Part shown: positions 1 through 64,000 of the stretch, piece by piece
Layout of the letters: each line of letters opens with the position of its first letter
Position numbering within the stretch: position 1 is the first letter of the stretch
Source of the DNA: Semisulcospira habei
Taxonomy: Eukaryota > Mollusca > Gastropoda > Semisulcospiridae
NCBI GenBank assembly: GCA_036245525.1
Contig: BTPG01000007.1
Coordinates: 128,966,375 to 129,030,374, forward strand
DNA length: 64,000 bases
Reading direction: 5' to 3'
Position numbers and translations under genes: made by a program
The notes under the pieces: generated by a model
Databases searched by the model: none
Told to the model about the DNA's origin: nothing
Seen by the model: only the letters and a program-made list of their open reading frames with translations

Positions 1-1859
1 GAGACTCCGCTGGGATGCCATCTGGCCCTGCTGCTTTGCCATTCTTCAAAAATGCCACTGCTTTTCTGATCTCTTCCCGGCTGGGTCTGTCACAGCTGAT
101 GGGTAGGTCGGTCTCTGCCGGCTGGATGTCGGGGGGGTCGGGTGGGCTAGGTCTGTTCAGTAACTCTTCAAAATACTCGGCCCATCTGTCGAGTTGGTCT
201 GCTCTGTCTGCAATAGGCTTGCCTTCTTTGTCTTTTACTGGTCTTTCTGTATGGCCATACTTACCCGACAATCTTCTGGTAATGTCGTAGAGCTGTTTCA
301 TGTTGCCGCTGCCTGCTGCCTTTTCTGCCTCTGCTGCCAGGCTGTCTGTGTAGGCCCTCTTGTCTGCCCTGATACTCCTCTTCACCTCGCGGTTGGCTTC
401 CGAGTATTCCCCCTGTGCCCTTACTTTGGCTGCTCTCGTGCGACTGTTGTTGACCGCTGCTTTCTTCTGCTTCCTCGCTTCTATCTTCTTCAAGGTCTGT
501 GCCGACAGCCAGTCCTTGTGATGGTGTTTCCTGAACCCTACAGTGTCTTTGCAGGTTGAGTTCAGCGCCTCTCTAACTGCCTTCCACTGCTGCTCTGTGG
601 TGACCGCCTCCTCTTCATTTACTAGCTCCTGTAGCGCTTGAAACCGGTTGGACAGCACCAGTTTGAACTCTTCTCTAACTCCAGTTTCTCTCAGGAGGCC
701 TACATTATAGCGCTGTCTTCTTGTTGTCTCTGTGCGGCTTTTCTTTAGCTTGAGCTTCATTCTTAAGGTAAGCAGATGGTGGTCTGAGGCGACATCTGCT
801 CCCCTCCTCACTCGAACATCTTGAAGGGATCTTCTAAATTTCTTGCTAATGCAGATATGGTCTATTTGGTTCTCTGTTGTATGGTCAGGTGAGACCCAAG
901 TTGCTTTGTGTATTCTTCTGTGTGGGAAGATGCTGCCTCCAATGACAAGTCGGTTTAGAGCACAAAAGTCTACAAACCTCTCCCCGTTCTCACTCATCTC
1001 CGAGCCTAGTCCCTGTCTCCCCATCACCTCTTCGTATCCGGTGTTGTCCTCCCCTATTTTGGCATTAAAATCGCCCATGACGATGGTGATGTCTCGCTCC
1101 GCACATTTGTCCACGGCACTCTGGAGTCGGTCGTAGAACTCCTGTTTCTCTTCCTCGTCACTGTCATTGGTGGGTGCATAACACTGGATGACGTTCAGCT
1201 TGAGCTTTTTCTTGGTTTTAAAGGCTGCTGTTATAATTCTTGGCCCAAGAGGTTCCCAGCCCATCAGCGCTCTCTGTGCCACTGGTGACAGCATGAGTGC
1301 TACTCCTTCTGTATGGGGAGCATTCTCCTCTTCATGACCTGAATACAGAACCATCTCCCCACTTAACAGCCTTTTCTGGCCAGACTGCGTCCATCTGGCT
1401 TCACTGATGCCTAGCAGGGAAAGATTGTACTTTTGCATTTCCGCTGCTATCTGGGCGGCCTTGCCGCTCTGGTACATGGTCTTGACGTTCCATGTGCCCA
1501 TGGTTGTATCCCTGGATAGAGAGAGGCGGCTCGGTCCTGTGGCTTCCGAAGACTTCCGGCTTTCACCACAGGACGTCATAAGTCTTCTAGTAGAAGAACC
1601 TTCCTCCTCCAGGAAAGGAATTACTGTTAGTCTTTTCGTCGGCGTTTTTGTAGCTATTTCCTTTTTTGCAGGGTGGGGAAGCTACCCCCACGCCCAACCC
1701 CCTTACTAGGAGGACCAGGGGTTTTCTGTCGGGGTCACCTTCCCTTAGACCATGTTGGTTCACGGCACCTTATTTCATTCGGTGCACCCCTCTCACGAGG
1801 GACCCCCTATCCACCACCCAGGGGACGCGCCTCAACGCCGTATGGTCCCAGCGCGAGGG
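1..1859 (-). mobile_element. RTE-type LINE, 5' part, cut by window edge
   Basis: This stretch is nearly identical, over its whole length and in the same orientation, to 24872-26755 of the complete LINE further right. It therefore contains the 5' leader (about 1580-1859) and the endonuclease and early reverse transcriptase coding region on the minus strand; the frame seems to run off the left edge. The poly-G run that is 31 bases long in the other copy is only 7 here, interrupted by T. Differences are scattered point changes, so the two insertions are recent. The 5' end is placed at 1859 because the two copies diverge right after CCAGCGCGAGGG. The element lies within presumed intron 1 of the AUTS2-like gene. 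I did not check every codon for stops. Confidence 0.9.
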
Positions 1860-1964
1860 ATTGGATGATTACGATTACGAATTGACACGTCTGGAACGAT
1901 TTAGGGATGACTCGATTCGTTTGCCGAGTGACAGCTCTCCAATTGCAGACATCTGTTCTCTCAT

Positions 1965-2160
1965 TTAATCCATTTAGCTCCGACGCACTACAGCAGATGG
2001 ATCGACTATAATTCTAGGGTAGTGCCAGATCAGCTTGGCGCCATCAGGCGCCAAGCTGATCTGGCACTACCCTTGAATTGTCATGGTCGATCCGTCTCCT
2101 GCAACTGGTAACAGGCGTTAGCCGACACCTTCAAAATGTGGGAAATGCGGCTTACAGACG
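1965..2160. mobile_element. piggyBac-like MITE with hairpin A
   Basis: The element begins at TTAA (1965-1968) followed by TCCATTTAGCTCCGACGC, matching the end of the copy at 61977. Its centre is an inverted repeat (1995-2097) whose inner arms, GGGTAGTGCCAGATCAGC plus TTGGCGCC, pair perfectly around a four-base loop. The outer arms have several mismatches. The right terminus is decayed and I cannot fix its end precisely. No coding capacity is seen. Confidence 0.75.
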
Positions 2161-3060
2161 TAGATCTATCATCGTGAGCCTCCGCAACCGTGAAAGCTCA
2201 TGACGATCTATCTATGTCTCTTGCATTTGGGTCCTGTTCAGTGTGTATCGACAATCAAAGGGTTCACTAAACACAATTCGGTTTTAGAGGGATATCGATT
2301 TCAGCTTGAATTTCTCGCCGACGCTCAATGATGTTTTAGAACACGAGCATGGCCTATCAGTGCCATCAGTAAACCGAGCACGTTCTACAGTATACAGCTG
2401 AAACATCTGCGCAATGCAGACAGCTGAAACAGATGAGCTCCATAAATCACTTTGATGCTACCAGCAATGACAAGGGAAGGGTCGCTACATACATAGACTG
2501 GTTATTGCTAAAAAGCCAAACTTGTAATGTAGTTTGAACAACTTTTCAAGAGAAAAAAAAAAACTAGCTAATAGACTGTAGATAAGGTAGTTCTCGACTT
2601 TGAGCGCCTGCAATTTAAAAACCTACATAAAGCGCTGTAAACGATCCGGAGCATGAATATGATGAAACAATGATGATTCCTAACACCTTTGAGGGCGCAC
2701 GACGCATCTTTATTATTGTTACTACCACACAGATGCGCTTTCGAGCTGAGAAGTGAATAACTCACTACCACTTGCAATTACGTGGTAATGGTGGGTTGTT
2801 GTTTTTACTACGATATCCAGTGCGATGCATTATGGTTGTCAGTAACCAACGTTATCTAAGCATCAGCCACAGAAGTGAACAATTTGAACAGACAGCTCGG
2901 CATGTGAGTACCATCTGTACGCGGATGAATACAAAGAAGCATCCATCTATTTAATTATTTATTCATGCACCGACTGACTCTAAACAACCACCGCTGATTG
3001 GGGCTCAAGACATCCAAACTGATAGACCTCTGCACCGCCGGTAATAACTGATCGTTGTTT
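2161..3060. other. Intron-like stretch without recognised features
   Basis: A mixed-composition, AT-leaning sequence without a convincing reading frame or splice-bounded exon. I see no hairpin of the dispersed families here. It probably belongs to intron 1 of the minus-strand AUTS2-like gene. Confidence 0.4.
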
Positions 3061-3095
3061 GAAAGGCTGTTCCTGTATCTCCTATCCTACCATCT

Positions 3096-3161
3096 GCAAG
3101 AGGCATAGATCATCATGAGCCCCTGCAGTCGCAGGGGCTCATGAATAGCTATGTATCTTGC
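3096..3161. repeat. Hairpin B copy
   Basis: Inverted repeat with arms starting GCAAGAGGCATAGAT and ending at CCCCTGC/GCAGGGG around an AGTC loop. The inner arm is symmetric for CCCCTGC where most other copies have CCCCCGC, so both arms carry the variant. The outer right arm has point changes. The flanking element ends are not clear. Confidence 0.85.
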
Positions 3162-3782
3162 AAATTTATACTTCTGCTAATCCACGTCTCTTGGTAATCG
3201 TCTACCTGTTACTTTCTATCTCTTCTCCTTAGTTGCGGGGAGTCGTCAGGGTGTATCGTGAATGATTGCAGTTTGAGCGAGTGTGTCTGCCTGGTGGGCA
3301 GCTAGCCATACTGTTTATAATCGATGACTGCAGGGGAACACAAGCATCTGAATTTTGATGCTGTATTTGTAGATGGTGCGCCTTCGCCTTTGCCATCGAT
3401 AAAAATCTGAGGCAACTGATCACACTGAAATAATCCGATCAACAGAAAGGAGCAAGATGATCTTTCGCTTAATAATGCATAAAACATAACATGTCATAAA
3501 ATTCAAATGGTACTTAAAAATCAGTAAATAATATCATGTTTCGGTGTCAATGGTTATGACATTGCAATGCTCTTACTGTGAAGTTTTGCTGGTAAAATAT
3601 CGACATGTTAAAAAATAATCTTCTGAAACTTTTGAACGCCAGTCCGAAGACGACCCACTGAAGGTGAGCTCAAAAGTCTCAGTTGAATCTTAAGGTCTGC
3701 CTGTTTAACACATTCAACCCCAGAACCCAATACCCAATTTGTAAGCACCCCTCTGAAGGACTGTATTATAATTTCTGAGACA

Positions 3783-3878
3783 GATCGAGCATGATAGTTC
3801 AAGGGTGGTGCCAGAATAGCTTGGCGCCGATGGGCGCCAAGCTATTCTGGCACCACCCTTGAACTATCATGCTCGATC
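3783..3878. repeat. Hairpin A copy, perfect 46-bp arms
   Basis: Two 46-base arms pair without mismatch around a GATG loop. The arms start GATCGAGC where most copies have GATCGACC; the complementary base is changed too (GCTCGATC), a symmetric variant shared with the copy at 58387. The flanks resemble the ends of the 214-bp subfamily (GGGGCTGAATGAGT on the right) but have lost clear TTAA borders. Confidence 0.92.
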
Positions 3879-4316
3879 CATGTCTTGCTGTGGTGTGTCG
3901 GGGCTGAATGAGTACAGAGAAGAAAAAAAAATGTGTGAACTGTGATTCTAAAACCGTTACACATTACTGAACCGGTGTCGGAATCGCAGTAACAACGGAA
4001 GTGAGTTGCCCGTTCGCCTCATAAGTGAAAAGCCGTGTGCCTGTGCAAGAAGAGAGACAGGGAAATAAAGAGGGAGCGAGGGCAGAAGAAAGGAGCCGTG
4101 GCTGGCGAGAACCATCCATAAATCTTCCCGTCCATAACACCCTACAGCCCCCTCCATCAAACTAGGCCCCCACGCTTCCCTTCCCACGACCAGTTTACAC
4201 TGCTCCCCGTGAGTTTTACTAATTTCAGAAGAAAAAAAAATGAACAGTGCGCTACCCACCACAGCGCACATGTGTACAAATCACGGACGGGAGAACCGCT
4301 GGACCGTCTTACTCTT

Positions 4317-4386
4317 AGCACAAAGGGTGGTGCCTGATTAGCTTGGCGCCCCAGGCGCCAAGCCAATCAGGCACAACCTTTGTGCT
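4317..4386. repeat. Hairpin A variant
   Basis: Inverted repeat AGCACAAAGGGTGGTGCC...GGCGCC with a right arm differing at two or three positions. The outer arm (AGCACAAAG/CTTTGTGCT) differs from the usual TTCAAGGG/CCCTTGAA, again on both sides. Downstream, about 4400-4900, lie related decayed fragments such as the GACATGATTGGAAAATC and GACAAGATTGGAAAATC pair near 4450 and 4690. Confidence 0.8.
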
Positions 4387-5029
4387 CATGTCACTGTGGC
4401 CCTACACCACGCATTTTGATGTGATTGTGAAACTTAAAGAGGTATACCGAGACATGATTGGAAAATCTATAAGCCAGTTGCCTCCAGGCACCAAATCTAA
4501 CCAAGCACTACCTTATGCCAACATCGCTGCGCTACCTCTGCACATAACGTGAAAATAAAATGGCCGCGATGAGACCATTTTAATAGTAAACAACGCACCA
4601 GCCGCACGTGCCAAGCTCATTAGACACTACCCATATATGTCCTGGTCAAGCCACTTCCCCCATGTTACGTGCGACTGAAAGAATCATACTGGGACAAGAT
4701 TGGAAAATCCATAGGCTTACGCACACCGGTTGCCATTCTTAATGTATCATTTATCATCCATAAATTTACTGTATCCGTCGATTGTGTGGCATCATACACC
4801 GGCGTCACAGATTACAAAGGATTGAAAATTTATGACCATTCATCTCAGCGCTGTGATCATAACTCTAACAAAGCTATGGATTGAATGTTACCGGCGCCTG
4901 TTTACTTGAGCCTGTCAATTTGATCGCAATCCAAGTACGCTAGCGCTTTAACCCCCTCAATGACAAATTACACGTTTTGAAACCATGACAGACTGAAAGC
5001 AAAGCTAGTTAAGAGCTGTAATGAATCCA

Positions 5030-5092
5030 GCAAGAGGCATAGATCCTCATGAGCCCCGCAGTGCGGGGGCTCATGAGGATCTATGCCTCTGG
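5030..5092. repeat. Hairpin B copy
   Basis: Nearly perfect inverted repeat beginning GCAAGAGGCATAGATCCTCA and mirrored on the right. The centre has lost a base or two compared with the consensus (CCCCGCA/GTGCGGGGG). The surrounding element ends are decayed. Confidence 0.88.
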
Positions 5093-5099
5093 CATTTCA

Positions 5100-5920
5100 G
5101 GTAATGCTGGTGTGTTCTGACAGCGAATCAGTTAAACAATTTATTTCCCACTTGTAGAGACATTGAAAGAATATGACACGTCAAATAAACAACGTTCCCC
5201 GTGTTTTGCAAACTTGTTTTCACTGCCTTGAATAAATATAATCTATCCTAGATATAATGTGATCATCTCCACTCTAATATCTAACTCTAATATCTATGTT
5301 GACTTATTCCGCTTATAGCCATTTGCTTTGACTGCTGATGCCTACACTTCACTCAAGACTTTGTTTTCCTTACACATTTACTGTTCAAGTTACATTTTAG
5401 CGCCAACGGCGGGTGTTTAAAGAGCCTTGACACTGACAGTGTCTGGTGTTTACATCAGCGTGGTGTAAAAATGTACAGGGAATTGATTGAAACATTTACT
5501 GTACTTTACTCCACGTTCATACAGCAATACAGTTTTAGGTAAACAACGCGTTGCACTCAAATCGGACACTGCTACATCTGACCAGCAAGGACTACCCACC
5601 AACCACGAATAGCTTTCTGGCAACTACGACGTAACCGACGTTACAATACCGGCGACTTCTAAAGTGTCAAGCAACTGGTAGCGTAAGCAATGCTTGTCTT
5701 TCGTTCTCATACCGTTTTTGGACATTGTCATGTGGAACTAGAAAAGCAGAAGACCATAACATTAATATTCTCACCGCTACAGCTCAGTGAACACCAAACT
5801 TTATGTACGCAGGATTAGTCACGCTACAAAATTACCTGTGTCACTTCACACGCTGATCCCTGAGGTCGAAATATCCACATTCGGGAGTTGTCATATACAG
5901 ACACTACGACAGTTCAATGA
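5100..5920. other. Intron-like stretch without recognised features
   Basis: No coding exon, RNA gene or hairpin family member is recognised here. Short AT-rich runs only. Probably intron 1 of the AUTS2-like gene. Confidence 0.4.
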
Positions 5921-5923
5921 AAC

Positions 5924-5979
5924 AGACCAACCATAATAGTTCAAGGGTGGTGCCACCCTTGAACTATCATGGTCTATCT
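5924..5979. repeat. Hairpin A copy with collapsed centre
   Basis: The outer arms (AGTTCAAGGGTGG and CCACCCTTGAACT) are joined directly by TG. The whole inner third, CCAGAATAGCTTGGCGCC and its mirror, is missing. What remains is a short palindrome with flanking CATAAT/ATCATGG sequence, as expected from a symmetric deletion at the tip of a hairpin. Confidence 0.85.
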
Positions 5980-6730
5980 ATTGTTATAGTGTCATGATTG
6001 GTTGGTTTTATCCTGCCTCGTGACCTCGTCACCCTTGCACTTCCACTCCAGGCCACATGGTTAATCCTGCATCCTGGACACAACGTATTCAAGTAACTGT
6101 ATATGAATCGATCATGATATTTGTTGCAAGCCCCGGGGTAGTGTCTAACTCTGCCCACGAAAAGGCGCGGAAGTAATCAGGCACTACTCTGAACTATCAC
6201 AGTCGATTGATTGGTGATGGAAAGAAAAACGTGATCAAAACAACCAGCAACCTTTTACGTTCAATGCTAAAAAAAAAAAAACTCCCATAAAGTAAGTCAC
6301 TGCTTCCTTTAGGATTAGAAAACTAGCTAAGTCTGCAGACCTTCTAACAGTACCAGGCGAAAACAGATTACAGCAATTCTGTGCACTGTAATCCGTTGTC
6401 ACCTACATTCTGAGCGAGCGAGACCCCTCCGACATAAAAATGCCGAAACAAGGCAAACCAAGACATAATTCACAATTTAACACGCCAGTAAAGTATTAGG
6501 GTCAACCCAGTGTCACATGAAATTGAAAAGGCTATTGGAAAATAATGTAAACTTACAACACACTCAGGGATCTTTTTTTTTTTTTTAAAATTCCTAGTCT
6601 ACCTCGTAGTGAAGTCGCTCTTTTTGACAAAGCTTATACACACGTCTTTGACAAGGGTATATTAAAATTGTATGTAAAGTAATTTAACTAATTAACTGAC
6701 CTATTTTTTATTAAATAATATGAATCTGCT

Positions 6731-7028
6731 AACCCTCTGGTTGTTAGTAGCCGATTTTGTCACGATGATTCCTGCAGGAAGCATCATGACAAAAAAAATC
6801 AGCTACCAACACCAGTGTGTGAAATAAGCTTGACTAAAATAGTTCCAAGGCTAGTGCCAGAATAGTTTGGCGCCTCTAGGTGCCAAGCTATTCTGGCACC
6901 ACCCTTGAACTAAAGCCATTTATCTATACCCTTATCTGAAAGTACTGTAATGTAGATTGCATATAAAAGTATGGCAGTGTACAAATTTGAAGCTTTTACT
7001 GTTTTAGCCTCAGTATGATATGGGTTAA
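6731..7028. mobile_element. Composite MITE: family D palindrome joined to hairpin A element
   Basis: The left part (6731-6812) is a family D palindrome (TTAGTAGCCGATTTTGTC... mirrored to ...ATCAGCTACCAA) with an innermost CCTGCAGG. It runs directly into the ACCAGTGTGTGAAATAAG segment and hairpin A (6841-6911) of the subfamily seen complete at 61224-61440. The right end is GATATGGGTTAA (TTAA 7025-7028). It looks like one element inserted into, or recombined with, another at their shared TTAACCC-type end. Hairpin A here has several mismatches. Confidence 0.75.
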
Positions 7029-7229
7029 CTATTACTAGTATTAGTCATGCACGAGCAGTTTAGCCACCACTGTTGAACTTCGTGATCAAAACTGTGTGTA
7101 TAATTATATCTCATTATACATTGCAAACTGCTTCACTGCAGCCTATATTTATAAACAATCACTAGTGTAACACATGCAACTCAGTTTAGTTTTATGAGCA
7201 AACAGCATAATTTGTGTTAATACCTAACT

Positions 7230-7295
7230 AGAGACACAGATTCTCATGAGCACCAGCAAATGCAGGAGCACATGAGATTTGAGAATCTACATCTC
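7230..7295. repeat. Decayed hairpin B copy
   Basis: The arms GATTCTCATGAGC and GCACATGAG...GAATCTAC are recognisable but imperfect. The outer GCAAGAGG is lost. It is an old member of the hairpin B family. Confidence 0.6.
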
Positions 7296-7950
7296 CTGAA
7301 GAAACGTCAGAGAGACCTACATGTGCGTGCATGTGGAGAAGTCTGATCAATTGATACAAAATTATAACTGGATGCTGAGAGAAGTGGACTCATCAAATCG
7401 AGATACGACCAAATCACACAGATAACATCAGAAACTATATGACAACATCAAACGACACCAGCAACTGTCATGAAATCAATTGGCCAGTTATTCGTCACTG
7501 TAAACGGCTCAATAAAAAAAAAAAAAAAAAAACATCCATTAAAACTAGCGAAATGCTACATGTTTCATGCCTGTCCACAAATAATACAAAACAGCAGGAA
7601 ATCAAGAAAACAAACCAAAACCATCGTGGTGACGCACTGGTGTCAACATTAAAGTTTAACCCGATCGAAACTTGACAACGAAAGTGAATTTCAAACGTAA
7701 CAGACTTTTTAATTTAAAAAGTATACATGACGATGTCTTCTTGTTTTTTAAACTGTGAATATAATGAGTGTTATTCCTACTATTAGAAACAGTCGGAAGC
7801 ACGAGGTGATTGTCACAGGAAAACCCATACATGTCTAGCATCCGAACCGATGTGACGCGTCCTGTCTGAAGTACTTTTTGTCCACTTGATTCCAGTACCC
7901 TGTGCATGTATTATCGATTATTCATTCTCAGCTGTACGCTCGACCCTCCT

Positions 7951-8075
7951 GTGCATGCAGCCACCAGTACCGTGGCTGCATGCACAACCCGGTAAGCAAA
8001 AGGTCCTCGGGCCGACGTCGGCAGCAGTGGGCGGGCCCACTGCTGCCGACGTCAGCCCGAGGACCTTTAGCTTAC
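7951..8075. repeat. Two adjacent palindromes, second of GC-rich family C
   Basis: The first palindrome (7951-7985) pairs GTGCATGCAGCCAC with its complement around CAGTACC. The second (7992-8075) has 40-base arms running from GTAAGC through CCTCGGGCCGACGTCGGC to CACTGCTGCCGAC, nearly perfect. Family C also occurs at 54170-54247 and 62821-62933 with ends of the CCCAGTGCGC type. The role is unknown; a foldback transposon is likely. Confidence 0.85.
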
Positions 8076-8189
8076 TGAGAAGAGTGTCATTCTTCAACGT
8101 TATCGGCGTATGACTGTGGCTCTTTCAATCTGATAAAATTTGAAGTGACGACAATTTCAGCAAAATACAGGCATAGATCCTCACAAGAC

Positions 8190-9200
8190 CCCTGCCCCCC
8201 CCCCCCCCCCCCTTTCCTTCTATATATGCATCATGCAGATCTCTGGAAGGGACTAGGTATACAGGGTTCCTGCGTCTACTGCGCCTAGCTTCTCGGCCGC
8301 TCAAAACTGATCACCCAAAAGATCCTTCACACAGCCTGATTGAGGGGTCATTGTCTGCAGTAACGACTCCCTGTCTGCCCATTCCAGTGCAAAAGGGACA
8401 CGAGGATGAGAATCTGCATTTAAATGACCCTAATCAATGACACCAACATTATTAATAATTAAATTGTCACATCCTCTAAATGTAACAACAGGTCAAGCTG
8501 ATAATTCTCACACAGCGTAGAAAAAAGTTCAGCCTAATGATACATTATAATTCTTATTCTTAAACTCCCAGAACTAAGAGTTCATTCTATTGAAAGGAAG
8601 TCATTTAATGCTGAACGTTCAAGAGTTAATGACCACACTGTCACTGTGCTGAAGTTTAACAGTTTGAAATTAATAACGCATCAAGAAAAAAAAAAGATCA
8701 TGATCATCAGGTGAATGCTAACTGACAAGACAATTATTCTGACTCAACACTGATTACTTTCTGAAAAGCGCAACATTATTAACAGTTATCTGCGCTCATT
8801 AGTCAGAACAGATCACATCAATCATGAGGGCACTACAACCAGTCATAGCTAATTATTGCTGGTAAACTATAACCTAAATTAAAAAATCGTATTGACTTTT
8901 CAACTTCTCCCTTGGTGTTTGTAAGAAGAAAGAAACTATGCACTCACTCTATGAATGACAACTTTGCTCACAATGTAAAGTATGTTGTATGAATATTTAT
9001 AAGCATTCTAACAGCATATCTTTTTAAGCTAAATGTTACACATAATCACGGCGTATTTTTAAAAAAAAAGTATGCACTGAATAAATTGCATACCATACAT
9101 AGCATTCTTTGCGCGTGTCAGTTCCATGTGAATGCCTGTAAGTGAGAAGTGCGACAGGGTTGTCACAGCCTGTCAAATTGCGTGAGCCTGCCCGGAAACT
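8190..9200. other. Intron-like stretch with C tract, no gene recognised
   Basis: Contains a poly-C run (about 8195-8213) and AT-rich sequence. The fragment GGCATAGATCCTCACAAGACCCC just before it (8171-8193) is a half copy of hairpin B. I see no exon. Confidence 0.4.
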
Positions 9201-9634
9201 AAGCCTATCTAAATGTCAATATCGACCAACACCTCAAAAATAAATCCTCTCTTATTCCTTCCGTGTTTTTACCCTCTGGGTGTGGCCGAATGCCCTGGGG
9301 AGAAAGGAAAAAATGGGGGTAAGGGGGGTCAGAGCATAAGGCCGGCGCGACGTTGTCATGCATGCCCCCGTGCCACTGACCGCCGTTTGGCACAAAGCTC
9401 GGGCCGCAAGGCAGGTGGCCTGACAGTTTTCTGGGAAGAAAACACTGGTCCCCCGCATCATCACCGTCCCACTTTACTACCAGATAGCACGCAATCTCAC
9501 TAACAATTCCAATCAAAACAAACGCATATGGCTGTAGATGCCTTGTCTTTGTCTTGGCAGGAAGCGGTCCCTGAAAGAGTTAGCGCTTGACGGGCCGAGA
9601 GCCCAGGGGTTGCGAGTGAATAGCGTCTGCTTAC

Positions 9635-9892
9635 CTCCAAATCCTCCAGTGTTTTGAAGCTCATGATGGCAAATCCGTCGATAATGTCCTCTTCACATTC
9701 GTGTGAGGAGTTGTTGCGTTGTCGTCGAATCTTTGCACGACATTTTTCTTTGCTTGAGGAGCGAGGGGGTGAACCTTCCTGCTCCTCCCCGCTGAAGCCC
9801 TCATCCACAAGATTTTGTTTTTCCTGATTGAGTTGATGCGCTCTCTCCCTCCGCTTGGTGCGATTTCGCGGCTTGCTTGGTTCGGTCTCCAT
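9635..9892 (-). CDS. AUTS2: AUTS2/fibrosin-family protein, first coding exon
   Basis: The minus-strand frame begins with ATG at 9892-9890, runs 86 codons and ends at a consensus splice donor (GAG|GTAAGC, GT at 9634-9633), phase 0. The exon is rich in Lys, Arg and Glu near the N-terminus (for example RTKRRERAH). Near the end it holds EEDIIDGFA followed by SF-T-E-LE, which matches the conserved N-terminal block of vertebrate AUTS2 and fibrosin-like proteins. Vertebrate AUTS2 is a nuclear factor that works with a Polycomb PRC1 variant and CBP/p300 to activate transcription; that role is family knowledge. The following exons must lie left of the window after a first intron of more than 9.6 kb, and long first introns are also typical of vertebrate AUTS2. 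The frame reads on past the donor into intron, so the donor choice rests on the splice consensus and the homology end. Family assignment rests on one short motif plus basic composition. Confidence 0.7.
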
Positions 9893-10400
9893 TTTCTACG
9901 ATAAATGGAGCCTTACCCACACAAAAATCACCACATAAGCACCTACAGGCTTCGGGCTTGATACTCCGATCCTCCAATGGTACTCCTTTGGCACAATTTC
10001 GGCAGAATCAGGCAAAATATTTCAACTTTGCGAGCTCCGGACTGCTCCACGATTGTTCAAATGGCGGAACACACAATATGGCCGCAGCACTAACACGGCC
10101 CTGGCAATGTTCCTCCGCCGTGCCCAGCTGCATATAGTGCGCGATCGAATGCTTTGTGCGACAGAACTAGGTCACAGACAAGCACTTAAAAAGCCATTTG
10201 CTTTCACTTCAGACGGATATGTTGCAAAAAGTATCTATGTTACGAACGTGTGTACATTCTACAACGGGCGGATAAAATGTGTACAGTGCGCTATCTTAGT
10301 ACGCGCTTTTGTGAAGCCGAGAGTCAGTGAATGACACACTACCCACTTGATCGCGCGGCTGTGTAGTTCGGTGGGCTGCACGTCGGATCCGTTCTGTGTT
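9893..10400 (-). promoter_or_regulatory. Putative 5'UTR and promoter region of AUTS2-like gene
   Basis: This stretch lies directly upstream of the ATG on the minus strand. It is less AT-rich than the surroundings and has several CpGs (GCGCGATCG-type segments near 10140 and 10340). I see no clear TATA box and cannot place a transcription start. A gene diverging to the right is possible but no convincing exon is visible. Confidence 0.35.
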
Positions 10401-10685
10401 GGCAGTTCTTGAAGTTCTGTTCAGTCCCACTTAATGGATGAACGGACTTGTCAGTCAGTCCATTGAGTAGCAATTAAACAAATAACAGGAGAACTTTATT
10501 TTTTTTTGTATACTCGGCGTGTTACTCGAGGGACGAATACTGAATTGTATCTGAAAGTTCATCAAATCATTTTTCGGTACGGCCCGGGCTGTCACCGCCA
10601 CTACAGGCTAAACGGCTCCGGCTTCAGTGAACTATCAGTTATAACAGCTGGTAGGCACAAAATCGAATCGAAAAGTGGACACTCT

Positions 10686-10894
10686 TTAACCCCTTCACTG
10701 CCGAAAAAAGTGAACTGACACCGCCCAACTGCAAGAGATATTGCGGCGGCTCATGAGGATCTATGCCTCCTGATAAAACCATTTTGTATCCGGCAGTGTC
10801 TCTTTTGATTGGCGGCTGACTTTGAATTTCAATTCTGACAATGATTTAAAGTAAAAACACAATCTGCATCCGCTGGCCGTCAGGGAAGGGTTAA
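10686..10894. mobile_element. piggyBac-like MITE, hairpin B type, decayed centre
   Basis: Ends are TTAACCCCTTCACTGCC on the left and an imperfect complement, GGCCGTCAGGGAAGGGTTAA, on the right, giving TTAA at both borders and a length of 209 bp. The central hairpin is reduced to CTGCAAGAGA...GGCTCATGAGGATCTATGCC. No reading frame is present. This copy shows the ends most clearly. Confidence 0.85.
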
Positions 10895-10949
10895 ATTCCA
10901 CTATAATTATGTACCAACAAAATTCATATTTGTTGGGGTTTTTTTGGAT

Positions 10950-11040
10950 TTTTTTTTTTTTTTGGGGTGTTGTGGGGGGGGGGTTCTTGTTTTTTGTTGT
11001 TATTTGGGGAAGAGGGTGGGGGTGACAGGAGTCCTTTTTT
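10950..11040. repeat. T/G-rich low-complexity tract
   Basis: Runs of T and G with little else. Nothing functional is recognised. Confidence 0.8.
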
Positions 11041-11635
11041 TTCTGGAGTCAGTGGGCAGTCATATGCTTCAGCAAAAGAATTTCTCTAACTTGAGTTTCC
11101 AACAGACATGTCCGTATTGTAGACTGTTGCTGGCGTGCAAGTCGAATTAAATATATGCGCACACATTCATTCAATATTCATTCATTCATTATTCATTCAT
11201 TCATTCATTCATTTCCTCTCAAATATTTAATTCTATGTATCTGTTGATCTTTAAGTCTTTTACCGAGCGTACCACTCATTTGTTCGATAGGTTGGCTGGC
11301 CGCTGGTCAGTGACTAACTGGCTGGTTGCTTGCTTGCTTCCTTTTCCTTGTAAATAATGAATAATAATAATAATAATACATAGTACTGACTTGTTTAGCG
11401 CTGTTCTCCAGGAAAACACTGGAATCACTGCGCACGCACAACACGGCACACCCTCTTCCTCAGACACACGCACGATTATACACTACTTTAAACCACCTCA
11501 TCCCTTCCCAACACCTTACATTCACTTCCTCTGGGATCAGAATAAAAGGCAGTCAGTCAACAGTTAGCCGGCCTAAAGATGAGACAGCTAAAAGCTTGCT
11601 TTTGTTTTTTGTTACGTTTGTGCGTGCATATTGCC

Positions 11636-11636
<1 letters not shown>

Positions 11637-11716
<80 letters not shown>

Positions 11717-11830
11717 GAGAGAGAGAGGGAGGGGGTGGGAGGGGGGGTTGCATGTGCGTGTGTGTGTATATTTTGATGGTATGTATGCACAGAGACAAGG
11801 ATGCACAATTCGCAACTGTAACACATCAGG

Positions 11831-11927
<97 letters not shown>
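11637..11927. repeat. Two (GT)n microsatellites
   Basis: GT arrays occupy 11637-11711 and 11841-11927, separated by GA-rich and mixed sequence. The His and Val/Cys frames they generate are artefacts. Just upstream, 11160-11215 is a degenerate (ATTC)n run and 11355-11375 a short (AAT)n. A half copy of hairpin B follows at 11943-11975 (GCAGGGGCTGATGAGGATC). Confidence 0.95.
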
Positions 11928-11928
<1 letters not shown>

Positions 11929-12188
11929 AGATTTACTCACCCTGCAGGGGCTGATGAGGATCTATGCCCCTTGCAGGTGGTTGCGTTTAGGCTCCTGAGG
12001 ACCATCGTGTTTGAAACGGTTGATTTGATTACTGGTGTGTGTGACACGAGACACAGCAGCTGGTCTAAACATGTGTCACTGATTGTGATAGTGTATTTTA
12101 CCAGCTCCGGCTATCTCCTGCTCGTCCCGTACCGGCTGTGTGTGACGAATAAACCACGATTGTTCAAGGGTAGTGCCTGATGGGCCTG

Positions 12189-12267
12189 ATAGCTCAAAGG
12201 ATAGTGCCTGATGATCTTGGCGCCTTTCGGCGCTAAGATCATCAGGCACTATCCTCTGAGCTACGAT
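12189..12267. repeat. Hairpin A variant with GATC arms
   Basis: The arms AGCTCAAAGGATAGTGCC, then TGATGATCTTGGCGCC, pair with their complements with about two mismatches around a TTTC-like loop. The usual AGAATAGC/GCTATTCT is TGATGATC/GATCATCA here, changed on both arms. A half copy (GTTCAAGGGTAGTGCCTGAT) sits just upstream at 12164-12183. Confidence 0.85.
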
Positions 12268-12394
12268 GCTTCACAGAATGGTATAGTTTACGTCATTTAA
12301 ATTGAATGAAATGCTTTGCGTGGGATTCTGAATCTATAGTGTGTTATATTATAAGTTATTGGTCGGAGGCAGGCCCAGATCAAGAGGGGGGTCA

Positions 12395-12655
12395 CTGGGG
12401 TCAATGTCCCCCCACCACCCACCCACCCCTACCCCCCACCCCCCACCCCAAATTTGTTAAAATGCTATAACAAAGTCCCTCTTTTGATGTATTTGGACCC
12501 CCCTCCCCCCACCCTATTTGAATTTTTTGGCGCCCAACCCCCCCCCCCTCCCCGCTCCTCCTCCCCACCACCCCATCCCCCCCCCCCAACTGTTTGATTT
12601 TTCGGCGTCCCACCATCACCCCATCCCCCCCCCCCCCCCCCCCCCCCCCACTGTT
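12395..12655. repeat. C-rich low-complexity region
   Basis: Repeated poly-C tracts, with an imperfect local duplication of a TTTGATTTTTCGGCG-type segment. Similar C/G tracts recur at 13110-13140, 15417-15490, 20005-20065, 32750-32780, 49390-49560 and 53398-53450. They may be assembly-error prone. Confidence 0.85.
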
Positions 12656-12667
12656 TGATTTTTTTTT

Positions 12668-13080
12668 TAATGTTTATTATTTATTATTATTATTACATGG
12701 TATTTATATAGCGCATTTCTCATATTTATAAAATAACTCAATACGCAGAATGTAGCCGCGAACTGAACCTAACAAGCACGCTCACGTGAATCACGCGCAT
12801 TCACTCACACACTGTACGTAAACACAGAACATTCACGTGGTGCTAAGGGCAAGCTCAAGCGAGCTACTGAAGTTGTTTTTGAAAATCGTTTGTATTTAAA
12901 ATTTTATTAAGTTGGCTGAAACTGATACCAAGGTGGAGGGGGAGGAAGAGCCGGAATAGCCGGAGAAAGAACCCCCGACGGTCCGCTCGAATTAACGGTG
13001 ACACTTACTCGAGGAGAAAAGTCCGACGCCGGAATCCGGAACCGAACCTCGCAACTTTAGCATTGGTGGCAGGCGTTTCA
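12668..13080. repeat. Dispersed repeat with TTTATATAGCGC motif
   Basis: The segment from ACACAGAACATTC through GGAGAAAAGTCCGACGCCG is shared with 55138-55292 plus 55871-55912. In the second location the sequence is split by an inverted-repeat element, so this copy acts as the empty site. The class is unknown; a SINE or LINE tail is possible. Confidence 0.7.
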
Positions 13081-13161
13081 GGTTGAAGGTCCCAAACAAG
13101 AAGTTTGCCCCCCCCCCCCCCCCCTCACCCCCCCCCCCTAGAGGTAAGTGATCCGGGCCTG

Positions 13162-13305
13162 GGAGGGGTATGCTACACGGACCTCTTTGTAGGCCTGAGA
13201 GAGGTCAAAGGAAAGATTGTACCCCCAAGGCCGAAGGCCTGAGGAGTACAATGATTCCTTTTGACCTCCCGAAGGCCTACAAGGGTCCGTGCAGCGAACC
13301 CCTCC
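13162..13305. repeat. Long imperfect palindrome (144 bp)
   Basis: The arms read GGAGGGGT...CGGACC...GTAGGCCT...GAGGTCAAAGGAA on the left and the complement on the right, with a GC-rich loop AAGGCCGAAGGCCT. Mismatches are few. It differs in sequence from hairpins A-E and lies beside two further palindromes. Confidence 0.85.
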
Positions 13306-13312
13306 GACCAAT

Positions 13313-13421
13313 AACGTATTTGTTTTCCGAAAACAAATACGTTGATTTCTTTTACGGTTGATTTATCATACTTTTACGAAAATAGTGGAGGAATGGCATT
13401 CCTCCACTATTTTCGTAAAAG
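13313..13421. repeat. Two perfect short palindromes in tandem
   Basis: Positions 13313-13343 pair 15 bases (AACGTATTTGTTTTC) around one C. Positions 13371-13421 pair 25 bases (CTTTTACGAAAATAGTGG plus AGGAATG) around one G, without mismatch. TTGATTTCTTTTACG at 13342-13356 is also complementary to sequence just right of the second palindrome, so a larger fold is possible. Confidence 0.9.
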
Positions 13422-13832
13422 AAATCAAGAAGACATCTTGCGACCTGGATCACGCCAGACATGACTGACGTCAAAGGAATATACCTTTATACATAACAGA
13501 CTTATGACGTAATTTAAAATATGTCATGACGTTGCCGTCTCCAGTACTGAGTGTGCTTGTTGTTTCGAACAACACTAAGTAACTTTGTACTTTAGAACGT
13601 TTGGCGATCTTTTATAGATCACAACTGGCATCCAAGATGCGTCATCGAGAGGGCTACAAAACGTCCGCCATTTTTCGCTACAAAGGTTTCTATATCACGG
13701 TCACCTGGTACGGTTTGCGCTAAAGTGACTGGTCGTGTGACGAAGGGAGGAAAACAGTATATAATTATATACTGGCTCTGGATTTGTTAAGTGCAACTTT
13801 TGTTCATGAAAAAAAGAAGACAGTCTGGCCGA

Positions 13833-14705
13833 GTACTTTGCACAGATAGCAGTATTAGAGTCATGGTGCAAAGATAGTTTTCTGGAAATTAATGTACAGA
13901 AAACCAAGGAACTCGTCATTGATGACAGGAAAGTTGATGATATTTTTGTACCTGTCTCAATTAATAATCAACCTGTAGAGGTGGTCACTGAATTTAAGTA
14001 CCTTGGCACAGTCGTGGATAGTGGGCTGTCCTTCACTGGAAACACTGATCTGATTGTGAAAAAAGCAAACCAGCGTCTGTACCTTCTTAGGAAACTGAGA
14101 AGTTTTGATGTCAGGGTTTTAGAATCCGTTTATAGAAGCCTGATCGAAAGCATACTGACGTTTAACATCACTGCTTAGTATGGCAATCTCAGTATGAAAA
14201 ACAGGGGCAGACTGTCACGTATCGTCAGAACAGCTGAGAAGATCATTGGCCTAGGACAGTACCCAGTAGATGATCTGTACCATAGAGCTGTCCGAAGGAT
14301 AGCTGCTAGCATTGTCAATGATCCTAGTCACCCAATCTCTGATCAGTTTCAAATGCTACCATCAGGCAGACGTTTCAACATGCCACTTGCCAAAAGGAAT
14401 GTTTTTAAGAAGTCTTTTATTCCAACTGCTGTCTCGATTTTGAACTCTCGTTTATAACGCCGCGATAAGTATGATCTACTTAACATTACCTCCCATCTTG
14501 TGACAGATTGCTTGTGATAAATTGCTGCAATGATAATTTTTCATGATATGCTTTTGCAGCGTTTGTTAATGTCTTATATTGTTGTTTCATGACGAGCCGA
14601 AAGGCAAATTTCTGTCGTGCCTGGACTCGAACAGACAATAAAGTTGTATTGTATTGTATTGTATTGTATTGTATTGTATTGTATTGTATTGTATTGTATT
14701 GTATA
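13833..14705 (+). mobile_element. Rex1/Babar-like LINE, 3' end (pseudogenised RT)
   Basis: The plus-strand frame from about 13833 reads through the C-terminal reverse transcriptase region: KTKELVIDDRK, FKYLGTVVD, RLYLLRKLRSF, then (after one in-frame TAG at 14176 replacing an expected Trp codon) GNLSMKNRGRLSRIVRTAEK and a final NSRL stop at 14455-14457. This pattern is typical of the Rex1/Babar group of CR1-like elements. After an AATAAA-like 3'UTR the element ends in a (TTGTA)n tail (14646-14704). It is 5'-truncated and nonfunctional. Confidence 0.85.
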
Positions 14706-14872
14706 AAGATGACCTCCTTCAGTTAGTTCTGCAGATGACTAGGACAACTGCAACAGAGCTGATTTACATCAGTACTTCGAGTTTTTTAGGTTAAGAAGAG
14801 AATGAATGATAAGTGATGGAATGGTAAACTTTTAATTTATCCGAAACGTCTCTCCTTCATTATGATTGTTAC

Positions 14873-15003
14873 AATCATCATCATCATCATCATCATTATC
14901 ATCATTTCGTCGTCGTCATCGTCATCATCATCATTATCATCAAATGAGTATGATAATGGTGATGATCATCATCATTGTCGTCGTCGTCATCATCATCATC
15001 AAT

Positions 15004-15044
<41 letters not shown>

Positions 15045-15157
15045 TTAGTAGTAGTAGTAGCTGTAGTCGTATTTTCATCATCATCATCATCTTCCACTTA
15101 AGCTTCTTCTTCTTCTTTTTCTTCTTTTTCTTATTATTATTATTTTCATCGTCGTCA

Positions 15158-15208
<51 letters not shown>

Positions 15209-15225
15209 CATCATCATCATCATCA
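14873..15225. repeat. Trinucleotide microsatellites
   Basis: Blocks of (CAT/ATC)n, (ATT)n, (TAG)n and (CTT)n follow one another. Largest are (ATT)n at about 15004-15043 and 15156-15208. Homopolymeric amino-acid frames here are artefacts. Confidence 0.95.
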
Positions 15226-15416
15226 TCAGTCATCATCCCTCGAATAGAAAGTATCGCGGTAGCAATGAATCACCTTAGGTTCTCCGTAATATCACTTTGT
15301 TTGATGTTTGTCCACCACCTCCGCATGTCAAAATGAATTGTCTTTCATATCTTATGCCCTGATTAGAACGAGTGAGCGGGGGCGTAGAGGGGGTAAAAAG
15401 CTCGCAAGAGCACCCC

Positions 15417-15495
15417 CCCTCAGTCCCCGCCCCCCCCCCCCCCCACCGCCCCCGCCCCCCCCCCTCCATCCCCCATCCCCGAGCCCACCCCCCTC
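15417..15495. repeat. C-rich tract
   Basis: Poly-C runs with interspersed G and A. No gene recognised in 15226-15758 beyond this. Confidence 0.85.
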
Positions 15496-15758
15496 CCCTG
15501 GACTCCAGCCGCGCATTATCGCATGACCTGTTCCACAGACTGAGCAAAAAGCAGCACTGTCATCCCCATCACTTCGCGATTGTCATCACCACGTGGCGCA
15601 CAACACAATGGACAAACAAAAACCTCCCCGCTCCCTATCTGCCTGTCTGGCCGGATACAAAACACGTATCCGCAAGTTCCGCCGTATGTCATTGCATACA
15701 CTATTTGCATACAGTTGCATTTCACCGTCATTCGATATTGTCTCCCCTGACACTTGTG

Positions 15759-15930
15759 TTAACCCCTTTACTGCCGAAGCACTGCGAGCGAAAAACACTC
15801 AATCACAAGAGGCATAGATCCTCATGAGCCCCCGCGCATGCGGGGGCTCATGAGGATCTATACCTTTTGAGAGGCACCAAGATAATCAGACACTACCCGT
15901 GTGCTCGTGCGGTCGATATGTCTCGATCAT
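15759..15930. mobile_element. piggyBac-like MITE with hairpin B, fused to a hairpin A remnant
   Basis: TTAA at 15759-15762 is followed by CCCCTTTACTGCCGAAG, the typical end. Hairpin B (15806-15869) has 30-base arms with very few mismatches around GCAT. Instead of the normal right end, the sequence passes into GGCACCAAGATAATCAGACA, a half hairpin A arm, suggesting recombination between elements. Confidence 0.8.
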
Positions 15931-16202
15931 TTGGCGCTGGAGGCCAAAGAGATCACCTCCTGTTGTGTTGTCTGCTGCACTGTTATCGTCTCAATCGGAC
16001 ATTGAACTCCTCTGACCTCCGCGGGTTGAACAGGACGCAATCCAGCTCTTGAAAAGGCGCCCTCCATTATACGCGCCGCATTGCTCTACCTCTTCACTCA
16101 TACTATAGTCATATTTTTGTTTCTAAAATCTTAGTTCTGTTCATTCTAGAACCTAAAGCCGATACTCATGGGACGAAGGGACATGGACACAAATTGATCT
16201 CA

Positions 16203-16268
16203 GCAAAAGGCATATATCCTTATGAGCCCCCGCAGTCGCGGGGGCTCATGAGGAGCTATGCCTCTTGC
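16203..16268. repeat. Hairpin B copy
   Basis: 31-base arms around AGTC with a few mismatches in the left outer arm (GCAAAAGGCATATATCC). Flanking TTAA borders are not evident. A further partial copy (GGCTCATGAGAATCTATGG) lies near 16360. Confidence 0.85.
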
Positions 16269-16617
16269 AGCTGTATCGTGTTAACTTGATTTCTTCTCGA
16301 CTTCTAAGGCCGGGGTTATAAGAGATCGTTAAAAAAAAAGAAGCTATTCCTCGTGCACGGCTCATGAGAATCTATGGAGATGCGTGGCGAACGGAAACAA
16401 CGCGACGCTTTTTTTAAATTATTATTATTATTTATTTATTTATTTATTTATTTTTTTTTTTTTTTTTTTTGGGGGGGGGTCTCAGACAAATGACCCCCTT
16501 TACTGTAAGTGGCCATATGTCGTGCGAGTAAAAATCACTTTTTAAACAGAACCTCATCCGTTCAACTTACAAGGACAAAGTGAAATCTGATACAAAGCCA
16601 AGGGGAGGGGGGGGGGT

Positions 16618-16681
16618 CAAGAGGCATAGATCCTCATGCGCCCCCGCAACTGCGGGGGCGCATGAGGATCTATGTCTCTTG
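16618..16681. repeat. Hairpin B copy with mirrored GCGCC variant
   Basis: Arms CAAGAGGCATAGATCCTCAT then GCGCCCCCGCA pair almost perfectly. Where most copies have GAGCC/GGCTC this copy has GCGCC/GGCGC, both arms changed together. A GGTGAAAGGGTTTG segment shortly downstream resembles the right element end. Confidence 0.88.
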
Positions 16682-16684
16682 CAG

Positions 16685-17085
16685 TCGGATGACGTTGACC
16701 TTTGGCGGTGAAAGGGTTTGCTCTGTGATTAGGCGGTGACTGATAATACACACATTGTTTGAAAACAAGGTCAGGAAAGATACCTCCCCCCTTCCCCCCG
16801 CCCTCCCTCCCCCCGTTCTTTCTTTTGCAGACATTGTGTCAGGAGCGACGACGGGCGTGAGTTCTACCGTGCGGCAAGCACCAGAATGTCCCTTTTTGAG
16901 TTATCCGGGGAGGAAACGATGGGCTTGTTTATTTAACAGCATGTCCTGTTGAAAGGTGCTGGTAAATCAGTGGCACAGCTGCAGTGCGCCTGAATTGATC
17001 ATTGTTCAGGTCCTACTCCATGGGTAACAGCGATCCCTGTCCCCTAAAACCTGCCCCCTTACGGCTGTCCATCATCACCCCGGTA
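16685..17085. other. No recognised gene
   Basis: C-rich patch near 16785-16815 and otherwise unique-looking sequence. No exon, RNA or hairpin family is recognised. Confidence 0.35.
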
Positions 17086-17087
17086 TA

Positions 17088-17200
17088 TCAATAGAAGATA
17101 ATTCAACATCAGAATCACGTCAAAGACAAAAGGTAGAGATTATTGACAGCGAAGACAGCTCTCATATAGGGAATTTGTGGTTTAAGGTTCATACCATCTT
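17088..17200. repeat. Dispersed repeat, second copy at 34341
   Basis: About 110 bp from GATAATTCAACATCAGAAT through GACAGCTCTCATATAG are shared with 34345-34460 at high similarity. The class is unknown. It is followed by a T tract and an imperfect hairpin (17236-17283, AGCGAGATGTTCATT paired with AATGACAATCTCGCT). Confidence 0.7.
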
Positions 17201-17380
17201 GTTTAAATTTTTTTTTTTTTTTTTATTTTTTTTTAGAAAAGCGAGATGTTCATTGTAGATGAATGACAATCTCGCTTTCTCAAAAGTGGACATAGTTGGC
17301 CGTTGCCATATTATACAGCGACAGAACTTCGCCACACATACATTATATTATGTACACAGTACACAGTCGTGCAAATGACA

Positions 17381-17478
17381 ATAAATAAATAAATAAATAA
17401 ATAAATAACGACACAACTTCGTTACGCATGTACTTTTTTTTAGTACAGAGTCAGCTGACTAACTAACTAAATAACTAC

Positions 17479-17513
<35 letters not shown>

Positions 17514-17743
17514 GTAAGTTAAGATAAGATAATGTTTTTTGCCATTTGTCTTTTAAAAAAATAAAGCATAGGAATGACAAAAATGTTGGTGTCGTTACAT
17601 TTACAAACATCACAGTCAACAATAAGAAACAATTAATACTCTATCACACATACCCTAGCCTTGCACACACCGTAATAAGCTTTAAGACTAGAAATTAATA
17701 TCACAAATTAATACGTACACACCCACGCACACACGCTCATTTA

Positions 17744-17826
<83 letters not shown>
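17381..17826. repeat. Microsatellites (AAAT)n, (AACT)n and (CA)n
   Basis: Arrays at 17381-17407, 17456-17514 and 17744-17825. Between them is AT-rich sequence with no recognised gene. Confidence 0.95.
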
Positions 17827-17827
<1 letters not shown>

Positions 17828-17866
17828 CACACACGCACATTAATCTAGGAAATCCCAACAAATAAT

Positions 17867-18080
17867 TTAACTCATTCTACCCCAGACACACCACAGCAAG
17901 ATCTGGATCGACCACGATAGTTCAAGGGTGATGCCAGAATAGCTTGGCGCCTATGGGCGCCAAGCTATTCTGGCATCACCCTTGAACTATCATGGTCGAT
18001 CTGTGTCTTGCACTAGAGTGCAGTCTTCAGAGGACGATGGCAAAGTTTGGTGATTTCGGTGTTGGGGTAGAATGAGTTAA
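17867..18080. mobile_element. piggyBac-like MITE, 214 bp, hairpin A
   Basis: Borders are TTAA at 17867-17870 and 18077-18080. The left end TTAACTCATTCTACCCCA is mirrored by TTGGGGTAGAATGAGTTAA on the right. The central hairpin A (17906-18001) has 46-base arms with one mismatch around a four-base loop and uses the GGTGATGCC/GGCATCACC variant. The same 214-bp size occurs at 27238, 35157 and 58349, so these are full-length members of one subfamily. There is no coding capacity; mobilisation would need a transposase in trans. Confidence 0.93.
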
Positions 18081-18323
18081 GGTATATCATACCTAAAAAA
18101 AAAAAAAAAAAAAAATACATAAATAACATTTACATCCGGCTGAAAGGATACAAGCCTGTCGCGAACGCGTATTGCAAGATTTGTCAAATGTCAAATTCGT
18201 TCAGATGGCAAGCCGACTCAGAAACTGAATAGGGAGACTGGGGTAACGCAGTGAAAATCTCCGCAGTCCGCTCTTTCTCTGCAAAGGGAGTAGTGCAAGC
18301 CATGCATACAGACATGACAGATT

Positions 18324-18537
18324 ATTACCCCCTTCCCTGCCAATACCCCTACATTTTGTTGTTGTTGAAATATTTTGTTCACTCAACGACCAAAAGCCAA
18401 AACCGTCCAATCAACATGGACACTAATTGGTCTCAGCGAGAGGCATAGATCCTCATGAGCTCCCGCAGTCGCGGGGGCTCACTGATGACTCTTGCAGTTG
18501 GATCGTGTTCACCTTTTCTCTGCGGTGAAGGGGTTAA
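18324..18537. mobile_element. piggyBac-like MITE, 214 bp, hairpin B
   Basis: The left border is TTAC (one base off TTAA) followed by CCCCTTCCCTGCC, and the right border is GGTGAAGGGGTTAA. Hairpin B (18436-18495) has an intact left arm and a deletion in the right outer arm (CTCACTGATGACTCTTGC). Confidence 0.85.
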
Positions 18538-18586
18538 ATGTGAGTATCAATGAGGAAATTTAAGTCGATGGTAAATAGTACGTTGC

Positions 18587-18636
18587 TTTGTGATTTTGAA
18601 CCATACGTTCCTTGACCGTAGGGTCCAGATCACAAA
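18587..18636. repeat. Family E palindrome
   Basis: TTTGTGATTTTGAACCATACG pairs with CGTAGGGTCCAGATCACAAA with a few mismatches. Better copies lie at 55949, 56576 and 58767. Confidence 0.75.
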
Positions 18637-18859
18637 TTAACACACACACGTGGTATTGCAATCTGTTCTGCGTGATAATCACCCGTCAGTGCAACTGTTG
18701 ATTTTCTGTGTGTCAGTGTATGCTGAAATCTTACGAACTTGACCCTTGTAGCATGACATAAATAACTGGCAAGCGTTGAAACACATGCCAAAAGAGCGTT
18801 AACAGGTTGTTTATTTATCTGCGTATTTATTTATTTATTTTCTTAGTTAACACAGAACC

Positions 18860-19075
18860 TGTTTTTAGCGACCAACCACCTTTATGAGAGATCACATTTT
18901 ATTAGAGATCATTATTCAGGGGGCTGCAGCCACCTAAATGATGGTCTCGAGTGACAGGTGACACACACTTCACCCTTCAAGACTCAGCTTAAGAGAGCAC
19001 TCGTCTGTTAAAAAATACTTTTGTTTTGCGGTAGCTCTCAGTAACGGGTTTCACTGTATTGTAATCATTCTGATT
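18860..19075. repeat. GACCACC-type repeat ending in GGTTTCACTGTA
   Basis: Short degenerate units with ATGAGAGATCAC, GCCACCTAAATGA and AGAGAGCAC recur here. Related sequence occurs at 48415-48640 and 52210-52440 (GATGAGAGATCACCTGTCAT). It is a low-copy tandem-like repeat, function unknown. Confidence 0.6.
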
Positions 19076-19407
19076 CTGTGACATCTTTGCGCAGACTTTT
19101 TGGCAAAGCAGCCATTCTTGGGTGGATATTTTCCAGACAGAGCTTTGCACCAGTCACACTTTGTTATGCAGTGAATATGCCGACAATGGTTTATTGACTG
19201 ATGTAATCCACCACCTGTTGTACAGCCTTGTAGCCGGCATGTTATGTTCGTCTGCTGTCAGGCCCGCACGCGCCACGTCACTGAAAGTAGTTCCTAAGAG
19301 GTGTGTTTTTGTTTGTTTGTTTTTTTATGCACGAAAAGCACGATACCTTTGTCTCATTATGTGGTCACGAAGCAGTGACACGGGAAGATATCCAGGGGAG
19401 GTACCGG

Positions 19408-19712
19408 CCTGATTTTCAACCCCTTAGTTAGTTAGTTAGTTCATGTGTACTGTTTTAAGGCCATCTCACGGCGGCAACCCCATAACTGTCGGGGCAAGGC
19501 GAACGATACTCATCTGCAAGAGACATAAACCCTCATGAGCCCCCGCTGTCGCGGGGGCTCATGAGGATTTATGTCTCTTGTTAGTCCTGTGTTCGTCTTG
19601 TTCCCCCCGCTTTGTATAGGATTTCACTTTGTCCTTTTAAGCGGATGAGGTTCGTTTTAAAACTGATTTTAGGAGCACAACATATGGCCACTTACAGTGA
19701 AGGGGTAATTTT
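19408..19712. mobile_element. piggyBac-like MITE (hairpin B) carrying a SINE-tail insertion
   Basis: The element end AACCCCTTA is interrupted after CAACCCC by a (TTAG)n tail plus AAGGCCATCTCACGGCGG (about 19418-19484), then resumes at CAACCCCATAACTGTCGG. The seven-base duplication CAACCCC marks an insertion. Hairpin B (19517-19580) has 30-base arms GAGACATAAA.../...TTTATGTCTC, a variant mirrored on both sides, with at most one mismatch. The right end is GTGAAGGGGTAA. The inserted fragment matches the SINE 3' ends at 33442 and 60090. Confidence 0.78.
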
Positions 19713-20189
19713 TCTGAGGGAAAAAAAAACAAACGTTGGCGTTTTTGGTTGTTTTTTTTTTTTTTTTCGTTTACTTACACGCATCTGCATAGATTCTCAT
19801 GAGCCATGCACAAGAACGAAATGTGTTGTTCCAATTAAGCCCTAAATAATGTTATAATTACGTGTCGTTCATAGTCTTCTTTCTTTCTTCTTTTTTTTTT
19901 TTTTTCCATAAGAGAACAATTGTAGCCACACACTTGAAACAAGAGATTCACTTGGCCCTTTGCCTTGGAAGGTATATGTATAGATCAAGTGTACTTTTAT
20001 TTATTGGGGGAGCGGGGGGGGGGGGAGCGGGGGGGGGGGGGGGGGGTGGGGGGGGGTGGGGGGTGAAGACGAGGCATGGCGCAGGACCAAGAGGAGGTAT
20101 AACCTAATTCAAGAAAAGAGGTATGACGAAAAGATACTCTGGTCACACCATGTCTCAGAGTTCCTACGCCACTGCAACGTTCTTACATG

Positions 20190-20350
20190 CAGGGATACCA
20201 TATTCAACCCTCAGGGTGTCGGTAGCGGTTTGTCGGTAGCGGTTTTTGTTGCGATGATTCCTGTAGGAATCATTCCTGTAGCGGTTTTTGGCGCGACGAT
20301 TCCTACAGGAATCATCGCGTCAAAAATCGCTACCGCCTACCAAATGGTTA
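20190..20350. repeat. Family D palindrome with an internal duplication
   Basis: GGTAGCGGTTTTTGTTGCGA and CCTGTAGGAATCAT are repeated in the left arm and mirrored by GATGATTCC...AATCGCTACC on the right. The outer ends resemble CAACCCTCAGGGTGTCGG and CCAAATGGTTAA. It is an element of the TTAA-bounded foldback type with an expanded arm. Confidence 0.75.
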
Positions 20351-20368
20351 AAGAAATGAATGACTAAT

Positions 20369-20463
20369 TAACTCACTGGCTGTCGTCAAGGCTTTTTGGT
20401 GGGGTGATTCCTGCATGATGAGTCACCTCACCAAAAAGCATTAACGACAGCCAATGGGTTAAA
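20369..20463. mobile_element. Minimal TTAA-bounded foldback element, family D
   Basis: The element runs from TTAACTCACTGGCTGTCG to CGACAGCCAATGGGTTAA, 95 bp, and is almost wholly palindromic around CCTGCATGATG. It shows the family reduced to two ends and a stem. Its neighbour at 20190-20350 shares the CGATGATTCCTG core. Confidence 0.85.
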
Positions 20464-20610
20464 GGGGTTGGGAGGAGGGGGGTTGGGGGAGGGGGTGGGG
20501 GTGAGGCGTGGGGGGGGGGGGGGTGAGGGGTGGGGTGTTCAGATACTCTTTCAGGTTACTTCGGTTTCTACCATCTGTTGGAGTATTGATTGCCTTTTTT
20601 TTTTTCAGAG

Positions 20611-20640
<30 letters not shown>
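20464..20640. repeat. G-rich and T-rich tracts
   Basis: Low-complexity G runs followed by long T runs. Nothing functional is recognised. A second G-rich tract is at 20005-20065. Confidence 0.85.
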
Positions 20641-20641
<1 letters not shown>

Positions 20642-20970
20642 GTGATAGGAAAGAGTTTTTGCTGTAAATTATACACCAGCTGCTGTCGCAAACTGCTGTT
20701 TATGCTTACATTACAAATCCCGAATTGTTTGCCTTTTTTTAACACCGTAACCGCGGCATTAGAGGTCCATTTCACTATTCTTTAGCTTTGATAACAAGGA
20801 ACCTGCAGAAGTAACATTGGCGGGCCCACACGCGCTAGGATACACTCGCGCGCATGAATATCATCATAGTGCTGTCATGAATGTTTATACCTACTCGAGA
20901 CTTTCAGTATATGTTCACGGCAAAGGAAGATAATAGTGTTCCGGATATGCGTCATGTCCCAAACCTAATT

Positions 20971-21606
20971 TTATTTGCCGCGCATCAGTGTTAGAATATG
21001 CGGCATGTCAGTCTTCAACGCTGTTTTAGCCGCGTATCCGAATGCAGTGCCGAGAAAATCTGGGTCGCGTTGCATGTAATTTTCAATAGCCAGTACTTGC
21101 GTGTCATAGTTCCAAAGGCTTTGTTTTGAGTAAATCCAGACCAAAAAGGTGACTGCCAAGCGTGTAATATGCAAAGAAGTACCCAACGGAGAAAGAAACA
21201 CGCTTAGAAAAGACGGGTACAACACAATTTATTAATATTTCGGGTAAATACCCTTTGTCAAAATAGACAAACAAACAAACATAGAGATTAGCCGCTACTT
21301 ATCTTCAATGGCAGAAGGAATGTGGCAACTGAAGGAGGTGACCTCCTTCAGTTGCCACATTCCTTCTGCCATTGAAGATAAGTAGCGGCTAATCTCTATG
21401 TTTGTTTGTTTGTCTATTTTGACAAAGGGTATTTACCCGAAATATTAATAAATTGTGTTGTACCCGTCTTTTCTAAGCGTGTTTCTTTCTCCGTTGGGTA
21501 CTTCTTTGTTTTGAGTAGTCTTTAGGTCCAAGCAGAAATGTCGCCGCATTGGCAGTTACTGGCCTGGAAATGTTTTCTGCAACTGATGGCATAAAGCCAC
21601 TTAAAT
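20971..21606 (-). pseudogene. Unidentified reading frame split by a palindromic insertion
   Basis: On the minus strand, 21606-21504 reads GFMPSVAENISRPV...FLLGPKDYSK and 21132-20971 continues QSLWNYDTQVLAIENY...LMRGK and a stop. The two parts are collinear in the same frame if the 385 bp between the direct repeats is treated as an insertion (385 leaves remainder 1, and the two frames differ by exactly that). Composition is protein-like (Trp, Tyr, Asp, Met), and the right boundary coincides with a half hairpin B element. I do not recognise the family. It could be a last exon of a host gene, a transposon gene or another insertion-derived sequence. Confidence 0.45.
21133..21517. mobile_element. 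Perfect 337-bp palindrome inside a 385-bp insertion
   Basis: Arms 21172-21339 and 21341-21508 are exact reverse complements (168 bp each) around a single G at 21340. The block is flanked by 14-base direct repeats CTTTGTTTTGAGTA (21119-21132 and 21504-21517), consistent with a target duplication. Each arm contains GACAAAGGG, a short loop, CCCGAAAT and then ATTAATAAATTG. This resembles the stem II and GAAA part of the degenerate hammerhead motifs known from Penelope-like retroelement ends, but two core bases differ. The element class is therefore inferred only. Confidence 0.8.
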
Positions 21607-21756
21607 GCAAGAGGTACAGAGGTATTCGCGGGGGCTCATGAGGATCTATGCCTCTTGCTGACATCATACTGAATCCATGTTCCTGGGACAGCTAGTGTTG
21701 AATTAACGCAGATTGCAGAAACACAGTCTACTTCAGCTGGCATTGAGCGGGTTAAA
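21607..21756. repeat. Half of a hairpin B MITE
   Basis: A shortened left arm and the full right arm GGCTCATGAGGATCTATGCC are followed by the usual right flank and GAGCGGGTTAA (TTAA at about 21749-21752). The left end of the element is lost. Confidence 0.7.
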
Positions 21757-22049
21757 TTGATTACGAATCGATTTAATTCATTTTTCACTACATGCATCTT
21801 GTTTTGTGTCCAGAAAGTAGCACTGCTGTGGCCAGTATGTACTGTTGTGAATAACATCAGATTTACTGCTGTGAATCGCAGCAGTAAAATTATGTTGGAC
21901 GTCTGGCTTTACTCACAGGTGTATGCGGATTCGCCTCCCTTGGGCAAACGAATTTAAATACGTTTCAAGTCAACATTGTTTACAGTTAATAGTCAAACTG
22001 TAAAAGAGATAAAATCACCAAATCATCAGAAATAGTAGCGTGGCAAAAT

Positions 22050-22125
22050 ATGCACCGGGGATGGGGGGGGGGGGGTGGCGGTGGGGGTGGGGGGGGGGGG
22101 GGGTGGTTGGGAGGGTCGAATACTT
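22050..22125. repeat. G-rich low-complexity tract
   Basis: G runs interrupted by T and C. The unique-looking sequence before it (21757-22049) shows no gene. Confidence 0.8.
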
Positions 22126-22212
22126 TCCGAGTCTATTCCACACCAGATACTGTGACACCTGCAAATATTTCAAAGCACGATTACACTGCACGGAAATTTT
22201 TAACTTAATGTT

Positions 22213-22330
22213 ATACTCTGGTTTATCTTCAAAACACGAGAAAATCTTTCGCCTTTTACTAAAGATTTCCGTGGAGAGGAACAAATTAATGAGTATCTAA
22301 TCAATTTCTCTAGCCCTGCACGTACAGGGT
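22213..22330 (+). ncRNA. U5: U5 spliceosomal snRNA, copy 1
   Basis: The sequence follows the U5 layout: 5' ATACTCTGGTTT, the internal stem AAATCTTTC...AAAGATTTCC enclosing loop 1 GCCTTTTAC, then GTGGAGAGGAAC closing the main stem, an Sm-like site and a 3' stem-loop (CCCTG...CAGGG). U5 pairs with exon ends during both splicing steps. In this copy the main-stem base after GGTTT is A, which breaks a pair, and the Sm run is AATTTCTC with an interrupting C. It may be weakly functional or a pseudogene. Confidence 0.85.
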
Positions 22331-22709
22331 AATCAGCTACAATGTCATTTGGAACGTTTTCACTGCCAATGATTACAGTGCTGACTGTTTGATGGGAGTA
22401 TATAGTGGATCGAAAACTTGCAAAAATAAACTATTTATTTATTTTTTTTTTAAAGTTGAAGAGGTACAAAGCTGTCTAACGAACTCATCCAATGTCTTTC
22501 TTCAAACTAGCCGTTTCCAAAGTTTCAAGAAAATATGACAAAAATTACGGACTCTAATCTGGGTCAACCGACTTTCTATAAACGGTATTTTATGACTTCA
22601 ATGAGACATCCAGTTACAACATGCTCGGGGGCTCTCTTAGCCACCCTTTAAATGAAGTATTTCGACAAGTTTGAAGCTTGTACGTACAGCAGTGTTTAAG
22701 ATTCTCGTG

Positions 22710-22711
<2 letters not shown>

Positions 22712-22797
<86 letters not shown>
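22712..22797. repeat. (CA)n microsatellite
   Basis: Uninterrupted CA dinucleotides directly abutting the palindrome at 22796. Confidence 0.97.
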
Positions 22798-22798
<1 letters not shown>

Positions 22799-22948
22799 TT
22801 TTTTTCCAGGCACCTAGTTTGAGGGACGCGCGTGCGCGTCCCTCAAACTAGGTGCCTGGAAAAAAATGAACACGATTCAGCTGCAAGAGACATAGATCCT
22901 CATGAGCCCTCGCAGTTGCGGTGGCTCATGAACATCTATGCCTTTTGC
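22796..22948. repeat. Family G palindrome followed by hairpin B
   Basis: 22796-22866 is a near-perfect inverted repeat (CCAGGCACCTAGTTTGAGGG and GACGCGC around GT). After a short spacer comes hairpin B (22882-22948) with several right-arm changes. A related pair occurs at 28703-28820, where the family G part is reduced to one arm. The shared spacer (GAACACGATTCAGCTGCAA) shows the two palindromes belong to one composite element. Confidence 0.85.
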
Positions 22949-23419
22949 TGACACCTCTTTAAATCCATTTATCTGGGACGGCTGGGTCTTCTAAGGCGTT
23001 GAATTATAGAAAACGGCAGAAACACAATCTGCGTAAAATGTGTAAGGGAGTTAGTCAATATATATTTTCCCTATCTGACTTTGTATCCTTCAATTAACAC
23101 CCTGGTAGGCAATCTACATTTACCCCCTTGTGCATGCAGCCACCGGTCATGTTTAATCTGCATACACTAGAGAGTTAATGTGAGAAAATAAGTGTTCGCT
23201 GTGTAGTTTTAGTTCTATATGTATGATCACTTGGCCTCCCTTGAATTACGTTTTCAAACACCATAACTTTCTGAGTAAACATTTACTTCACAAATCGATT
23301 TGTTAAAGGGAATAGTTCATAACATCACCCAAAATATTAAAGTAACATACTACAACTAATTGTTCTAGAAAAGCTGCATTACAGATTAGGAGACACATGA
23401 ATCATTTTAGTTCAAGGGT

Positions 23420-25001
23420 GATACCAGAATACTTACTTACTTATGCCTGTCACCCCTACCCGGGTATAGGCCGTCGACGAGAGACCTCCAGCAACTCCTG
23501 TCCTGTGCTTCTCCTTCGATTCTACTCCAGGTGGTTCCCAGTCTCTTGATGTCTGCTTGGAGGTCTCGACGCCAGGAGTTTCTCGGCCTACCTCTTTTCC
23601 TCTTTCCCTGGGGGTTCCATGACAATGCCTGCCTAGTGATACTGGAAGCTGGCTTTCTCAGACTGTGACCAATACATCCCCATCTTCTTCGCCCAATTTC
23701 ATTCTCTGCTGTTATCTGCTCTGTTCTCTCCCAGAGTCTGACGTTGCTGATCTTCTCTGGCCAGTGGATTTTCAAAATTCTTCTAAGGCAACTGTTCATG
23801 AAGGTCTGTACTCTGTTGACTGTGGTTTTTGTCAATCTCCATGTCTCTGCTCCATATAGGAGAACTGCTTTTACATTGGAGTTGAAAATCCGGACTTTGG
23901 TGTGTTGTGACAGCTCTCTGGAACTCCACACTTTTTTCAACTGGAGAAAGGCTGCTCTGGCTTTACCGATTCGTGCTCTGACATCTGCATCAGTGCCGCC
24001 TTTTTTGTCTATGATGCTCCCGAGATAGGTGAAGGACTCCACCTCCTCCAACGGGGTGCCAGCAAGCAAGACTGGTTCTTCCCTGGTTGCGTTCAGCCTC
24101 ATTGTCTTTGTTTTCTGTTTGTGAATGGTGAGGCCCACTTGGGACGAGATGTCAGCAAGCCTCGTGGTCTTGTCCTGCATTTGTTGATGAGTGTGGGACA
24201 GTAATGCCAAGTCGTCTGCAAAATCGAGGTCGTCAAGCTGTGTCCACAGTGTCCACTGTATTCCACTTCGTCTGTGCTCTGTGGTCATCTTCATGACCCA
24301 GTGTATGGCCAGTAGGAAGAGGAACGGAGACAGCAGACACCCCTGCCTGACACCAGTTCTGACCTGGAGCTCTCTGGTGAACTGCCCTTCGTGGATCACG
24401 CGACATGTCATGCCATCATAGCTGCTCTTGATCAGGCGGACGAGCTTTGTGGGTACACCGTAGTGTCGTAGGAGTTTTCACAGAGTCTCTCGGTCCACGC
24501 TGTCAAATGCTTTCTCATAATCCACAAAGTTGACGTACAGCGGGGAGCTCCACTCCAGAGACTGTTCCACGATGATGCGGAGAGTGGCGATCTGGTCTGT
24601 ACATGATCGGTTCTTCCTGAATCCTGCTTGCTGGTCTCTCAGCTGGGGGTCAACGGAGCTCTTCATTCTCTCTAGGATGATCCTGTTGAAGACCTTTCCT
24701 GGTACGGACAGCAAGGTGATTCCTCTGTAGTTGGAACACTTGCTGAGGTCGCCTTTCTTGGGAAGCTTGATTAGGTACCCCTCCTTCCAGTCAGCTGGCA
24801 TCACCTCCTCTTCCCAGATCTTTCCAAACAGTGGGTACAGCATCTCCACTGTTGTCTCTAGGTCTGCTTTCAGAGACTCCGCTGGGATGCCATCTGGCCC
24901 TGCTGCTTTGCCATTCTTCAAAAATGCCACTGCTTTTCTGATCTCTTCCCGGCTGGGTCTGTCACAGCTGATGGGTAGGTCGGTCTCTGCCGGCTGGATG
25001 T

Positions 25002-25035
<34 letters not shown>

Positions 25036-26766
25036 GGGTGGGCTAGGTCTGTTCAGTAACTCTTCAAAATACTCGGCCCATCTGTCGAGTTGGTCTGCTC
25101 TGTCTGCAATAGGCTTGCCTTCTTTGTCTTTTACTGGTCTTTCTGTATGGCCATACTTACCCGACAATCTTCTGGTAATGTCGTAGAGCTGTTTCATGTT
25201 GCCGCTGCCTGCTGCCTTTTCTGCCTCTGCTGCTAGGCTGTCTGTGTAGGCCCTCTTATCTGCCCTGATACTCCTCTTCACCTCGCGGTTGGCTTCCGAG
25301 TATTCCCCCTGTGCCCTTACTTTGGCTGCTCTCGTGCGACTGTTGTTGACCGCTGCTTTCTTCTGCTTCCTCGCGTCTATCTTCTTCAAGGTCTGTGCCG
25401 ACAGCCAGTCCTTGTGGTGGTGTTTCCTGAACCCTACAGTGTCTTTGCAGGTTGAGTTCAGCGCCTCTCTAACTGCCTTCCACTGCTGCTCTGTGGTGAC
25501 CGCCTCCTCTTCATTTACTAGCTCCTGTAGCGCTTGAAACTGGTTGGACAGCACCAGTTTGAACCCTTCTCTAACTCCAGTTTCTCTCAGGAGGCCTACA
25601 TTATAGCGCTGTCTTCTTGTTGTCTCTGTGCGGCTTTTCTTTAGCTTGAGCTTCATTCTTAAGGTAAGCAGATGGTGGTCTGAGGCGACATCTGCTCCCC
25701 TCCTCACTCGAACATCTTGAAGGGATCTTCTAAATTTCTTGCTAATGCAGATATGGTCTATTTGGTTCTCTGTCGTATGGTCAGGTGAGACCCAAGTTGC
25801 TTTGTGTATTCTTCTGTGTGGGAAGATGCTGCCTCCAATGACAAGTCGGTTTAGAGCACAAAAGTCTACAAACCTCTCCCCGTTCTCACTCATCTCCGAG
25901 CCTAGTCCCTGTCTCCCCATCACCTCTTCGTATCCGGTGTTGTCCTCCCCTATTTTGGCATTAAAATCGCCCATGACGATGGTGATGTCTGGCTCCGCAC
26001 ATTTGTCCAAGGCACTCTGGAGTCGGTCGTAGAACTCTTGTTTCTCTTCCTCGTCACTGTCATTAGTGGGCGCATAACACTGGATGACGTTCAGCTTGAG
26101 CTTTTTCTTGGTTCTAAAGGCTGCTGTGATAATTCTTGGCCCAAGAGGTTCCCAGCCCATCAGCGCTCTCTGTGCCACTGGTGACAGCATGAATGCTACA
26201 CCTTCTGTATGGGGGGCATTCTCCTCTTCATGACCTGAATACAGAATCATCTCCCCACTTAACAGCCTTTTCTGGCCAGACTGCGTCCATCTGGCTTCAG
26301 TGATACCTAGCAGGGAAAGGTTGTACTTTTGCATTTCCTCTGCTATCTGGGCGGCCTTGCCGCTCTGGTACATGGTCTTGACGTTCCATGTGCCCATGGT
26401 TGTGTCCCTGGATAGAGAGAGGCGGCTCGGTCCTGTGGCTTCCGAAGACTTCCGGCTTTCACCACAGGACGTCATAAGTCTTCTAGTAGAAGAACCTTCC
26501 TCCTCCAGGAAAGGAATTACTGTTAGTCTTTTCGTCGGCGTTTTTGTAGCTATTTCCTTTTTTTGCAGGGTGGGGAAGCTACCCCCACGCCCAACCCCCT
26601 TACTAGGAGGACCAGGGGTTTTCTGTCGGGGTCACCTTCCCTTAGACCATGTTGGTTCACGGCACCTTATTTCATTCGGTGCACCCCTCTCACGAGGGAC
26701 CCCCTATCCACCACCCAGGGGACGCGCCTCAACTCCATATGGTCCCAGCGCGAGGGATACCAGAAT
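23420..26766 (-). mobile_element. Full-length RTE-type LINE with 11-bp target duplication
   Basis: The target duplication GATACCAGAAT flanks the element at 23420-23430 and 26756-26766, so the element itself is 23431-26755. The 3' end, on the left, carries a (TAAG)n tail, and the 5' end begins with CCCTCGCGCTGGGACC. The insertion lies inside one arm of a hairpin A element whose remaining parts are at 23411-23430 and 26757-26804. A nearly identical partial copy is at 1-1859, a 3' fragment at 31011-31135, and a deletion derivative at 52516-52802. Confidence 0.95.
23437..26475 (-). CDS. LINE endonuclease/reverse transcriptase ORF with one premature stop
   Basis: The frame starts at ATG 26475 and ends at 23437, about 1012 codons, with a single in-frame TGA at 24480-24478 where Trp is expected after DRETL. 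Residues about 27-270 form an APE-type endonuclease: TWNVKTM, ITEARW (catalytic Glu), GDFNA at about 169-173 and SDH at about 265-267. A proline run near residue 490 comes from a 31-base G tract (25003-25033). The reverse transcriptase follows: LPKKGD...NYRGITLLS, QAGFRKNRSC, VDYEKAFDS, then after the stop GVRQGCLLSP and the active-site FADD. The C-terminus contains YLGSIID and ends GLYPGRGDRHK. The product would nick target DNA and copy its own RNA at the nick. The single stop makes this copy non-autonomous unless read through. Confidence 0.93.
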
Positions 26767-26848
26767 AGCGCCAAGCTATTTTAGCACCACCCTTGAACTG
26801 CCATATTCAAATTTATTTCAAACAATGTATCGGGATGAAAAGGGGTTA
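26767..26848. mobile_element. Right part of the hairpin A MITE interrupted by the LINE
   Basis: The sequence resumes with AGCGCCAAGCTATTTTAGCA and CCACCCTTGAACTG and ends in GGATGAAAAGGGGTTAA (TTAA 26845-26848). The same right end occurs at 34763-34766. The left part lies at about 23370-23430. Confidence 0.8.
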
Positions 26849-27237
26849 AAAGACCCGGATGACATGCGAGTTTCAGCATTCTTTTGCCGATTTTGTCGAA
26901 GGCTGACTGTATTTGCCTCGCATGCGAACTGTGCGGCACATCAGTCCTGTGTTCAGCATTGATTAGTTCCGGTTTTAACGTCCACAGCACCGGAGTGATA
27001 ATGGACGATCATAACGGGCGAATTCTTGGGAGACATAGCAGCTACTGCTTATGGATATCGACCTGAAAACTGACCAATTCAGGTTCACTACAACTGTGCC
27101 ACTTGATTTACAAAGACCTTGCAATGGAAATACAATAGAAGAAGCCCATCTTTTTGTTTGGACCTTACTATTAATTTCACTATCGATGTATACTGTATCT
27201 GCTTTTGTATCCCTCAATTAGCACCTTTTGCCTACCT

Positions 27238-27451
27238 TTAACTCATTCTACCCCAGACACACCACAGCAAGATATGGATCGACCATGATAGTTCAAGGGT
27301 GATGCCAGAATAGCTTGGCGCCTATGGGCGCCAAGCTATTCTGGCATCACCCTTGAACTATCATGGTCGATCTGTGTCCTGCACTGGAAAGCAGTCTTCT
27401 GAGGACAACGGCAACACTTGGGGATTTCGGTGTTGGGGTAGAATCAGTTAA
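27238..27451. mobile_element. piggyBac-like MITE, 214 bp, perfect hairpin A
   Basis: TTAA borders at 27238-27241 and 27448-27451 with ends TTAACTCATTCTACCCCA and GTTGGGGTAGAATCAGTTAA. The central arms (27277-27322 and 27327-27372) are 46 bp each and match without error around TATG. The sequence is close to the 17867 copy, including the GGTGATGCC variant. Confidence 0.95.
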
Positions 27452-27938
27452 TCGCCTTGTACCTAATTGCACAAAGGGGTTAATGAACAACACTGAGAAG
27501 TGCATCTGTGGTTTCTACTTTTGGATTTATATGCCTTGGGTTAGGTTTTTAAAAGCCGTACATTTATGAATCCACAGTTACTTAACAATCGGTTTACTAC
27601 AGGAAATAGTTCATATGATCATAGACGGCCGCACACAGGGTTTAATGTAAGCAACAGTAGTCAATGTTGGATGTGTTGCGGGTTTACCTCCCTTGGAGTA
27701 TTTTTTTTAAAAGCCATAAATTTATGAGTCAACATTTCTTTAACAATCGAGGCACTATAGGAAATAGTTAATAACATCGCCAAAAATATTAGAATAACAT
27801 AATACAACAGCTGTTGTATAGGCTACAACAAACCAGAGAGATCAATATGTGCATTCAGTCACAGTGATATGTTTCGACACCTGTAGATAATATGAAATAC
27901 AGTCAGTTGCAGTGGGTGTAATTTCAGACCAGTATTTG

Positions 27939-28054
27939 TACTCTGGTTTCTCTTTAAACACGAGAAAAACTTTCGCCTTTTACTAAAGATTTCCGTGGAG
28001 AGGAACAAATTGATGAGTATCTAACCAATTTTTCTAGCCCTGCTCGTTCAGGGT
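27939..28054 (+). ncRNA. U5: U5 spliceosomal snRNA, copy 2
   Basis: All landmarks are present: GTACTCTGGTTTCTCTT, loop 1 GCCTTTTAC, the GTGGAGAGGAAC closing strand, an intact Sm site (AATTTTTCT) and a 3' stem CCCTG/CAGGG. One change in the internal stem (AACTTTC instead of AATCTTTC) weakens a pair. Upstream, GACACCTGTAGATAATATG at about -70 to -50 is shared with copies 3-5 and may be the promoter element. Probably intact or only slightly decayed. Confidence 0.88.
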
Positions 28055-28171
28055 AATCAACTAAACTGTCGTTTGGAACGCTTTCACTGCAAATGGTCTC
28101 TGTGTTTGTGAATACTTCGATACCTCCAACACCAAAGCGCCCCGGCCGTCCAAACAACACCCATGCCATAT

Positions 28172-28279
28172 TGGGTCTGCAAGAGGCATAGGATCCTCAT
28201 AAGCCCTCGCCCCTTCGAGAGGCACTGATCCTGTTGAGCCCCCGCATATGCGGGGTTTCATGAGGATCAATGCCGCTTG
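28172..28279. repeat. Duplicated hairpin B, first copy half
   Basis: A left half (CTGCAAGAGGCATAGGATCC, 28178-28210) is followed by a fuller but imperfect palindrome (28217-28279) with CCCCGCATATGCGGGG at its centre. This suggests local duplication of one arm. Confidence 0.75.
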
Positions 28280-28702
28280 ATGTTTGATGCCTTAAAAAAA
28301 AAATTATCAGCAGTGAACTGGTTAATAGCGCGTTTACAGGTCCTTGATGGCCATGTGAATTGCAGTATTCTTTATTGGCTTGAAAAACGAACAACAGACT
28401 TTTCATGCCGAAGAGGAAGACGGTGGCCATAGTTTCATATTCGATTGCAGCTGTTAGAATCCATTCATAAATCTCGTGGAAGCGCATGTCCAGACACAAT
28501 GTTCTTTTATGCTGCATGTCTCAAACCCTTACTGTATGTTGTAAGACAGTATTGAGTAATTAACACCCTATGGCTCCCTCCAACTAGCCTTGCAAGATGT
28601 GTATCCTCGTGAGCTCCAGCGATCTGCTAGGGTGCATCAGTATCTGTGTGTCTTACAGTTGAGGGTTTTGCCAAGTAGTGGTGTGTGTCTGTGTGCAGGC
28701 AA

Positions 28703-28820
28703 AAAGTCCCTCACCCTTGGTGTCTGGAAAAAAAAATAAACACGATTCGGCTGCAAAAGACATAGATCCTCATAAGCCTCCGCAGTTGCGGGGGCTCGGG
28801 AGCATCTATGCCTTTTGCTG
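28703..28820. repeat. Family G remnant plus hairpin B
   Basis: AGTCCCTCACCCTTGGTGTC and the TGGAAAAAA segment correspond to one arm of the palindrome at 22796. It is followed by the same spacer and a hairpin B (28754-28820) with scattered changes. It is a partially collapsed relative of 22796-22948. Confidence 0.75.
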
Positions 28821-29329
28821 ACACCACTTTAAATCCATGTATCTGGGACGGCTGGATCTTTTTAGGCGTTGAATTAAGGAAGATAGCAGAAACACAATCT
28901 GCGTCAAATGTGTAAGGGAGTTAGTCAAAATATTTTTCCCTATCTGACTTTCTATACGTCAATTAAAAACAACTCATAGGCAATCTAGATTTAACTCCCT
29001 TGTGCATGCAGACACTGGTTATGTTTCATCTGTATACACTAGGTAGGGGGCTAAGTTGAGAAAATAAATGTTCGCTGCGCAGTTTTAGTTTTAAATGTAT
29101 GAAATTACCTTTTCAAAAAGCATGACTTTTTAAAGTAAATGTTTACTTCACAAATCAATTTGTTAAGGGGAATAGTTCACAACATCACCAAAAATATTAG
29201 AGTAAGATACTACACAAGCTATTCCAGACCAGATGAAAACAACGTTTGGTTTCAATCGCTTGATATGTTTGGACACCTGTAAATAATTTGAAGAACAGTT
29301 GCAGTGGGTTGAATTTTTAACTTATCAGT

Positions 29330-29434
29330 GTACTCTGGTTTCTCTTCAAATCACGAGAAAATCTTTCGCCTTTTACTAAAGATTTCCGTGGAGAGAAACA
29401 ACGTAATGAGTATGTAACAATTTATCTAACCCTG
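29330..29434 (+). ncRNA. U5: U5 spliceosomal snRNA, copy 3 (probable pseudogene)
   Basis: The 5' half is well conserved (GTACTCTGGTTTCTCTTC, loop 1 GCCTTTTAC, AAAGATTTCC). The closing strand is GAGAGAAAC, still pairable. The Sm site is damaged (AATTTATCTAA) and the 3' stem-loop is lost after CCCTGC. Upstream TTTGGACACCTGTAAATAAT at about -57 is conserved. The defects suggest a dead copy. Confidence 0.8.
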
Positions 29435-29449
29435 CATTAGTGCTGCCTT

Positions 29450-29451
29450 TA

Positions 29452-29484
<33 letters not shown>

Positions 29485-29567
29485 CTTATAACAGCTATAT
29501 TGCAGATTAGGAGACACATTAATCATTTTAGTCCAAGGGTGATGCCGAAATAGCTTGGCGCCTTTGG
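29450..29567. repeat. A tract and half of hairpin A
   Basis: A 30-base A run (about 29453-29482) precedes GTCCAAGGGTGATGCC...TTGGCGCC, a single hairpin A arm with no right partner. Confidence 0.75.
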
Positions 29568-29891
29568 GGTGGAAATACTATAGAAGAAGCCCATCGTTTT
29601 GTCTGGACCCTACAATTTATTTTCACTATTGATGTATACTGTATATCTGCTTTTGTATCCCTCAATTAACACCTTTTACCGGCAGTCTACACTTATCTAA
29701 TTGTACCTAATTGCACAAAGGGGTTATTGAAAAACAACGAGTAGTGCATCTGTGGTTTCTACTTTTGGATTTATATCCCGTGAGTTAGGTTTTTAAAAGC
29801 CATACATTTATGAGTCAACATATACTTAACAATCAATTTACTACAGGAAAAAGTTCATATGATCGTAGACCGCACACAGGGTTTAATCATA

Positions 29892-29950
29892 GGGGCTCGA
29901 TGACAGTAGCTTTGACTAATGCAAATCCAATGCAAATCCATTGCGCCACC
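29892..29950 (-). other. tRNA-like (SINE head) sequence at left end of inverted repeat
   Basis: On the minus strand this reads TGGCGCAATGG (A-box-like) and then ATCGAGCCCC (B-box-like). It mirrors the better-preserved copy at 33994-34039. Transcription would point outward from the repeat. Confidence 0.45.
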
Positions 29951-30999
29951 GCGTGCGCGCCAGCGCCTATACTACGCTCAAGACAAAATACAAGGGAGGA
30001 CTGAAACGAACACGCCCGCGAATCGACGAAGCACTGTGATTCCAGAGCAGTTTTCAACCCTCAAAGCAACCATCCGCCTAAAACCTCGAACTGAACAGAC
30101 TCGGTAGATAGTTTGCCACAAATCTATACCAGCCTTGTCCTCCGATCAAAACTGATAGTTTAGTATCAAGACTTTTTGAACAGTCAAACACCATTCATAG
30201 CACACGCGGTGAGTTGTCGGTTTTAGATGCGGCCGGAAATACGCGGCAAGCTCATTTTTCATTGGTTCGTGTAAATTAGCATATCGAATGAAATTAAACC
30301 AAGAGTGCGTCTTACTGTCGACATGAACTTCTGACCCGGGCTCCACGCAGCAGTCGCTTTAGTAGTCCAAGAGCTAGCCCGATCTACCTCCGCCCCCCCC
30401 CCCCCACCCCCGCCCCAGTACTCAATAATATGGGTTTCAAAGTGTACCTTATTATGTCCTGAGATGTTTAAGCGATGTTCCCCTAAAATCCTTTGGAACA
30501 CATCAGAGATATAGCCGATGACGCAAGGATACCCCCATTCACGCTCTTCCCGAACGCTAAAATGAGCTTGAGAAACATTTTCCTCTAAATCTGAATTCAT
30601 TCCAGAAGCCCAAATCAGGCATTATTATGTTAAGGCACACCTTTTTCGTCCTCTGCAAAAAAACTGAATAAAAATATATTGAATCTGTGGCTCACAGAGA
30701 AGGTATTTGTGCACCCAGTAAATGGCCATTTCAGCAAAATCGCAACAACAACAAACAAAAAAAAAGACAAAAATAATGTGTCAGATGCCTTCAGACATTT
30801 TCTATAGCACTGGCAGTTCATTTTCAGGCTTACATCATTAAAACAGGATGTCACAATTATTATAAACTTGACAAGGTGAGGCTATGATTACTATGAGTGC
30901 CACATTGATTGATTTTGTATCCCTACCCCAAGTTGTAAAAATACACAAAATTAATTAGAAAAAAATACTAAAGTTATTCCATTTCATTTTGACCTCTCT

Positions 31000-31146
31000 T
31001 TACCTACTAACAGATGCCAAGAAGATGGGCCACACCTGGGGACAGCTGGAGAGACTCGCCCAGGACAGAGACGGCTGGAGGGACCTTGTCGGCGGCCTAT
31101 GCCCCAGGGGGGGTGATGGGGCGTAAGTAAGTAAGTTACCTACTAA
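31000..31146 (+). mobile_element. 5'-truncated RTE LINE fragment with target duplication
   Basis: The 125-bp insert 31011-31135 encodes the extreme C-terminus of the RTE-type LINE (AQDRDGWRDLVGGLCPRGGD) and ends in GTAAGTAAGTAAG. TTACCTACTAA flanks it at 31000-31010 and 31136-31146. It occurs in the left arm only, so it arrived after the inverted repeat formed. Confidence 0.9.
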
Positions 31147-31689
31147 GTTTCAATAATTTGAGCATAAAGTGCAAGAAAATGAGGAAAGTAGCATCTTTTA
31201 TTATATGTTTGTGGTGAATGATAGCTGTTTTCAATTTAAAATTGCCAAATTGGGAAACGTACGTTGTATCCGATGCCCTCAGAAATTTTGTATAGAACTG
31301 ATAGTCTTTTTTAGGTTTTAATGGTTAGGATAGAGTACCACAGTTACTCCCAACCTAATTTTATGATGCTGTGATTCATTTAGGGGCCACAGTGGCTGAA
31401 TCTGCTGCCCTACCCCCATTTTACCAGTAAGCAAAGGAACACAAAATGATCATAAACATTGATATGTCATACTCCTCTGTTTAAATATTTTTGTTGCCAG
31501 TTTTCTTAACAAAGTATGCACACTCGGCAATTGAGCATAACATTTGTGATCATTTCATTAATTTTAATGTGACCCATCAATTTAATTGTAATTCTTTTTT
31601 TGTTAAAGCATAAAAAGAGGAAAACGTCTGTAAACAGGGGCTGCCGTTGAAGAACTTCCTCTTTAATAAAACAGCAAGATTGTAGTAAA

Positions 31690-32040
31690 CGGCACATTCA
31701 GCAGTCTTGTCAAACTCAGGGAAGGTGTACCTCAGGGAGGTGATGTGTCTGATGCTGTTCTGGGTCTACATTAATGACATCAGTACAGTACAGCAGTACC
31801 ACGGTTCGTCTCGAACATCCTCCTTACAGATGACTTTGCAGTGTAGAGCGCAGCAGAACTTACCGAAACAGCATCCTGCAGAATCCAGGATGCTGCCAAT
31901 AGTCAGCAGCTGGACTGAAAGATGGCCACTCAAACTGAGCTAGACCATCTCTTTCAATCAGATGGAAGAGGTCACCTTGAAAACTGGAGACCTTCCAGTA
32001 CCAAAGACAGACAGGCCAACTTTACTGGCAACAAATAAAT
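31690..32040 (+). pseudogene. Degenerate LINE reverse transcriptase fragment
   Basis: GTLxSLVKLREGVPQGG followed, after a frameshift, by LFWVYINDIS matches the reverse transcriptase segment of jockey-like or related LINEs. Later frames contain further frameshifts and stops. A second, inverted fragment reads GSLVKLREDVSQGGVLSP on the minus strand at about 32560-32680. Confidence 0.65.
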
Positions 32041-33428
32041 TACTGGATTCAGGTGGCGGCCTCACATCAAAGCCATGGAAGCTAGAGTTGCGGGAAAAAG
32101 TCTCTGATGAAGAAACTGGTGGGGACCACATTCGCGCAAATTACAGCAAAAACCTTGCGTAAGCAAACACCAGTTCGGTCAGATCGGTAGATACTTCGAC
32201 AATATGAAACACTCCCTGCAAAACCAAAAATGCCAGGCTTGACAAGATGCAGAACATGGGTCATTCTCATGATGCAGTGACTTTCTTAGAGCTATATGGA
32301 GTATTTCTTAACATTGTTTTCCCTGTTAGGAACCATGAAACTTTATTACGCATATTCATATTTACACCTTTCTAGACGAATATAAATGAGAAGAAAAGAC
32401 CATACTAGACCCGCCTTACGCTAGGTAAAATATCTCCTAAAAGACCAGCTAGTTTCATTCATTCAGTCCATCATATTTGCCTTTTTATCTCCAATAAACA
32501 AACAGCACACACATTGATTGGTCACATTTTGATCAGAATATAGTCCAACGTTCCACATATTTTATGGACATTAAAGGGATCGGAGACAGGACACCTCCCT
32601 GAGACACATCTTCCCTGAGTTTGACAAGACTGCCGAGTGTGCCGTCGACTTCAATCATGCAATTCTGTTGAAGAGGAAGTCTTTCAGCCATCAGTACATC
32701 ATGCCTCCAAATCCAGACAGTAGAAGCTTTAGCAGCAGCCCCTGTTTACAGACTCCCCCCCCCCCCTCCCCCCCCCCCTTTATGTTCTTAATCCAAAATA
32801 GTTACAATTAAATTGATGGGTCACATTGACATTAATGAAATGATCACAGATTTTTATACTCAATATGCATATTTTGTTAAGAAAACTGGAAACAAAAATA
32901 TTTAAACAGAGGAGGATGACGTAAGCATTTTTGGGGGATCATTTTGCGTTCCTATGCGTACTGGTAAAATGGGGGTAGGGCAGCAGATTCAGCCACTGTG
33001 GACCTGAATGCATGACAGCATTATAAAATCAGGTTGAGAGAAACTGTGGTACTCTATCCTTACCAATAAAACTTTAAAAAAAAGACCTATCAGTTGTATA
33101 CAAAATTTCTGAGGGCATCAAAAACATTATTTTATTATTTGTTTTCGATTTCGCGAAGATGACCACTTACTGGGTGCACAAATACCATCACTGTGAGCCA
33201 CAGATTCAATATTTTTTCATTCTGTTTTTGCTGACGCAAAAGGTATGCCTTAACATAATAATGCCTGATTTGGGCTCCTGTAATAAATTCTGATTTATTT
33301 AGAGGAAAATGTTTTTGAAGCTCACTTTGGGATCCGCGAAGTGTGAATAGGGGTACCTTTGCGCCATCGGCTATATCTCTGGTGTGTTCCTAAGGATTTT
33401 AGGGAAAACATGGCTTAAACATCTCAGG

Positions 33429-33588
33429 ACATTCTAAGGTAGTTAGTTAGTTAGTTATTTGGGTTTAACGCTGAGCAAGCAACTAAGGCCATCTCACGGC
33501 GGGAAGGCTAAAAATCTGGTCAGCCAGACTAAAAGAAAGGTCTTAAAACATGATGTAAATATACCTTAAAAATGTACATTCTAAGGTA
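33429..33588 (-). mobile_element. SINE-like insertion with 13-bp target duplication
   Basis: ACATTCTAAGGTA flanks a 134-bp insert (33442-33575) at 33429-33441 and 33576-33588. On the minus strand the insert ends CGCCGTGAGATGGCC...CAGCGTTAAACCCAAA and an (AACT)n tail. The mirror position in the left arm of the inverted repeat (about 30445) lacks it. The same 3' end occurs at 60090-60227 and, truncated, at 19418-19484. Confidence 0.85.
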
Positions 33589-33993
33589 CACTTTGAAACC
33601 CATCTTATTGAGTATTGAGGGAAGTGGGGCGGGGGGGGGGGGGGGGGTGCACGGTAGCTAAGACTGGCTTATGGAGTATAGGTACGTATTTCCCCCCAGC
33701 CCAAAAAGGTCTAATTTAATGGAGTCTGGTTTAAACACTGCTCAGTTGTCCATATCTTTTCGAGTAATTCTCTTCGACTTTAGAGTAAACACACAGAAAA
33801 CAATGGATGCACTGCAGTGCATAGAGGCCTCTTTCACGGCTCTCTACTAAAGGGTTTAACGTTCAACTCTAGATGTTGCGAAAGAGGTCCGTGCATGCTG
33901 GGATACTTCCGGCCACATCTAAAATTTCGCGGGCGTGTTCGTTTCCTCCCTTATTTTGTCTTGATCTTAGTATAGGCGCTGGCGCGCACGCGG

Positions 33994-34039
33994 TGGCGCA
34001 GTGGATTTGCATTAGTCAAAGCTACTGTCATCGAGCCCC
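33994..34039 (+). other. tRNA-like (SINE head) sequence at right end of inverted repeat
   Basis: An A-box-like TGGCGCAGTGG (33994-34004) and a B-box-like TCATCGAGCCCC (34028-34039) are spaced as in tRNA-derived SINE promoters. It points outward. Too short and diverged to be a tRNA gene. Confidence 0.5.
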
Positions 34040-34340
34040 TATGCGTTTAGAAGAGCATGCAGGTGACCCGTGTACTTAGTATATCATGTAGCTAGGTAAA
34101 GTAAACGTGCTTTCACAAAATTATAGCAAGACTGAAATTGTACCGTGAAGTTCTAGTTGTGTCACTATTTTCTCAAGCCTATGAAGCGAAAGTGAAACTC
34201 ATATCACGTAAAATATACAATTACATAAAAATTAAAACTTACGTCATGACAAATGACGTTTGACAAATCAATGACGCGTTTGTCCTGCGCCCCTTATAGA
34301 ACTCACTGACGCATTGGCAGATCTGCGGGACTTTTTTTAA

Positions 34341-34549
34341 TAGGAGATAATTCAACGTCAGAATCACGTCAAATACAAAAGGTAGAGACCATTCACAGCG
34401 AGGACAGCTCTCATATAGAAGGGATTTTGTGGGTTATGTTTCATCACATCTGTTTTAGCTTGCCCGCCTTTGACATCATAGACATGCTATTAAATTCGTC
34501 CCCACCGCGACACGTTCTTAAAAGTCCCTTCTATAAATAGAAGGGACTT
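34341..34549. repeat. Dispersed repeat copy and a short perfect hairpin
   Basis: 34345-34460 matches 17088-17200. Just downstream, AAGTCCCTTCTAT pairs perfectly with ATAGAAGGGACTT around AA (34522-34549). Confidence 0.75.
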
Positions 34550-34619
34550 AAAAACATACTGTCTTTAAGCCTGAGGCCGACCTTTAAAAAGTTCCTTAAT
34601 GTTTTATAAAAGCTAGATT

Positions 34620-34766
34620 ACAGATTAGATAAATTAATCATTTTAGTTCAAGGGTGATCATGCCACAATAGCTTGGAGCCTCGCGCCAAGCTATTCTGGC
34701 ACCACCCTTGAACTGTCATAGTCAATTGTTTTCAAGCAACAATGCATCGGGATGAAAAGGGGTTAA
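34620..34766. mobile_element. Hairpin A MITE, decayed
   Basis: The left arm has an inserted CAT and other changes (GGGTGATCATGCCACAATAGC); the right arm is nearly consensus. The right end GGGATGAAAAGGGGTTAA (TTAA 34763-34766) matches 26845. Sequence to 35000 repeats 26850-27080, showing that a unit larger than the MITE was copied. Confidence 0.8.
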
Positions 34767-35156
34767 AAGACCCGGATGACATGCGAGTTTCAGCATTCTT
34801 TTGCCGATTTTGTCAAAGGCTGACTGTATTTGCAGCGCAAGCGAACTGTGCGGCACATCAGCTGTGTATTCAGCATTGATTATTTCCGGCTTTAACATCC
34901 ACAGCACCGGAGTGATAATGGACGGTCCTAACGGGCGAGGTTTTGGGAGACATAGCAGCTACTGTTTATGGAGTACGACCTGAAAACTGACCAATTCAGG
35001 TGCACTACAACTGTGTCACTTTGACAAGGACCTTACAATGGAAATACTATAGAACAAGCCCTTCTTTTTGCCTTGACCCTACAAATTAATTGTTTCTATC
35101 GATGTATACTGTATATCTGCTGTTGTATCCCAGCACCGTTTGCCGACAGTCGTCAC

Positions 35157-35370
35157 TTAACTCATTCTACCCCAACACCGAAATCCTTAAATTTGGCCAT
35201 TGTCCTCTGAAGAGTGCATCGCAGTGCATGACACAGATCGACCATGATAGTTCAAGGGTGATGCCAGAATAGCTTGGCGCCCATAGGCGACAAGCTATTC
35301 TGGCATCACCCTTGAACTATCATGGTCGATCCTTATCTTGCTGTGGTGTGTCTGGGGTAGAATGAGTTAA
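35157..35370. mobile_element. piggyBac-like MITE, 214 bp, hairpin A, inverted orientation
   Basis: TTAA at 35157-35160 and 35367-35370. It belongs to the 17867/27238 subfamily but its asymmetric flank lies on the left, so it is inserted in the opposite orientation. Arms 35236-35281 and 35286-35331 pair with one mismatch (GGCGACAAG). Confidence 0.93.
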
Positions 35371-35862
35371 CCACCTTGTGCCTAATTGCACAACGGGGTT
35401 AATAAGCAGCAATGAGCAGTGGATTTGTGGTTTTTACATTTGGATGTCTGCAGATTTATCTTCCATGAGTTAGGTTTTTAAAAGCCATACTTTTATGAGT
35501 CAACATTTACTTAACAATCGATTACAGGACATAGTTCATCTGATCATATACCGCGCACAGGGTCTAATGTAATCAACAGTAGTCAATGTTGGATGTGTTG
35601 CGGATTTACCTCCCGTGGAGCATTTGTTTCAAAAGCCATAAATTTATGAGTGAACATTTCCTGAACAAACGAGGCACTATAGGAAATAGTTAATAACATC
35701 GCCACAAATATTAGAATAACATAACACAACAGCTGTTGCATACCTTAACAGGCTACAACAAGCCCGAGAGATCAATATGTGCATTCAGTCACATGATATA
35801 TTTGGACACCTGTAGATAATTTGAAATGCAGTTGCAGTTGGTGTAATTACTAACCAGTCCGT

Positions 35863-35980
35863 TTACTCTGGTTTTTCTTCAAATAACGAGAAAATCTTTC
35901 GCCTTTTACTAAAGATTTCCGTGGAGAGAAACAAATTAATGAGTCTTTATTCAATTTTTCTAAACCTGCTTCTGCAGGGA
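35863..35980 (+). ncRNA. U5: U5 spliceosomal snRNA, copy 4
   Basis: TTTACTCTGGTTTTTCTTC, loop 1 GCCTTTTAC, AAAGATTTCC, GTGGAGAGAAAC, a good Sm site (CAATTTTTCT) and a 3' stem CCTGC...GCAGG. The main-stem changes on the two strands (TTTTTCTT and GAGAGAAAC) remain pairable. Upstream GGACACCTGTAGATAATTTG is conserved. It looks structurally intact. Confidence 0.88.
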
Positions 35981-36103
35981 AATACAAGTAAAAGTAATAA
36001 AGGACTCGGATAGTATGTGAATTTCAACATCTCTTTTAGGCCTGACTGAAAGGTCACGCCATCACTGTGTACATCACCTACTTATTGTTTGTCTAGTTTG
36101 AGG

Positions 36104-36922
36104 TTTAACCCATTACATCCTGAGTCGGAATTGTTAAGTATGTTTATTGCCCTAGGAAGTCTACATTACAGATTAGGACATAGATCAACCATTTTAGTTC
36201 AAGGGCTGTGCCAGAATAGCTTGCCGCGTCAGGCACCAACACTGAACTATCATAGTCAATTGTATTTCAAGCTATAGTATATCTCCTCTACGGCTTGAGT
36301 CATGGACGCTGTACAGAAAGCACCTCAAGCAGCTTGAACGTTTCCACATGAGATCCCTGCGCTCACTCATGGGCATCAAATGGCAAGACAAGGTGACAAA
36401 CATGGAAGTCCTGGACAATGCTGGCTTAGTGAGTTTTGAAGCCTTGATCTTAAAGACACAACTTCGCTGGACAGGTCATGTCATACACATGGATGATTCT
36501 CGCATGCCACGCCAACTCCTGTATGGTGCACTCTCAAAAGGCCACAGGAAGCAAGGACGGCCAAAGAAACGCTTCAAAGACTGCTTAAAAGACAGCCTCA
36601 AGTACTGCGTCTTCCCGATTAAGGAACTTGAGCACAAGCACAAGACAGATCTGGCTGGCGTGCCGCCACCAGGAAAGCCTGCACGCTCTTTGAACAAAAT
36701 CGGCGCGAACGAATCACCAGTGCCAGAGCTCGCAGAAAGACAGCGTCGACTCTCCCTACAGCTACGTTCCAGTGCCCCCATTGCTCTCGCAGGTGTGGCT
36801 CCAGGATTGGCGCTTGGCCAGCCACACCCGCACCCACAAACAGAAGTCATGCACAATGACGACATCATCGGTTTCGATGGCCTACCCATTACTAGTGTAT
36901 CATGATGAAAAGTAATGGTTAA
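36104..36922. mobile_element. Hairpin A MITE split by a LINE fragment
   Basis: The left end TTAACCCATTACATCCTGAG (36104) matches 42714; the right end is ATGATGAAAAGTAATGGTTAA (TTAA 36919-36922). The palindrome (36197-36253) is badly decayed. About 630 bp of LINE sequence sits between TTTCAAGCTATAG and GTATCATGATGAAAAG. Confidence 0.75.
36278..36910 (+). pseudogene. LINE ORF2 C-terminal fragment with zinc finger
   Basis: The plus-strand frame gives LERFHMRSLRSLMGIKW, LRWTGHVIHMDDSRMP, GRPKKRFKDCLK, typical of the region after the reverse transcriptase in many LINEs. After frameshifts a CPHCSRRCGSRIG zinc-finger-like motif is readable near 36775-36815. It is 5'-truncated. A different copy of this zinc-finger end is found at 44615-44820. 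The family is not certain. Confidence 0.75.
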
Positions 36923-37144
36923 TTTGTACGGAACCTCGCGGGTTAATGGTCACAGGTACAGCTACTGCCTAAGGAATGCGACCTGAAAAATATCAGTTCA
37001 GGCGCGCTGCAACTGTACCACTTTGATTTTGACATGTCATTGGACAATGTAATGGTACAGGATAAGTTCGTATTTTTTGCCAGGACTGACCTTATAATTA
37101 AATTTCACTATCTGCTCTTGTATCAGTCAAACTCAATCACGCTT

Positions 37145-37257
37145 TTAACCCTTATCATTCGGAATACACCAGTGTGTGAAATACGGCGTTTGACTAAAAT
37201 AGTTCAAGGGTAGTGCCAGACTAGCTTGGCGCCTAGAGGCGCCAAGATATTCTGGCA

Positions 37258-37292
<35 letters not shown>

Positions 37293-37953
37293 CGGCATCC
37301 TGTCTCGGAAGGCAATGGAGTATGCGCTTGCTGGGTCAGTCACTGGAGTGACCTCTCCAGTGCGCAAGCCTGGGCGAAGTGTATAGAGATCCTGGGATGC
37401 CCAGTCGTCAAGATCCACCTCTCTGCCTCGCTGATGTATCCAAAGGAATGCAAAGCAGTACGTTTGGCATCAGTTTGGCTGCAGGAGCTGCCAGAACAGT
37501 GCGTGAATACAGGCAGCTGTCTGCCTTTGGGGCTCCACTCCTTATTTGAAGGGTTTACTCCCCCACATTTGGCCGTTGGATCCAACCTGATCTCCTCCGT
37601 CCTCTAGCCGTTGGCTGTCAGAAACAACTCATCCGCCTAGTGGTGCAATGTGAACACCACCCCCTCACGTGGTTTAGCCCACCAGCTGAGGTGGTTTGCC
37701 AGGGTGTGGCGCTTGGAGCCAGTACGTGAGATTAAGAAGATGGATGAGGACCAGTGATGCCCATCCGTCCTATGTAGGACGCAGCTGCCGAACAGCAAAG
37801 GTACTACCTCTATCCAGAGCCCCCTACACATTCTGGCACCACCCTTGAACTAAAGCCATTGGTCTATAGCCTTATGTGTAAGTACTATAATGTAGCTTGC
37901 ATATGGCAGTGTACAAATTGGAAGCTTTTTAGCCTCAGTATGATATGGGTTAA
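37145..37953. mobile_element. Hairpin A MITE interrupted by a poly(A) retroposon
   Basis: The left end TTAACCCTTATCATTCGG and right end GTATGATATGGGTTAA match the complete element at 61224-61440. The left palindrome arm and the loop (CTAGAG) are intact; the right arm is split after ATTCTGGCACC. Confidence 0.9.
37249..37840 (-). mobile_element. Poly(A)-tailed retroposon with 11-bp target duplication
   Basis: ATTCTGGCACC occurs at 37249-37259 and 37830-37840. The insert starts with about 30 T on the plus strand, so it is a minus-strand element of about 540 bp plus poly(A). Its body has no long frame. It contains GTGACTGACCCAGCAAGCGC close to the tail and GGTTTAGCCCACCAGC-type sequence further in. 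It could be a LINE 3' fragment, a SINE or a processed RNA copy; I cannot identify the source. Confidence 0.88.
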
Positions 37954-38436
37954 GGCGCCCCGCATCCATAGCTGCGATGTATCGTATAGTTTAGCCGCCG
38001 GCAGCGCTTTCACAGCTATTGATCCGGGACCTCTGAGTTAACGGAAGTCTACACTTAACCCCCTTGTGCTTAATGCTGACACCGGTACTGTAAACAGTAC
38101 TACATGCAAAAGGGAGGTTAATTAGTGTGGAAACAGTAGTAAATGTTGTATGGCGGTTTTACTTTTGGACGAGTGCAGATTTACCTCCCTTTGGTTTGGT
38201 TTTTAAAAGCTATACAATTATGAGTTAACATATACTTACACTATCGATTTACTATAAGAAATTGTTCACAAAATCACCAGAAATATAAGAGTAACATTAT
38301 ACACCAGATTTTGTATGCTAAACTGGCTACTTTGAACCACATAGATCAATATGTGCATTCAGTCATATGATGTATTTGGCCACTTGTAAATTATTCGCAA
38401 CACAGTTGTAATCGGTTGGATTTTTAACCTGACAGT

Positions 38437-38554
38437 GTACTCTGGTTTCTCTTCAAATCACGAGAAAATTTTTCGCCTTTTACTAAAGATTTCCGTGGAG
38501 AGGAACAAATTAATGAGTCTGTAAGCAATTTCTCTAATCCTGTTTCGTCAGGGT
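38437..38554 (+). ncRNA. U5: U5 spliceosomal snRNA, copy 5
   Basis: GTACTCTGGTTTCTCTTC, loop 1 GCCTTTTAC, AAAGATTTCC and GTGGAGAGGAAC are intact. The internal stem has AAATTTTTC instead of AAATCTTTC, the Sm run is AATTTCTCT with an interrupting C, and the 3' stem is CCTG...CAGG. Upstream homology to copies 2-4 continues for more than 200 bp. Function is uncertain. Confidence 0.83.
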
Positions 38555-38785
38555 AATCCAACTCAATATCAGTCACCTATCTCACATAAACTAGAGCCAG
38601 ACGTATTTTTACTGGCTTGAATGATGTTGACGCGAGGTGCCTATTGCGGGTGACTTGCCTGAATTTTACAACCAGGATTTATTTATTTAACACATCAGGT
38701 TTATTTCTACAGTTCGCAGTTGAGAGCAGAAGGGATCATTTTTATTTTTCACACCACATCAACCCTTTCCATCCTGATACACTGT

Positions 38786-39130
38786 TGTATGAAATAAATC
38801 TTATAATGATAGTTCAATGGTGATGCAAGAATAGCTTGGCGCCCAGAGGCGCTAAGCTATTCTTGCACTACCCTTGAAGTAAAATGGTTTTAACTATTCC
38901 CTAATTTATGATGTAGCCTTCATCGGACAATACACAAATTTGAAGAAAAAAAAAATAGCCTCAAGTTATGAAATAAATCTTATAATGATAGTTCAAGGGT
39001 AATGCAAGAATTGCTTGGCGCCCAGAGGCAGTACCCTTGAACTAAAATGGTCTAACTATTCCCTAATTTATGATGTAGCATTCATCGGACTATACACAAA
39101 TTTGGAGAAAAAAAAATAGCCTCAAGTTTT
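38786..39130. repeat. Tandem duplication of a hairpin A element
   Basis: GAAATAAATCTTATAATGAT begins both copies (38791 and 38970). In the first (38811-38880) the hairpin arms are nearly complete. In the second (38990-39044) the right arm is missing from the centre to GTACCC, an asymmetric deletion. Flanks (TAACTATTCCCTAATTTATG) are otherwise near identical, so the loss postdates the duplication. Confidence 0.82.
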
Positions 39131-39487
39131 AATGGGTTGATGAAATAGCTTTTTTTTTTTTTTTTTATTTTTATAGCAAGCACGAATTGCTGAATCTCGT
39201 ATACCAACATGGTCCTTTAATCAGTTTGAGTGAAGACTAAATTGCCTGCGATTTTAATCGAGCCCGCGTGCCAGCGGCACGGACTTTTCCGAGACTTTCA
39301 CTTGTGGCTAAAAAGGAACTGTTGACACAAACGGGTTTACCTGGGCTTGCCCCTTCCATATTGCTACCGTCCTGTAGCGAACACCTTCCATCTGCAAGAT
39401 GTATTTTATACTGTAGATATTAACCCCCGTGAGTTTGCAGCCAATCTGTACTGTTAACAGTACTAAACCACCGGTACTGTTGTACTA

Positions 39488-39561
39488 TTAACCTTTGACT
39501 GTCGGTGGCGGTTTTGTTGCGATGATCCTGCAGGAATCACTACCGACAGCCAACAGGTTAA
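39488..39561. mobile_element. TTAA-bounded foldback element, family D
   Basis: TTAACCTTTGACTGTCGGTGG at the left is mirrored by CTACCGACAGCCAACAGGTTAA. The inner right arm has been partly deleted (GGAATCACTACC), shortening the stem relative to 20369-20463. A hairpin B type end (AACCCCTTTACTGTC) follows immediately. Confidence 0.82.
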
Positions 39562-39636
39562 CTAACCCCTTTACTGTCAATGGTCACAAATGGTGTTTCT
39601 AATTTATTTTGTAATTTCAGCGCCAAAGAGCATGGA

Positions 39637-39637
<1 letters not shown>

Positions 39638-39695
<58 letters not shown>

Positions 39696-39740
39696 TTGGG
39701 CCAGCAAGAGGCATAGAACCTCATGATCTATGCCTCTTGC
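39638..39740. repeat. (CA)n and a collapsed hairpin B
   Basis: (CA)n at 39638-39692 is followed by GCAAGAGGCATAGAACCTCA directly joined to TGATCTATGCCTCTTGC (39704-39740). The CCCCCGC centre and part of each arm are missing. Confidence 0.85.
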
Positions 39741-39978
39741 AGTTGCGGGGTGGTCATGTTTTCTAGGCAGTAGTAAATTATTCAGTAGTGCCGGTGGCTG
39801 CGTGCGCAAGGGGCATAATGAGACCGAAGCAGTGGGGAGAGGCATAGACCATTGTCAGACCCCTGCTGTGGACACCCCTCATCTACAAGAAAGACATTTA
39901 AAGCGACCATCTCCAGGCAGCAAAGGCTTAACAGATCGGAACATCCCCATTATAAATACCCTTAGTGTGCGGCATTAT

Positions 39979-40201
39979 GACCCAAATCATACTCAGGCTG
40001 AAAGCTTCAAATTTGTACTCTGCCATACGCAAGCTACATGACAGTACTCACAGATAAGGATGTAGACCAATGGCTTTAGTTCAAGGGTGGTGCCAGAATA
40101 GCTTGGCGCCTAGAGGCGCCAAGCTATTCTCGCACTACCCTTGAACTATTTTAGTCAGACTTATTTCACACACTGGTTGTATTCCGAATGATAAGGGTTA
40201 A
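39979..40201. mobile_element. Hairpin A MITE, inverted relative to 61224
   Basis: The right end CGAATGATAAGGGTTAA (TTAA 40198-40201) corresponds to the left end at 61224. The left end is a decayed TGACCCAAATCATACTCAGG. The arms (40078-40149) pair with three mismatches around TAGA. Confidence 0.85.
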
Positions 40202-40779
40202 AGTAACTAACATTACCAAGCTTGAATGTCGAAATATAAAGGACTTTCCTGCTCTTATTCTCTTTTGTACGCAGGGGAGTTCCTTCCGTCAGTTACGCTC
40301 AACAGTCAGCTGGAAACATCTGGTACGCGCGCCTGTTCACTTGGACTGTCAAAAGAAGGGTAGACAATTCTTAGGCGAGGCAAGACAACATTGATAACCC
40401 GTGGTATCGGGCAAATGTTTAGCAATCAAAACCTGCCCATGGAGCTGATCACTTTAACCCCCTTCAGGCTGGACGAACTCACGAGGACCTATTGCTCTTG
40501 TTTCGTGCCACCGGGAATTGTTTCTACAGGATCTAGTGCAAACGCACGGTTCTCCTAGGTCCAATTTACACCAGTGTTTCTCATGCGGAGGACATAACTG
40601 GGTGTTCAGCCTGCGACTGCCACGACCTCCGGTGTTACTCACAGTAGGGTGGGCGTGGCGCCGTAAAATTGCACCAAATTACTTTTAGTATCAATCACGC
40701 ACTGACTTGATCCCTGTCACGCTCTCCGTTAGAGGAACAGAGAGAAGTAGAGTTAAATGACCCGATGACTATCTCATCA
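40202..40779. other. No recognised gene
   Basis: Unique-looking sequence. Two weak AACCCCCTTCAGGCTGG-type patches near 40455 suggest old MITE ends, but no palindrome is visible. Confidence 0.35.
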
Positions 40780-40845
40780 GCAAGAGGCGTAGATTCTCAT
40801 GAGCCCCTGCTATCGCAGGGGCTCATGAGAATCTATACCTCTTGC
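40780..40845. repeat. Hairpin B copy with mirrored variants
   Basis: 31-base arms around TATC. ATTCTC/GAGAAT and CCCCTGC/GCAGGGG replace the commoner ATCCTC/GAGGAT and CCCCCGC/GCGGGGG, in both arms. One outer mismatch (GGCGT against ATACC). Confidence 0.9.
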
Positions 40846-41288
40846 GGATGGAAGGACTTCGTGCAGTGGCTGTTGGTACAAAGTGTGGCCACACCCGCTA
40901 AATTATAAAGGGGATATACCGTCTCTTCAGACGCCTGAAAACACCCGACTTCACTCTAGCCGAGGGGAACGCACAGTAACGCAAGAGTGACGTAATACGG
41001 TGTAACGAGAGTGATGCAAGTATGTGTTGGTCTGTAGGTTTGGACTTTATGGCATCGAGACATAATTTTCAAACGGCCGCCAGACCGAAGAAAGTCTAAA
41101 CTCACACGCTGACCAAAGACGCACACTGTACGTAATGATTATGTTCATTGTGAGTTTAAGGGGCTACAGTGAAAAAAGTCACGAACTAATATATTGGCAA
41201 GTAACACGAAATAAACTATAGAAAATTATCCTTCTTCGCGTCCGTGAAATCATGTTACCGACGGACTGTTTTTGGCCAACCCAGCCCT

Positions 41289-41371
<83 letters not shown>

Positions 41372-41456
41372 CCTACACACAAACACACACAAATGACAAA
41401 AAAAAAGAGAACAAAACAAGCAAAAGCAAACAAACAAAACAACAGACACACGCGCG

Positions 41457-41524
<68 letters not shown>

Positions 41525-41540
41525 TTACATACACACACAC
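41289..41540. repeat. Two (CA)n microsatellites
   Basis: Arrays at 41289-41368 and 41459-41519 with A-rich sequence between. Frames of His/Thr or Cys/Val are artefacts. Confidence 0.97.
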
Positions 41541-41632
41541 ACACATGCACGCATCGCCCCTCTCTCCTGAACTGCGCTATTAGATGAAAAAAAAAAATCT
41601 GTATATTGCGCACAAATTCTCAATCTGTAACT

Positions 41633-41672
41633 CAGCAAGAAGCAGATATTCTGAGAATGTATGCCTCTTGCA
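41633..41672. repeat. Collapsed hairpin B
   Basis: GCAAGAAGCAGATATTCT joins directly to GAGAATGTATGCCTCTTGC. The inner arms and loop are missing. Confidence 0.75.
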
Positions 41673-41890
41673 GATGGAAGAAGTTTCACACTGACTTGAC
41701 AAAGGTTTTTACAGCACCTACAGTAATTTCGCTTTACGCTTCTCGGGTGGACTGTTACCCTAGCCTGGCGACACCCGACCCGCTACAATTATCTGATTTG
41801 TTGACACTCAGGGTAGAACAGGGCAGCCACCCGCGACGGCTAATCCAATAGAAGAATGCGTACAGCTGACACTGGATTATCTAAGGACAG

Positions 41891-42007
<117 letters not shown>

Positions 42008-42713
42008 TGATGATGATGATGAATCTTTTATTGCAAGATGAAGCTATTAGGCAACTCAATGCCAGTCTTACAAGCTGTCCTGTAAACAAAACAAAGCACA
42101 ACAGGAAAACAAACGCAGCATACAAAGAAAAAAATAAAGGAAAGAAATTAACGAACACAATAAGTGAATTATTTAGTGAGTAGCGTCTGTACGCCTCTTG
42201 CATCTTTTCACCGCGAAAATAAAATAAAAGAGGGCTGGGGTGTGGGGGTGTGGGGGGGGGGGGGGGAGGCTGAGGGCTGAGGGGGAGGGGGGCTGGGGGT
42301 GGGGGCTGGGGGGGGGGGAGAAGAGGAGTTTCCAAACTGTCCAAAAAGGAACTTTATTATAGCATTTTAAATAAATGTTGTGCTGGGGGGTGAGAGGAAC
42401 CTCTGGAACCCCCCCACCCCACCCCCATCCGCCCCTGCTAACTAACTAACTAACTAACTGATCTAAATCTGTACACTCTGAGTGAACACTTCAAAGACAC
42501 GATCGTTTCACGGTGCCGCCTCACCTACCTTGCACCCCATTTCTCCTTTCCCCGCCCGCTCAAGCGTTGCTGTAGGAGTGTTTCGTCCATTCATCCCTCG
42601 CATTCACTGCATCCACCTGTTCTCTCATTGTCGGCCTGCTTACACGCGCAGGAATACAAGGCGCCTTGCGGACTTCGAGAGATCATGTTATGCGTGTGTC
42701 TCGCCGGCATTTC

Positions 42714-42905
42714 TTAACCCATTACATCCTGAGGCTGATTTTAACAAATTTACTTATTGCCCTGTGACGGCTACATTACAGATTAAGAGATAGATCAAGC
42801 ATATTAGTTGAAGGGTGGTGCCAGAATAGCTTGGCGCCTTAGGCGCCAAGCTATTCTGGCACCACCCTTGAACTATCACAGTCAAATTTATTTCAAGCAA
42901 TGGGT
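42714..42905. mobile_element. Hairpin A MITE (ATCCTGAGG subfamily)
   Basis: TTAACCCATTACATCCTGAG at the left matches 36104. The inner arms (42806-42838 and 42842-42874) pair except that GTTGAAGGG faces CCCTTGAAC. The right end is lost near CAAGCAATGGGTGTAT. Confidence 0.85.
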
Positions 42906-43069
42906 GTATGAAGATGACCTCTGACGGCACGGCTACCATGTCCACACTGGTTATTCGGCTCCCACTACACACGACCGGTGTGTGCATGTATGAGGGGGAA
43001 GGGGGCTAGGGGTGGGGGGATCGGTCATAAAAAGCCCTGACGCAATACAGCAGGATGTGGATTGAACAT

Positions 43070-43162
43070 GACATTTACAATGCAATACATGACATTGACA
43101 ATACAATGCAATACAATACAATACAATACAATGCAACACAACACAATACAATACAATAACAC
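43070..43162. repeat. (TACAA)n array
   Basis: Degenerate TACAA units. This is the complement of the (TTGTA)n tail of the Rex1-like LINE at 14646, so it could be a stranded LINE tail, but no LINE body is recognised beside it. Confidence 0.7.
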
Positions 43163-43164
43163 TT

Positions 43165-43645
43165 GATTAATCCCTCACGGAGAGATTGTCTATCTGTCCA
43201 CACATCAATTATATGGTACGGGAAAAACAAGTTTTCCGATCACTACATAATTATGCCGAGGGGGACCTACATGGGGATTACTGCACAAAAGAACTATTCC
43301 AACACTGCAACCACCCTTGAAATATCACGGTCGAGCTGTCTCCAGAACTGTGACGCAGACATCAGAGGACATCATCGAAAGTATGTCCTCAGTGCTTTGT
43401 GGGTTAAAAACCTACGAAAGGCTCAGCACAGAACACTCGCGAATTCACGGCTCATAGGTATTCGACAGACTGACCGAGTGGCAACGACAGACTGAATAAA
43501 AAACAATACAAACACAAACAAACAGCAACAAGAACAAACCATCAACAACAACCACATAAAGGAAAAAAACCCACCAAAACAATCCAAAACAACAACAGCA
43601 ACAAGAAAACAAAACAACAACCCAAACAAAACAGACTGATTGACT
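43165..43645. other. No recognised gene
   Basis: Contains AAC/ACA-rich sequence (43497-43630) and a short ACCACCCTTGAAATATCACGG patch (43311-43331) that is a lone hairpin A arm end. No exon seen. Confidence 0.4.
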
Positions 43646-44004
43646 AAGGGCGTGTTTCCATGTAGCTACGCGACAGCGGCGCTGTGAGCGACCACAACTA
43701 AACAATAGCTGAGCAGCAGGCGAAAAATCGCTTTATGTATTTCCAGATCAGTATGGGTGCGGCAAGCGGCATCGCGCCCACATGTAAATTGTTTAGAAGT
43801 GTTGCGATTTGTTGTCGTTGTATTAAAAGCTACACTCTTTTCACAGCGGAATCGCTGTTCAGTCGCTCCATGGGGCCTATCGCATGTCGCACCAGAATCG
43901 CGCTGCTGTCGCGTTGCGCACATGGAAGCGCTCTTTTATTTCTATGTCCTCGATTCGTGTTGCTGTTGCCACCGCTTTCGCGCTGCCATATGAAAACACC
44001 CCTT
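43646..44004. mobile_element. Inverted-terminal-repeat element (GTGTTTCCATATAGC type), copy 1
   Basis: The left end AAGGGCGTGTTTCCATGTAG and right end GCCATATGAAAACACCCCTT are inverted repeats. The interior is GC-rich with many CGC motifs and no transposase frame. A second copy is at 55293-55870. It is probably a non-autonomous DNA transposon; the superfamily is unknown. Confidence 0.7.
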
Positions 44005-44166
44005 AACAGATTGACTTAATGTCAGAACATTACTATACTGACGGAGTTCTATCTCAGTTGTGTTGTCCTCAATGTGTTCATTCCTCAAATCTGTACGAAT
44101 CTGTGATTTTTCACAATACGGCTCTAGTGAGATGGTATGTCAGTTTGCGCATTACAGCTGAAAGCC

Positions 44167-44350
44167 TTAACCCATTTAGCCCCAAGGCCGCATTTCCCCA
44201 TTCCTGGAGGAGTTACCTAACGACGGCGTACCACTTGCAAGAGATGGATCGACCATGATAATTCAAGGGTAGGGCCAGATGAGCTTGGCGCATGAAGGCA
44301 TTACCCTTGAATTATCATAGTCGATTCATCCCCTGCTGTATGCCGTTGGA
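44167..44350. mobile_element. Hairpin A MITE, inner right arm deleted
   Basis: TTAACCCATTTAGCCCCAAG (44167) is the end shared with 55340. Outer arms GATCGACCATGATAATTCAA and TTGAATTATCATAGTCGATT pair well, but the inner part is asymmetric (AGCTTGGCGCATGAAGGCA). Confidence 0.82.
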
Positions 44351-44542
44351 GCTAACCAGCACTCACATTCCGTCAAAGTACATGAGTGTTTGTTAAATTA
44401 CGGACAGGAATGTTGTTTGCCAGTACATGAATACACGCGCGCGCGACTTCTTGAAGTAGGGTCGTCAAATGCGGACTCTCCTGTCAGTCGCGTGGCCCAA
44501 GTAAATGCGTGAGATGTTCAACCGATGTGTTTTGTTTGTTTT

Positions 44543-44880
44543 TACCCTGTATGCACAGGGATAGAAAAATTGGTCTATAGACTCATTAATTTGTTCCTCT
44601 CCACGGAAATCTTTGAGCCGCTTGTCCTTAAGGCTAGCTCAAGCGGCTCAGGAGAAAAAACAGAGATGCCGCAGCTCAGAACCCTGGCCATACCTTCCCC
44701 TGCAGCCACTGCGGTCGAACCTGCCTGTCTCGGATTGGCCTCCGCAGCCACGAACAAGCCTGCAGACGTCGTGGGCAACTCCTATAAAATCTTCGTTCGC
44801 GAAGTCAAGCCAAGAGAGAGACGGAAATCTTTAGTAAAAGGCGAAAGATTTTCTCGTTTATTGAAGAGAAACCAGAGTGT
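44543..44880 (-). pseudogene. U5: U5 snRNA copy 6, split by a LINE fragment
   Basis: On the minus strand the 5' part (44880-44821) has ACACTCTGGTTTCTCTTC and loop 1 up to AAAGATTTCCGT. The 3' part (44614-44543) repeats AAAGATTTCCGT and continues GGAGAGGAAC, a good Sm site (AATTTTTCT) and the 3' stem-loop. The 12-base repeat ACGGAAATCTTT (plus strand 44603-44614 and 44821-44832) is the target duplication. Apart from the insertion the gene is well conserved, so the disruption is recent. This is the only copy on the minus strand. Confidence 0.92.
44615..44820 (+). mobile_element. 5'-truncated LINE fragment inside U5
   Basis: The 206-bp insert encodes, on the plus strand, CSHCGRTCLSRIGLRSHEQ followed by CRRRGQLL and a stop. 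This is the CCHH finger that ends the ORF of several LINE families. The 5' end is an inverted repeat (GAGCCGCTTG paired with CAAGCGGCTC), which may reflect twin-priming or a host repair event. The 3' end is AAGTCAAGCCAAGAGAGAG without poly(A). Confidence 0.85.
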
Positions 44881-44999
44881 TACATTAATGGCTGAAATTG
44901 AGTCCACCGTAAATGCCGGCTGCTTTATCATATGGTATTTTAGAGTAACTGTCTCATTAGGAACGTTTGTGGTTATATGCTTAAACCATACTCCAAAGG

Positions 45000-45490
45000 C
45001 AAAGAGCTATTAAATATAAAATTGTATGCTTAAAGTTTTCGCGATTTCCACAACAGAGCTGAATTGAAGTTACGTGACAGTAAACATTTTATTCCTATTA
45101 CATTTCGGAACGAAATTATTCAGGGGAGGCAAATCCGCATGTTACTCTCCAGTTTAAGTGGAGCTTCAGTCTTTACTGAGTAAATTTGCAAATAAAAGCT
45201 CAGCCCACAGCACAAGTAAAACTATTAGACAACTTGTTTGTTTTTATGTTTTCAGCTACAGGAGATTGCCCAAATTGAGTATCTCAGGGGAAGTGCCTTG
45301 TTGACGCCAAGCATGAGCAGGCGCTACGCCTGTGCCGCTCTTATCGAATGCTTTGTACCAAGTTGTTGGCGCCTTGCCTCGCTAAGATAATAAGGCATTA
45401 TACGGCTTTATCACTAGAGAGCTTACGTTTAATCCGAATGATTCCCAGCAACGAACGAGAGCTTAGTCACCGTGGATAACTTGTATCATA
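45000..45490. other. No recognised gene
   Basis: AT-rich in the first half; a TTAAATTTGCAAATAAAAGC-like patch is present. A CTTGGCGCC-like hairpin A remnant may be present near 45367-45400 (GTTGGCGCCTTGCC). No exon is recognised. Confidence 0.35.
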
Positions 45491-45496
45491 AACATA

Positions 45497-46153
45497 GACA
45501 ACACTCCAAACATCTCCAAGAGATTCAAGGTTCAAGGTTCAAGATTTAAGAAATTTATTGTCCATTAAAGGATATTTGTCTTTGCCTGCCGAGCGTAGGT
45601 CAAGGTTAAAAACATAATATCTCAATTACAAATCAAACAAACAACATGGCTAAATCTCTGACTAGACAAAAATATAAAATAGTACGTTTTGACACTAACA
45701 TCATACGCACGCCCAGACACGCGCACAGACTCACAAACTTAGTTTATGGCAGTACAGCCCTCTGAAGGCAAAACACGGCAAGTCCAGTATGACTATGTTG
45801 GAGCTACCTTGTAGGTCAGTAGGCGTGAGTCTGCTCAAAGTCACGTCAGCTGGAAGGTCAGTGCAATCCGGCTGATGGCTGGGGGTTACAGTTTTGACTT
45901 GTTCAACAACTGTATTGCCTGGGGAATGAAAGAGAGTTTGAATTTGTTCCTGTTACAGTTTCGGGCAGCGATAGCGTCTTTTGGAGGGAAGGAGTTCACA
46001 AAATGCGAGTGAAGTGGGTGGGTTGGGTCACTCATGTGATTGCACGTGCTTTTCTAGCCAGCGCTCTCTCAGTCAGTTAAGAGGCATAGATCCTCATGAG
46101 CCCTCCGGGCTCATGAGGATATATGCCTCTTGGAGATGTTTGAAGTGTTGTCT
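45497..46153. mobile_element. Hairpin B element split by a LINE
   Basis: ACTCCAAACATCTCCAAGAG (45503-45522) is the outer left arm; after the insertion the remaining hairpin (46079-46133, AAGAGGCATAGATCCTCATG mirrored around TCCG) is intact and the outer right arm CTCTTGGAGATGTTTGAAG follows. A five-base AAGAG repeat (45518-45522, 46079-46083) brackets the insert. Confidence 0.85.
45523..46078 (-). mobile_element. CR1/L2-like LINE 3' end
   Basis: On the minus strand the sequence reads RILNSFPPKDAIAARNCNRN then KFKLSFIPQAIQLLNKSKL and a stop, the usual C-terminus of CR1/L2-type reverse transcriptases. After an AATAAA-containing UTR it ends in CTTGAACCTTGAACCTTGAA, a short repeat tail typical of this group. 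It is 5'-truncated and noncoding. Confidence 0.85.
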
Positions 46154-46559
46154 GTGCTTCTGGGGCAAACTGCGGTTTCGCTCTCGTTCGTTGTTGGCAG
46201 TAGTTTGTTGCAAACGAAACCTCTCTAATTTCCGCGCCTTGTACGTGTAGTGTTTAGCAGTTGACTGTCCAGTGTAAGGCATTTGGCTCTGGAAATAAAA
46301 GAGCTGCGGTGCAAATTTATCTGTCACCACGCGAAGCAGACCACAGATATCGGGAAACCGACACACCGCTAATTTCGCTCCCCTATTTATTAGCAGACAC
46401 CCTTCCGTCTGCAACATATAGAGATACTGTGGTTAGCCTGTCTGTGCAGCGTCTTTGTCTGCATGGAACATGGATGCTCATGGAACCACTCCAGAGTGCA
46501 GGGGTTCGTGAGCATATATGCTACTTTCTGGCAGTTAGAAAATATTCATATTAGTGTTT

Positions 46560-47030
46560 CCCAAACGGACGAGAAACGAATATAATTATCTATAAAAATT
46601 CAGCCCCTGATTAGAATGTGCAATTTATGGGAATGTTAAGCAGATAAAGAGTTACATCCCTTTGATTAGCTCTTCAAAGGCATGTACCGCTCTGCCAGTG
46701 CAGAAGATAATGACAACGCCTTTGACCCAGCGCTATAATTAATTAAATCTAGAACGGCAAGGCGGGTATGATCGCTGTAAATTGACCCCCCCCCCCCCCC
46801 CCTCGCGCACAGACGTCGAATAAACACTAGTTGACGTAATCTATGGGCTCCTTTGTTTCACGGCGGAGAGAGGAAACCGCTACGTGACCCGTGTTTTCAG
46901 CAGAGGCCGGCGGTCGATTACGTATCGACCATTTCACGCCTGAGCCATTGCGCATTGAGCCATTGGTACTGTACACAATATAATAATAATATATACCAGT
47001 AACTGTATGCAAAAAATGGGAGGGGGCATG
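46560..47030. other. No recognised gene
   Basis: Includes a poly-C run (46783-46802) and AT-rich sequence. Nothing functional is recognised. Confidence 0.35.
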
Positions 47031-47084
47031 GGACGGGAAGTTTGGGTCACGACGGATTATCAGCTTGTTCCATAGGCATAGACA

Positions 47085-47171
47085 ACACTCCACACATCTC
47101 CAAGAGGCATAGATCCTCATGAGCCCTACGGGTTCATGAGGATCTATGCCTCTTGGAGATGTTTGGGGTGT
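47085..47171. repeat. Hairpin B with extended arms
   Basis: Arms extend outward to ACACTCCACACATCTCCAAG and its near complement, about 42 bases each, around TACG. It is the same subfamily as 46079-46133. Confidence 0.88.
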
Positions 47172-47293
47172 GCTTGTCGGGATCTATGTCTTTTGGAGAT
47201 GTTTGGAGTGCTTTCGAAAGCGTATGACACAAGCTGGTTATCGGCCATAACCAAAAGAAAACCTCACTATTTGTAAGCCGGTTACTGTCACAT

Positions 47294-47532
47294 TTAACTC
47301 CTTCGCTGCCAGAGATCACGAATTGCACGTCAACAACGACTGCACGCTGACCGATTAGCGTGGGGAACACAAATGTAAATGGGACAAAATTATGCATAAA
47401 GCACATAGGACTAACAACTGAGAGACATATCATATCATGAACCCCCGCGACTAAGTCCGGGGGCTCATGAGGATCTATGCCTCTTGCAGGTAGGTGGCCG
47501 CGGTTCAGTTTTCTCGGTAGTGAAGGGGTTAA
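47294..47532. mobile_element. piggyBac-like MITE, hairpin B half
   Basis: TTAACTCCTTCGCTGCC at the left and GTAGTGAAGGGGTTAA at the right. The left palindrome arm is reduced to CATATCATGAACCCCCGC. Copy 3 at 54660-54914 has the same borders. Confidence 0.85.
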
Positions 47533-48091
47533 CAAAGATTAACAGCGGAAGGCGGCTGTCATTGCTTTAAACATCAAAGCTACCCTCGCTGAGTTGTAGA
47601 AACTGTATCAAAAGTAACTAATCAACAAGTCAAGGCAACCAGCCCATTTAGCTGTCAAGTAAACCAACCAAATAATCAACCAATAAATGGCGTAAGAAAA
47701 ACAAAGAACGGCAACATGACCAAATTTTAAAAAAGCCTAATAGTTTTGCTTGTGTTGTGAGCAGAACTTAATGGAAAACTGATACTGGCAAATACACTCA
47801 GACTGGAGCTCCACCTAAGCTGGAGAAGAAAATGCGGATTTGCCTCCCTTGAATAATTTTGTTCCAAAATGTAATAGTAATAAAATGTTATCAATCATTT
47901 AACGTCAATTCAGCTCTGTTGTAGAAATCGCTAAAAGTTCAAACATACAATTCTACATTTAATAGTATCGTACATTTGGGATACAGTTTAAGCTTTAAAA
48001 CACAAACGTTAATAATAAAACATTTATTTGGAAACACTCTATAATATTGCAACGGGCAGTTACGGTGGGGGTGAATTTCAACTATGGATTG

Positions 48092-48210
48092 ATACTCTGG
48101 TTTCTCTTCAATAAACGAGAAAATCTTTCGCCTTTTACTAAAGATTTCCGTGGAGAGGAACAAATTAATGAGTCTATAGACAAATTTTTCTAGCCCTGTG
48201 CACACAGGGT
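48092..48210 (+). ncRNA. U5: U5 spliceosomal snRNA, copy 7
   Basis: Complete U5 layout: ATACTCTGGTTTCTCTTCA, AAATCTTTC, loop 1 GCCTTTTAC, AAAGATTTCC, GTGGAGAGGAAC, a GAGTCTATAGAC stem, Sm site AAATTTTTCT and the 3' stem-loop CCCTGTGCACACAGGG. No damaging change is visible, and length (119) suits U5. Upstream TTTGGAAACACTCTATAATA aligns with the GGACACCTGTAAATAAT element of the other copies. With copy 8 it is the best functional candidate. Confidence 0.93.
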
Positions 48211-48859
48211 AACATCAAAGGGAATAACAACACACTCATGTGTATTAGCTGAAATAAAGATTTAGAAAAGGAGCTGCTGTGGCGGAAACCAGTGCTGGTT
48301 AAACTCCCTCATCATTTGTTGGCCGCGTAATTTTTTCTGGCCAGAGGTCATTGGAATAATCGATGGCAACGCCAGAAAGACGGAACTAATGACCGCCCAT
48401 CTGCAAGTACAGCAGTTCTGTTATGAGGAACCACCCTGATGAGAGATCACCTGTCATCAAAGACCATTGTGGCCACCTAAATTGGGTCTTTAAAGACAGG
48501 TGCCACTGTTTGCCCTTCATTCTCTTGAGAGCACCTGTCTTTAAGACCACCGTTTTCTCGTTGAAAAGTGTTCGCTCAAAACAGGATCTACTGTGGCATT
48601 GATCTTCATGACAGGAGTCCGTGTTGGCGGATTTGTCAGTCACATTCATTTCTCATGGAAACTCAGTCTATCTGCATCTGATATAGATGCCCATGAGACT
48701 ATGTCGTGGATAACCTGTCATATTTTCCGAGATTTCTACGGCAGTCTACATTCTTAGCTTGGTGCCTGGCATGGATGGAACATTGTAGCTTAAACGTATT
48801 GACTGATTAGCCTGGCGTAGTGAACCATGACAGCTCAAAGAATGTTGCTGAATTATTTA

Positions 48860-48925
48860 ACGCTCATTGTGGCTTAAAATAGCATATAGGTAGTGCCTAC
48901 CTACCCAGACACTACCCTGACGCTC
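48860..48925. repeat. Hairpin A with collapsed centre (paralogue of 52995)
   Basis: AGGTAGTGCC is followed by TACCTACCCAGACACTACCC. The paralogous copy keeps the full TAATTAGCTTGGCGCC stem, loop and return arm. Flanks (GGCTTAAAA, CTGACGCTC) align, so this copy lost the palindrome centre. Confidence 0.88.
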
Positions 48926-48986
48926 CTGGTCTATTCATATCCAACTGCTGACGTTTGACTGAAGTGAAAGAAGTGTGACCCTTTGC

Positions 48987-48987
48987 A

Positions 48988-49053
<66 letters not shown>

Positions 49054-49085
49054 CGCGTGTGTGCGTGCGTGTGTGTGTGATTATT
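48987..49085. repeat. (GT)n microsatellite and flanks
   Basis: GT array, much shorter in the paralogue at 53117-53152. Further right, 49336-49560 is G-rich then C-rich. Confidence 0.95.
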
Positions 49086-49843
49086 TGAGCACGCGCGCTT
49101 GTATTTTGGCAAATTCTGTTTTCGAAATCAGTGTGTGCTAAAATCAAGACGGGTACACACTCGGGACAAGCAGACGGTGCAAGGGAAGCTAATCTGTCGA
49201 GGTAAGAACCACACATCAGAACACAACTACATCCCTTGAGCCTAGACAGGCTGATGCGTTTTACTCGTAACCCCTCTCGCGCGCGGCACAGCTCCATACT
49301 ACAACTGTGACTGTAGCAGGGGCAGATCTGGGAGTGTGTGTGTGTGGGGGTGGGGGGGTGGGGGGTGGGAAGGGGGAGGGGTGGGGGGCCCAGGGGTCCG
49401 GACCCCCCCCCCCTTTCCCCCGACCAAAAATTCTATAAAATGCCATAACAAACTCCCTTCTTGGGGTGTTTCAACACACGCACACGCTTACCAACCCCCC
49501 CGCCCCTCACCGCAACCCCCCCCCCACCGCCCCCCCACCCCCCCCCCTCCCCCGAGGCTTCGGACACAATCGTTGAGATATTTGGACGCACAAACTTGAT
49601 TAGCTGGTTTGAGTGGACGCACACGACTGACTGATATTTTGGGTCCTAGCTCTCAGATAGGCTAGACTCACTATAGATCTGACGGCGCACACTGTAAATT
49701 GAGCGGATCTGTTGCTTGGATGAATCATTTTGGTTCTTAGACCGAATAAAGATGTCCATTTTGAATACGTGATGTATTTATCTCCGCTGCAGAGCGTCTA
49801 GAAAAAAGAAGAAGAAAAGAAACACTTAGTTCGTGATACAGGA

Positions 49844-51214
49844 ATGCACACGCATGCGCACGCTTTAGACAATGACTCACGTACCACAAATAGTGAAAAT
49901 ACATTACGACGGTCAGCTTGGGGTGGGGAGTGTGGTGATGTAGTGCTAGGACTGTTGAAAGAGGTGAGTTTTGAGGGCGGACTGGAAGGAGGAGAGAGAG
50001 AGTGTTTCTGACGGAGAGAGAGTGGGAGAGTGTTCCAGGTGGATGGTCCGTATACTGAGAAGAAGCGGGGGCCGAAAGTGCTGAGCTTGGTGCGGGGGAT
50101 GAGGAGGCGGGAGGGTCGGAGGCGGAGCGGAGGGAGCGGGAAGGAGTGTAGGGGTGAAGTAAGTTGGAGAGATAGGTAGGAGCGTAGTTGTTCAGGGATT
50201 TGTAGCAGAGAGACAGAATCTTGTATTGGATGCGTTGGGGGATGGGGAGCCAGTGAAGGAGCTTGAGCAAGGGAATGATGTGGTCGGATCTTTCCTTTCT
50301 GAGGACGAGGCGGGCAGCATTGTTCTGGACGCGCTGGAGAGTGAGAGTGGTGGAGTGAGGAAGGCCGGAAAGGAGAGAGTTGCAGTAGTCGATGCGAGAT
50401 AAGATGAGAGAGACAGTGAATTTGGTGGCAGCTTCGGTAGTGAGGTATTTTCTGATCTGACTGATGCGGCGGATGTGGAAATAACATGCCTGGGCCGTGG
50501 CGGAGACGAAGCTGGTTATGGAAAGAGAGGAATCGAGGATAACGCCAAGGTTCTTGACCGAGTCAGAGAGGGAGATGGGGGTGCTGTCGAGTTGAAGGTG
50601 GAGAGAGGGAGGGAGCTGGGAAAGTTTCTGGCGAGTGCCTACCAGCATGGCTTCGGTTTTGTCGTCGTTTAGTTTGAGTTTGTTTGCTGTCATCCAGTTT
50701 TTCACGTCTTCATAGCAGTCAGCCGTGCGAGTCAGCAGTGACTGAGTGTTGTCGAATTTGTCTTTGTCTAGTAGTTGTGAGTCGTCAGCGTAGAGGTGGT
50801 GGTGTATGTGGTGAGACTGGATGATGTTGGACAGTGGAGAGGTGTAGAGTGTGAAAAGGACCGGGCCCAGGACGGACCCCTGTGGAACGGCGCAGGAGAG
50901 CCTGACTGTGTTGGAGGAGACGCCGTCGATGGTGACGGACTGCTGTCTGTCGGAGAGGTAGGAGAGAAACCAGGAGTGGGCAGTCAGTGATGCCGAAGGA
51001 GTGGTGAAGGCGGTGGAGGAGGATAGAGTAGTCTATGGTGTCGAAGGCGGCAGAGAGATCGAGTAGCGTAAGAAGGGAGATGTTGCCCGAGTCAGTGGAG
51101 AGAAGCAGGTCGTTTAGGATATGTAAAAGGGCTGTTTCAGTGCTGTGATGTTTGCGATAGGCAGACTGGAAGGGACTGAGGAGGTTGTTGTCGGCGAGGT
51201 GGAGGTCGACTAAG
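49844..51214 (-). mobile_element. CR1/L2-group LINE, 5'-truncated, frameshifted RT
   Basis: Minus-strand frames give SPFQSAYRKHHSTETALLHI, LLDLSAAFDTIDYSILL (reverse transcriptase core), then after a frameshift MKNWMTANKLKLNDDKTEAM, VKNLGVILDSSLS, RVQNNAARLVLR and LHWLPIPQRIQYKIL. These motifs are typical of CR1/L2-like elements in marine animals. The 5' junction is within a hairpin B MITE (CGACTAAGTGCGGGGG), and the 3' side abuts duplication copy 1. No target duplication is evident, so rearrangement at this boundary is likely. Confidence 0.88.
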
Positions 51215-51834
51215 TGCGGGGGCTCATGAGGATCTATGCCTCTTGCAGGTAGGTGGCCGCGGTTCAGTTTTCTCGGCAGTGAAGGGGTTAACAAAGATTA
51301 ACAGCGGAAGGCGGCTGTCATTGCTTGCTTTAAACATCAAAGCTACCCTCGTTGAGTTGTAGAAACTGTATAAAAGTAACTAATCAACAAGTCAAGGCAA
51401 CCAGCCCATTTAGCTATCAAGTAAACCAACCAAATAATCAACGAATAAGTGGCGTAAGAAAAACAAAGAACGGAAACATGACCAAATTATAAAAAAGCCT
51501 AATAGTTTTACTTGTGTTGTGGGCAAAACTTATGGAAAACTGATATTTGCAAATACACTCAGACTGAAGAAAATGCGGATTTGCCTCCCTTGAATAATTT
51601 TGTTCCGAAATGTAATAGTAAAAGAATGTTATCAATCATGTAACGTCAAACTAGCTCTGTTGTGAAAATCGCTAAAAGTTCAAACATACAATTTTACATT
51701 TAATAGTACCGTACATTTGGGGTACAGGTTAAGCTTTAAAACACAAACGTTAATAATAAAACATTTATTTGGAAACACTTTATGATGTTGCAATGGGCAG
51801 TTACGGTGGGGGCGAATTTCAACTTGTGTTAATG

Positions 51835-51952
51835 TTACTCTGGTTTCTCTTCAATACACGAGAAAATCTTTCGCCTTTTACTAAAGATTTCCGTGGAGAG
51901 GAACAAATTAATGAGTCTATAGACAAATTTTTCTAGCCCTGTACACACAGGG
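51835..51952 (+). ncRNA. U5: U5 spliceosomal snRNA, copy 8
   Basis: TTACTCTGGTTTCTCTTCA, AAATCTTTC, loop 1 GCCTTTTAC, AAAGATTTCC, GTGGAGAGGAAC, GAGTCTATAGAC, Sm site AAATTTTTCT and 3' stem CCCTGTACACACAGGG. It differs from copy 7 at only a few positions outside the core. Structurally intact. It lies at the equivalent place in duplication copy 2. Confidence 0.92.
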
Positions 51953-52502
51953 CGACAACAAAGGGAAATAGTAGGGTTTGCATCAGTAACAGACAACACT
52001 CTTGGGCGGTGTATGAGCTGAAATACTAAAATAAAGATAATGATTTAAAAATGGATCTGCCCTTTGGCGGAAACCAGTGCTGCTAACCTCCCTCATCATT
52101 TGTTGGCCGTGTAATCTTTCCCCAGCTTTTTCGGCCAGAGGTCATTGGAATAATCGATAGCAAAGCCAGAAAGACAGAACCTAATGACCGCCCATCTCCA
52201 AGTACAGCAGTTCTGTTATGAGGAACCACCCTGATGAGAGATCACCTGTCATCAAAGACCATCTGTGGCCACCTAAATGAGGTCTTTAAAGACAGGTGCC
52301 ACTGTTTGCTCTTCATTCTCTTGAGAGCACCTGTCTTTAAGACCACCGTTTTCTCGTTGAAAAGTGTTCGCTCAAATCAGGATCTACTGTGGCATTGATC
52401 ATCATGACAGGAGTCCGTGTTGGTGGATCTGTCACTGTCAGTCACATTCATTTCTCATGGAAACTCAGTCTATCTGCATCTGATATAGATGCCCATGAGA
52501 CT

Positions 52503-52815
52503 ATGTCGTGGATTACTTACTAACTTACTTACGCCTGTCACCCCTGCCAAGGTATAGGCCGTCGACGAGAGACCTCCAGCGAGGCGTTTTTACGGTAGCT
52601 ATTTCTTTATTTGAAGGGTGGGGAAGCTACCCCCACGCCCAACCCCTTACTAGGAGGACCAGGGGTTTTCTGTCGGGGTCTCCTTCCCTTAGATCATGTT
52701 GGTTCACGGCACCTTATTTCATTCGGTGCACCCCTCTCACGAGGGCCCCCCATCCACCACCCAGGGGACGCGCCTCAACGCCATATGGTCCCAGAGCGAG
52801 GCATGTCGTGGATTA
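52503..52815 (-). mobile_element. Internally deleted RTE LINE derivative with 13-bp target duplication
   Basis: ATGTCGTGGATTA is duplicated at 52503-52515 and 52803-52815. The 287-bp body joins about 65 bp of the LINE 3' end (TAAG tail, GCCTGTCACCCC, GTCGACGAGAGACCTCCAGC) to about 220 bp of the LINE 5' end (GGCGTTTTTACGGTAGC... to CAGAGCGAGG). All coding sequence is missing. Copy 1 of the duplication (about 48703) has the uninterrupted site GACTATGTCGTGGATAACC. Confidence 0.95.
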
Positions 52816-52994
52816 GTCTGCCATAGTTTCCGAGATTTCTACGGCAGTCTACATTCTTAGCTTGGTGCCTGGCATGGATGGAACATCAGTTGTATCTTAA
52901 ACGTATTGACTGATTAGCCTGGCGTAGTGAACCATGACAGCTCAAAAAATGTTGCTGAATTATTTAATGCTCATTGTGGCTTAAAACAGAATAT

Positions 52995-53050
52995 GGGTAG
53001 TGCCTAATTAGCTTGGCGCCTCTAGGCGCCAAGCTAATCAGACACTACCC
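52995..53050. repeat. Hairpin A, intact paralogue
   Basis: Arms GGGTAGTGCCTAATTAGC plus TTGGCGCC pair with two mismatches around TCTA. The counterpart in copy 1 has lost this centre. Confidence 0.9.
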
Positions 53051-53859
53051 TGACGCTCATGGTCTATTCATATTCAACTGCTGACGCTTGAAGCGAAAGA
53101 AGTGTGACCCTTCGCACACGTGTGTATGCGCGTGCGTGCGTGTGTGTGTGATTGTTTGCGCACGCGCGCGCTTGTATTTTGGCAAATTCTGTTTTCGAAA
53201 TCAGTGTGTGCTAAAACTAAGACACTCGGGACAAGCAGACGGTGCAAGGGAAGCTAATCTGTCGAGGTAAGAACCACGCACCAGAACACAACTACATCCC
53301 TTGAGCCTAGACAGCCGGACACGTTTTACTCGTAACCCCTCGCGCGCGCACAGCTCCATACTACAACTGTGAATGTAGCAGGGGCAGATCTGGGAGTGGG
53401 GGGGGGGGGGGGGGGGGGAGGGGGGCCCAGGGGACCGGACCCCCCTCCCCCGACCCAAAATTCTATAAAATGCCATAATAGTCCCTTCTCGGGGTGTTTG
53501 AACACACGCACACGCAGGCTTACCCCTCTCCCCCGAGGTTTCGGACATAATCGCTGAGGATATTTTGACGCACAAACTTGATTAGCTGGTTTGAGTGGAC
53601 GCACACGACTGACTGATGTTTTGGGCCCTAACGCTCTCAGATAGGCTAGACTCACTATAGATCTGACGGCGCACACTGTAAATTGAGCGGACATGTTGCT
53701 TGGACTAATCATTTTGGATTTTAGACCGAATAAAGATGTCCATTTTGAATACGTAATGTATTTATCTCCGCTGCAGAGCGTCTAGAAAAAAAGAAACACT
53801 TAGTTCGTGATTCAGGAATGCTTTTAACGTTACTCTCCACCACTACCACTACCCCCTCG

Positions 53860-53883
53860 CCCCCCCCCCCCCCCCCCCCCCCG
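53860..53883. repeat. C tract
   Basis: Homopolymer-rich run at the end of duplication copy 2. Confidence 0.85.
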
Positions 53884-53980
53884 CCCAACATCATAAATTC
53901 AACTTCTGTTCTGAATTCAGCTAATGGCTAGTCTCAAAAATCGATATGAAAGACAAAAATCGCTGTCATCACAAAAGACA

Positions 53981-54140
53981 TAATTCAAGGGTAGTGCCAG
54001 TTTAGCTTGGCGCCTGGTGTCGCCGAGCTAAAGTGGAATTGAATTATCATGGCTGATTCGTCTCATGAAACTGGTACATAGGCGTCAGATGACACCTCCA
54101 GAGTTGGGAAACGCGGCCTTGGGGTTAAATGGGTTAGACT
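53981..54140. repeat. Hairpin A element, decayed
   Basis: ATAATTCAAGGGTAGTGCC...CTTGGCGCC is followed by a diverged return arm (GTCGCCGAGCTAAAGTGG). The right flank GGAAACGCGGCCTTGGGGTT leads into TTAAATGGGTTAG, a variant right end (54125-54137). Confidence 0.75.
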
Positions 54141-54159
54141 ATTGTGTTCCCTACACAAT

Positions 54160-54257
54160 GCGCGAAAGTCCATCGGGCCGACATCGGCCGTCGTTGGCCC
54201 GCGCACGGTCGTGCGCGGGCCAACGACGGCCGATGTCGACCCGATGGCTTTTCCCGC
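54160..54257. repeat. GC-rich family C palindrome
   Basis: 54170-54207 and 54210-54247 pair perfectly except for one or two positions (CCATCGGGCCGACATCGGCC, GTCGTTGGCCCGCGCACG). Flanks TGCGCGAAAGT and GCTTTTCCCGCACTGGG are loosely complementary. Confidence 0.9.
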
Positions 54258-54424
54258 ACTGGGTACATGTCTGCACGTGCAGTTTTGACACCCACTCAAA
54301 TCTCACATCACCGTTATTACAATCATAATAAATACATGTCTGCACATTTCTTCTCTCCGTCAACCAAACACTTTCTAAAAACACACCAGGAGAGAACTGG
54401 CACGTATAGTGATGGTAGGGACGG

Positions 54425-55110
54425 GAGGGGTGGGTCACGACGGATTATCAGCTTGTTTCAGCTTGTCCCATGAGGCATAGACAGCAAGCACTCCAGTGTG
54501 CCTGTCTTGATCTATGTCCTTTGGAGATGTTTGGAGTGCTTTCTATGCGTATGACACAAGCTGGTTATCCGCCATAACTTGACTTCGCTCTCGTTGGTTG
54601 TTGGAAGTTCTTCGTTTCAAAAGAAAACCTGACTATTTGTAAGCCGGTTACTGTCACATTTAACTCTTTCGCTGCCAGAGATCACGAATTGCACGCCAAA
54701 AACGACTGCACGCTGACCAATTCGCTGACCGATTTGACCGATTCGCATGGGGAACACAAATGTAAATGGGATAAAATTATGCATAAAGCACATAGGACTA
54801 ACAACTGAGAGACATATCATGAGCCTCCGCGACTAAATGCGGGGGCTGATGAGGATCTATGCCTCTTGCTGGTAGGCGGCTGCGGTTCAGTTTTCTCGGC
54901 AGTGAAGGGGTTAACAAAGATTAACAGCGGAAGGCGGCTGTCATTGCTTGCTTTAAACATCAAAGCTACCCTCGTTGAGTTGTAGAAACTGTATAAAAGT
55001 AATTAATCAACAAGTCACGGCAACCAGCCCATTTAGCTATCAAGTAAACCAACCAAATAATCAACCAATAAGTGGCGAAAGAAAAACAAACAAGACCAAA
55101 TTATAAAAAA
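54425..55110. repeat. Segmental duplication, partial copy 3
   Basis: Aligns to 47040-47720, including CACGACGGATTATCAGCTTG and TTAACAGCGGAAGGCGGCTG. Stops near AAAGAAAAACAAA, so it lacks the U5 gene. Confidence 0.85.
54660..54914. mobile_element. piggyBac-like MITE, hairpin B half (copy 3 of 47294)
   Basis: TTAACTCTTTCGCTGCC to GCAGTGAAGGGGTTAA. The palindrome is asymmetric in the same way as at 47294, so the damage predates duplication. Confidence 0.85.
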
Positions 55111-55292
55111 AAAAACCTAAACACAGTACAAGACAAACACAGAACATTCGCCTGGTGCAAAGGGTCAGCTCAGATACTGAGGTATCAGAAATTCGATCGA
55201 TTGTACTTGAAATTACAAAGTGGCCTGAAACCAGTACCAAAGTGGACGAGGAGGGGGAGCCGGAGAAAGATTTCCGGAAGGTCCGCCCGAAT

Positions 55293-55870
55293 AAGGCTGT
55301 TTCCATATAGCTACGTGGCAGCGGCAGTAGGCCAAACGGTTAACCCTTTTAGCCCCAAGGTCCCATTTCTCATTAGTTGGAGGTTTGCCTAACGACTATG
55401 TGCCAGTTGCAGGAGATGGCTTGACCATGATAATTCAAGGGTTGTGCCAGATTAGCTTGGCGCCTGAAGGCGCCAAGCTAATTTGGCACTACCCTTGAAT
55501 TATCATGGTCAAGCTATATTCTGCTGTAGGGATCCGGGGCTAGAAGGGTTAATCCAAAATTTAAGTTAAAAAGTAGCTGAAGGAGCAGCGGAAAATCGCT
55601 TCGTGTGTTTCCATATAGCGGCGCCACAGGTTGTTTCGACTGAATTGTTGCGATATGTTGTCCCGTACTGATAAACACGCTCCTTTCACAGAAAAATCGC
55701 GGCTGAACGGCCGTTGAATTACTGCACAGGGAGATGCAATTTTGTCGCGCCGCTCTCGCCTGTCGCCCCGTAATCGAAACACTCCATCTTTATTTCTAAA
55801 GTTCTCGATTCATGCCGATGTTGCCACCGCTTTCGCATCACTGTCACATTGCTATATGGAAACACCCCTT
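55293..55870. mobile_element. Inverted-terminal-repeat element, copy 2, with nested MITE
   Basis: The left end AAGGCTGTTTCCATATAGC and right end GCTATATGGAAACACCCCTT match the element at 43646. It sits in the dispersed repeat whose uninterrupted form is at 12991 (CGAATTAACGGTGAC), which provides an empty site. A hairpin A MITE is nested inside. Confidence 0.78.
55340..55552. mobile_element. piggyBac-like MITE, 213 bp, hairpin A
   Basis: TTAA at 55340-55343 and 55549-55552, ends TTAACCCTTTTAGCCCCAAG and GGGGCTAGAAGGGTTAA. Arms (55419-55514) pair with very few mismatches. GCTTGACC/GGTCAAGC and AGATTAGC/GCTAATTT are the local variants. Confidence 0.93.
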
Positions 55871-55948
55871 TAAAGGTGACGCATACTGGAGGAGAAAAGT
55901 CCGACGCCGTGTGAAGCAAGACGCTTTCAGTCACCGCTTGTGTGTGCT

Positions 55949-56010
55949 GGTCTGTGATTTTGGACCTTACGGCCTGGGGCCTGGGACCGTAAGGTCCAAA
56001 ATCACAAACC
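55949..56010. repeat. Family E palindrome, best copy
   Basis: GGTCTGTGATTTTGGACC plus TTACGG (55949-55972) pairs with its complement at 55987-56010 with one mismatch. The 14-base loop is GC-rich. Confidence 0.88.
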
Positions 56011-56343
56011 TGCGCAAAATTTTACCAACCATTGAATTTGGTTCAAGGTGTAACGGGCTTCAAGACTCAAATTTGACTTTTGCATCGGCATTTCTTTTAG
56101 TTTTACGATATTTACTACATATCACTGGTCATTTAAATTTTAGATTGAAAAAAACAACAACAAAAGATTTCTTATTCACAATTGTACATTTATTTGATAT
56201 GGTAATCTGAATAACATTTTGTTAATGCTATCACATAAAATGACGCACGTAAAATACACACCTTGAAATTCAGATAATTCGTGGCAAAATGGATTTTGTG
56301 AGAGGACAATAAAACATATTCTGCTAAAATATAATTATTGCAG

Positions 56344-56397
56344 GTATGTGATTGCGGACTTCATGGCCTCGAGCAGTAAGGTTCAAAATCACAGGCC
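56344..56397. repeat. Family E palindrome
   Basis: TATGTGATTGCGGACTTCAT pairs imperfectly with GTAAGGTTCAAAATCACAGG. It is an older copy. Confidence 0.75.
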
Positions 56398-56487
56398 AGC
56401 ACTCGCACTGCATTGCACCGCGCTCACACTATATTGCACTGTATTGCAACATGGCTACATCAACAAAAATAACAGGCTCAACATCGC

Positions 56488-56494
56488 CATCACT

Positions 56495-56551
<57 letters not shown>

Positions 56552-56628
56552 GGCTACCATTTCATTGTTACGCGTTGTGTACTTTTGGACCTTACGCTGT
56601 CTAACCATAGGGTCCAAAATCACAGACC
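56488..56628. repeat. (ATC)n and a family E palindrome
   Basis: (ATC)n at 56488-56549. Then TGTGTACTTTTGGACCTTACG (56576) pairs with TAGGGTCCAAAATCACAGAC with a few mismatches. Confidence 0.85.
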
Positions 56629-56889
56629 AGAACACATCATCAAAACAATCCGCCATATCCGAATCTCGTTGGTGAACATTTTTGATTACTATTTGTACAT
56701 GTATCTTCCACGCCAAACCACCCTCAAGCTATCAAGATCGATCTCTCTGTCACCTGTTTGTAGCGGTGCCAGGGTTGAGTTGTAACTGGCTATTGCACAC
56801 AAAATCTTATAAGAGGTTATCGCTAAACCAGAAGCAGGTCAAACATTGCCGGTGCACTCAGGGGATGTATCCAACCCGCTACTATGATC

Positions 56890-56988
56890 TGCAAGAGGCA
56901 TAATATATTCGATATTCTCATGGGCCCGTGCGTCCGCACTACTGTACTGGTGCGTCCGCAGGGGCTCATGCGAATATACGCCTCTTGC
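56890..56988. repeat. Hairpin B with enlarged loop
   Basis: Arms GCAAGAGGCATAATATATTC and GAATATACGCCTCTTGC pair. The centre carries a duplicated GTGCGTCCGCA on both sides of CTACTGTACTG, a longer loop than in other copies. Confidence 0.8.
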
Positions 56989-57105
56989 TCGCAAGCAGTT
57001 GCCTCATTGACATCCGCAGTTTGAGGTACTTGTCCGGTATTAACAGTATGGCTGCTACGAGGACGCATACCGCAGTGATCGGGAAGATCCAGCCAAACGA
57101 TCTCT

Positions 57106-57325
57106 TTGACACCTTCACTGCAGAGGAAAAAAGTGAAAGTGATCCAACTCCAAGAGGCATAGATCCTCATGAGCCCCCGCGATAGCGGGGGCTCATGAAG
57201 ATCTATGCCTCTTGCTGAGACCAATTTGTATCCATGTTTCTTGGACGGTGTTGGCTTTTGGTCATTGAATAAACCGAGACATGATCAGGAAAAAATATGG
57301 ACGTACAGTGGCAGGGAAGGGGTTG
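57106..57325. mobile_element. piggyBac-like MITE, hairpin B, TTGA borders
   Basis: Left end TTGACACCTTCACTGC and right end GCAGGGAAGGGGTTGA. Both borders read TTGA where TTAA is usual, from mutation or a non-canonical target. Hairpin B (57151-57214) has 30-base arms with one mismatch around GATA. It lies about 110 bp downstream of the stop codon of the thioredoxin-fold gene. Confidence 0.85.
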
Positions 57326-57437
57326 ATACTTATTATAAGAGGCGTAAAGTACCGTCTTTCTTTACTATAAGGGCTCGACCTACTATCTTTGACCCGATTC
57401 TGATTTAGGAATAATTGCTATTGGTAATCCACGGTGT

Positions 57438-57727
57438 TTAATTTTCTCCGTAATGTGTCGGCGTGCCGACAGAGCCTGACGCTGATTTGCGGCTGAGGAA
57501 CTGGAAGAAGACAACGCTTTCTTCATTGGGCAGCCTGCTGTCAGAGCCACGCGCTGATTGGCTGCTGGAGGGATGGAAGTAGAGAGCGCCGTTCTGCCGA
57601 TTGGCCGGTGGGCTGGGCGCGAGCAAAGGGTCGATAATCGTGCGCCAGTCCTCCAGCGACCAGGTGGGATCAGCGTTGAACACAGTGACGTCATTCACCA
57701 TGAAGGTGGGGGTGCCCGCCACACCAC
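57438..57727 (-). CDS. Thioredoxin-fold (DsbA-like) protein, last exon
   Basis: On the minus strand a splice acceptor (CTGTCTGCAG) precedes 57727, and the frame runs to TAA at 57440-57438. Joined to the previous exon it reads R-GVAGTPTFMVNDVTVF, where TP is the cis-proline loop next to the active site in thioredoxin and DsbA folds, followed by WSLEDWRTIIDPLL, the C-terminal helix. The remaining 60 residues are Ser/Pro/Asn-rich and low in structure. DsbA-like proteins use or have lost a redox Cys pair located near the N-terminus; that part is outside the window, so activity cannot be judged. The subfamily is not recognised. Confidence 0.8.
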
Positions 57728-57822
57728 CTGCAGACAGGTTGATCCCATACGTGAAATATGCAATCGACTTTGCTGTTCACTCATACTGCCCGCGACGCAC
57801 CGCAGCAAGACTCGTGATCCGG

Positions 57823-57920
57823 CTCGACCATGAGCGGAGTTGAAGGGTGGTGACAGAATAGCTTGGCGCCTATAGGCGCCAAGCTATTCTGCCACCACCC
57901 TTCAACTCTCATGGTCGATC
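57823..57920. repeat. Hairpin A in intron, with mirrored GTTGAAGGG variant
   Basis: The arms carry GTTGAAGGG/CCCTTCAAC where other copies have GTTCAAGGG/CCCTTGAAC, so both arms changed together. The left arm has an extra CGG and there is one inner mismatch. It lies in the last intron of the thioredoxin-fold gene. Confidence 0.9.
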
Positions 57921-58062
57921 TGTCTCCTGAACTGTAATGCAGTCCTCAGAGGATAACTCCAAATTGCTATATAAAGTCGGACATAAGGACACTTTTTCGG
58001 AGGCCCAGACATGTAGGCCTAAATTACTTCGCTTGTGACACAATTGAGATTTAAAAAAATAC

Positions 58063-58145
58063 ACCAACCAACCAACCAACCAACCAACCAACCAACCAAC
58101 CAACCAACCAACCAACCAACCAACCAACCAACCAACCAACCAACC
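58063..58145. repeat. (AACC)n microsatellite
   Basis: About 20 uninterrupted AACC units in the last intron. Confidence 0.97.
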
Positions 58146-58348
58146 AAGCAACCAAACATCCAAGCAACCAAACAACCAACCAACAAAACAAATAATTCGG
58201 TATCATCATCATCATCAATCGCAGGAGCAAATTCCAGAAATGTCTCTCCTATATCTCACATACGTCAGATTCCTACTCTTTCACAAATTTCTCAAATTGC
58301 CCCATGTTTTCCAATTCCCAAATTGCTATAAATCCTCTAAACGACGGA

Positions 58349-58562
58349 TTACCTCATTCAACACCGACACACCACAGCAAGACATGGATCGAGCATGAAA
58401 GTTCAAGGGTGGTGCCAGGATAGCTTGGCGCCCTTAGGCGCTAAGCTATTCTGGCGCCACTCTTGAACTGTCATGCTCGATCTATCTCTAGAATTGTAAT
58501 ACAGTCCTTCAGAAGGCAACTTCAACATTCGGGGATATCGGTCCTGTGGCAGAATGTGTTAA
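58349..58562. mobile_element. piggyBac-like MITE, 214 bp, hairpin A
   Basis: Left end TTACCTCATTCAACACCG (TTAC for TTAA), right end GTGGCAGAATGTGTTAA. Arms 58387-58432 and 58437-58482 start GATCGAGC/GCTCGATC and have about five mismatches. Size equals the other full-length members. Confidence 0.88.
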
Positions 58563-58766
58563 GCAATTATCTGAAATTCGACCAATCACGGTATTTCGAT
58601 AGTAGATATTGGTCGGTTTGGTGCCTGGAAGACGCCGAACTCATCAGACACATCTCGAACTGCACGGACTACAGCCCATCCATCTCCCACTCATGTTAGT
58701 GTGCTGGGCAGAGTTTACGGGAGTGTGCCGAATTGTGCTCGTTTGCATTTTGCGATTTTAGTGTGC

Positions 58767-58820
58767 TGGTTTGTGATTTTGGACTTTACGGCTCGCAGTC
58801 ATAAGGTCCAAAATGACAGA
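58767..58820. repeat. Family E palindrome beside an exon
   Basis: TGGTTTGTGATTTTGGAC plus TTTACGG pairs with TAAGGTCCAAAATGACAGAG with about three mismatches. It ends about 24 bp from the splice donor of the middle exon. Confidence 0.82.
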
Positions 58821-58843
58821 GCAACACAACTAGATATACTTAC

Positions 58844-58959
58844 GTGTGCAGCAGTATTTCCACTCAATGCGAGTGTCCTCCTCCACTGTAGCGTTGTCTA
58901 CCAGCTGGGTGAACACACAACTGGGCACTCCGATGTCCGCAGCAAGCTTGCCCAGCAGA
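58844..58959 (-). CDS. Thioredoxin-fold (DsbA-like) protein, middle exon
   Basis: Acceptor GTGTTTCAG precedes 58959 and donor GTAAGT follows 58844 (minus strand). In phase with its neighbours it reads LLGKLAADIGVPSCVFTQLV, DNATVEEDTRIEWKYCCT. This matches the helical segment that precedes the cis-proline loop in DsbA-like proteins. Cysteines are present at VPSC and KYCC, but their role is unclear. The exon phases (2 in, 1 out) agree with both flanking exons, which strongly supports a real gene. Confidence 0.82.
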
Positions 58960-59021
58960 CTGAAACACGACAGGTCAACAGTCGAGTAAAGTCGATTGTC
59001 AACGGCGATTTAATTGTCAAA

Positions 59022-59100
59022 GGCAAGGCAAGGCAAGGCAAGGCAAGGCAAGAGTCGAGTTGAGCAGGTTCAAATTGTCAAGTTAAGGCAAGGCAAGACT
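59022..59100. repeat. (GGCAA)n repeat
   Basis: Six or more GGCAA units at about 59020-59053 and further units near 59083. A single related unit at 60952-60963 shares the AGAGTCGAG flank. Confidence 0.85.
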
Positions 59101-59104
59101 ACAG

Positions 59105-60060
59105 CTAGCAGATGCCCTTCATAGACGATCAGCCGTTTATGAGATTGTGATTTTATTCAGAGTATAAAAGGTTAACTTTGAGTATATCAAAATGAAGTCT
59201 AGTGTGAATAAAAGCAGCGCGCACTCATTTTAAACCGCTGGAGGATGAAGACATTTTTTTGTAGCGCATTTTGTTTCCAGGACGTCTGCAGACGAAACCA
59301 GGACTGTCGCAGCCATGTTCATTGGGGATCAGTAGCTTACACGGCCTCATTGTTCCTGTAATCAGTTGTAGTATGCACTATATGTTACTTAAAAGGATTC
59401 AATTATTTTTTTAAAAGTGTATTTCCACACTTAATTATATTAAGAGAAGGAACATTTACTATAAAAAAGCATGCCTTGAAAATTAATATCGTTACTCGAC
59501 AATAAGGTATCCCAAATCACGTGATCGTCACATGATACAATGCACGCAGACTCGTTGCCGTGAATTTCGGTGTGCCGAGGAGTTCTTTTGATTTGGTCTA
59601 CATAAGCTTGTTTTTTATTCCAAGAAAAGCAAACGTGCAAAGTCCCGTTGTGCATTTTTACGTATTATTAAAGGTTTGTCACGTCTATTTCCATTCAGGT
59701 CATATTACATAGTCAAATTTGGCCAGTTTAGGCAGTGGAAGGACCGGTGTTTTTAAAAATAGTTTTTGCCTTGTTAAAAAATTTGTAGTAGGACTGAATG
59801 TTGGAATTTGCTGGAAATGTCCGGTTAGCTGAGAGAAGACATGTTTGGTGCTTTGATTCATACCATCCTGAGCTTATCCAATGGAGAATTGTGGGTCTAT
59901 GTTGAGTTGCCGTTGACGTAGTCATTTGAGGACACGCTGATTTCAGCTGTGCTTGGGTGTGAGGTTGGTAAGGAACCAGTTTCATAGCCAAGAAATGAGA
60001 CCGGTGATGTGCTGGGTTTTTTCCCAGGTATTTTGTGCATGGCAAATGTGCAGCTGGTGG
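59105..60060 (-). other. Intron of thioredoxin-fold gene, no exon recognised
   Basis: AT-rich sequence without splice-bounded coding segments on the minus strand. Some frames of 70-105 codons occur but lack protein-like composition or splice context. Confidence 0.4.
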
Positions 60061-60089
60061 GCGGTAGTGGTTTTTTTTTTATGGAATTG

Positions 60090-60227
60090 AAAAATTAGGG
60101 GATGACTGGGACTGACTAAGGCTAACAGACTGGACAGTACGGAGACGGCACTGTAGTCCGTGACTTCCACCCGCCGTGAGATGGCCTTCGTAGCCTGCTC
60201 GGCGTTAAACCCAAATGACTAACTAAC
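60090..60227 (+). mobile_element. SINE-like 3' end with (AACT) tail
   Basis: CGCCGTGAGATGGCCTTCG, CTCGGCGTTAAACCCAAA and GACTAACTAACTA match the insertion at 33442-33575 in opposite orientation. The 5' limit is not clear. Confidence 0.75.
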
Positions 60228-60229
60228 TA

Positions 60230-61220
60230 TTCCCATTCATTTTACTATCACTTTGCTCATTTCATTTCGATACCACAGCACCAAAACGCAACCCACAAAA
60301 AGCAAACGCTATCTTTGAAACCGATGTCCGAAGTGCAATATGCTGCATGCTGTAAAAGAGAAAGAGTGCCACACCACTTAGTTTTAACTGAACAAAGACC
60401 AGGAAAAATAACGTATATGACGTTGATAAGATGTACTTCAAAGTTCAAATTCAAAATAATCTCTGTCTCGCTTCAGGAGGAAAGTAAACCTGCGTCAACC
60501 GTGTGCGTCTGATTGACTTCGTTCGAAGGCATCTCGCTTACCGCCATTTTGAAACTAGCGACGCGAGTATGCTTGCGGCATTAAAAATATTACTTTTTAA
60601 ATTATTTTCTCGTAAATATGTACACATGTTTACTCGCTCATGAGTTTAATTTGACCACTGGAATAAACTTGTAAGTTGTATGATTGAAATTTTCAATGTT
60701 CTGCACAACAACAACAAAGATGTCTAGCGCCTTATCCGGGCCGTGTACAAGGACTGGTTCCCCCACAGCGAACAAACAGCGCTCGATAAACACTTATAAA
60801 AATGTCTCCATCCTAAGGACAAATAATATTGTTGTTATACATAAACCATAATTATGACATTAGTACTTTCGTTTCGTACCTGCAAACCATTGTTACTCTT
60901 TTGACGAACTACTTACCTCTGCAGAAATTGCGTAATCTGCTAGACTACTAAGCAAGGCAAGAGTCGAGAGAAATGGAGTCAAATTGTCAACGGGCAGTTA
61001 TATCAAAGCGAATCGATTAGCAAGGCACATGCGCCAACGTTAGGATTAAGGTCGTTGGATTCCTTAGGGTAATGAAAGTAGGCCTAGCCAAATCTTTTTG
61101 TTAGTATTGAGTGAAGTTATCAGCCACAACGTACAATACATGTGTGTGGTGCAGCTCTGAGTGGAGGAAAACATACAGTAGACATACTAACATTGCCAGT
61201 AATAACATTACTCATGTCAT
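60230..61220 (-). other. Intron of thioredoxin-fold gene, no exon recognised
   Basis: No hairpin family or RNA gene is visible. Sequence is AT-rich with ordinary complexity. Confidence 0.4.
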
Positions 61221-61223
61221 ATT

Positions 61224-61440
61224 TTAACCCTTAACATTCGGAATACACCAGTGTGTGAAATAAGTTTGACTAAAATAGTTTAAGGGTAGTGCCAGTATAG
61301 CTTGAGGCGCCAAGCCATTCTGGCACCACCCTTGAACTAAAGCTATTGGTCTATATCCTTATCAGTCACAAGTACTATAATGTAGCTTGCATGGCAGTGT
61401 ACAAATTTGAAGCTTTTAGCCTCAGCATGATATGGGTTAA
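61224..61440. mobile_element. piggyBac-like MITE, 217 bp, hairpin A
   Basis: TTAACCCTTAACATTCGG to GCATGATATGGGTTAA, TTAA at both borders. The palindrome has lost part of the left inner arm (AGTATAGCTTGAGGCGCC). This is the most complete representative of the subfamily seen at 37145, 39979 and 6816. Confidence 0.9.
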
Positions 61441-61758
61441 AGAGACCTGCTCCAGGGAATAAGGAGTTATTAGTTCGGAATATCGTTGTTGTTGTTGTTT
61501 TTCTTCTCTCCTATAACTGTTCTTTAGTGTGTCTTACAATAATGCTGGACAAACGAGCTGTCATAACTTATGAAGTCTGTATGTCGTAAAAAAGGAAAGA
61601 CTGTTCTGCCCCTTCTCTCAGTAGAAAACCTCAGCCTACTCACACAGAGTGTGGAAAACAGGTTAGAACATTTTTAGTTGAGGCAAGACATCATCGATGA
61701 TTCGACCCGCTTTATCGGCATAATTCAGCAGTCAAAGCCCCCCGCGGAGCAGATCGCT

Positions 61759-61980
61759 TTAACCCCTTCACTGTCGGGGCAAGGCGAACGCCAACCAGTT
61801 GCAAGAGACATAAATCCTCATGAGCCCCAGAAGTCGCGGGGGCTCGTGAGGATTTATGTCTCTTCAAGGTCGGTCTCTTGTTAGTCCTGTGTCCTGTTTC
61901 TTGGCTCGTCGTCTTTATAGGCAAATGTAGAGCGGTGTGATGTGATTACAGACGCGAAATCCGCAATCGGAAGGGGTTAA
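61759..61980. mobile_element. piggyBac-like MITE, hairpin B, abutting the next MITE
   Basis: TTAACCCCTTCACTGTCGG at the left, CGGAAGGGGTTAA at the right. Hairpin B (61801-61864) uses the GACATAAA/TTTATGTC variant as at 19517. Its right TTAA (61977-61980) is also the left TTAA of the next element. Confidence 0.88.
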
Positions 61981-62181
61981 CCCATTCAGCCCGACGCACG
62001 CATTTCCCAAATTTTGGAGGCGTCATCTAACGATTATGCACCTATTCCAGGAGATGGATCGACCATGATAATTCAAGGGTAATGCCAGATTAGCTTGGCG
62101 CCGACAGGCGCCAAGCTAATCTGGCACCACCCTTGGAATTACCCATCTCCTGCTGTAGTGCGTCAGGGCTGAATGTGTTAA
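61977..62181. mobile_element. piggyBac-like MITE, hairpin A, sharing a TTAA
   Basis: TTAACCCATTCAGCCCGACG to CGTCAGGGCTGAATGTGTTAA. Hairpin A left arm GATCGACCATGATAATTCAA is intact, but the outer right arm is shortened (GGAATTACCCATCTCC). It lies in the intron about 100 bp from an exon. Confidence 0.9.
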
Positions 62182-62280
62182 GTCGGGTTATTTTGTTTTT
62201 TAACTTGAATTCACTCTTCTGCCTGAAAGTCGCGTCTGTCAAGAGCAGTTGACAACAAGGTTTATACACTGTGTACTCAC

Positions 62281-62408
62281 GTGACCACCTCCACGTCCGA
62301 CATGTCGTGGGTGGCTGCGTTTGTCAGGGTCTCGATGTTGCCGTACAGGTTCTCGAACCAGTCGTAGGTGCTTTTGCCATTGGATGCCATGTTGATCACG
62401 TGGGCACC
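62281..62408 (-). CDS. Thioredoxin-fold (DsbA-like) protein, internal exon
   Basis: Acceptor TTGTTGCAG precedes 62408 and donor GTGAGT follows 62281 on the minus strand. The frame reads GAHVINMASNGKSTYDWFEN, LYGNIETLTNAATHDMSD, VEVVT and joins the middle exon in phase 2. Earlier exons, including any signal peptide and CxxC motif, are expected to the right of this exon; none is recognisable up to 64000. Confidence 0.8.
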
Positions 62409-62439
62409 CTGCAACAATACCCAGTCTAATGATTATGTG

Positions 62440-62580
62440 GATGATATTACTAATAATAATTAAATAATTAAAATAATAACAACAGCAGCAGCAATAAAAA
62501 GAATGACAATGATGATGATGATAATGATAATAATAATAACAACAACAATATAATGACGATGGTGATTGTTGTGTTTTGCT
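62440..62580. repeat. AAT/AAC/ATG-rich low-complexity region
   Basis: Degenerate trinucleotides. No gene recognised in 62415-62820. Confidence 0.8.
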
Positions 62581-62820
62581 TATGTCAGCTGATTGGGCAC
62601 TCGGCTGATGGCCTATTTACCTGCACAGTTTACGCTTATCAGTATGTAAGCGCTAGGTGACCCCCTTTTCCTTTGACCCTTTATGTACAAGTGACACGTC
62701 TTGCGCTGATAACGTTACCTCTGAGATGACCCAGTATAATTACTTCTGATAGCGAGGTGAGTGCCCTACAGTAGCCTACTTATCACAGCGTTCTCACAAG
62801 TGATTTTAACTTGAACCGGG

Positions 62821-62933
62821 CCCATTGCGCAAAAGGTCATCGGGCCCACGTCGGCCGCCGTTGGCCCGCGCACTGCCGTGCGCGGGCCAATGGCGGCCGA
62901 CGTCGACCCGATGGTCGGGTATTGCGCACTGGG
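62821..62933. repeat. GC-rich family C palindrome, most complete
   Basis: The outer ends CCCATTGCGCAAAAGG and ATTGCGCACTGGG and the inner arms ATCGGGCCCACGTCGGCC, GCCGTTGGCCCGCGCAC pair with few mismatches around TGCC. The ends define a candidate element border (CCCAKTGCGC). Confidence 0.9.
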
Positions 62934-63499
62934 GGAGGGGGGGGGGTGTTCCCAAAGTCATAATGATGGCGTTTGATTGCCACATCGCAAGTGACAGTGT
63001 GGCGTGGAATCTTTTTGGATACGGCTGCCTTCTTTGGTTTCTTCCCATTTATCCGGATTCTGAGGCTCAAAAGGAAAGGATCAGAACCCAGAACCCAAGC
63101 TACTTCTAATAGTCATAGTGTTGGGAGTGTTTATTGATTATTTCTTACTGTGAACTCTAAATTCTTTGTAACGTTTATAACATTATAGCTGATGTATATA
63201 TACATTCTTAATCTTTTTATACTGATGGTTCTGAATCTTAACTTTGATTTTATATTTGAAAATAAAATATTATATTCTTTAATGTATATAAAAAGGGACC
63301 GTTGTTGTTTGGTGATTTGCTAAGACTCACTAAGATATTATTTATAAAAACTCGAAAGTATATTGAAAGTAACTTTTTTTCTCCCTTTCATGAAAACTAA
63401 GTATAGAACGGTAGTCCCCGATCACTTCGGTGCCAGTGGAACAGTAAATAGGACTATGATCTAACTAACAAACTAGCCCAGCCCCAGCTGTGAATCCCC

Positions 63500-63560
63500 C
63501 AGTCACAAAACGTCCTCGGGCCCACCACGGCCGGCGCAGGGGGCCCGCGCAGGGATGTAC
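63500..63560. repeat. Family C half copy
   Basis: CCCAGTCACAAAACGTCCTC, GGGCCCACCACGGCCGGCG are one arm of family C with a broken return arm (GGGGGCCCGCGCAGGG). Confidence 0.7.
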
Positions 63561-63723
63561 TGGGGAAAGCCTCGGACCACATACTCTGACCATAGACCAC
63601 AATAACCGGACAAGCATCTCTTTGCCGAGAAACAGACGAACCGCAGGCCGAACTCCCGTCGCGCATGCGTCAATTGATTTAGTCAACCTACGCATCCGCT
63701 TTTCTTTCCACACACAACAACAA

Positions 63724-63747
63724 TGGAGATCGACACTGTTTTGCAGG
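63724..63747 (+). CDS. Possible first coding exon (very short)
   Basis: ATGGAGATCGACACTGTTTT is followed by GCAG and a donor-like GTAAAG. The eight codons (MEIDTVLQ) follow a moderately CpG-rich stretch including CGCGCATGCGTC, which resembles an NRF-1 site. It could be the start of a gene running right out of the window. Chance is a fair alternative. Confidence 0.2.
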
Positions 63748-63764
63748 TAAAGAGGAGCAAACAT

Positions 63765-64000
63765 TCCAAAGATTTTCTACCTTGAACACTTATTCAATAA
63801 ATAGGGGCATACATGGTAGCCTTTTTTTGTTTTTTGACGGTTTATATTTCGATTGAAGTCTTCCTTTGTGCATTCTATCGTTTATTTGTGTCACACGTGA
63901 TAGCGGGCTGCTGGAGTAGATCAAGTGAAGTGTTCTAGTATTAGTTTCACGTTTACACGAGATGGAAACTGTTGAAATATAACAGGCTAAAAGAACGTGT
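63765..64000. other. No recognised feature
   Basis: AT-rich sequence to the window end. If 63724 is a real exon this would be its intron. Confidence 0.35.

Follow-up and report, generated by a model that had tools for sequence, protein, structure and literature searches.

In the window analysed here, a stretch of 64,000 nucleotides of genomic DNA from the gastropod Semisulcospira habei, short TTAA-bounded elements with palindromic centres carry arm variants that are matched between the two arms of a copy and that follow subfamilies. These matched variants were probably fixed in transposing piggyBac-type source elements, with the arms of landed, duplicated copies drifting at the rate of their flanks.

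The window contains 36 long near-palindromes, all families counted, whereas each of four first-order Markov windows contains none; two palindrome families, A and B, are present. Judging from their sequence, both are likely to be non-autonomous piggyBac-type MITEs without genes. The six elements named in the sequence-only reading of this DNA as TTAA-bounded and about 213–217 bp long, at 17867, 27238, 35157, 55340, 58349 and 61224, are real; with both TTAA sites counted, they span 214, 214, 214, 213, 214 and 217 bp, respectively. TTAA is present at both ends in five of the six, the left end of the 58349 copy being TTAC, and in several copies beyond these six one end is decayed or absent. The termini start with pyrimidines, with CT or CC following TTAA wherever a named copy has both sites intact (five copies), and 5'-RR is absent; piggyBac ends are of the CCY type. 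The element end sequences, TTAACTCATTCTACCCC or TTAACCCTTATCATTC, would be expected of an autonomous partner too. Additionally, the subfamily X copies at 27238..27451 (plus strand, 214 bp, palindrome 27277-27372) and 35157..35370 (minus strand, 214 bp, palindrome 35236-35331) sit at the corresponding TTAA of two paralogous U5 units, in opposite orientations, and the alignment of units 27, 29 and 35 places in one unit (29640..29760, unstranded) a single site without element, now TTAT, where the two other units hold the element. The earlier proposal of TTAA-targeted, piggyBac-like ends is supported by the TTAA sites and the pyrimidine-start termini. The cores of A and B had no exact match in the viral contig collection; for the single match of the A core in the genome contigs, in a bacterial MAG, the 120 bases around it lacked a mirrored partner, and the match was taken as chance. 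ARAGORN found no tRNA genes in the window. Among the 120 listed of 879 relatives of the reverse transcriptase, those with names include sequences from Littorina, Batillaria, Schistosoma and Branchiostoma.

In family A, the third member of subfamily X lies at 17867..18080 (plus strand, 214 bp from TTAA to TTAA, palindrome 17906-18001), with 45/46 arm positions and 34/34 core positions matched. Arms of the GAGC type are carried by 3702..3914 (minus strand, perfect palindrome 3783-3878, one TTAA end decayed) and 58349..58562 (plus strand, palindrome 58387-58482 with unmirrored changes). Subfamily Y comprises 55340..55552 (minus strand, 213 bp, palindrome 55419-55514), 1965..2149 (plus strand, right end absent, palindrome 2000-2092), 61977..62181 (minus strand, palindrome 62057-62141) and 44167..44360 (minus strand, centre partly deleted), while subfamily A2 comprises 61224..61440 (plus strand, 217 bp), 39980..40201 (minus strand, palindrome 40076-40150), 6809..7028 (plus strand, left end absent, palindrome 6838-6912) and 37143..37969 (plus strand), the right arm of which is interrupted by an insert beginning with a 30-T tract at 37260. 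In family B, the palindrome of the GACATAAA subfamily at 19516..19580 (plus strand) has flank sequence in common with 61801-61864.

For the comparison of arms, a paired set of 22 A copies was drawn from 54 arm matches above the nhmmer inclusion threshold, out of 66 found at E values of 10 or less, and ten unpaired A arms were left out of the counts. Also lost in pairing were A loci in which the second arm is very degenerate (36183/36229, 53980/54021 and 6107/6173) and several B loci, including 2156/2196, 7230/7262, 18439/18471, 47421/47458 and 54808/54839. Since the nhmmer profiles were built from palindromic copies and degenerate arms were dropped, the procedure favours matched arms, and its bias therefore runs against our own reading. 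Arm identity was indeed higher within copies than between them, reaching 92.1% (637/692) in A, where permutation gave a mean of 84.8%, and 90.6% versus 86.2% in B, values that none of 2000 permutations reached in either family. Inside subfamilies (15 of the 22 A copies), however, the excess is gone, mismatches amounting to 40/487 within copies and, when different copies are compared, to 96/1098 for opposite arms and 86/1098 for same-side arms. With the GAGC pair omitted, the within-copy and opposite-arm values are 35/419 and 90/1030. Note that the A subfamilies were named after arms and flanks had been viewed; X, Y and GAGC were then checked on flanks, and the GAGC pair is not reciprocally defined by flanks alone.

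Palindromic centres without a single mismatch do exist, as had been observed, in two A copies (46/46 arms in 3783-3878 and 27277-27372), but the assertion that each difference is mirrored in the partner arm fails. Core mismatches occupy 55 of 692 cells in A and affect at least one position in 19 of the 22 copies in which both arms could be aligned; a few of the mismatched cells, for example in 62057, 38985 and 5930, lie next to indels. In the 15 paired B copies, 13 cells depart from the consensus in mirrored fashion and 41 are unmirrored. Among the arm variants listed at that time, GACC/GAGC and AGAATAGC/AGATTAGC/AGATCAGC/TGATGATC (A columns 7 and 31-37) are mostly mirrored, whereas mirroring within the A core is poorest in the GGTGGTGCC/GGTGATGCC/GGTAGTGCC motif, which is unmirrored in 8/22 copies at column 25 and in 5/22 at column 26.

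Mirrored changes do set the source elements of different subfamilies apart. At the consensus level, however, only five differences are mirrored, against three unmirrored ones in the core and five outside it, a point against the explanation favoured below. Mirrored changes also occur in single copies, namely the A-family MITE 57775..57980 (plus strand, ends decayed; two private mirrored transversions at columns 13 and 18), the B-family palindrome 16618..16682 (plus strand; private mirrored A>C, giving GCGCC), 56891 and 12191, the last with several adjacent mirrored changes in a stretch part of which is shifted by an indel. Unmirrored variants are inherited as well: column 25 is unmirrored in all four members of A2, apparently separate insertions, with matches that stop at the element edge. 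The idea that flanks drift more than palindromes holds only in part. In the trio 17867/27238/35157, differing cells number 35/180 in the right spacer versus 4/288 in the palindrome, but the left TIR (0/54), the left flank (4/63) and the right TIR (2/51) are conserved too, and in the A2 trio it is the left part that varies less, with 5/116 differing cells versus 14/200 in the core of the palindrome. The flanks of 27238 and 3702 differ by 36%, yet columns 7 and 26 are the only arm positions at which these two copies differ, and both changes are mirrored; the flanks of copy 3702 differ by 28–50% from those of all ten other A1 copies, yet its arms match at 46/46 positions.

Change after insertion was followed in duplicated insertions. 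The old A-family insertion at 34570..34760 (minus strand, comparisons S1R and S1L, unmirrored at columns 13 and 26) is common to the paralogous unit holding 23402-23431 and 26768-26809, and likely also to 29522-29562. The B-family palindrome at 22883..22948 (plus strand, S2) is duplicated with 28753-28818, with 8/62 differences in arms, 56/437 in flanks and no mirrored change, and the one at 47421..47487 (plus strand, S3) with 54808-54869 and 51216-51246 (arms 3/53, flanks 28/498). The A-type palindrome at 52904..53066 (plus strand, S4) is duplicated with 48778-48928, where the centre is deleted, and an A-family MITE at 38788..39128 (plus strand, S5) has a locally tandem-duplicated palindrome. 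Over six comparisons, arms differed at 28/290 and flanks at 173/1784 positions; the four best-supported ones (S2, S3, S4 and S1R) gave 19/187 and 154/1648, and all ten that were run gave 40/410 and 265/3318. None of the 15 changed arm pairs at the four loci with both arms was mirrored (95% upper limit 18%), so that the arms decayed independently. In S5, the duplicated segment is internal to the element and may be older than the insertion; without this locus the count is 0/11. Of the four arm differences in S4, three adjoin a deletion. No weight was given to 19 left–right mismatches unchanged in both paralogs, 14 of which lie in S3, where a deletion in the left arm shifts the register.

These counts bear on the earlier suggestion that resident copies are actively symmetrised, with hairpin-templated conversion or repair rewriting one arm from its partner once the element has landed. 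The two perfect 46/46 palindromes and the mirrored changes in the four single copies listed above would suit such a process, as would the 33-bp perfect palindrome at 22799-22866, the left arm of which is absent from the 28.7-kb paralog and which looks like a local template-switch event. Since arms diverge like flanks, no changed pair is mirrored and the within-copy excess is absent inside subfamilies, in-place symmetrisation finds no support; inherited unmirrored sites have likewise stayed uncorrected, and we regard it as very unlikely.

The second mechanism suggested at that time, selection on a folded RNA (a small-RNA precursor or a double-stranded transcript) that keeps the arms paired, would be expected to leave long stems with compensated changes, the pattern found here. 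However, unmirrored transitions were wobble-compatible 24 times on one strand and 19 on the other, without clear strand preference, the element strand being taken from the flanks where possible and otherwise as plus, and 34 unmirrored changes were of transversion type. No Rfam match falls on a palindrome in the window at the gathering threshold, only seven U5 snRNA genes being listed, and duplicated copies give no sign of constraint after insertion. The RNA explanation is accordingly held to be highly improbable.

Two further possibilities place the event at the founding of a subfamily. If an excised or replicating intermediate folded and one arm was copied onto the other, only copies that had just moved would be mended, landed ones would decay and new subfamilies would begin as perfect palindromes. 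The mirrored differences between subfamily founders, alongside none in duplicated residents, agree with this, and mirrored transversions would require no wobble intermediate. At the same time, the apparently separate A2 insertions keep an uncorrected unmirrored site in 4/4 members, and the arms of the subfamily X trio differ by two unmirrored changes and no mirrored one; symmetrisation coupled to transposition is thus an unlikely explanation. Alternatively, each subfamily may have been born anew when one arm folded back into a fresh palindrome, fixing the changes that this arm had accumulated. Perfect founders and the adjacent mirrored changes of 12191, partly shifted by an indel, fit this account, and fold-back palindromes unrelated to A or B also occur in the window; homology among the A1 copies extends over both the left and the right flank, however, which means that the event would have to replace the arm alone, and we consider repeated birth to be just as unlikely.

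As the source of matched changes, we favour a role of both arms in the source element, where they would form a pair of internal sites for the transposase. The arms may represent the inverted repeats that the transposase binds on the inner side of each element end, left face to face after loss of the sequence between them; in subfamily X, they sit 39 and 79 bp from the tips (TTAA counted), i.e., the same repeat at unequal spacing. If a single transposase reads both arms, as we suppose, arm sequence and symmetry would be filtered only in source elements, at transposition. Mirrored changes would probably originate as single events in which replication switches template from one arm to the other. 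Several of the mirrored changes are transversions, for which there is no wobble intermediate. Against this explanation, no piggyBac transposase or autonomous partner was seen among 16 scanned ORFs of the 34 listed in the window at ≥120 aa, and the arms, at 34–46 bp, are longer than the 19-bp repeats of piggyBac. The perfect arms of 3702, despite its decayed TTAA and divergent flanks, would also be explained by repair of resident copies. Perfect symmetry is, moreover, not strictly required, given that A2 was mobile with unmirrored arms.

Mirrored change among sources and none in landed duplicates separates in-place hairpin repair from a filter acting only at movement, and dense families such as A and B would allow a genome-wide test of the two. 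Perfect co-varying arms noticed in a few good copies can be the mark of a subfamily rather than of a process. Among the titles and abstract openings listed, none was seen to describe co-varying arms in a MITE, most subscription journals lying outside the search.

Among known systems, PALTTAA elements are TTAA-bounded non-autonomous MITEs. A palindromic body between TTAA sites, as in PALTTAA-type elements, is found in the window, and the likeness, drawn from description and not from sequence, extends to the TTAA in the name and the grouping with piggyBac, PALTTAA2 of Caenorhabditis being listed among PiggyBac repeats (PMC1431705). Unlike PALTTAA, families A and B have their palindromes inside the element and away from its centre, between non-palindromic flanks that differ in length, and the 95-bp TTAA-to-TTAA element at 20368..20462 (unstranded), a near-palindrome across its entire length, is of the whole-length type. 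Kolobok elements, known from molluscs, share the TTAA target site duplication, but their termini are given as 5'-RR and YY-3' (PMC9587614), and membership was rejected for the window elements, in which 5'-CT or 5'-CC follows TTAA. Galileo, a Foldback-like element, resembles the present families in its subfamilies and in the likeness of the TIRs of one copy (98–100%), for which non-allelic recombination was proposed; it differs in belonging to the P-element superfamily, with a 7-bp target duplication and long TIRs (PMC3573991). Template switching, described for RNA genes, can create and fix hairpin stems, a single event making or mending a perfect stem and yielding multi-base mirrored changes (PMC8794818), whereas the present case concerns a MITE and mirrored changes at the subfamily level. 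The asymmetric ends of piggyBac and piggyBat differ from the window elements, whose repeats are 34–46 bp long and abut and which lack a transposase among the scanned ORFs; they resemble them in the TTAA target and in carrying the same internal repeat at both ends, in piggyBac an identical palindromic 19-bp sequence, at unequal distances from the tips (PMC7351741, PMC11707139).

The palindromic TTAA-bounded MITEs in the window are a real, dense set: 36 long palindromes were observed, all families together, against none in each of four first-order Markov windows. The arm profile (E up to 10, weak matches counted) returned 66 A-arm and 62 B-arm matches, and both arms were recovered for 22 A and 15 B copies by pairing neighbouring opposite matches above the inclusion threshold. 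The six elements placed at 213–217 bp by the sequence-only reading do measure 214, 214, 214, 213, 214, and 217 bp including both TTAA, with TTAC at one end of 58349 (copies are named by start), and among three paralogous U5 units one site carries an element in two and a single TTAT in the third. Elements of subfamily X (17867, 27238, and 35157) have a 96-bp palindrome with a loop of 4 nt, separated from the left terminal repeat (18 bp, TTAA included) by a left flank of 21 bp and from the right terminal repeat by a right spacer of 60 bp. The alignment with X also took in 57775, the GAGC copies (3702 and 58349), and subfamily Y; A2 and A3 formed a separate second alignment. TTAACCCCTTCACTGCC-type ends adjoin several B palindromes, and a 95-bp element (20368–20462) is a near-palindrome over its whole length.

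Seven U5 snRNA genes are present in the window, all on the + strand (22213–51954, ~30 kb), in transposon-laden units of very unequal length. In two paralogous U5 units, one and the same TTAA carries an X-subfamily MITE, but the two MITEs (27238–27451 and 35157–35370) point in opposite directions; they are about 93% alike, and 48/418 aligned flank sites differ between their host units. Either two independent insertions at one of about a dozen TTAA per unit or an in-place flip could account for this pair. Non-LTR reverse transcriptases are also encoded, the named relatives of which (120 of 879 relatives listed) include gastropods; together with the U5 genes, they mark the window as eukaryotic. 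A non-LTR retrotransposon has inserted into an A palindrome, within its left arm, and is flanked by a 12-bp duplication, GATACCAGAATA (23420–23431 and 26756–26767).

As the sequence-only reading anticipated, arms of one copy resemble each other more than arms of different copies when relatedness is ignored. The two arms of the A core match at 637/692 cells (92.1%) compared with a mean of 84.8% for randomly dealt partners, and those of B agree at 90.6% versus 86.2%, the observed values being reached in 0/2000 tries in each family. Since the random-partner test is blind to relatedness, it was rerun inside subfamilies (15 of the 22 A copies), and the within-copy excess was absent. Mismatch counts, given first for the arms of one copy and then for opposite arms taken from different copies, were 1/102 and 2/204 in X, 5/68 and 6/68 in the GAGC pair, 11/120 and 36/357 in Y, 14/136 and 42/408 in A2, and 9/61 and 10/61 in a tandem pair; the pooled values were 40/487 within copies and, between copies, 96/1098 for opposite and 86/1098 for same-side arms. 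Flank distances alone back X (0.12–0.13) and Y (0.16–0.30), and back the GAGC pair one way only, the closest flank relative of 58349 being 27238; leaving this pair out gave 35/419 within copies versus 90/1030 for opposite arms between copies. The mirrored variants track subfamilies.

Where duplication took in an insertion and its surroundings, any difference between the resulting copies postdates landing. Arms and flanks differed at 8/62 and 56/437 positions in S2 and 3/53 and 28/498 in S3 (both B-family), and at 4/30 and 22/295 in S4, 5/62 and 13/100 in S5, 4/42 and 48/418 in S1R, and 4/41 and 6/36 in S1L, that is, 28/290 (9.7%) and 173/1784 (9.7%) in all. S5 is weaker, as a tandem duplication within one element that may predate insertion, as is S1L, recognised as a shared insertion solely from its own flank and a single outer side; without these two, the totals were 19/187 for arms versus 154/1648 for flanks. 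Four more, overlapping comparisons (arms 0/30, 1/31, 7/30, and 4/29) brought the totals to 40/410 versus 265/3318. Among the changed arm pairs of the four loci with both arms, 14 had changed on one side and one on both, and mirrored changes numbered 0/15 (95% upper limit 18%), or 0/11 without S5. No constraint or symmetrisation is seen in these duplicated copies after landing, and the active symmetrisation in place that had been proposed is not supported.

The earlier statement that each difference is mirrored in the partner arm was not confirmed, although source elements do differ by matched changes. Copies 27238 and 3702, both perfect palindromes with a flank difference of 36%, have arms differing solely at columns 7 and 26 of the arm alignment, both mirrored, yet 19 of the 22 A copies carry at least one unmirrored core difference. 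Such differences are common and heritable: at column 25, the element-left arm has A and the right arm G in all four A2 members, and at column 26 of an old A insertion, A is found in 3/3 plus-strand left arms and G in 2/2 right arms. Mirrored differences include transversions (columns 7, 13, 18, 31, and 34; B column 23), which have no wobble intermediate.

The claim that flanks drift much more was borne out over deeper time, where the palindrome is the best-conserved part (0.146 versus 0.25–0.41 in other parts of the copies aligning with X, except 53980; 0.120 versus about 0.30–0.32 in the A2/A3 alignment), but only in part among close relatives. Within the X trio, the palindrome is not singled out, all parts except the right spacer (35/180) being conserved (left terminal repeat 0/54, left flank 4/63, palindrome 4/288, right terminal repeat 2/51), and the left part of the A2 trio is better conserved (5/116) than its palindrome core (14/200).

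Other palindromes were also observed. A 168-nt inverted repeat (21172–21508), 100% complementary with 1 nt separating the arms, either arose by fold-back very recently or reflects an assembly artefact. The perfect 33-bp palindrome at 22799–22866, beside an (AC)n tract, has a left arm matching its own right arm throughout, and the paralog at 28.7 kb has only a diverged right arm; the palindrome probably stems from a template switch late in its history, or else from faulty assembly. The palindromes at 5930–5978, 48880–48928, and 10730–10769 have apparently lost their centre, a deletion expected in hairpin-prone DNA. A third family with a GGGCCGACGTCGGC-like core (7992–8075, 54152–54265, and 62838–62913) has no clear TTAA ends in 60 bases on either side, and a perfect 25-bp palindrome (13371–13421) is unlike A or B arms.

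In the favoured, testable explanation of how source elements keep their symmetry, the arms are probably inner transposase sites, one belonging to each end of the element; because one transposase would read both, they would be filtered jointly at the moment of movement, and conservation of the X trio outside the spacer fits such a filter on source elements. Mirrored changes were probably introduced in a single step by template switching, which PMC8794818 proposes at hairpins in RNA genes. Several observations count against this reading: the 3702 arms are still perfect despite one decayed TTAA, A2 moved while its arms were unmirrored, mirrored (four core, one outer) and unmirrored (three core, five outer) consensus-level differences are similar in number, and a scan of 16 of the 34 ORFs listed in the window revealed no transposase; the duplicated loci with both arms that bear on it number only four. 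Kolobok, another TTAA superfamily, has 5′-RR termini according to PMC9587614, a feature absent from these elements. The parallel for paired arms as inner transposase sites is piggyBac, in which, as described in PMC7351741 and PMC11707139, one 19-bp palindromic repeat recurs at both ends, set at unequal distances.
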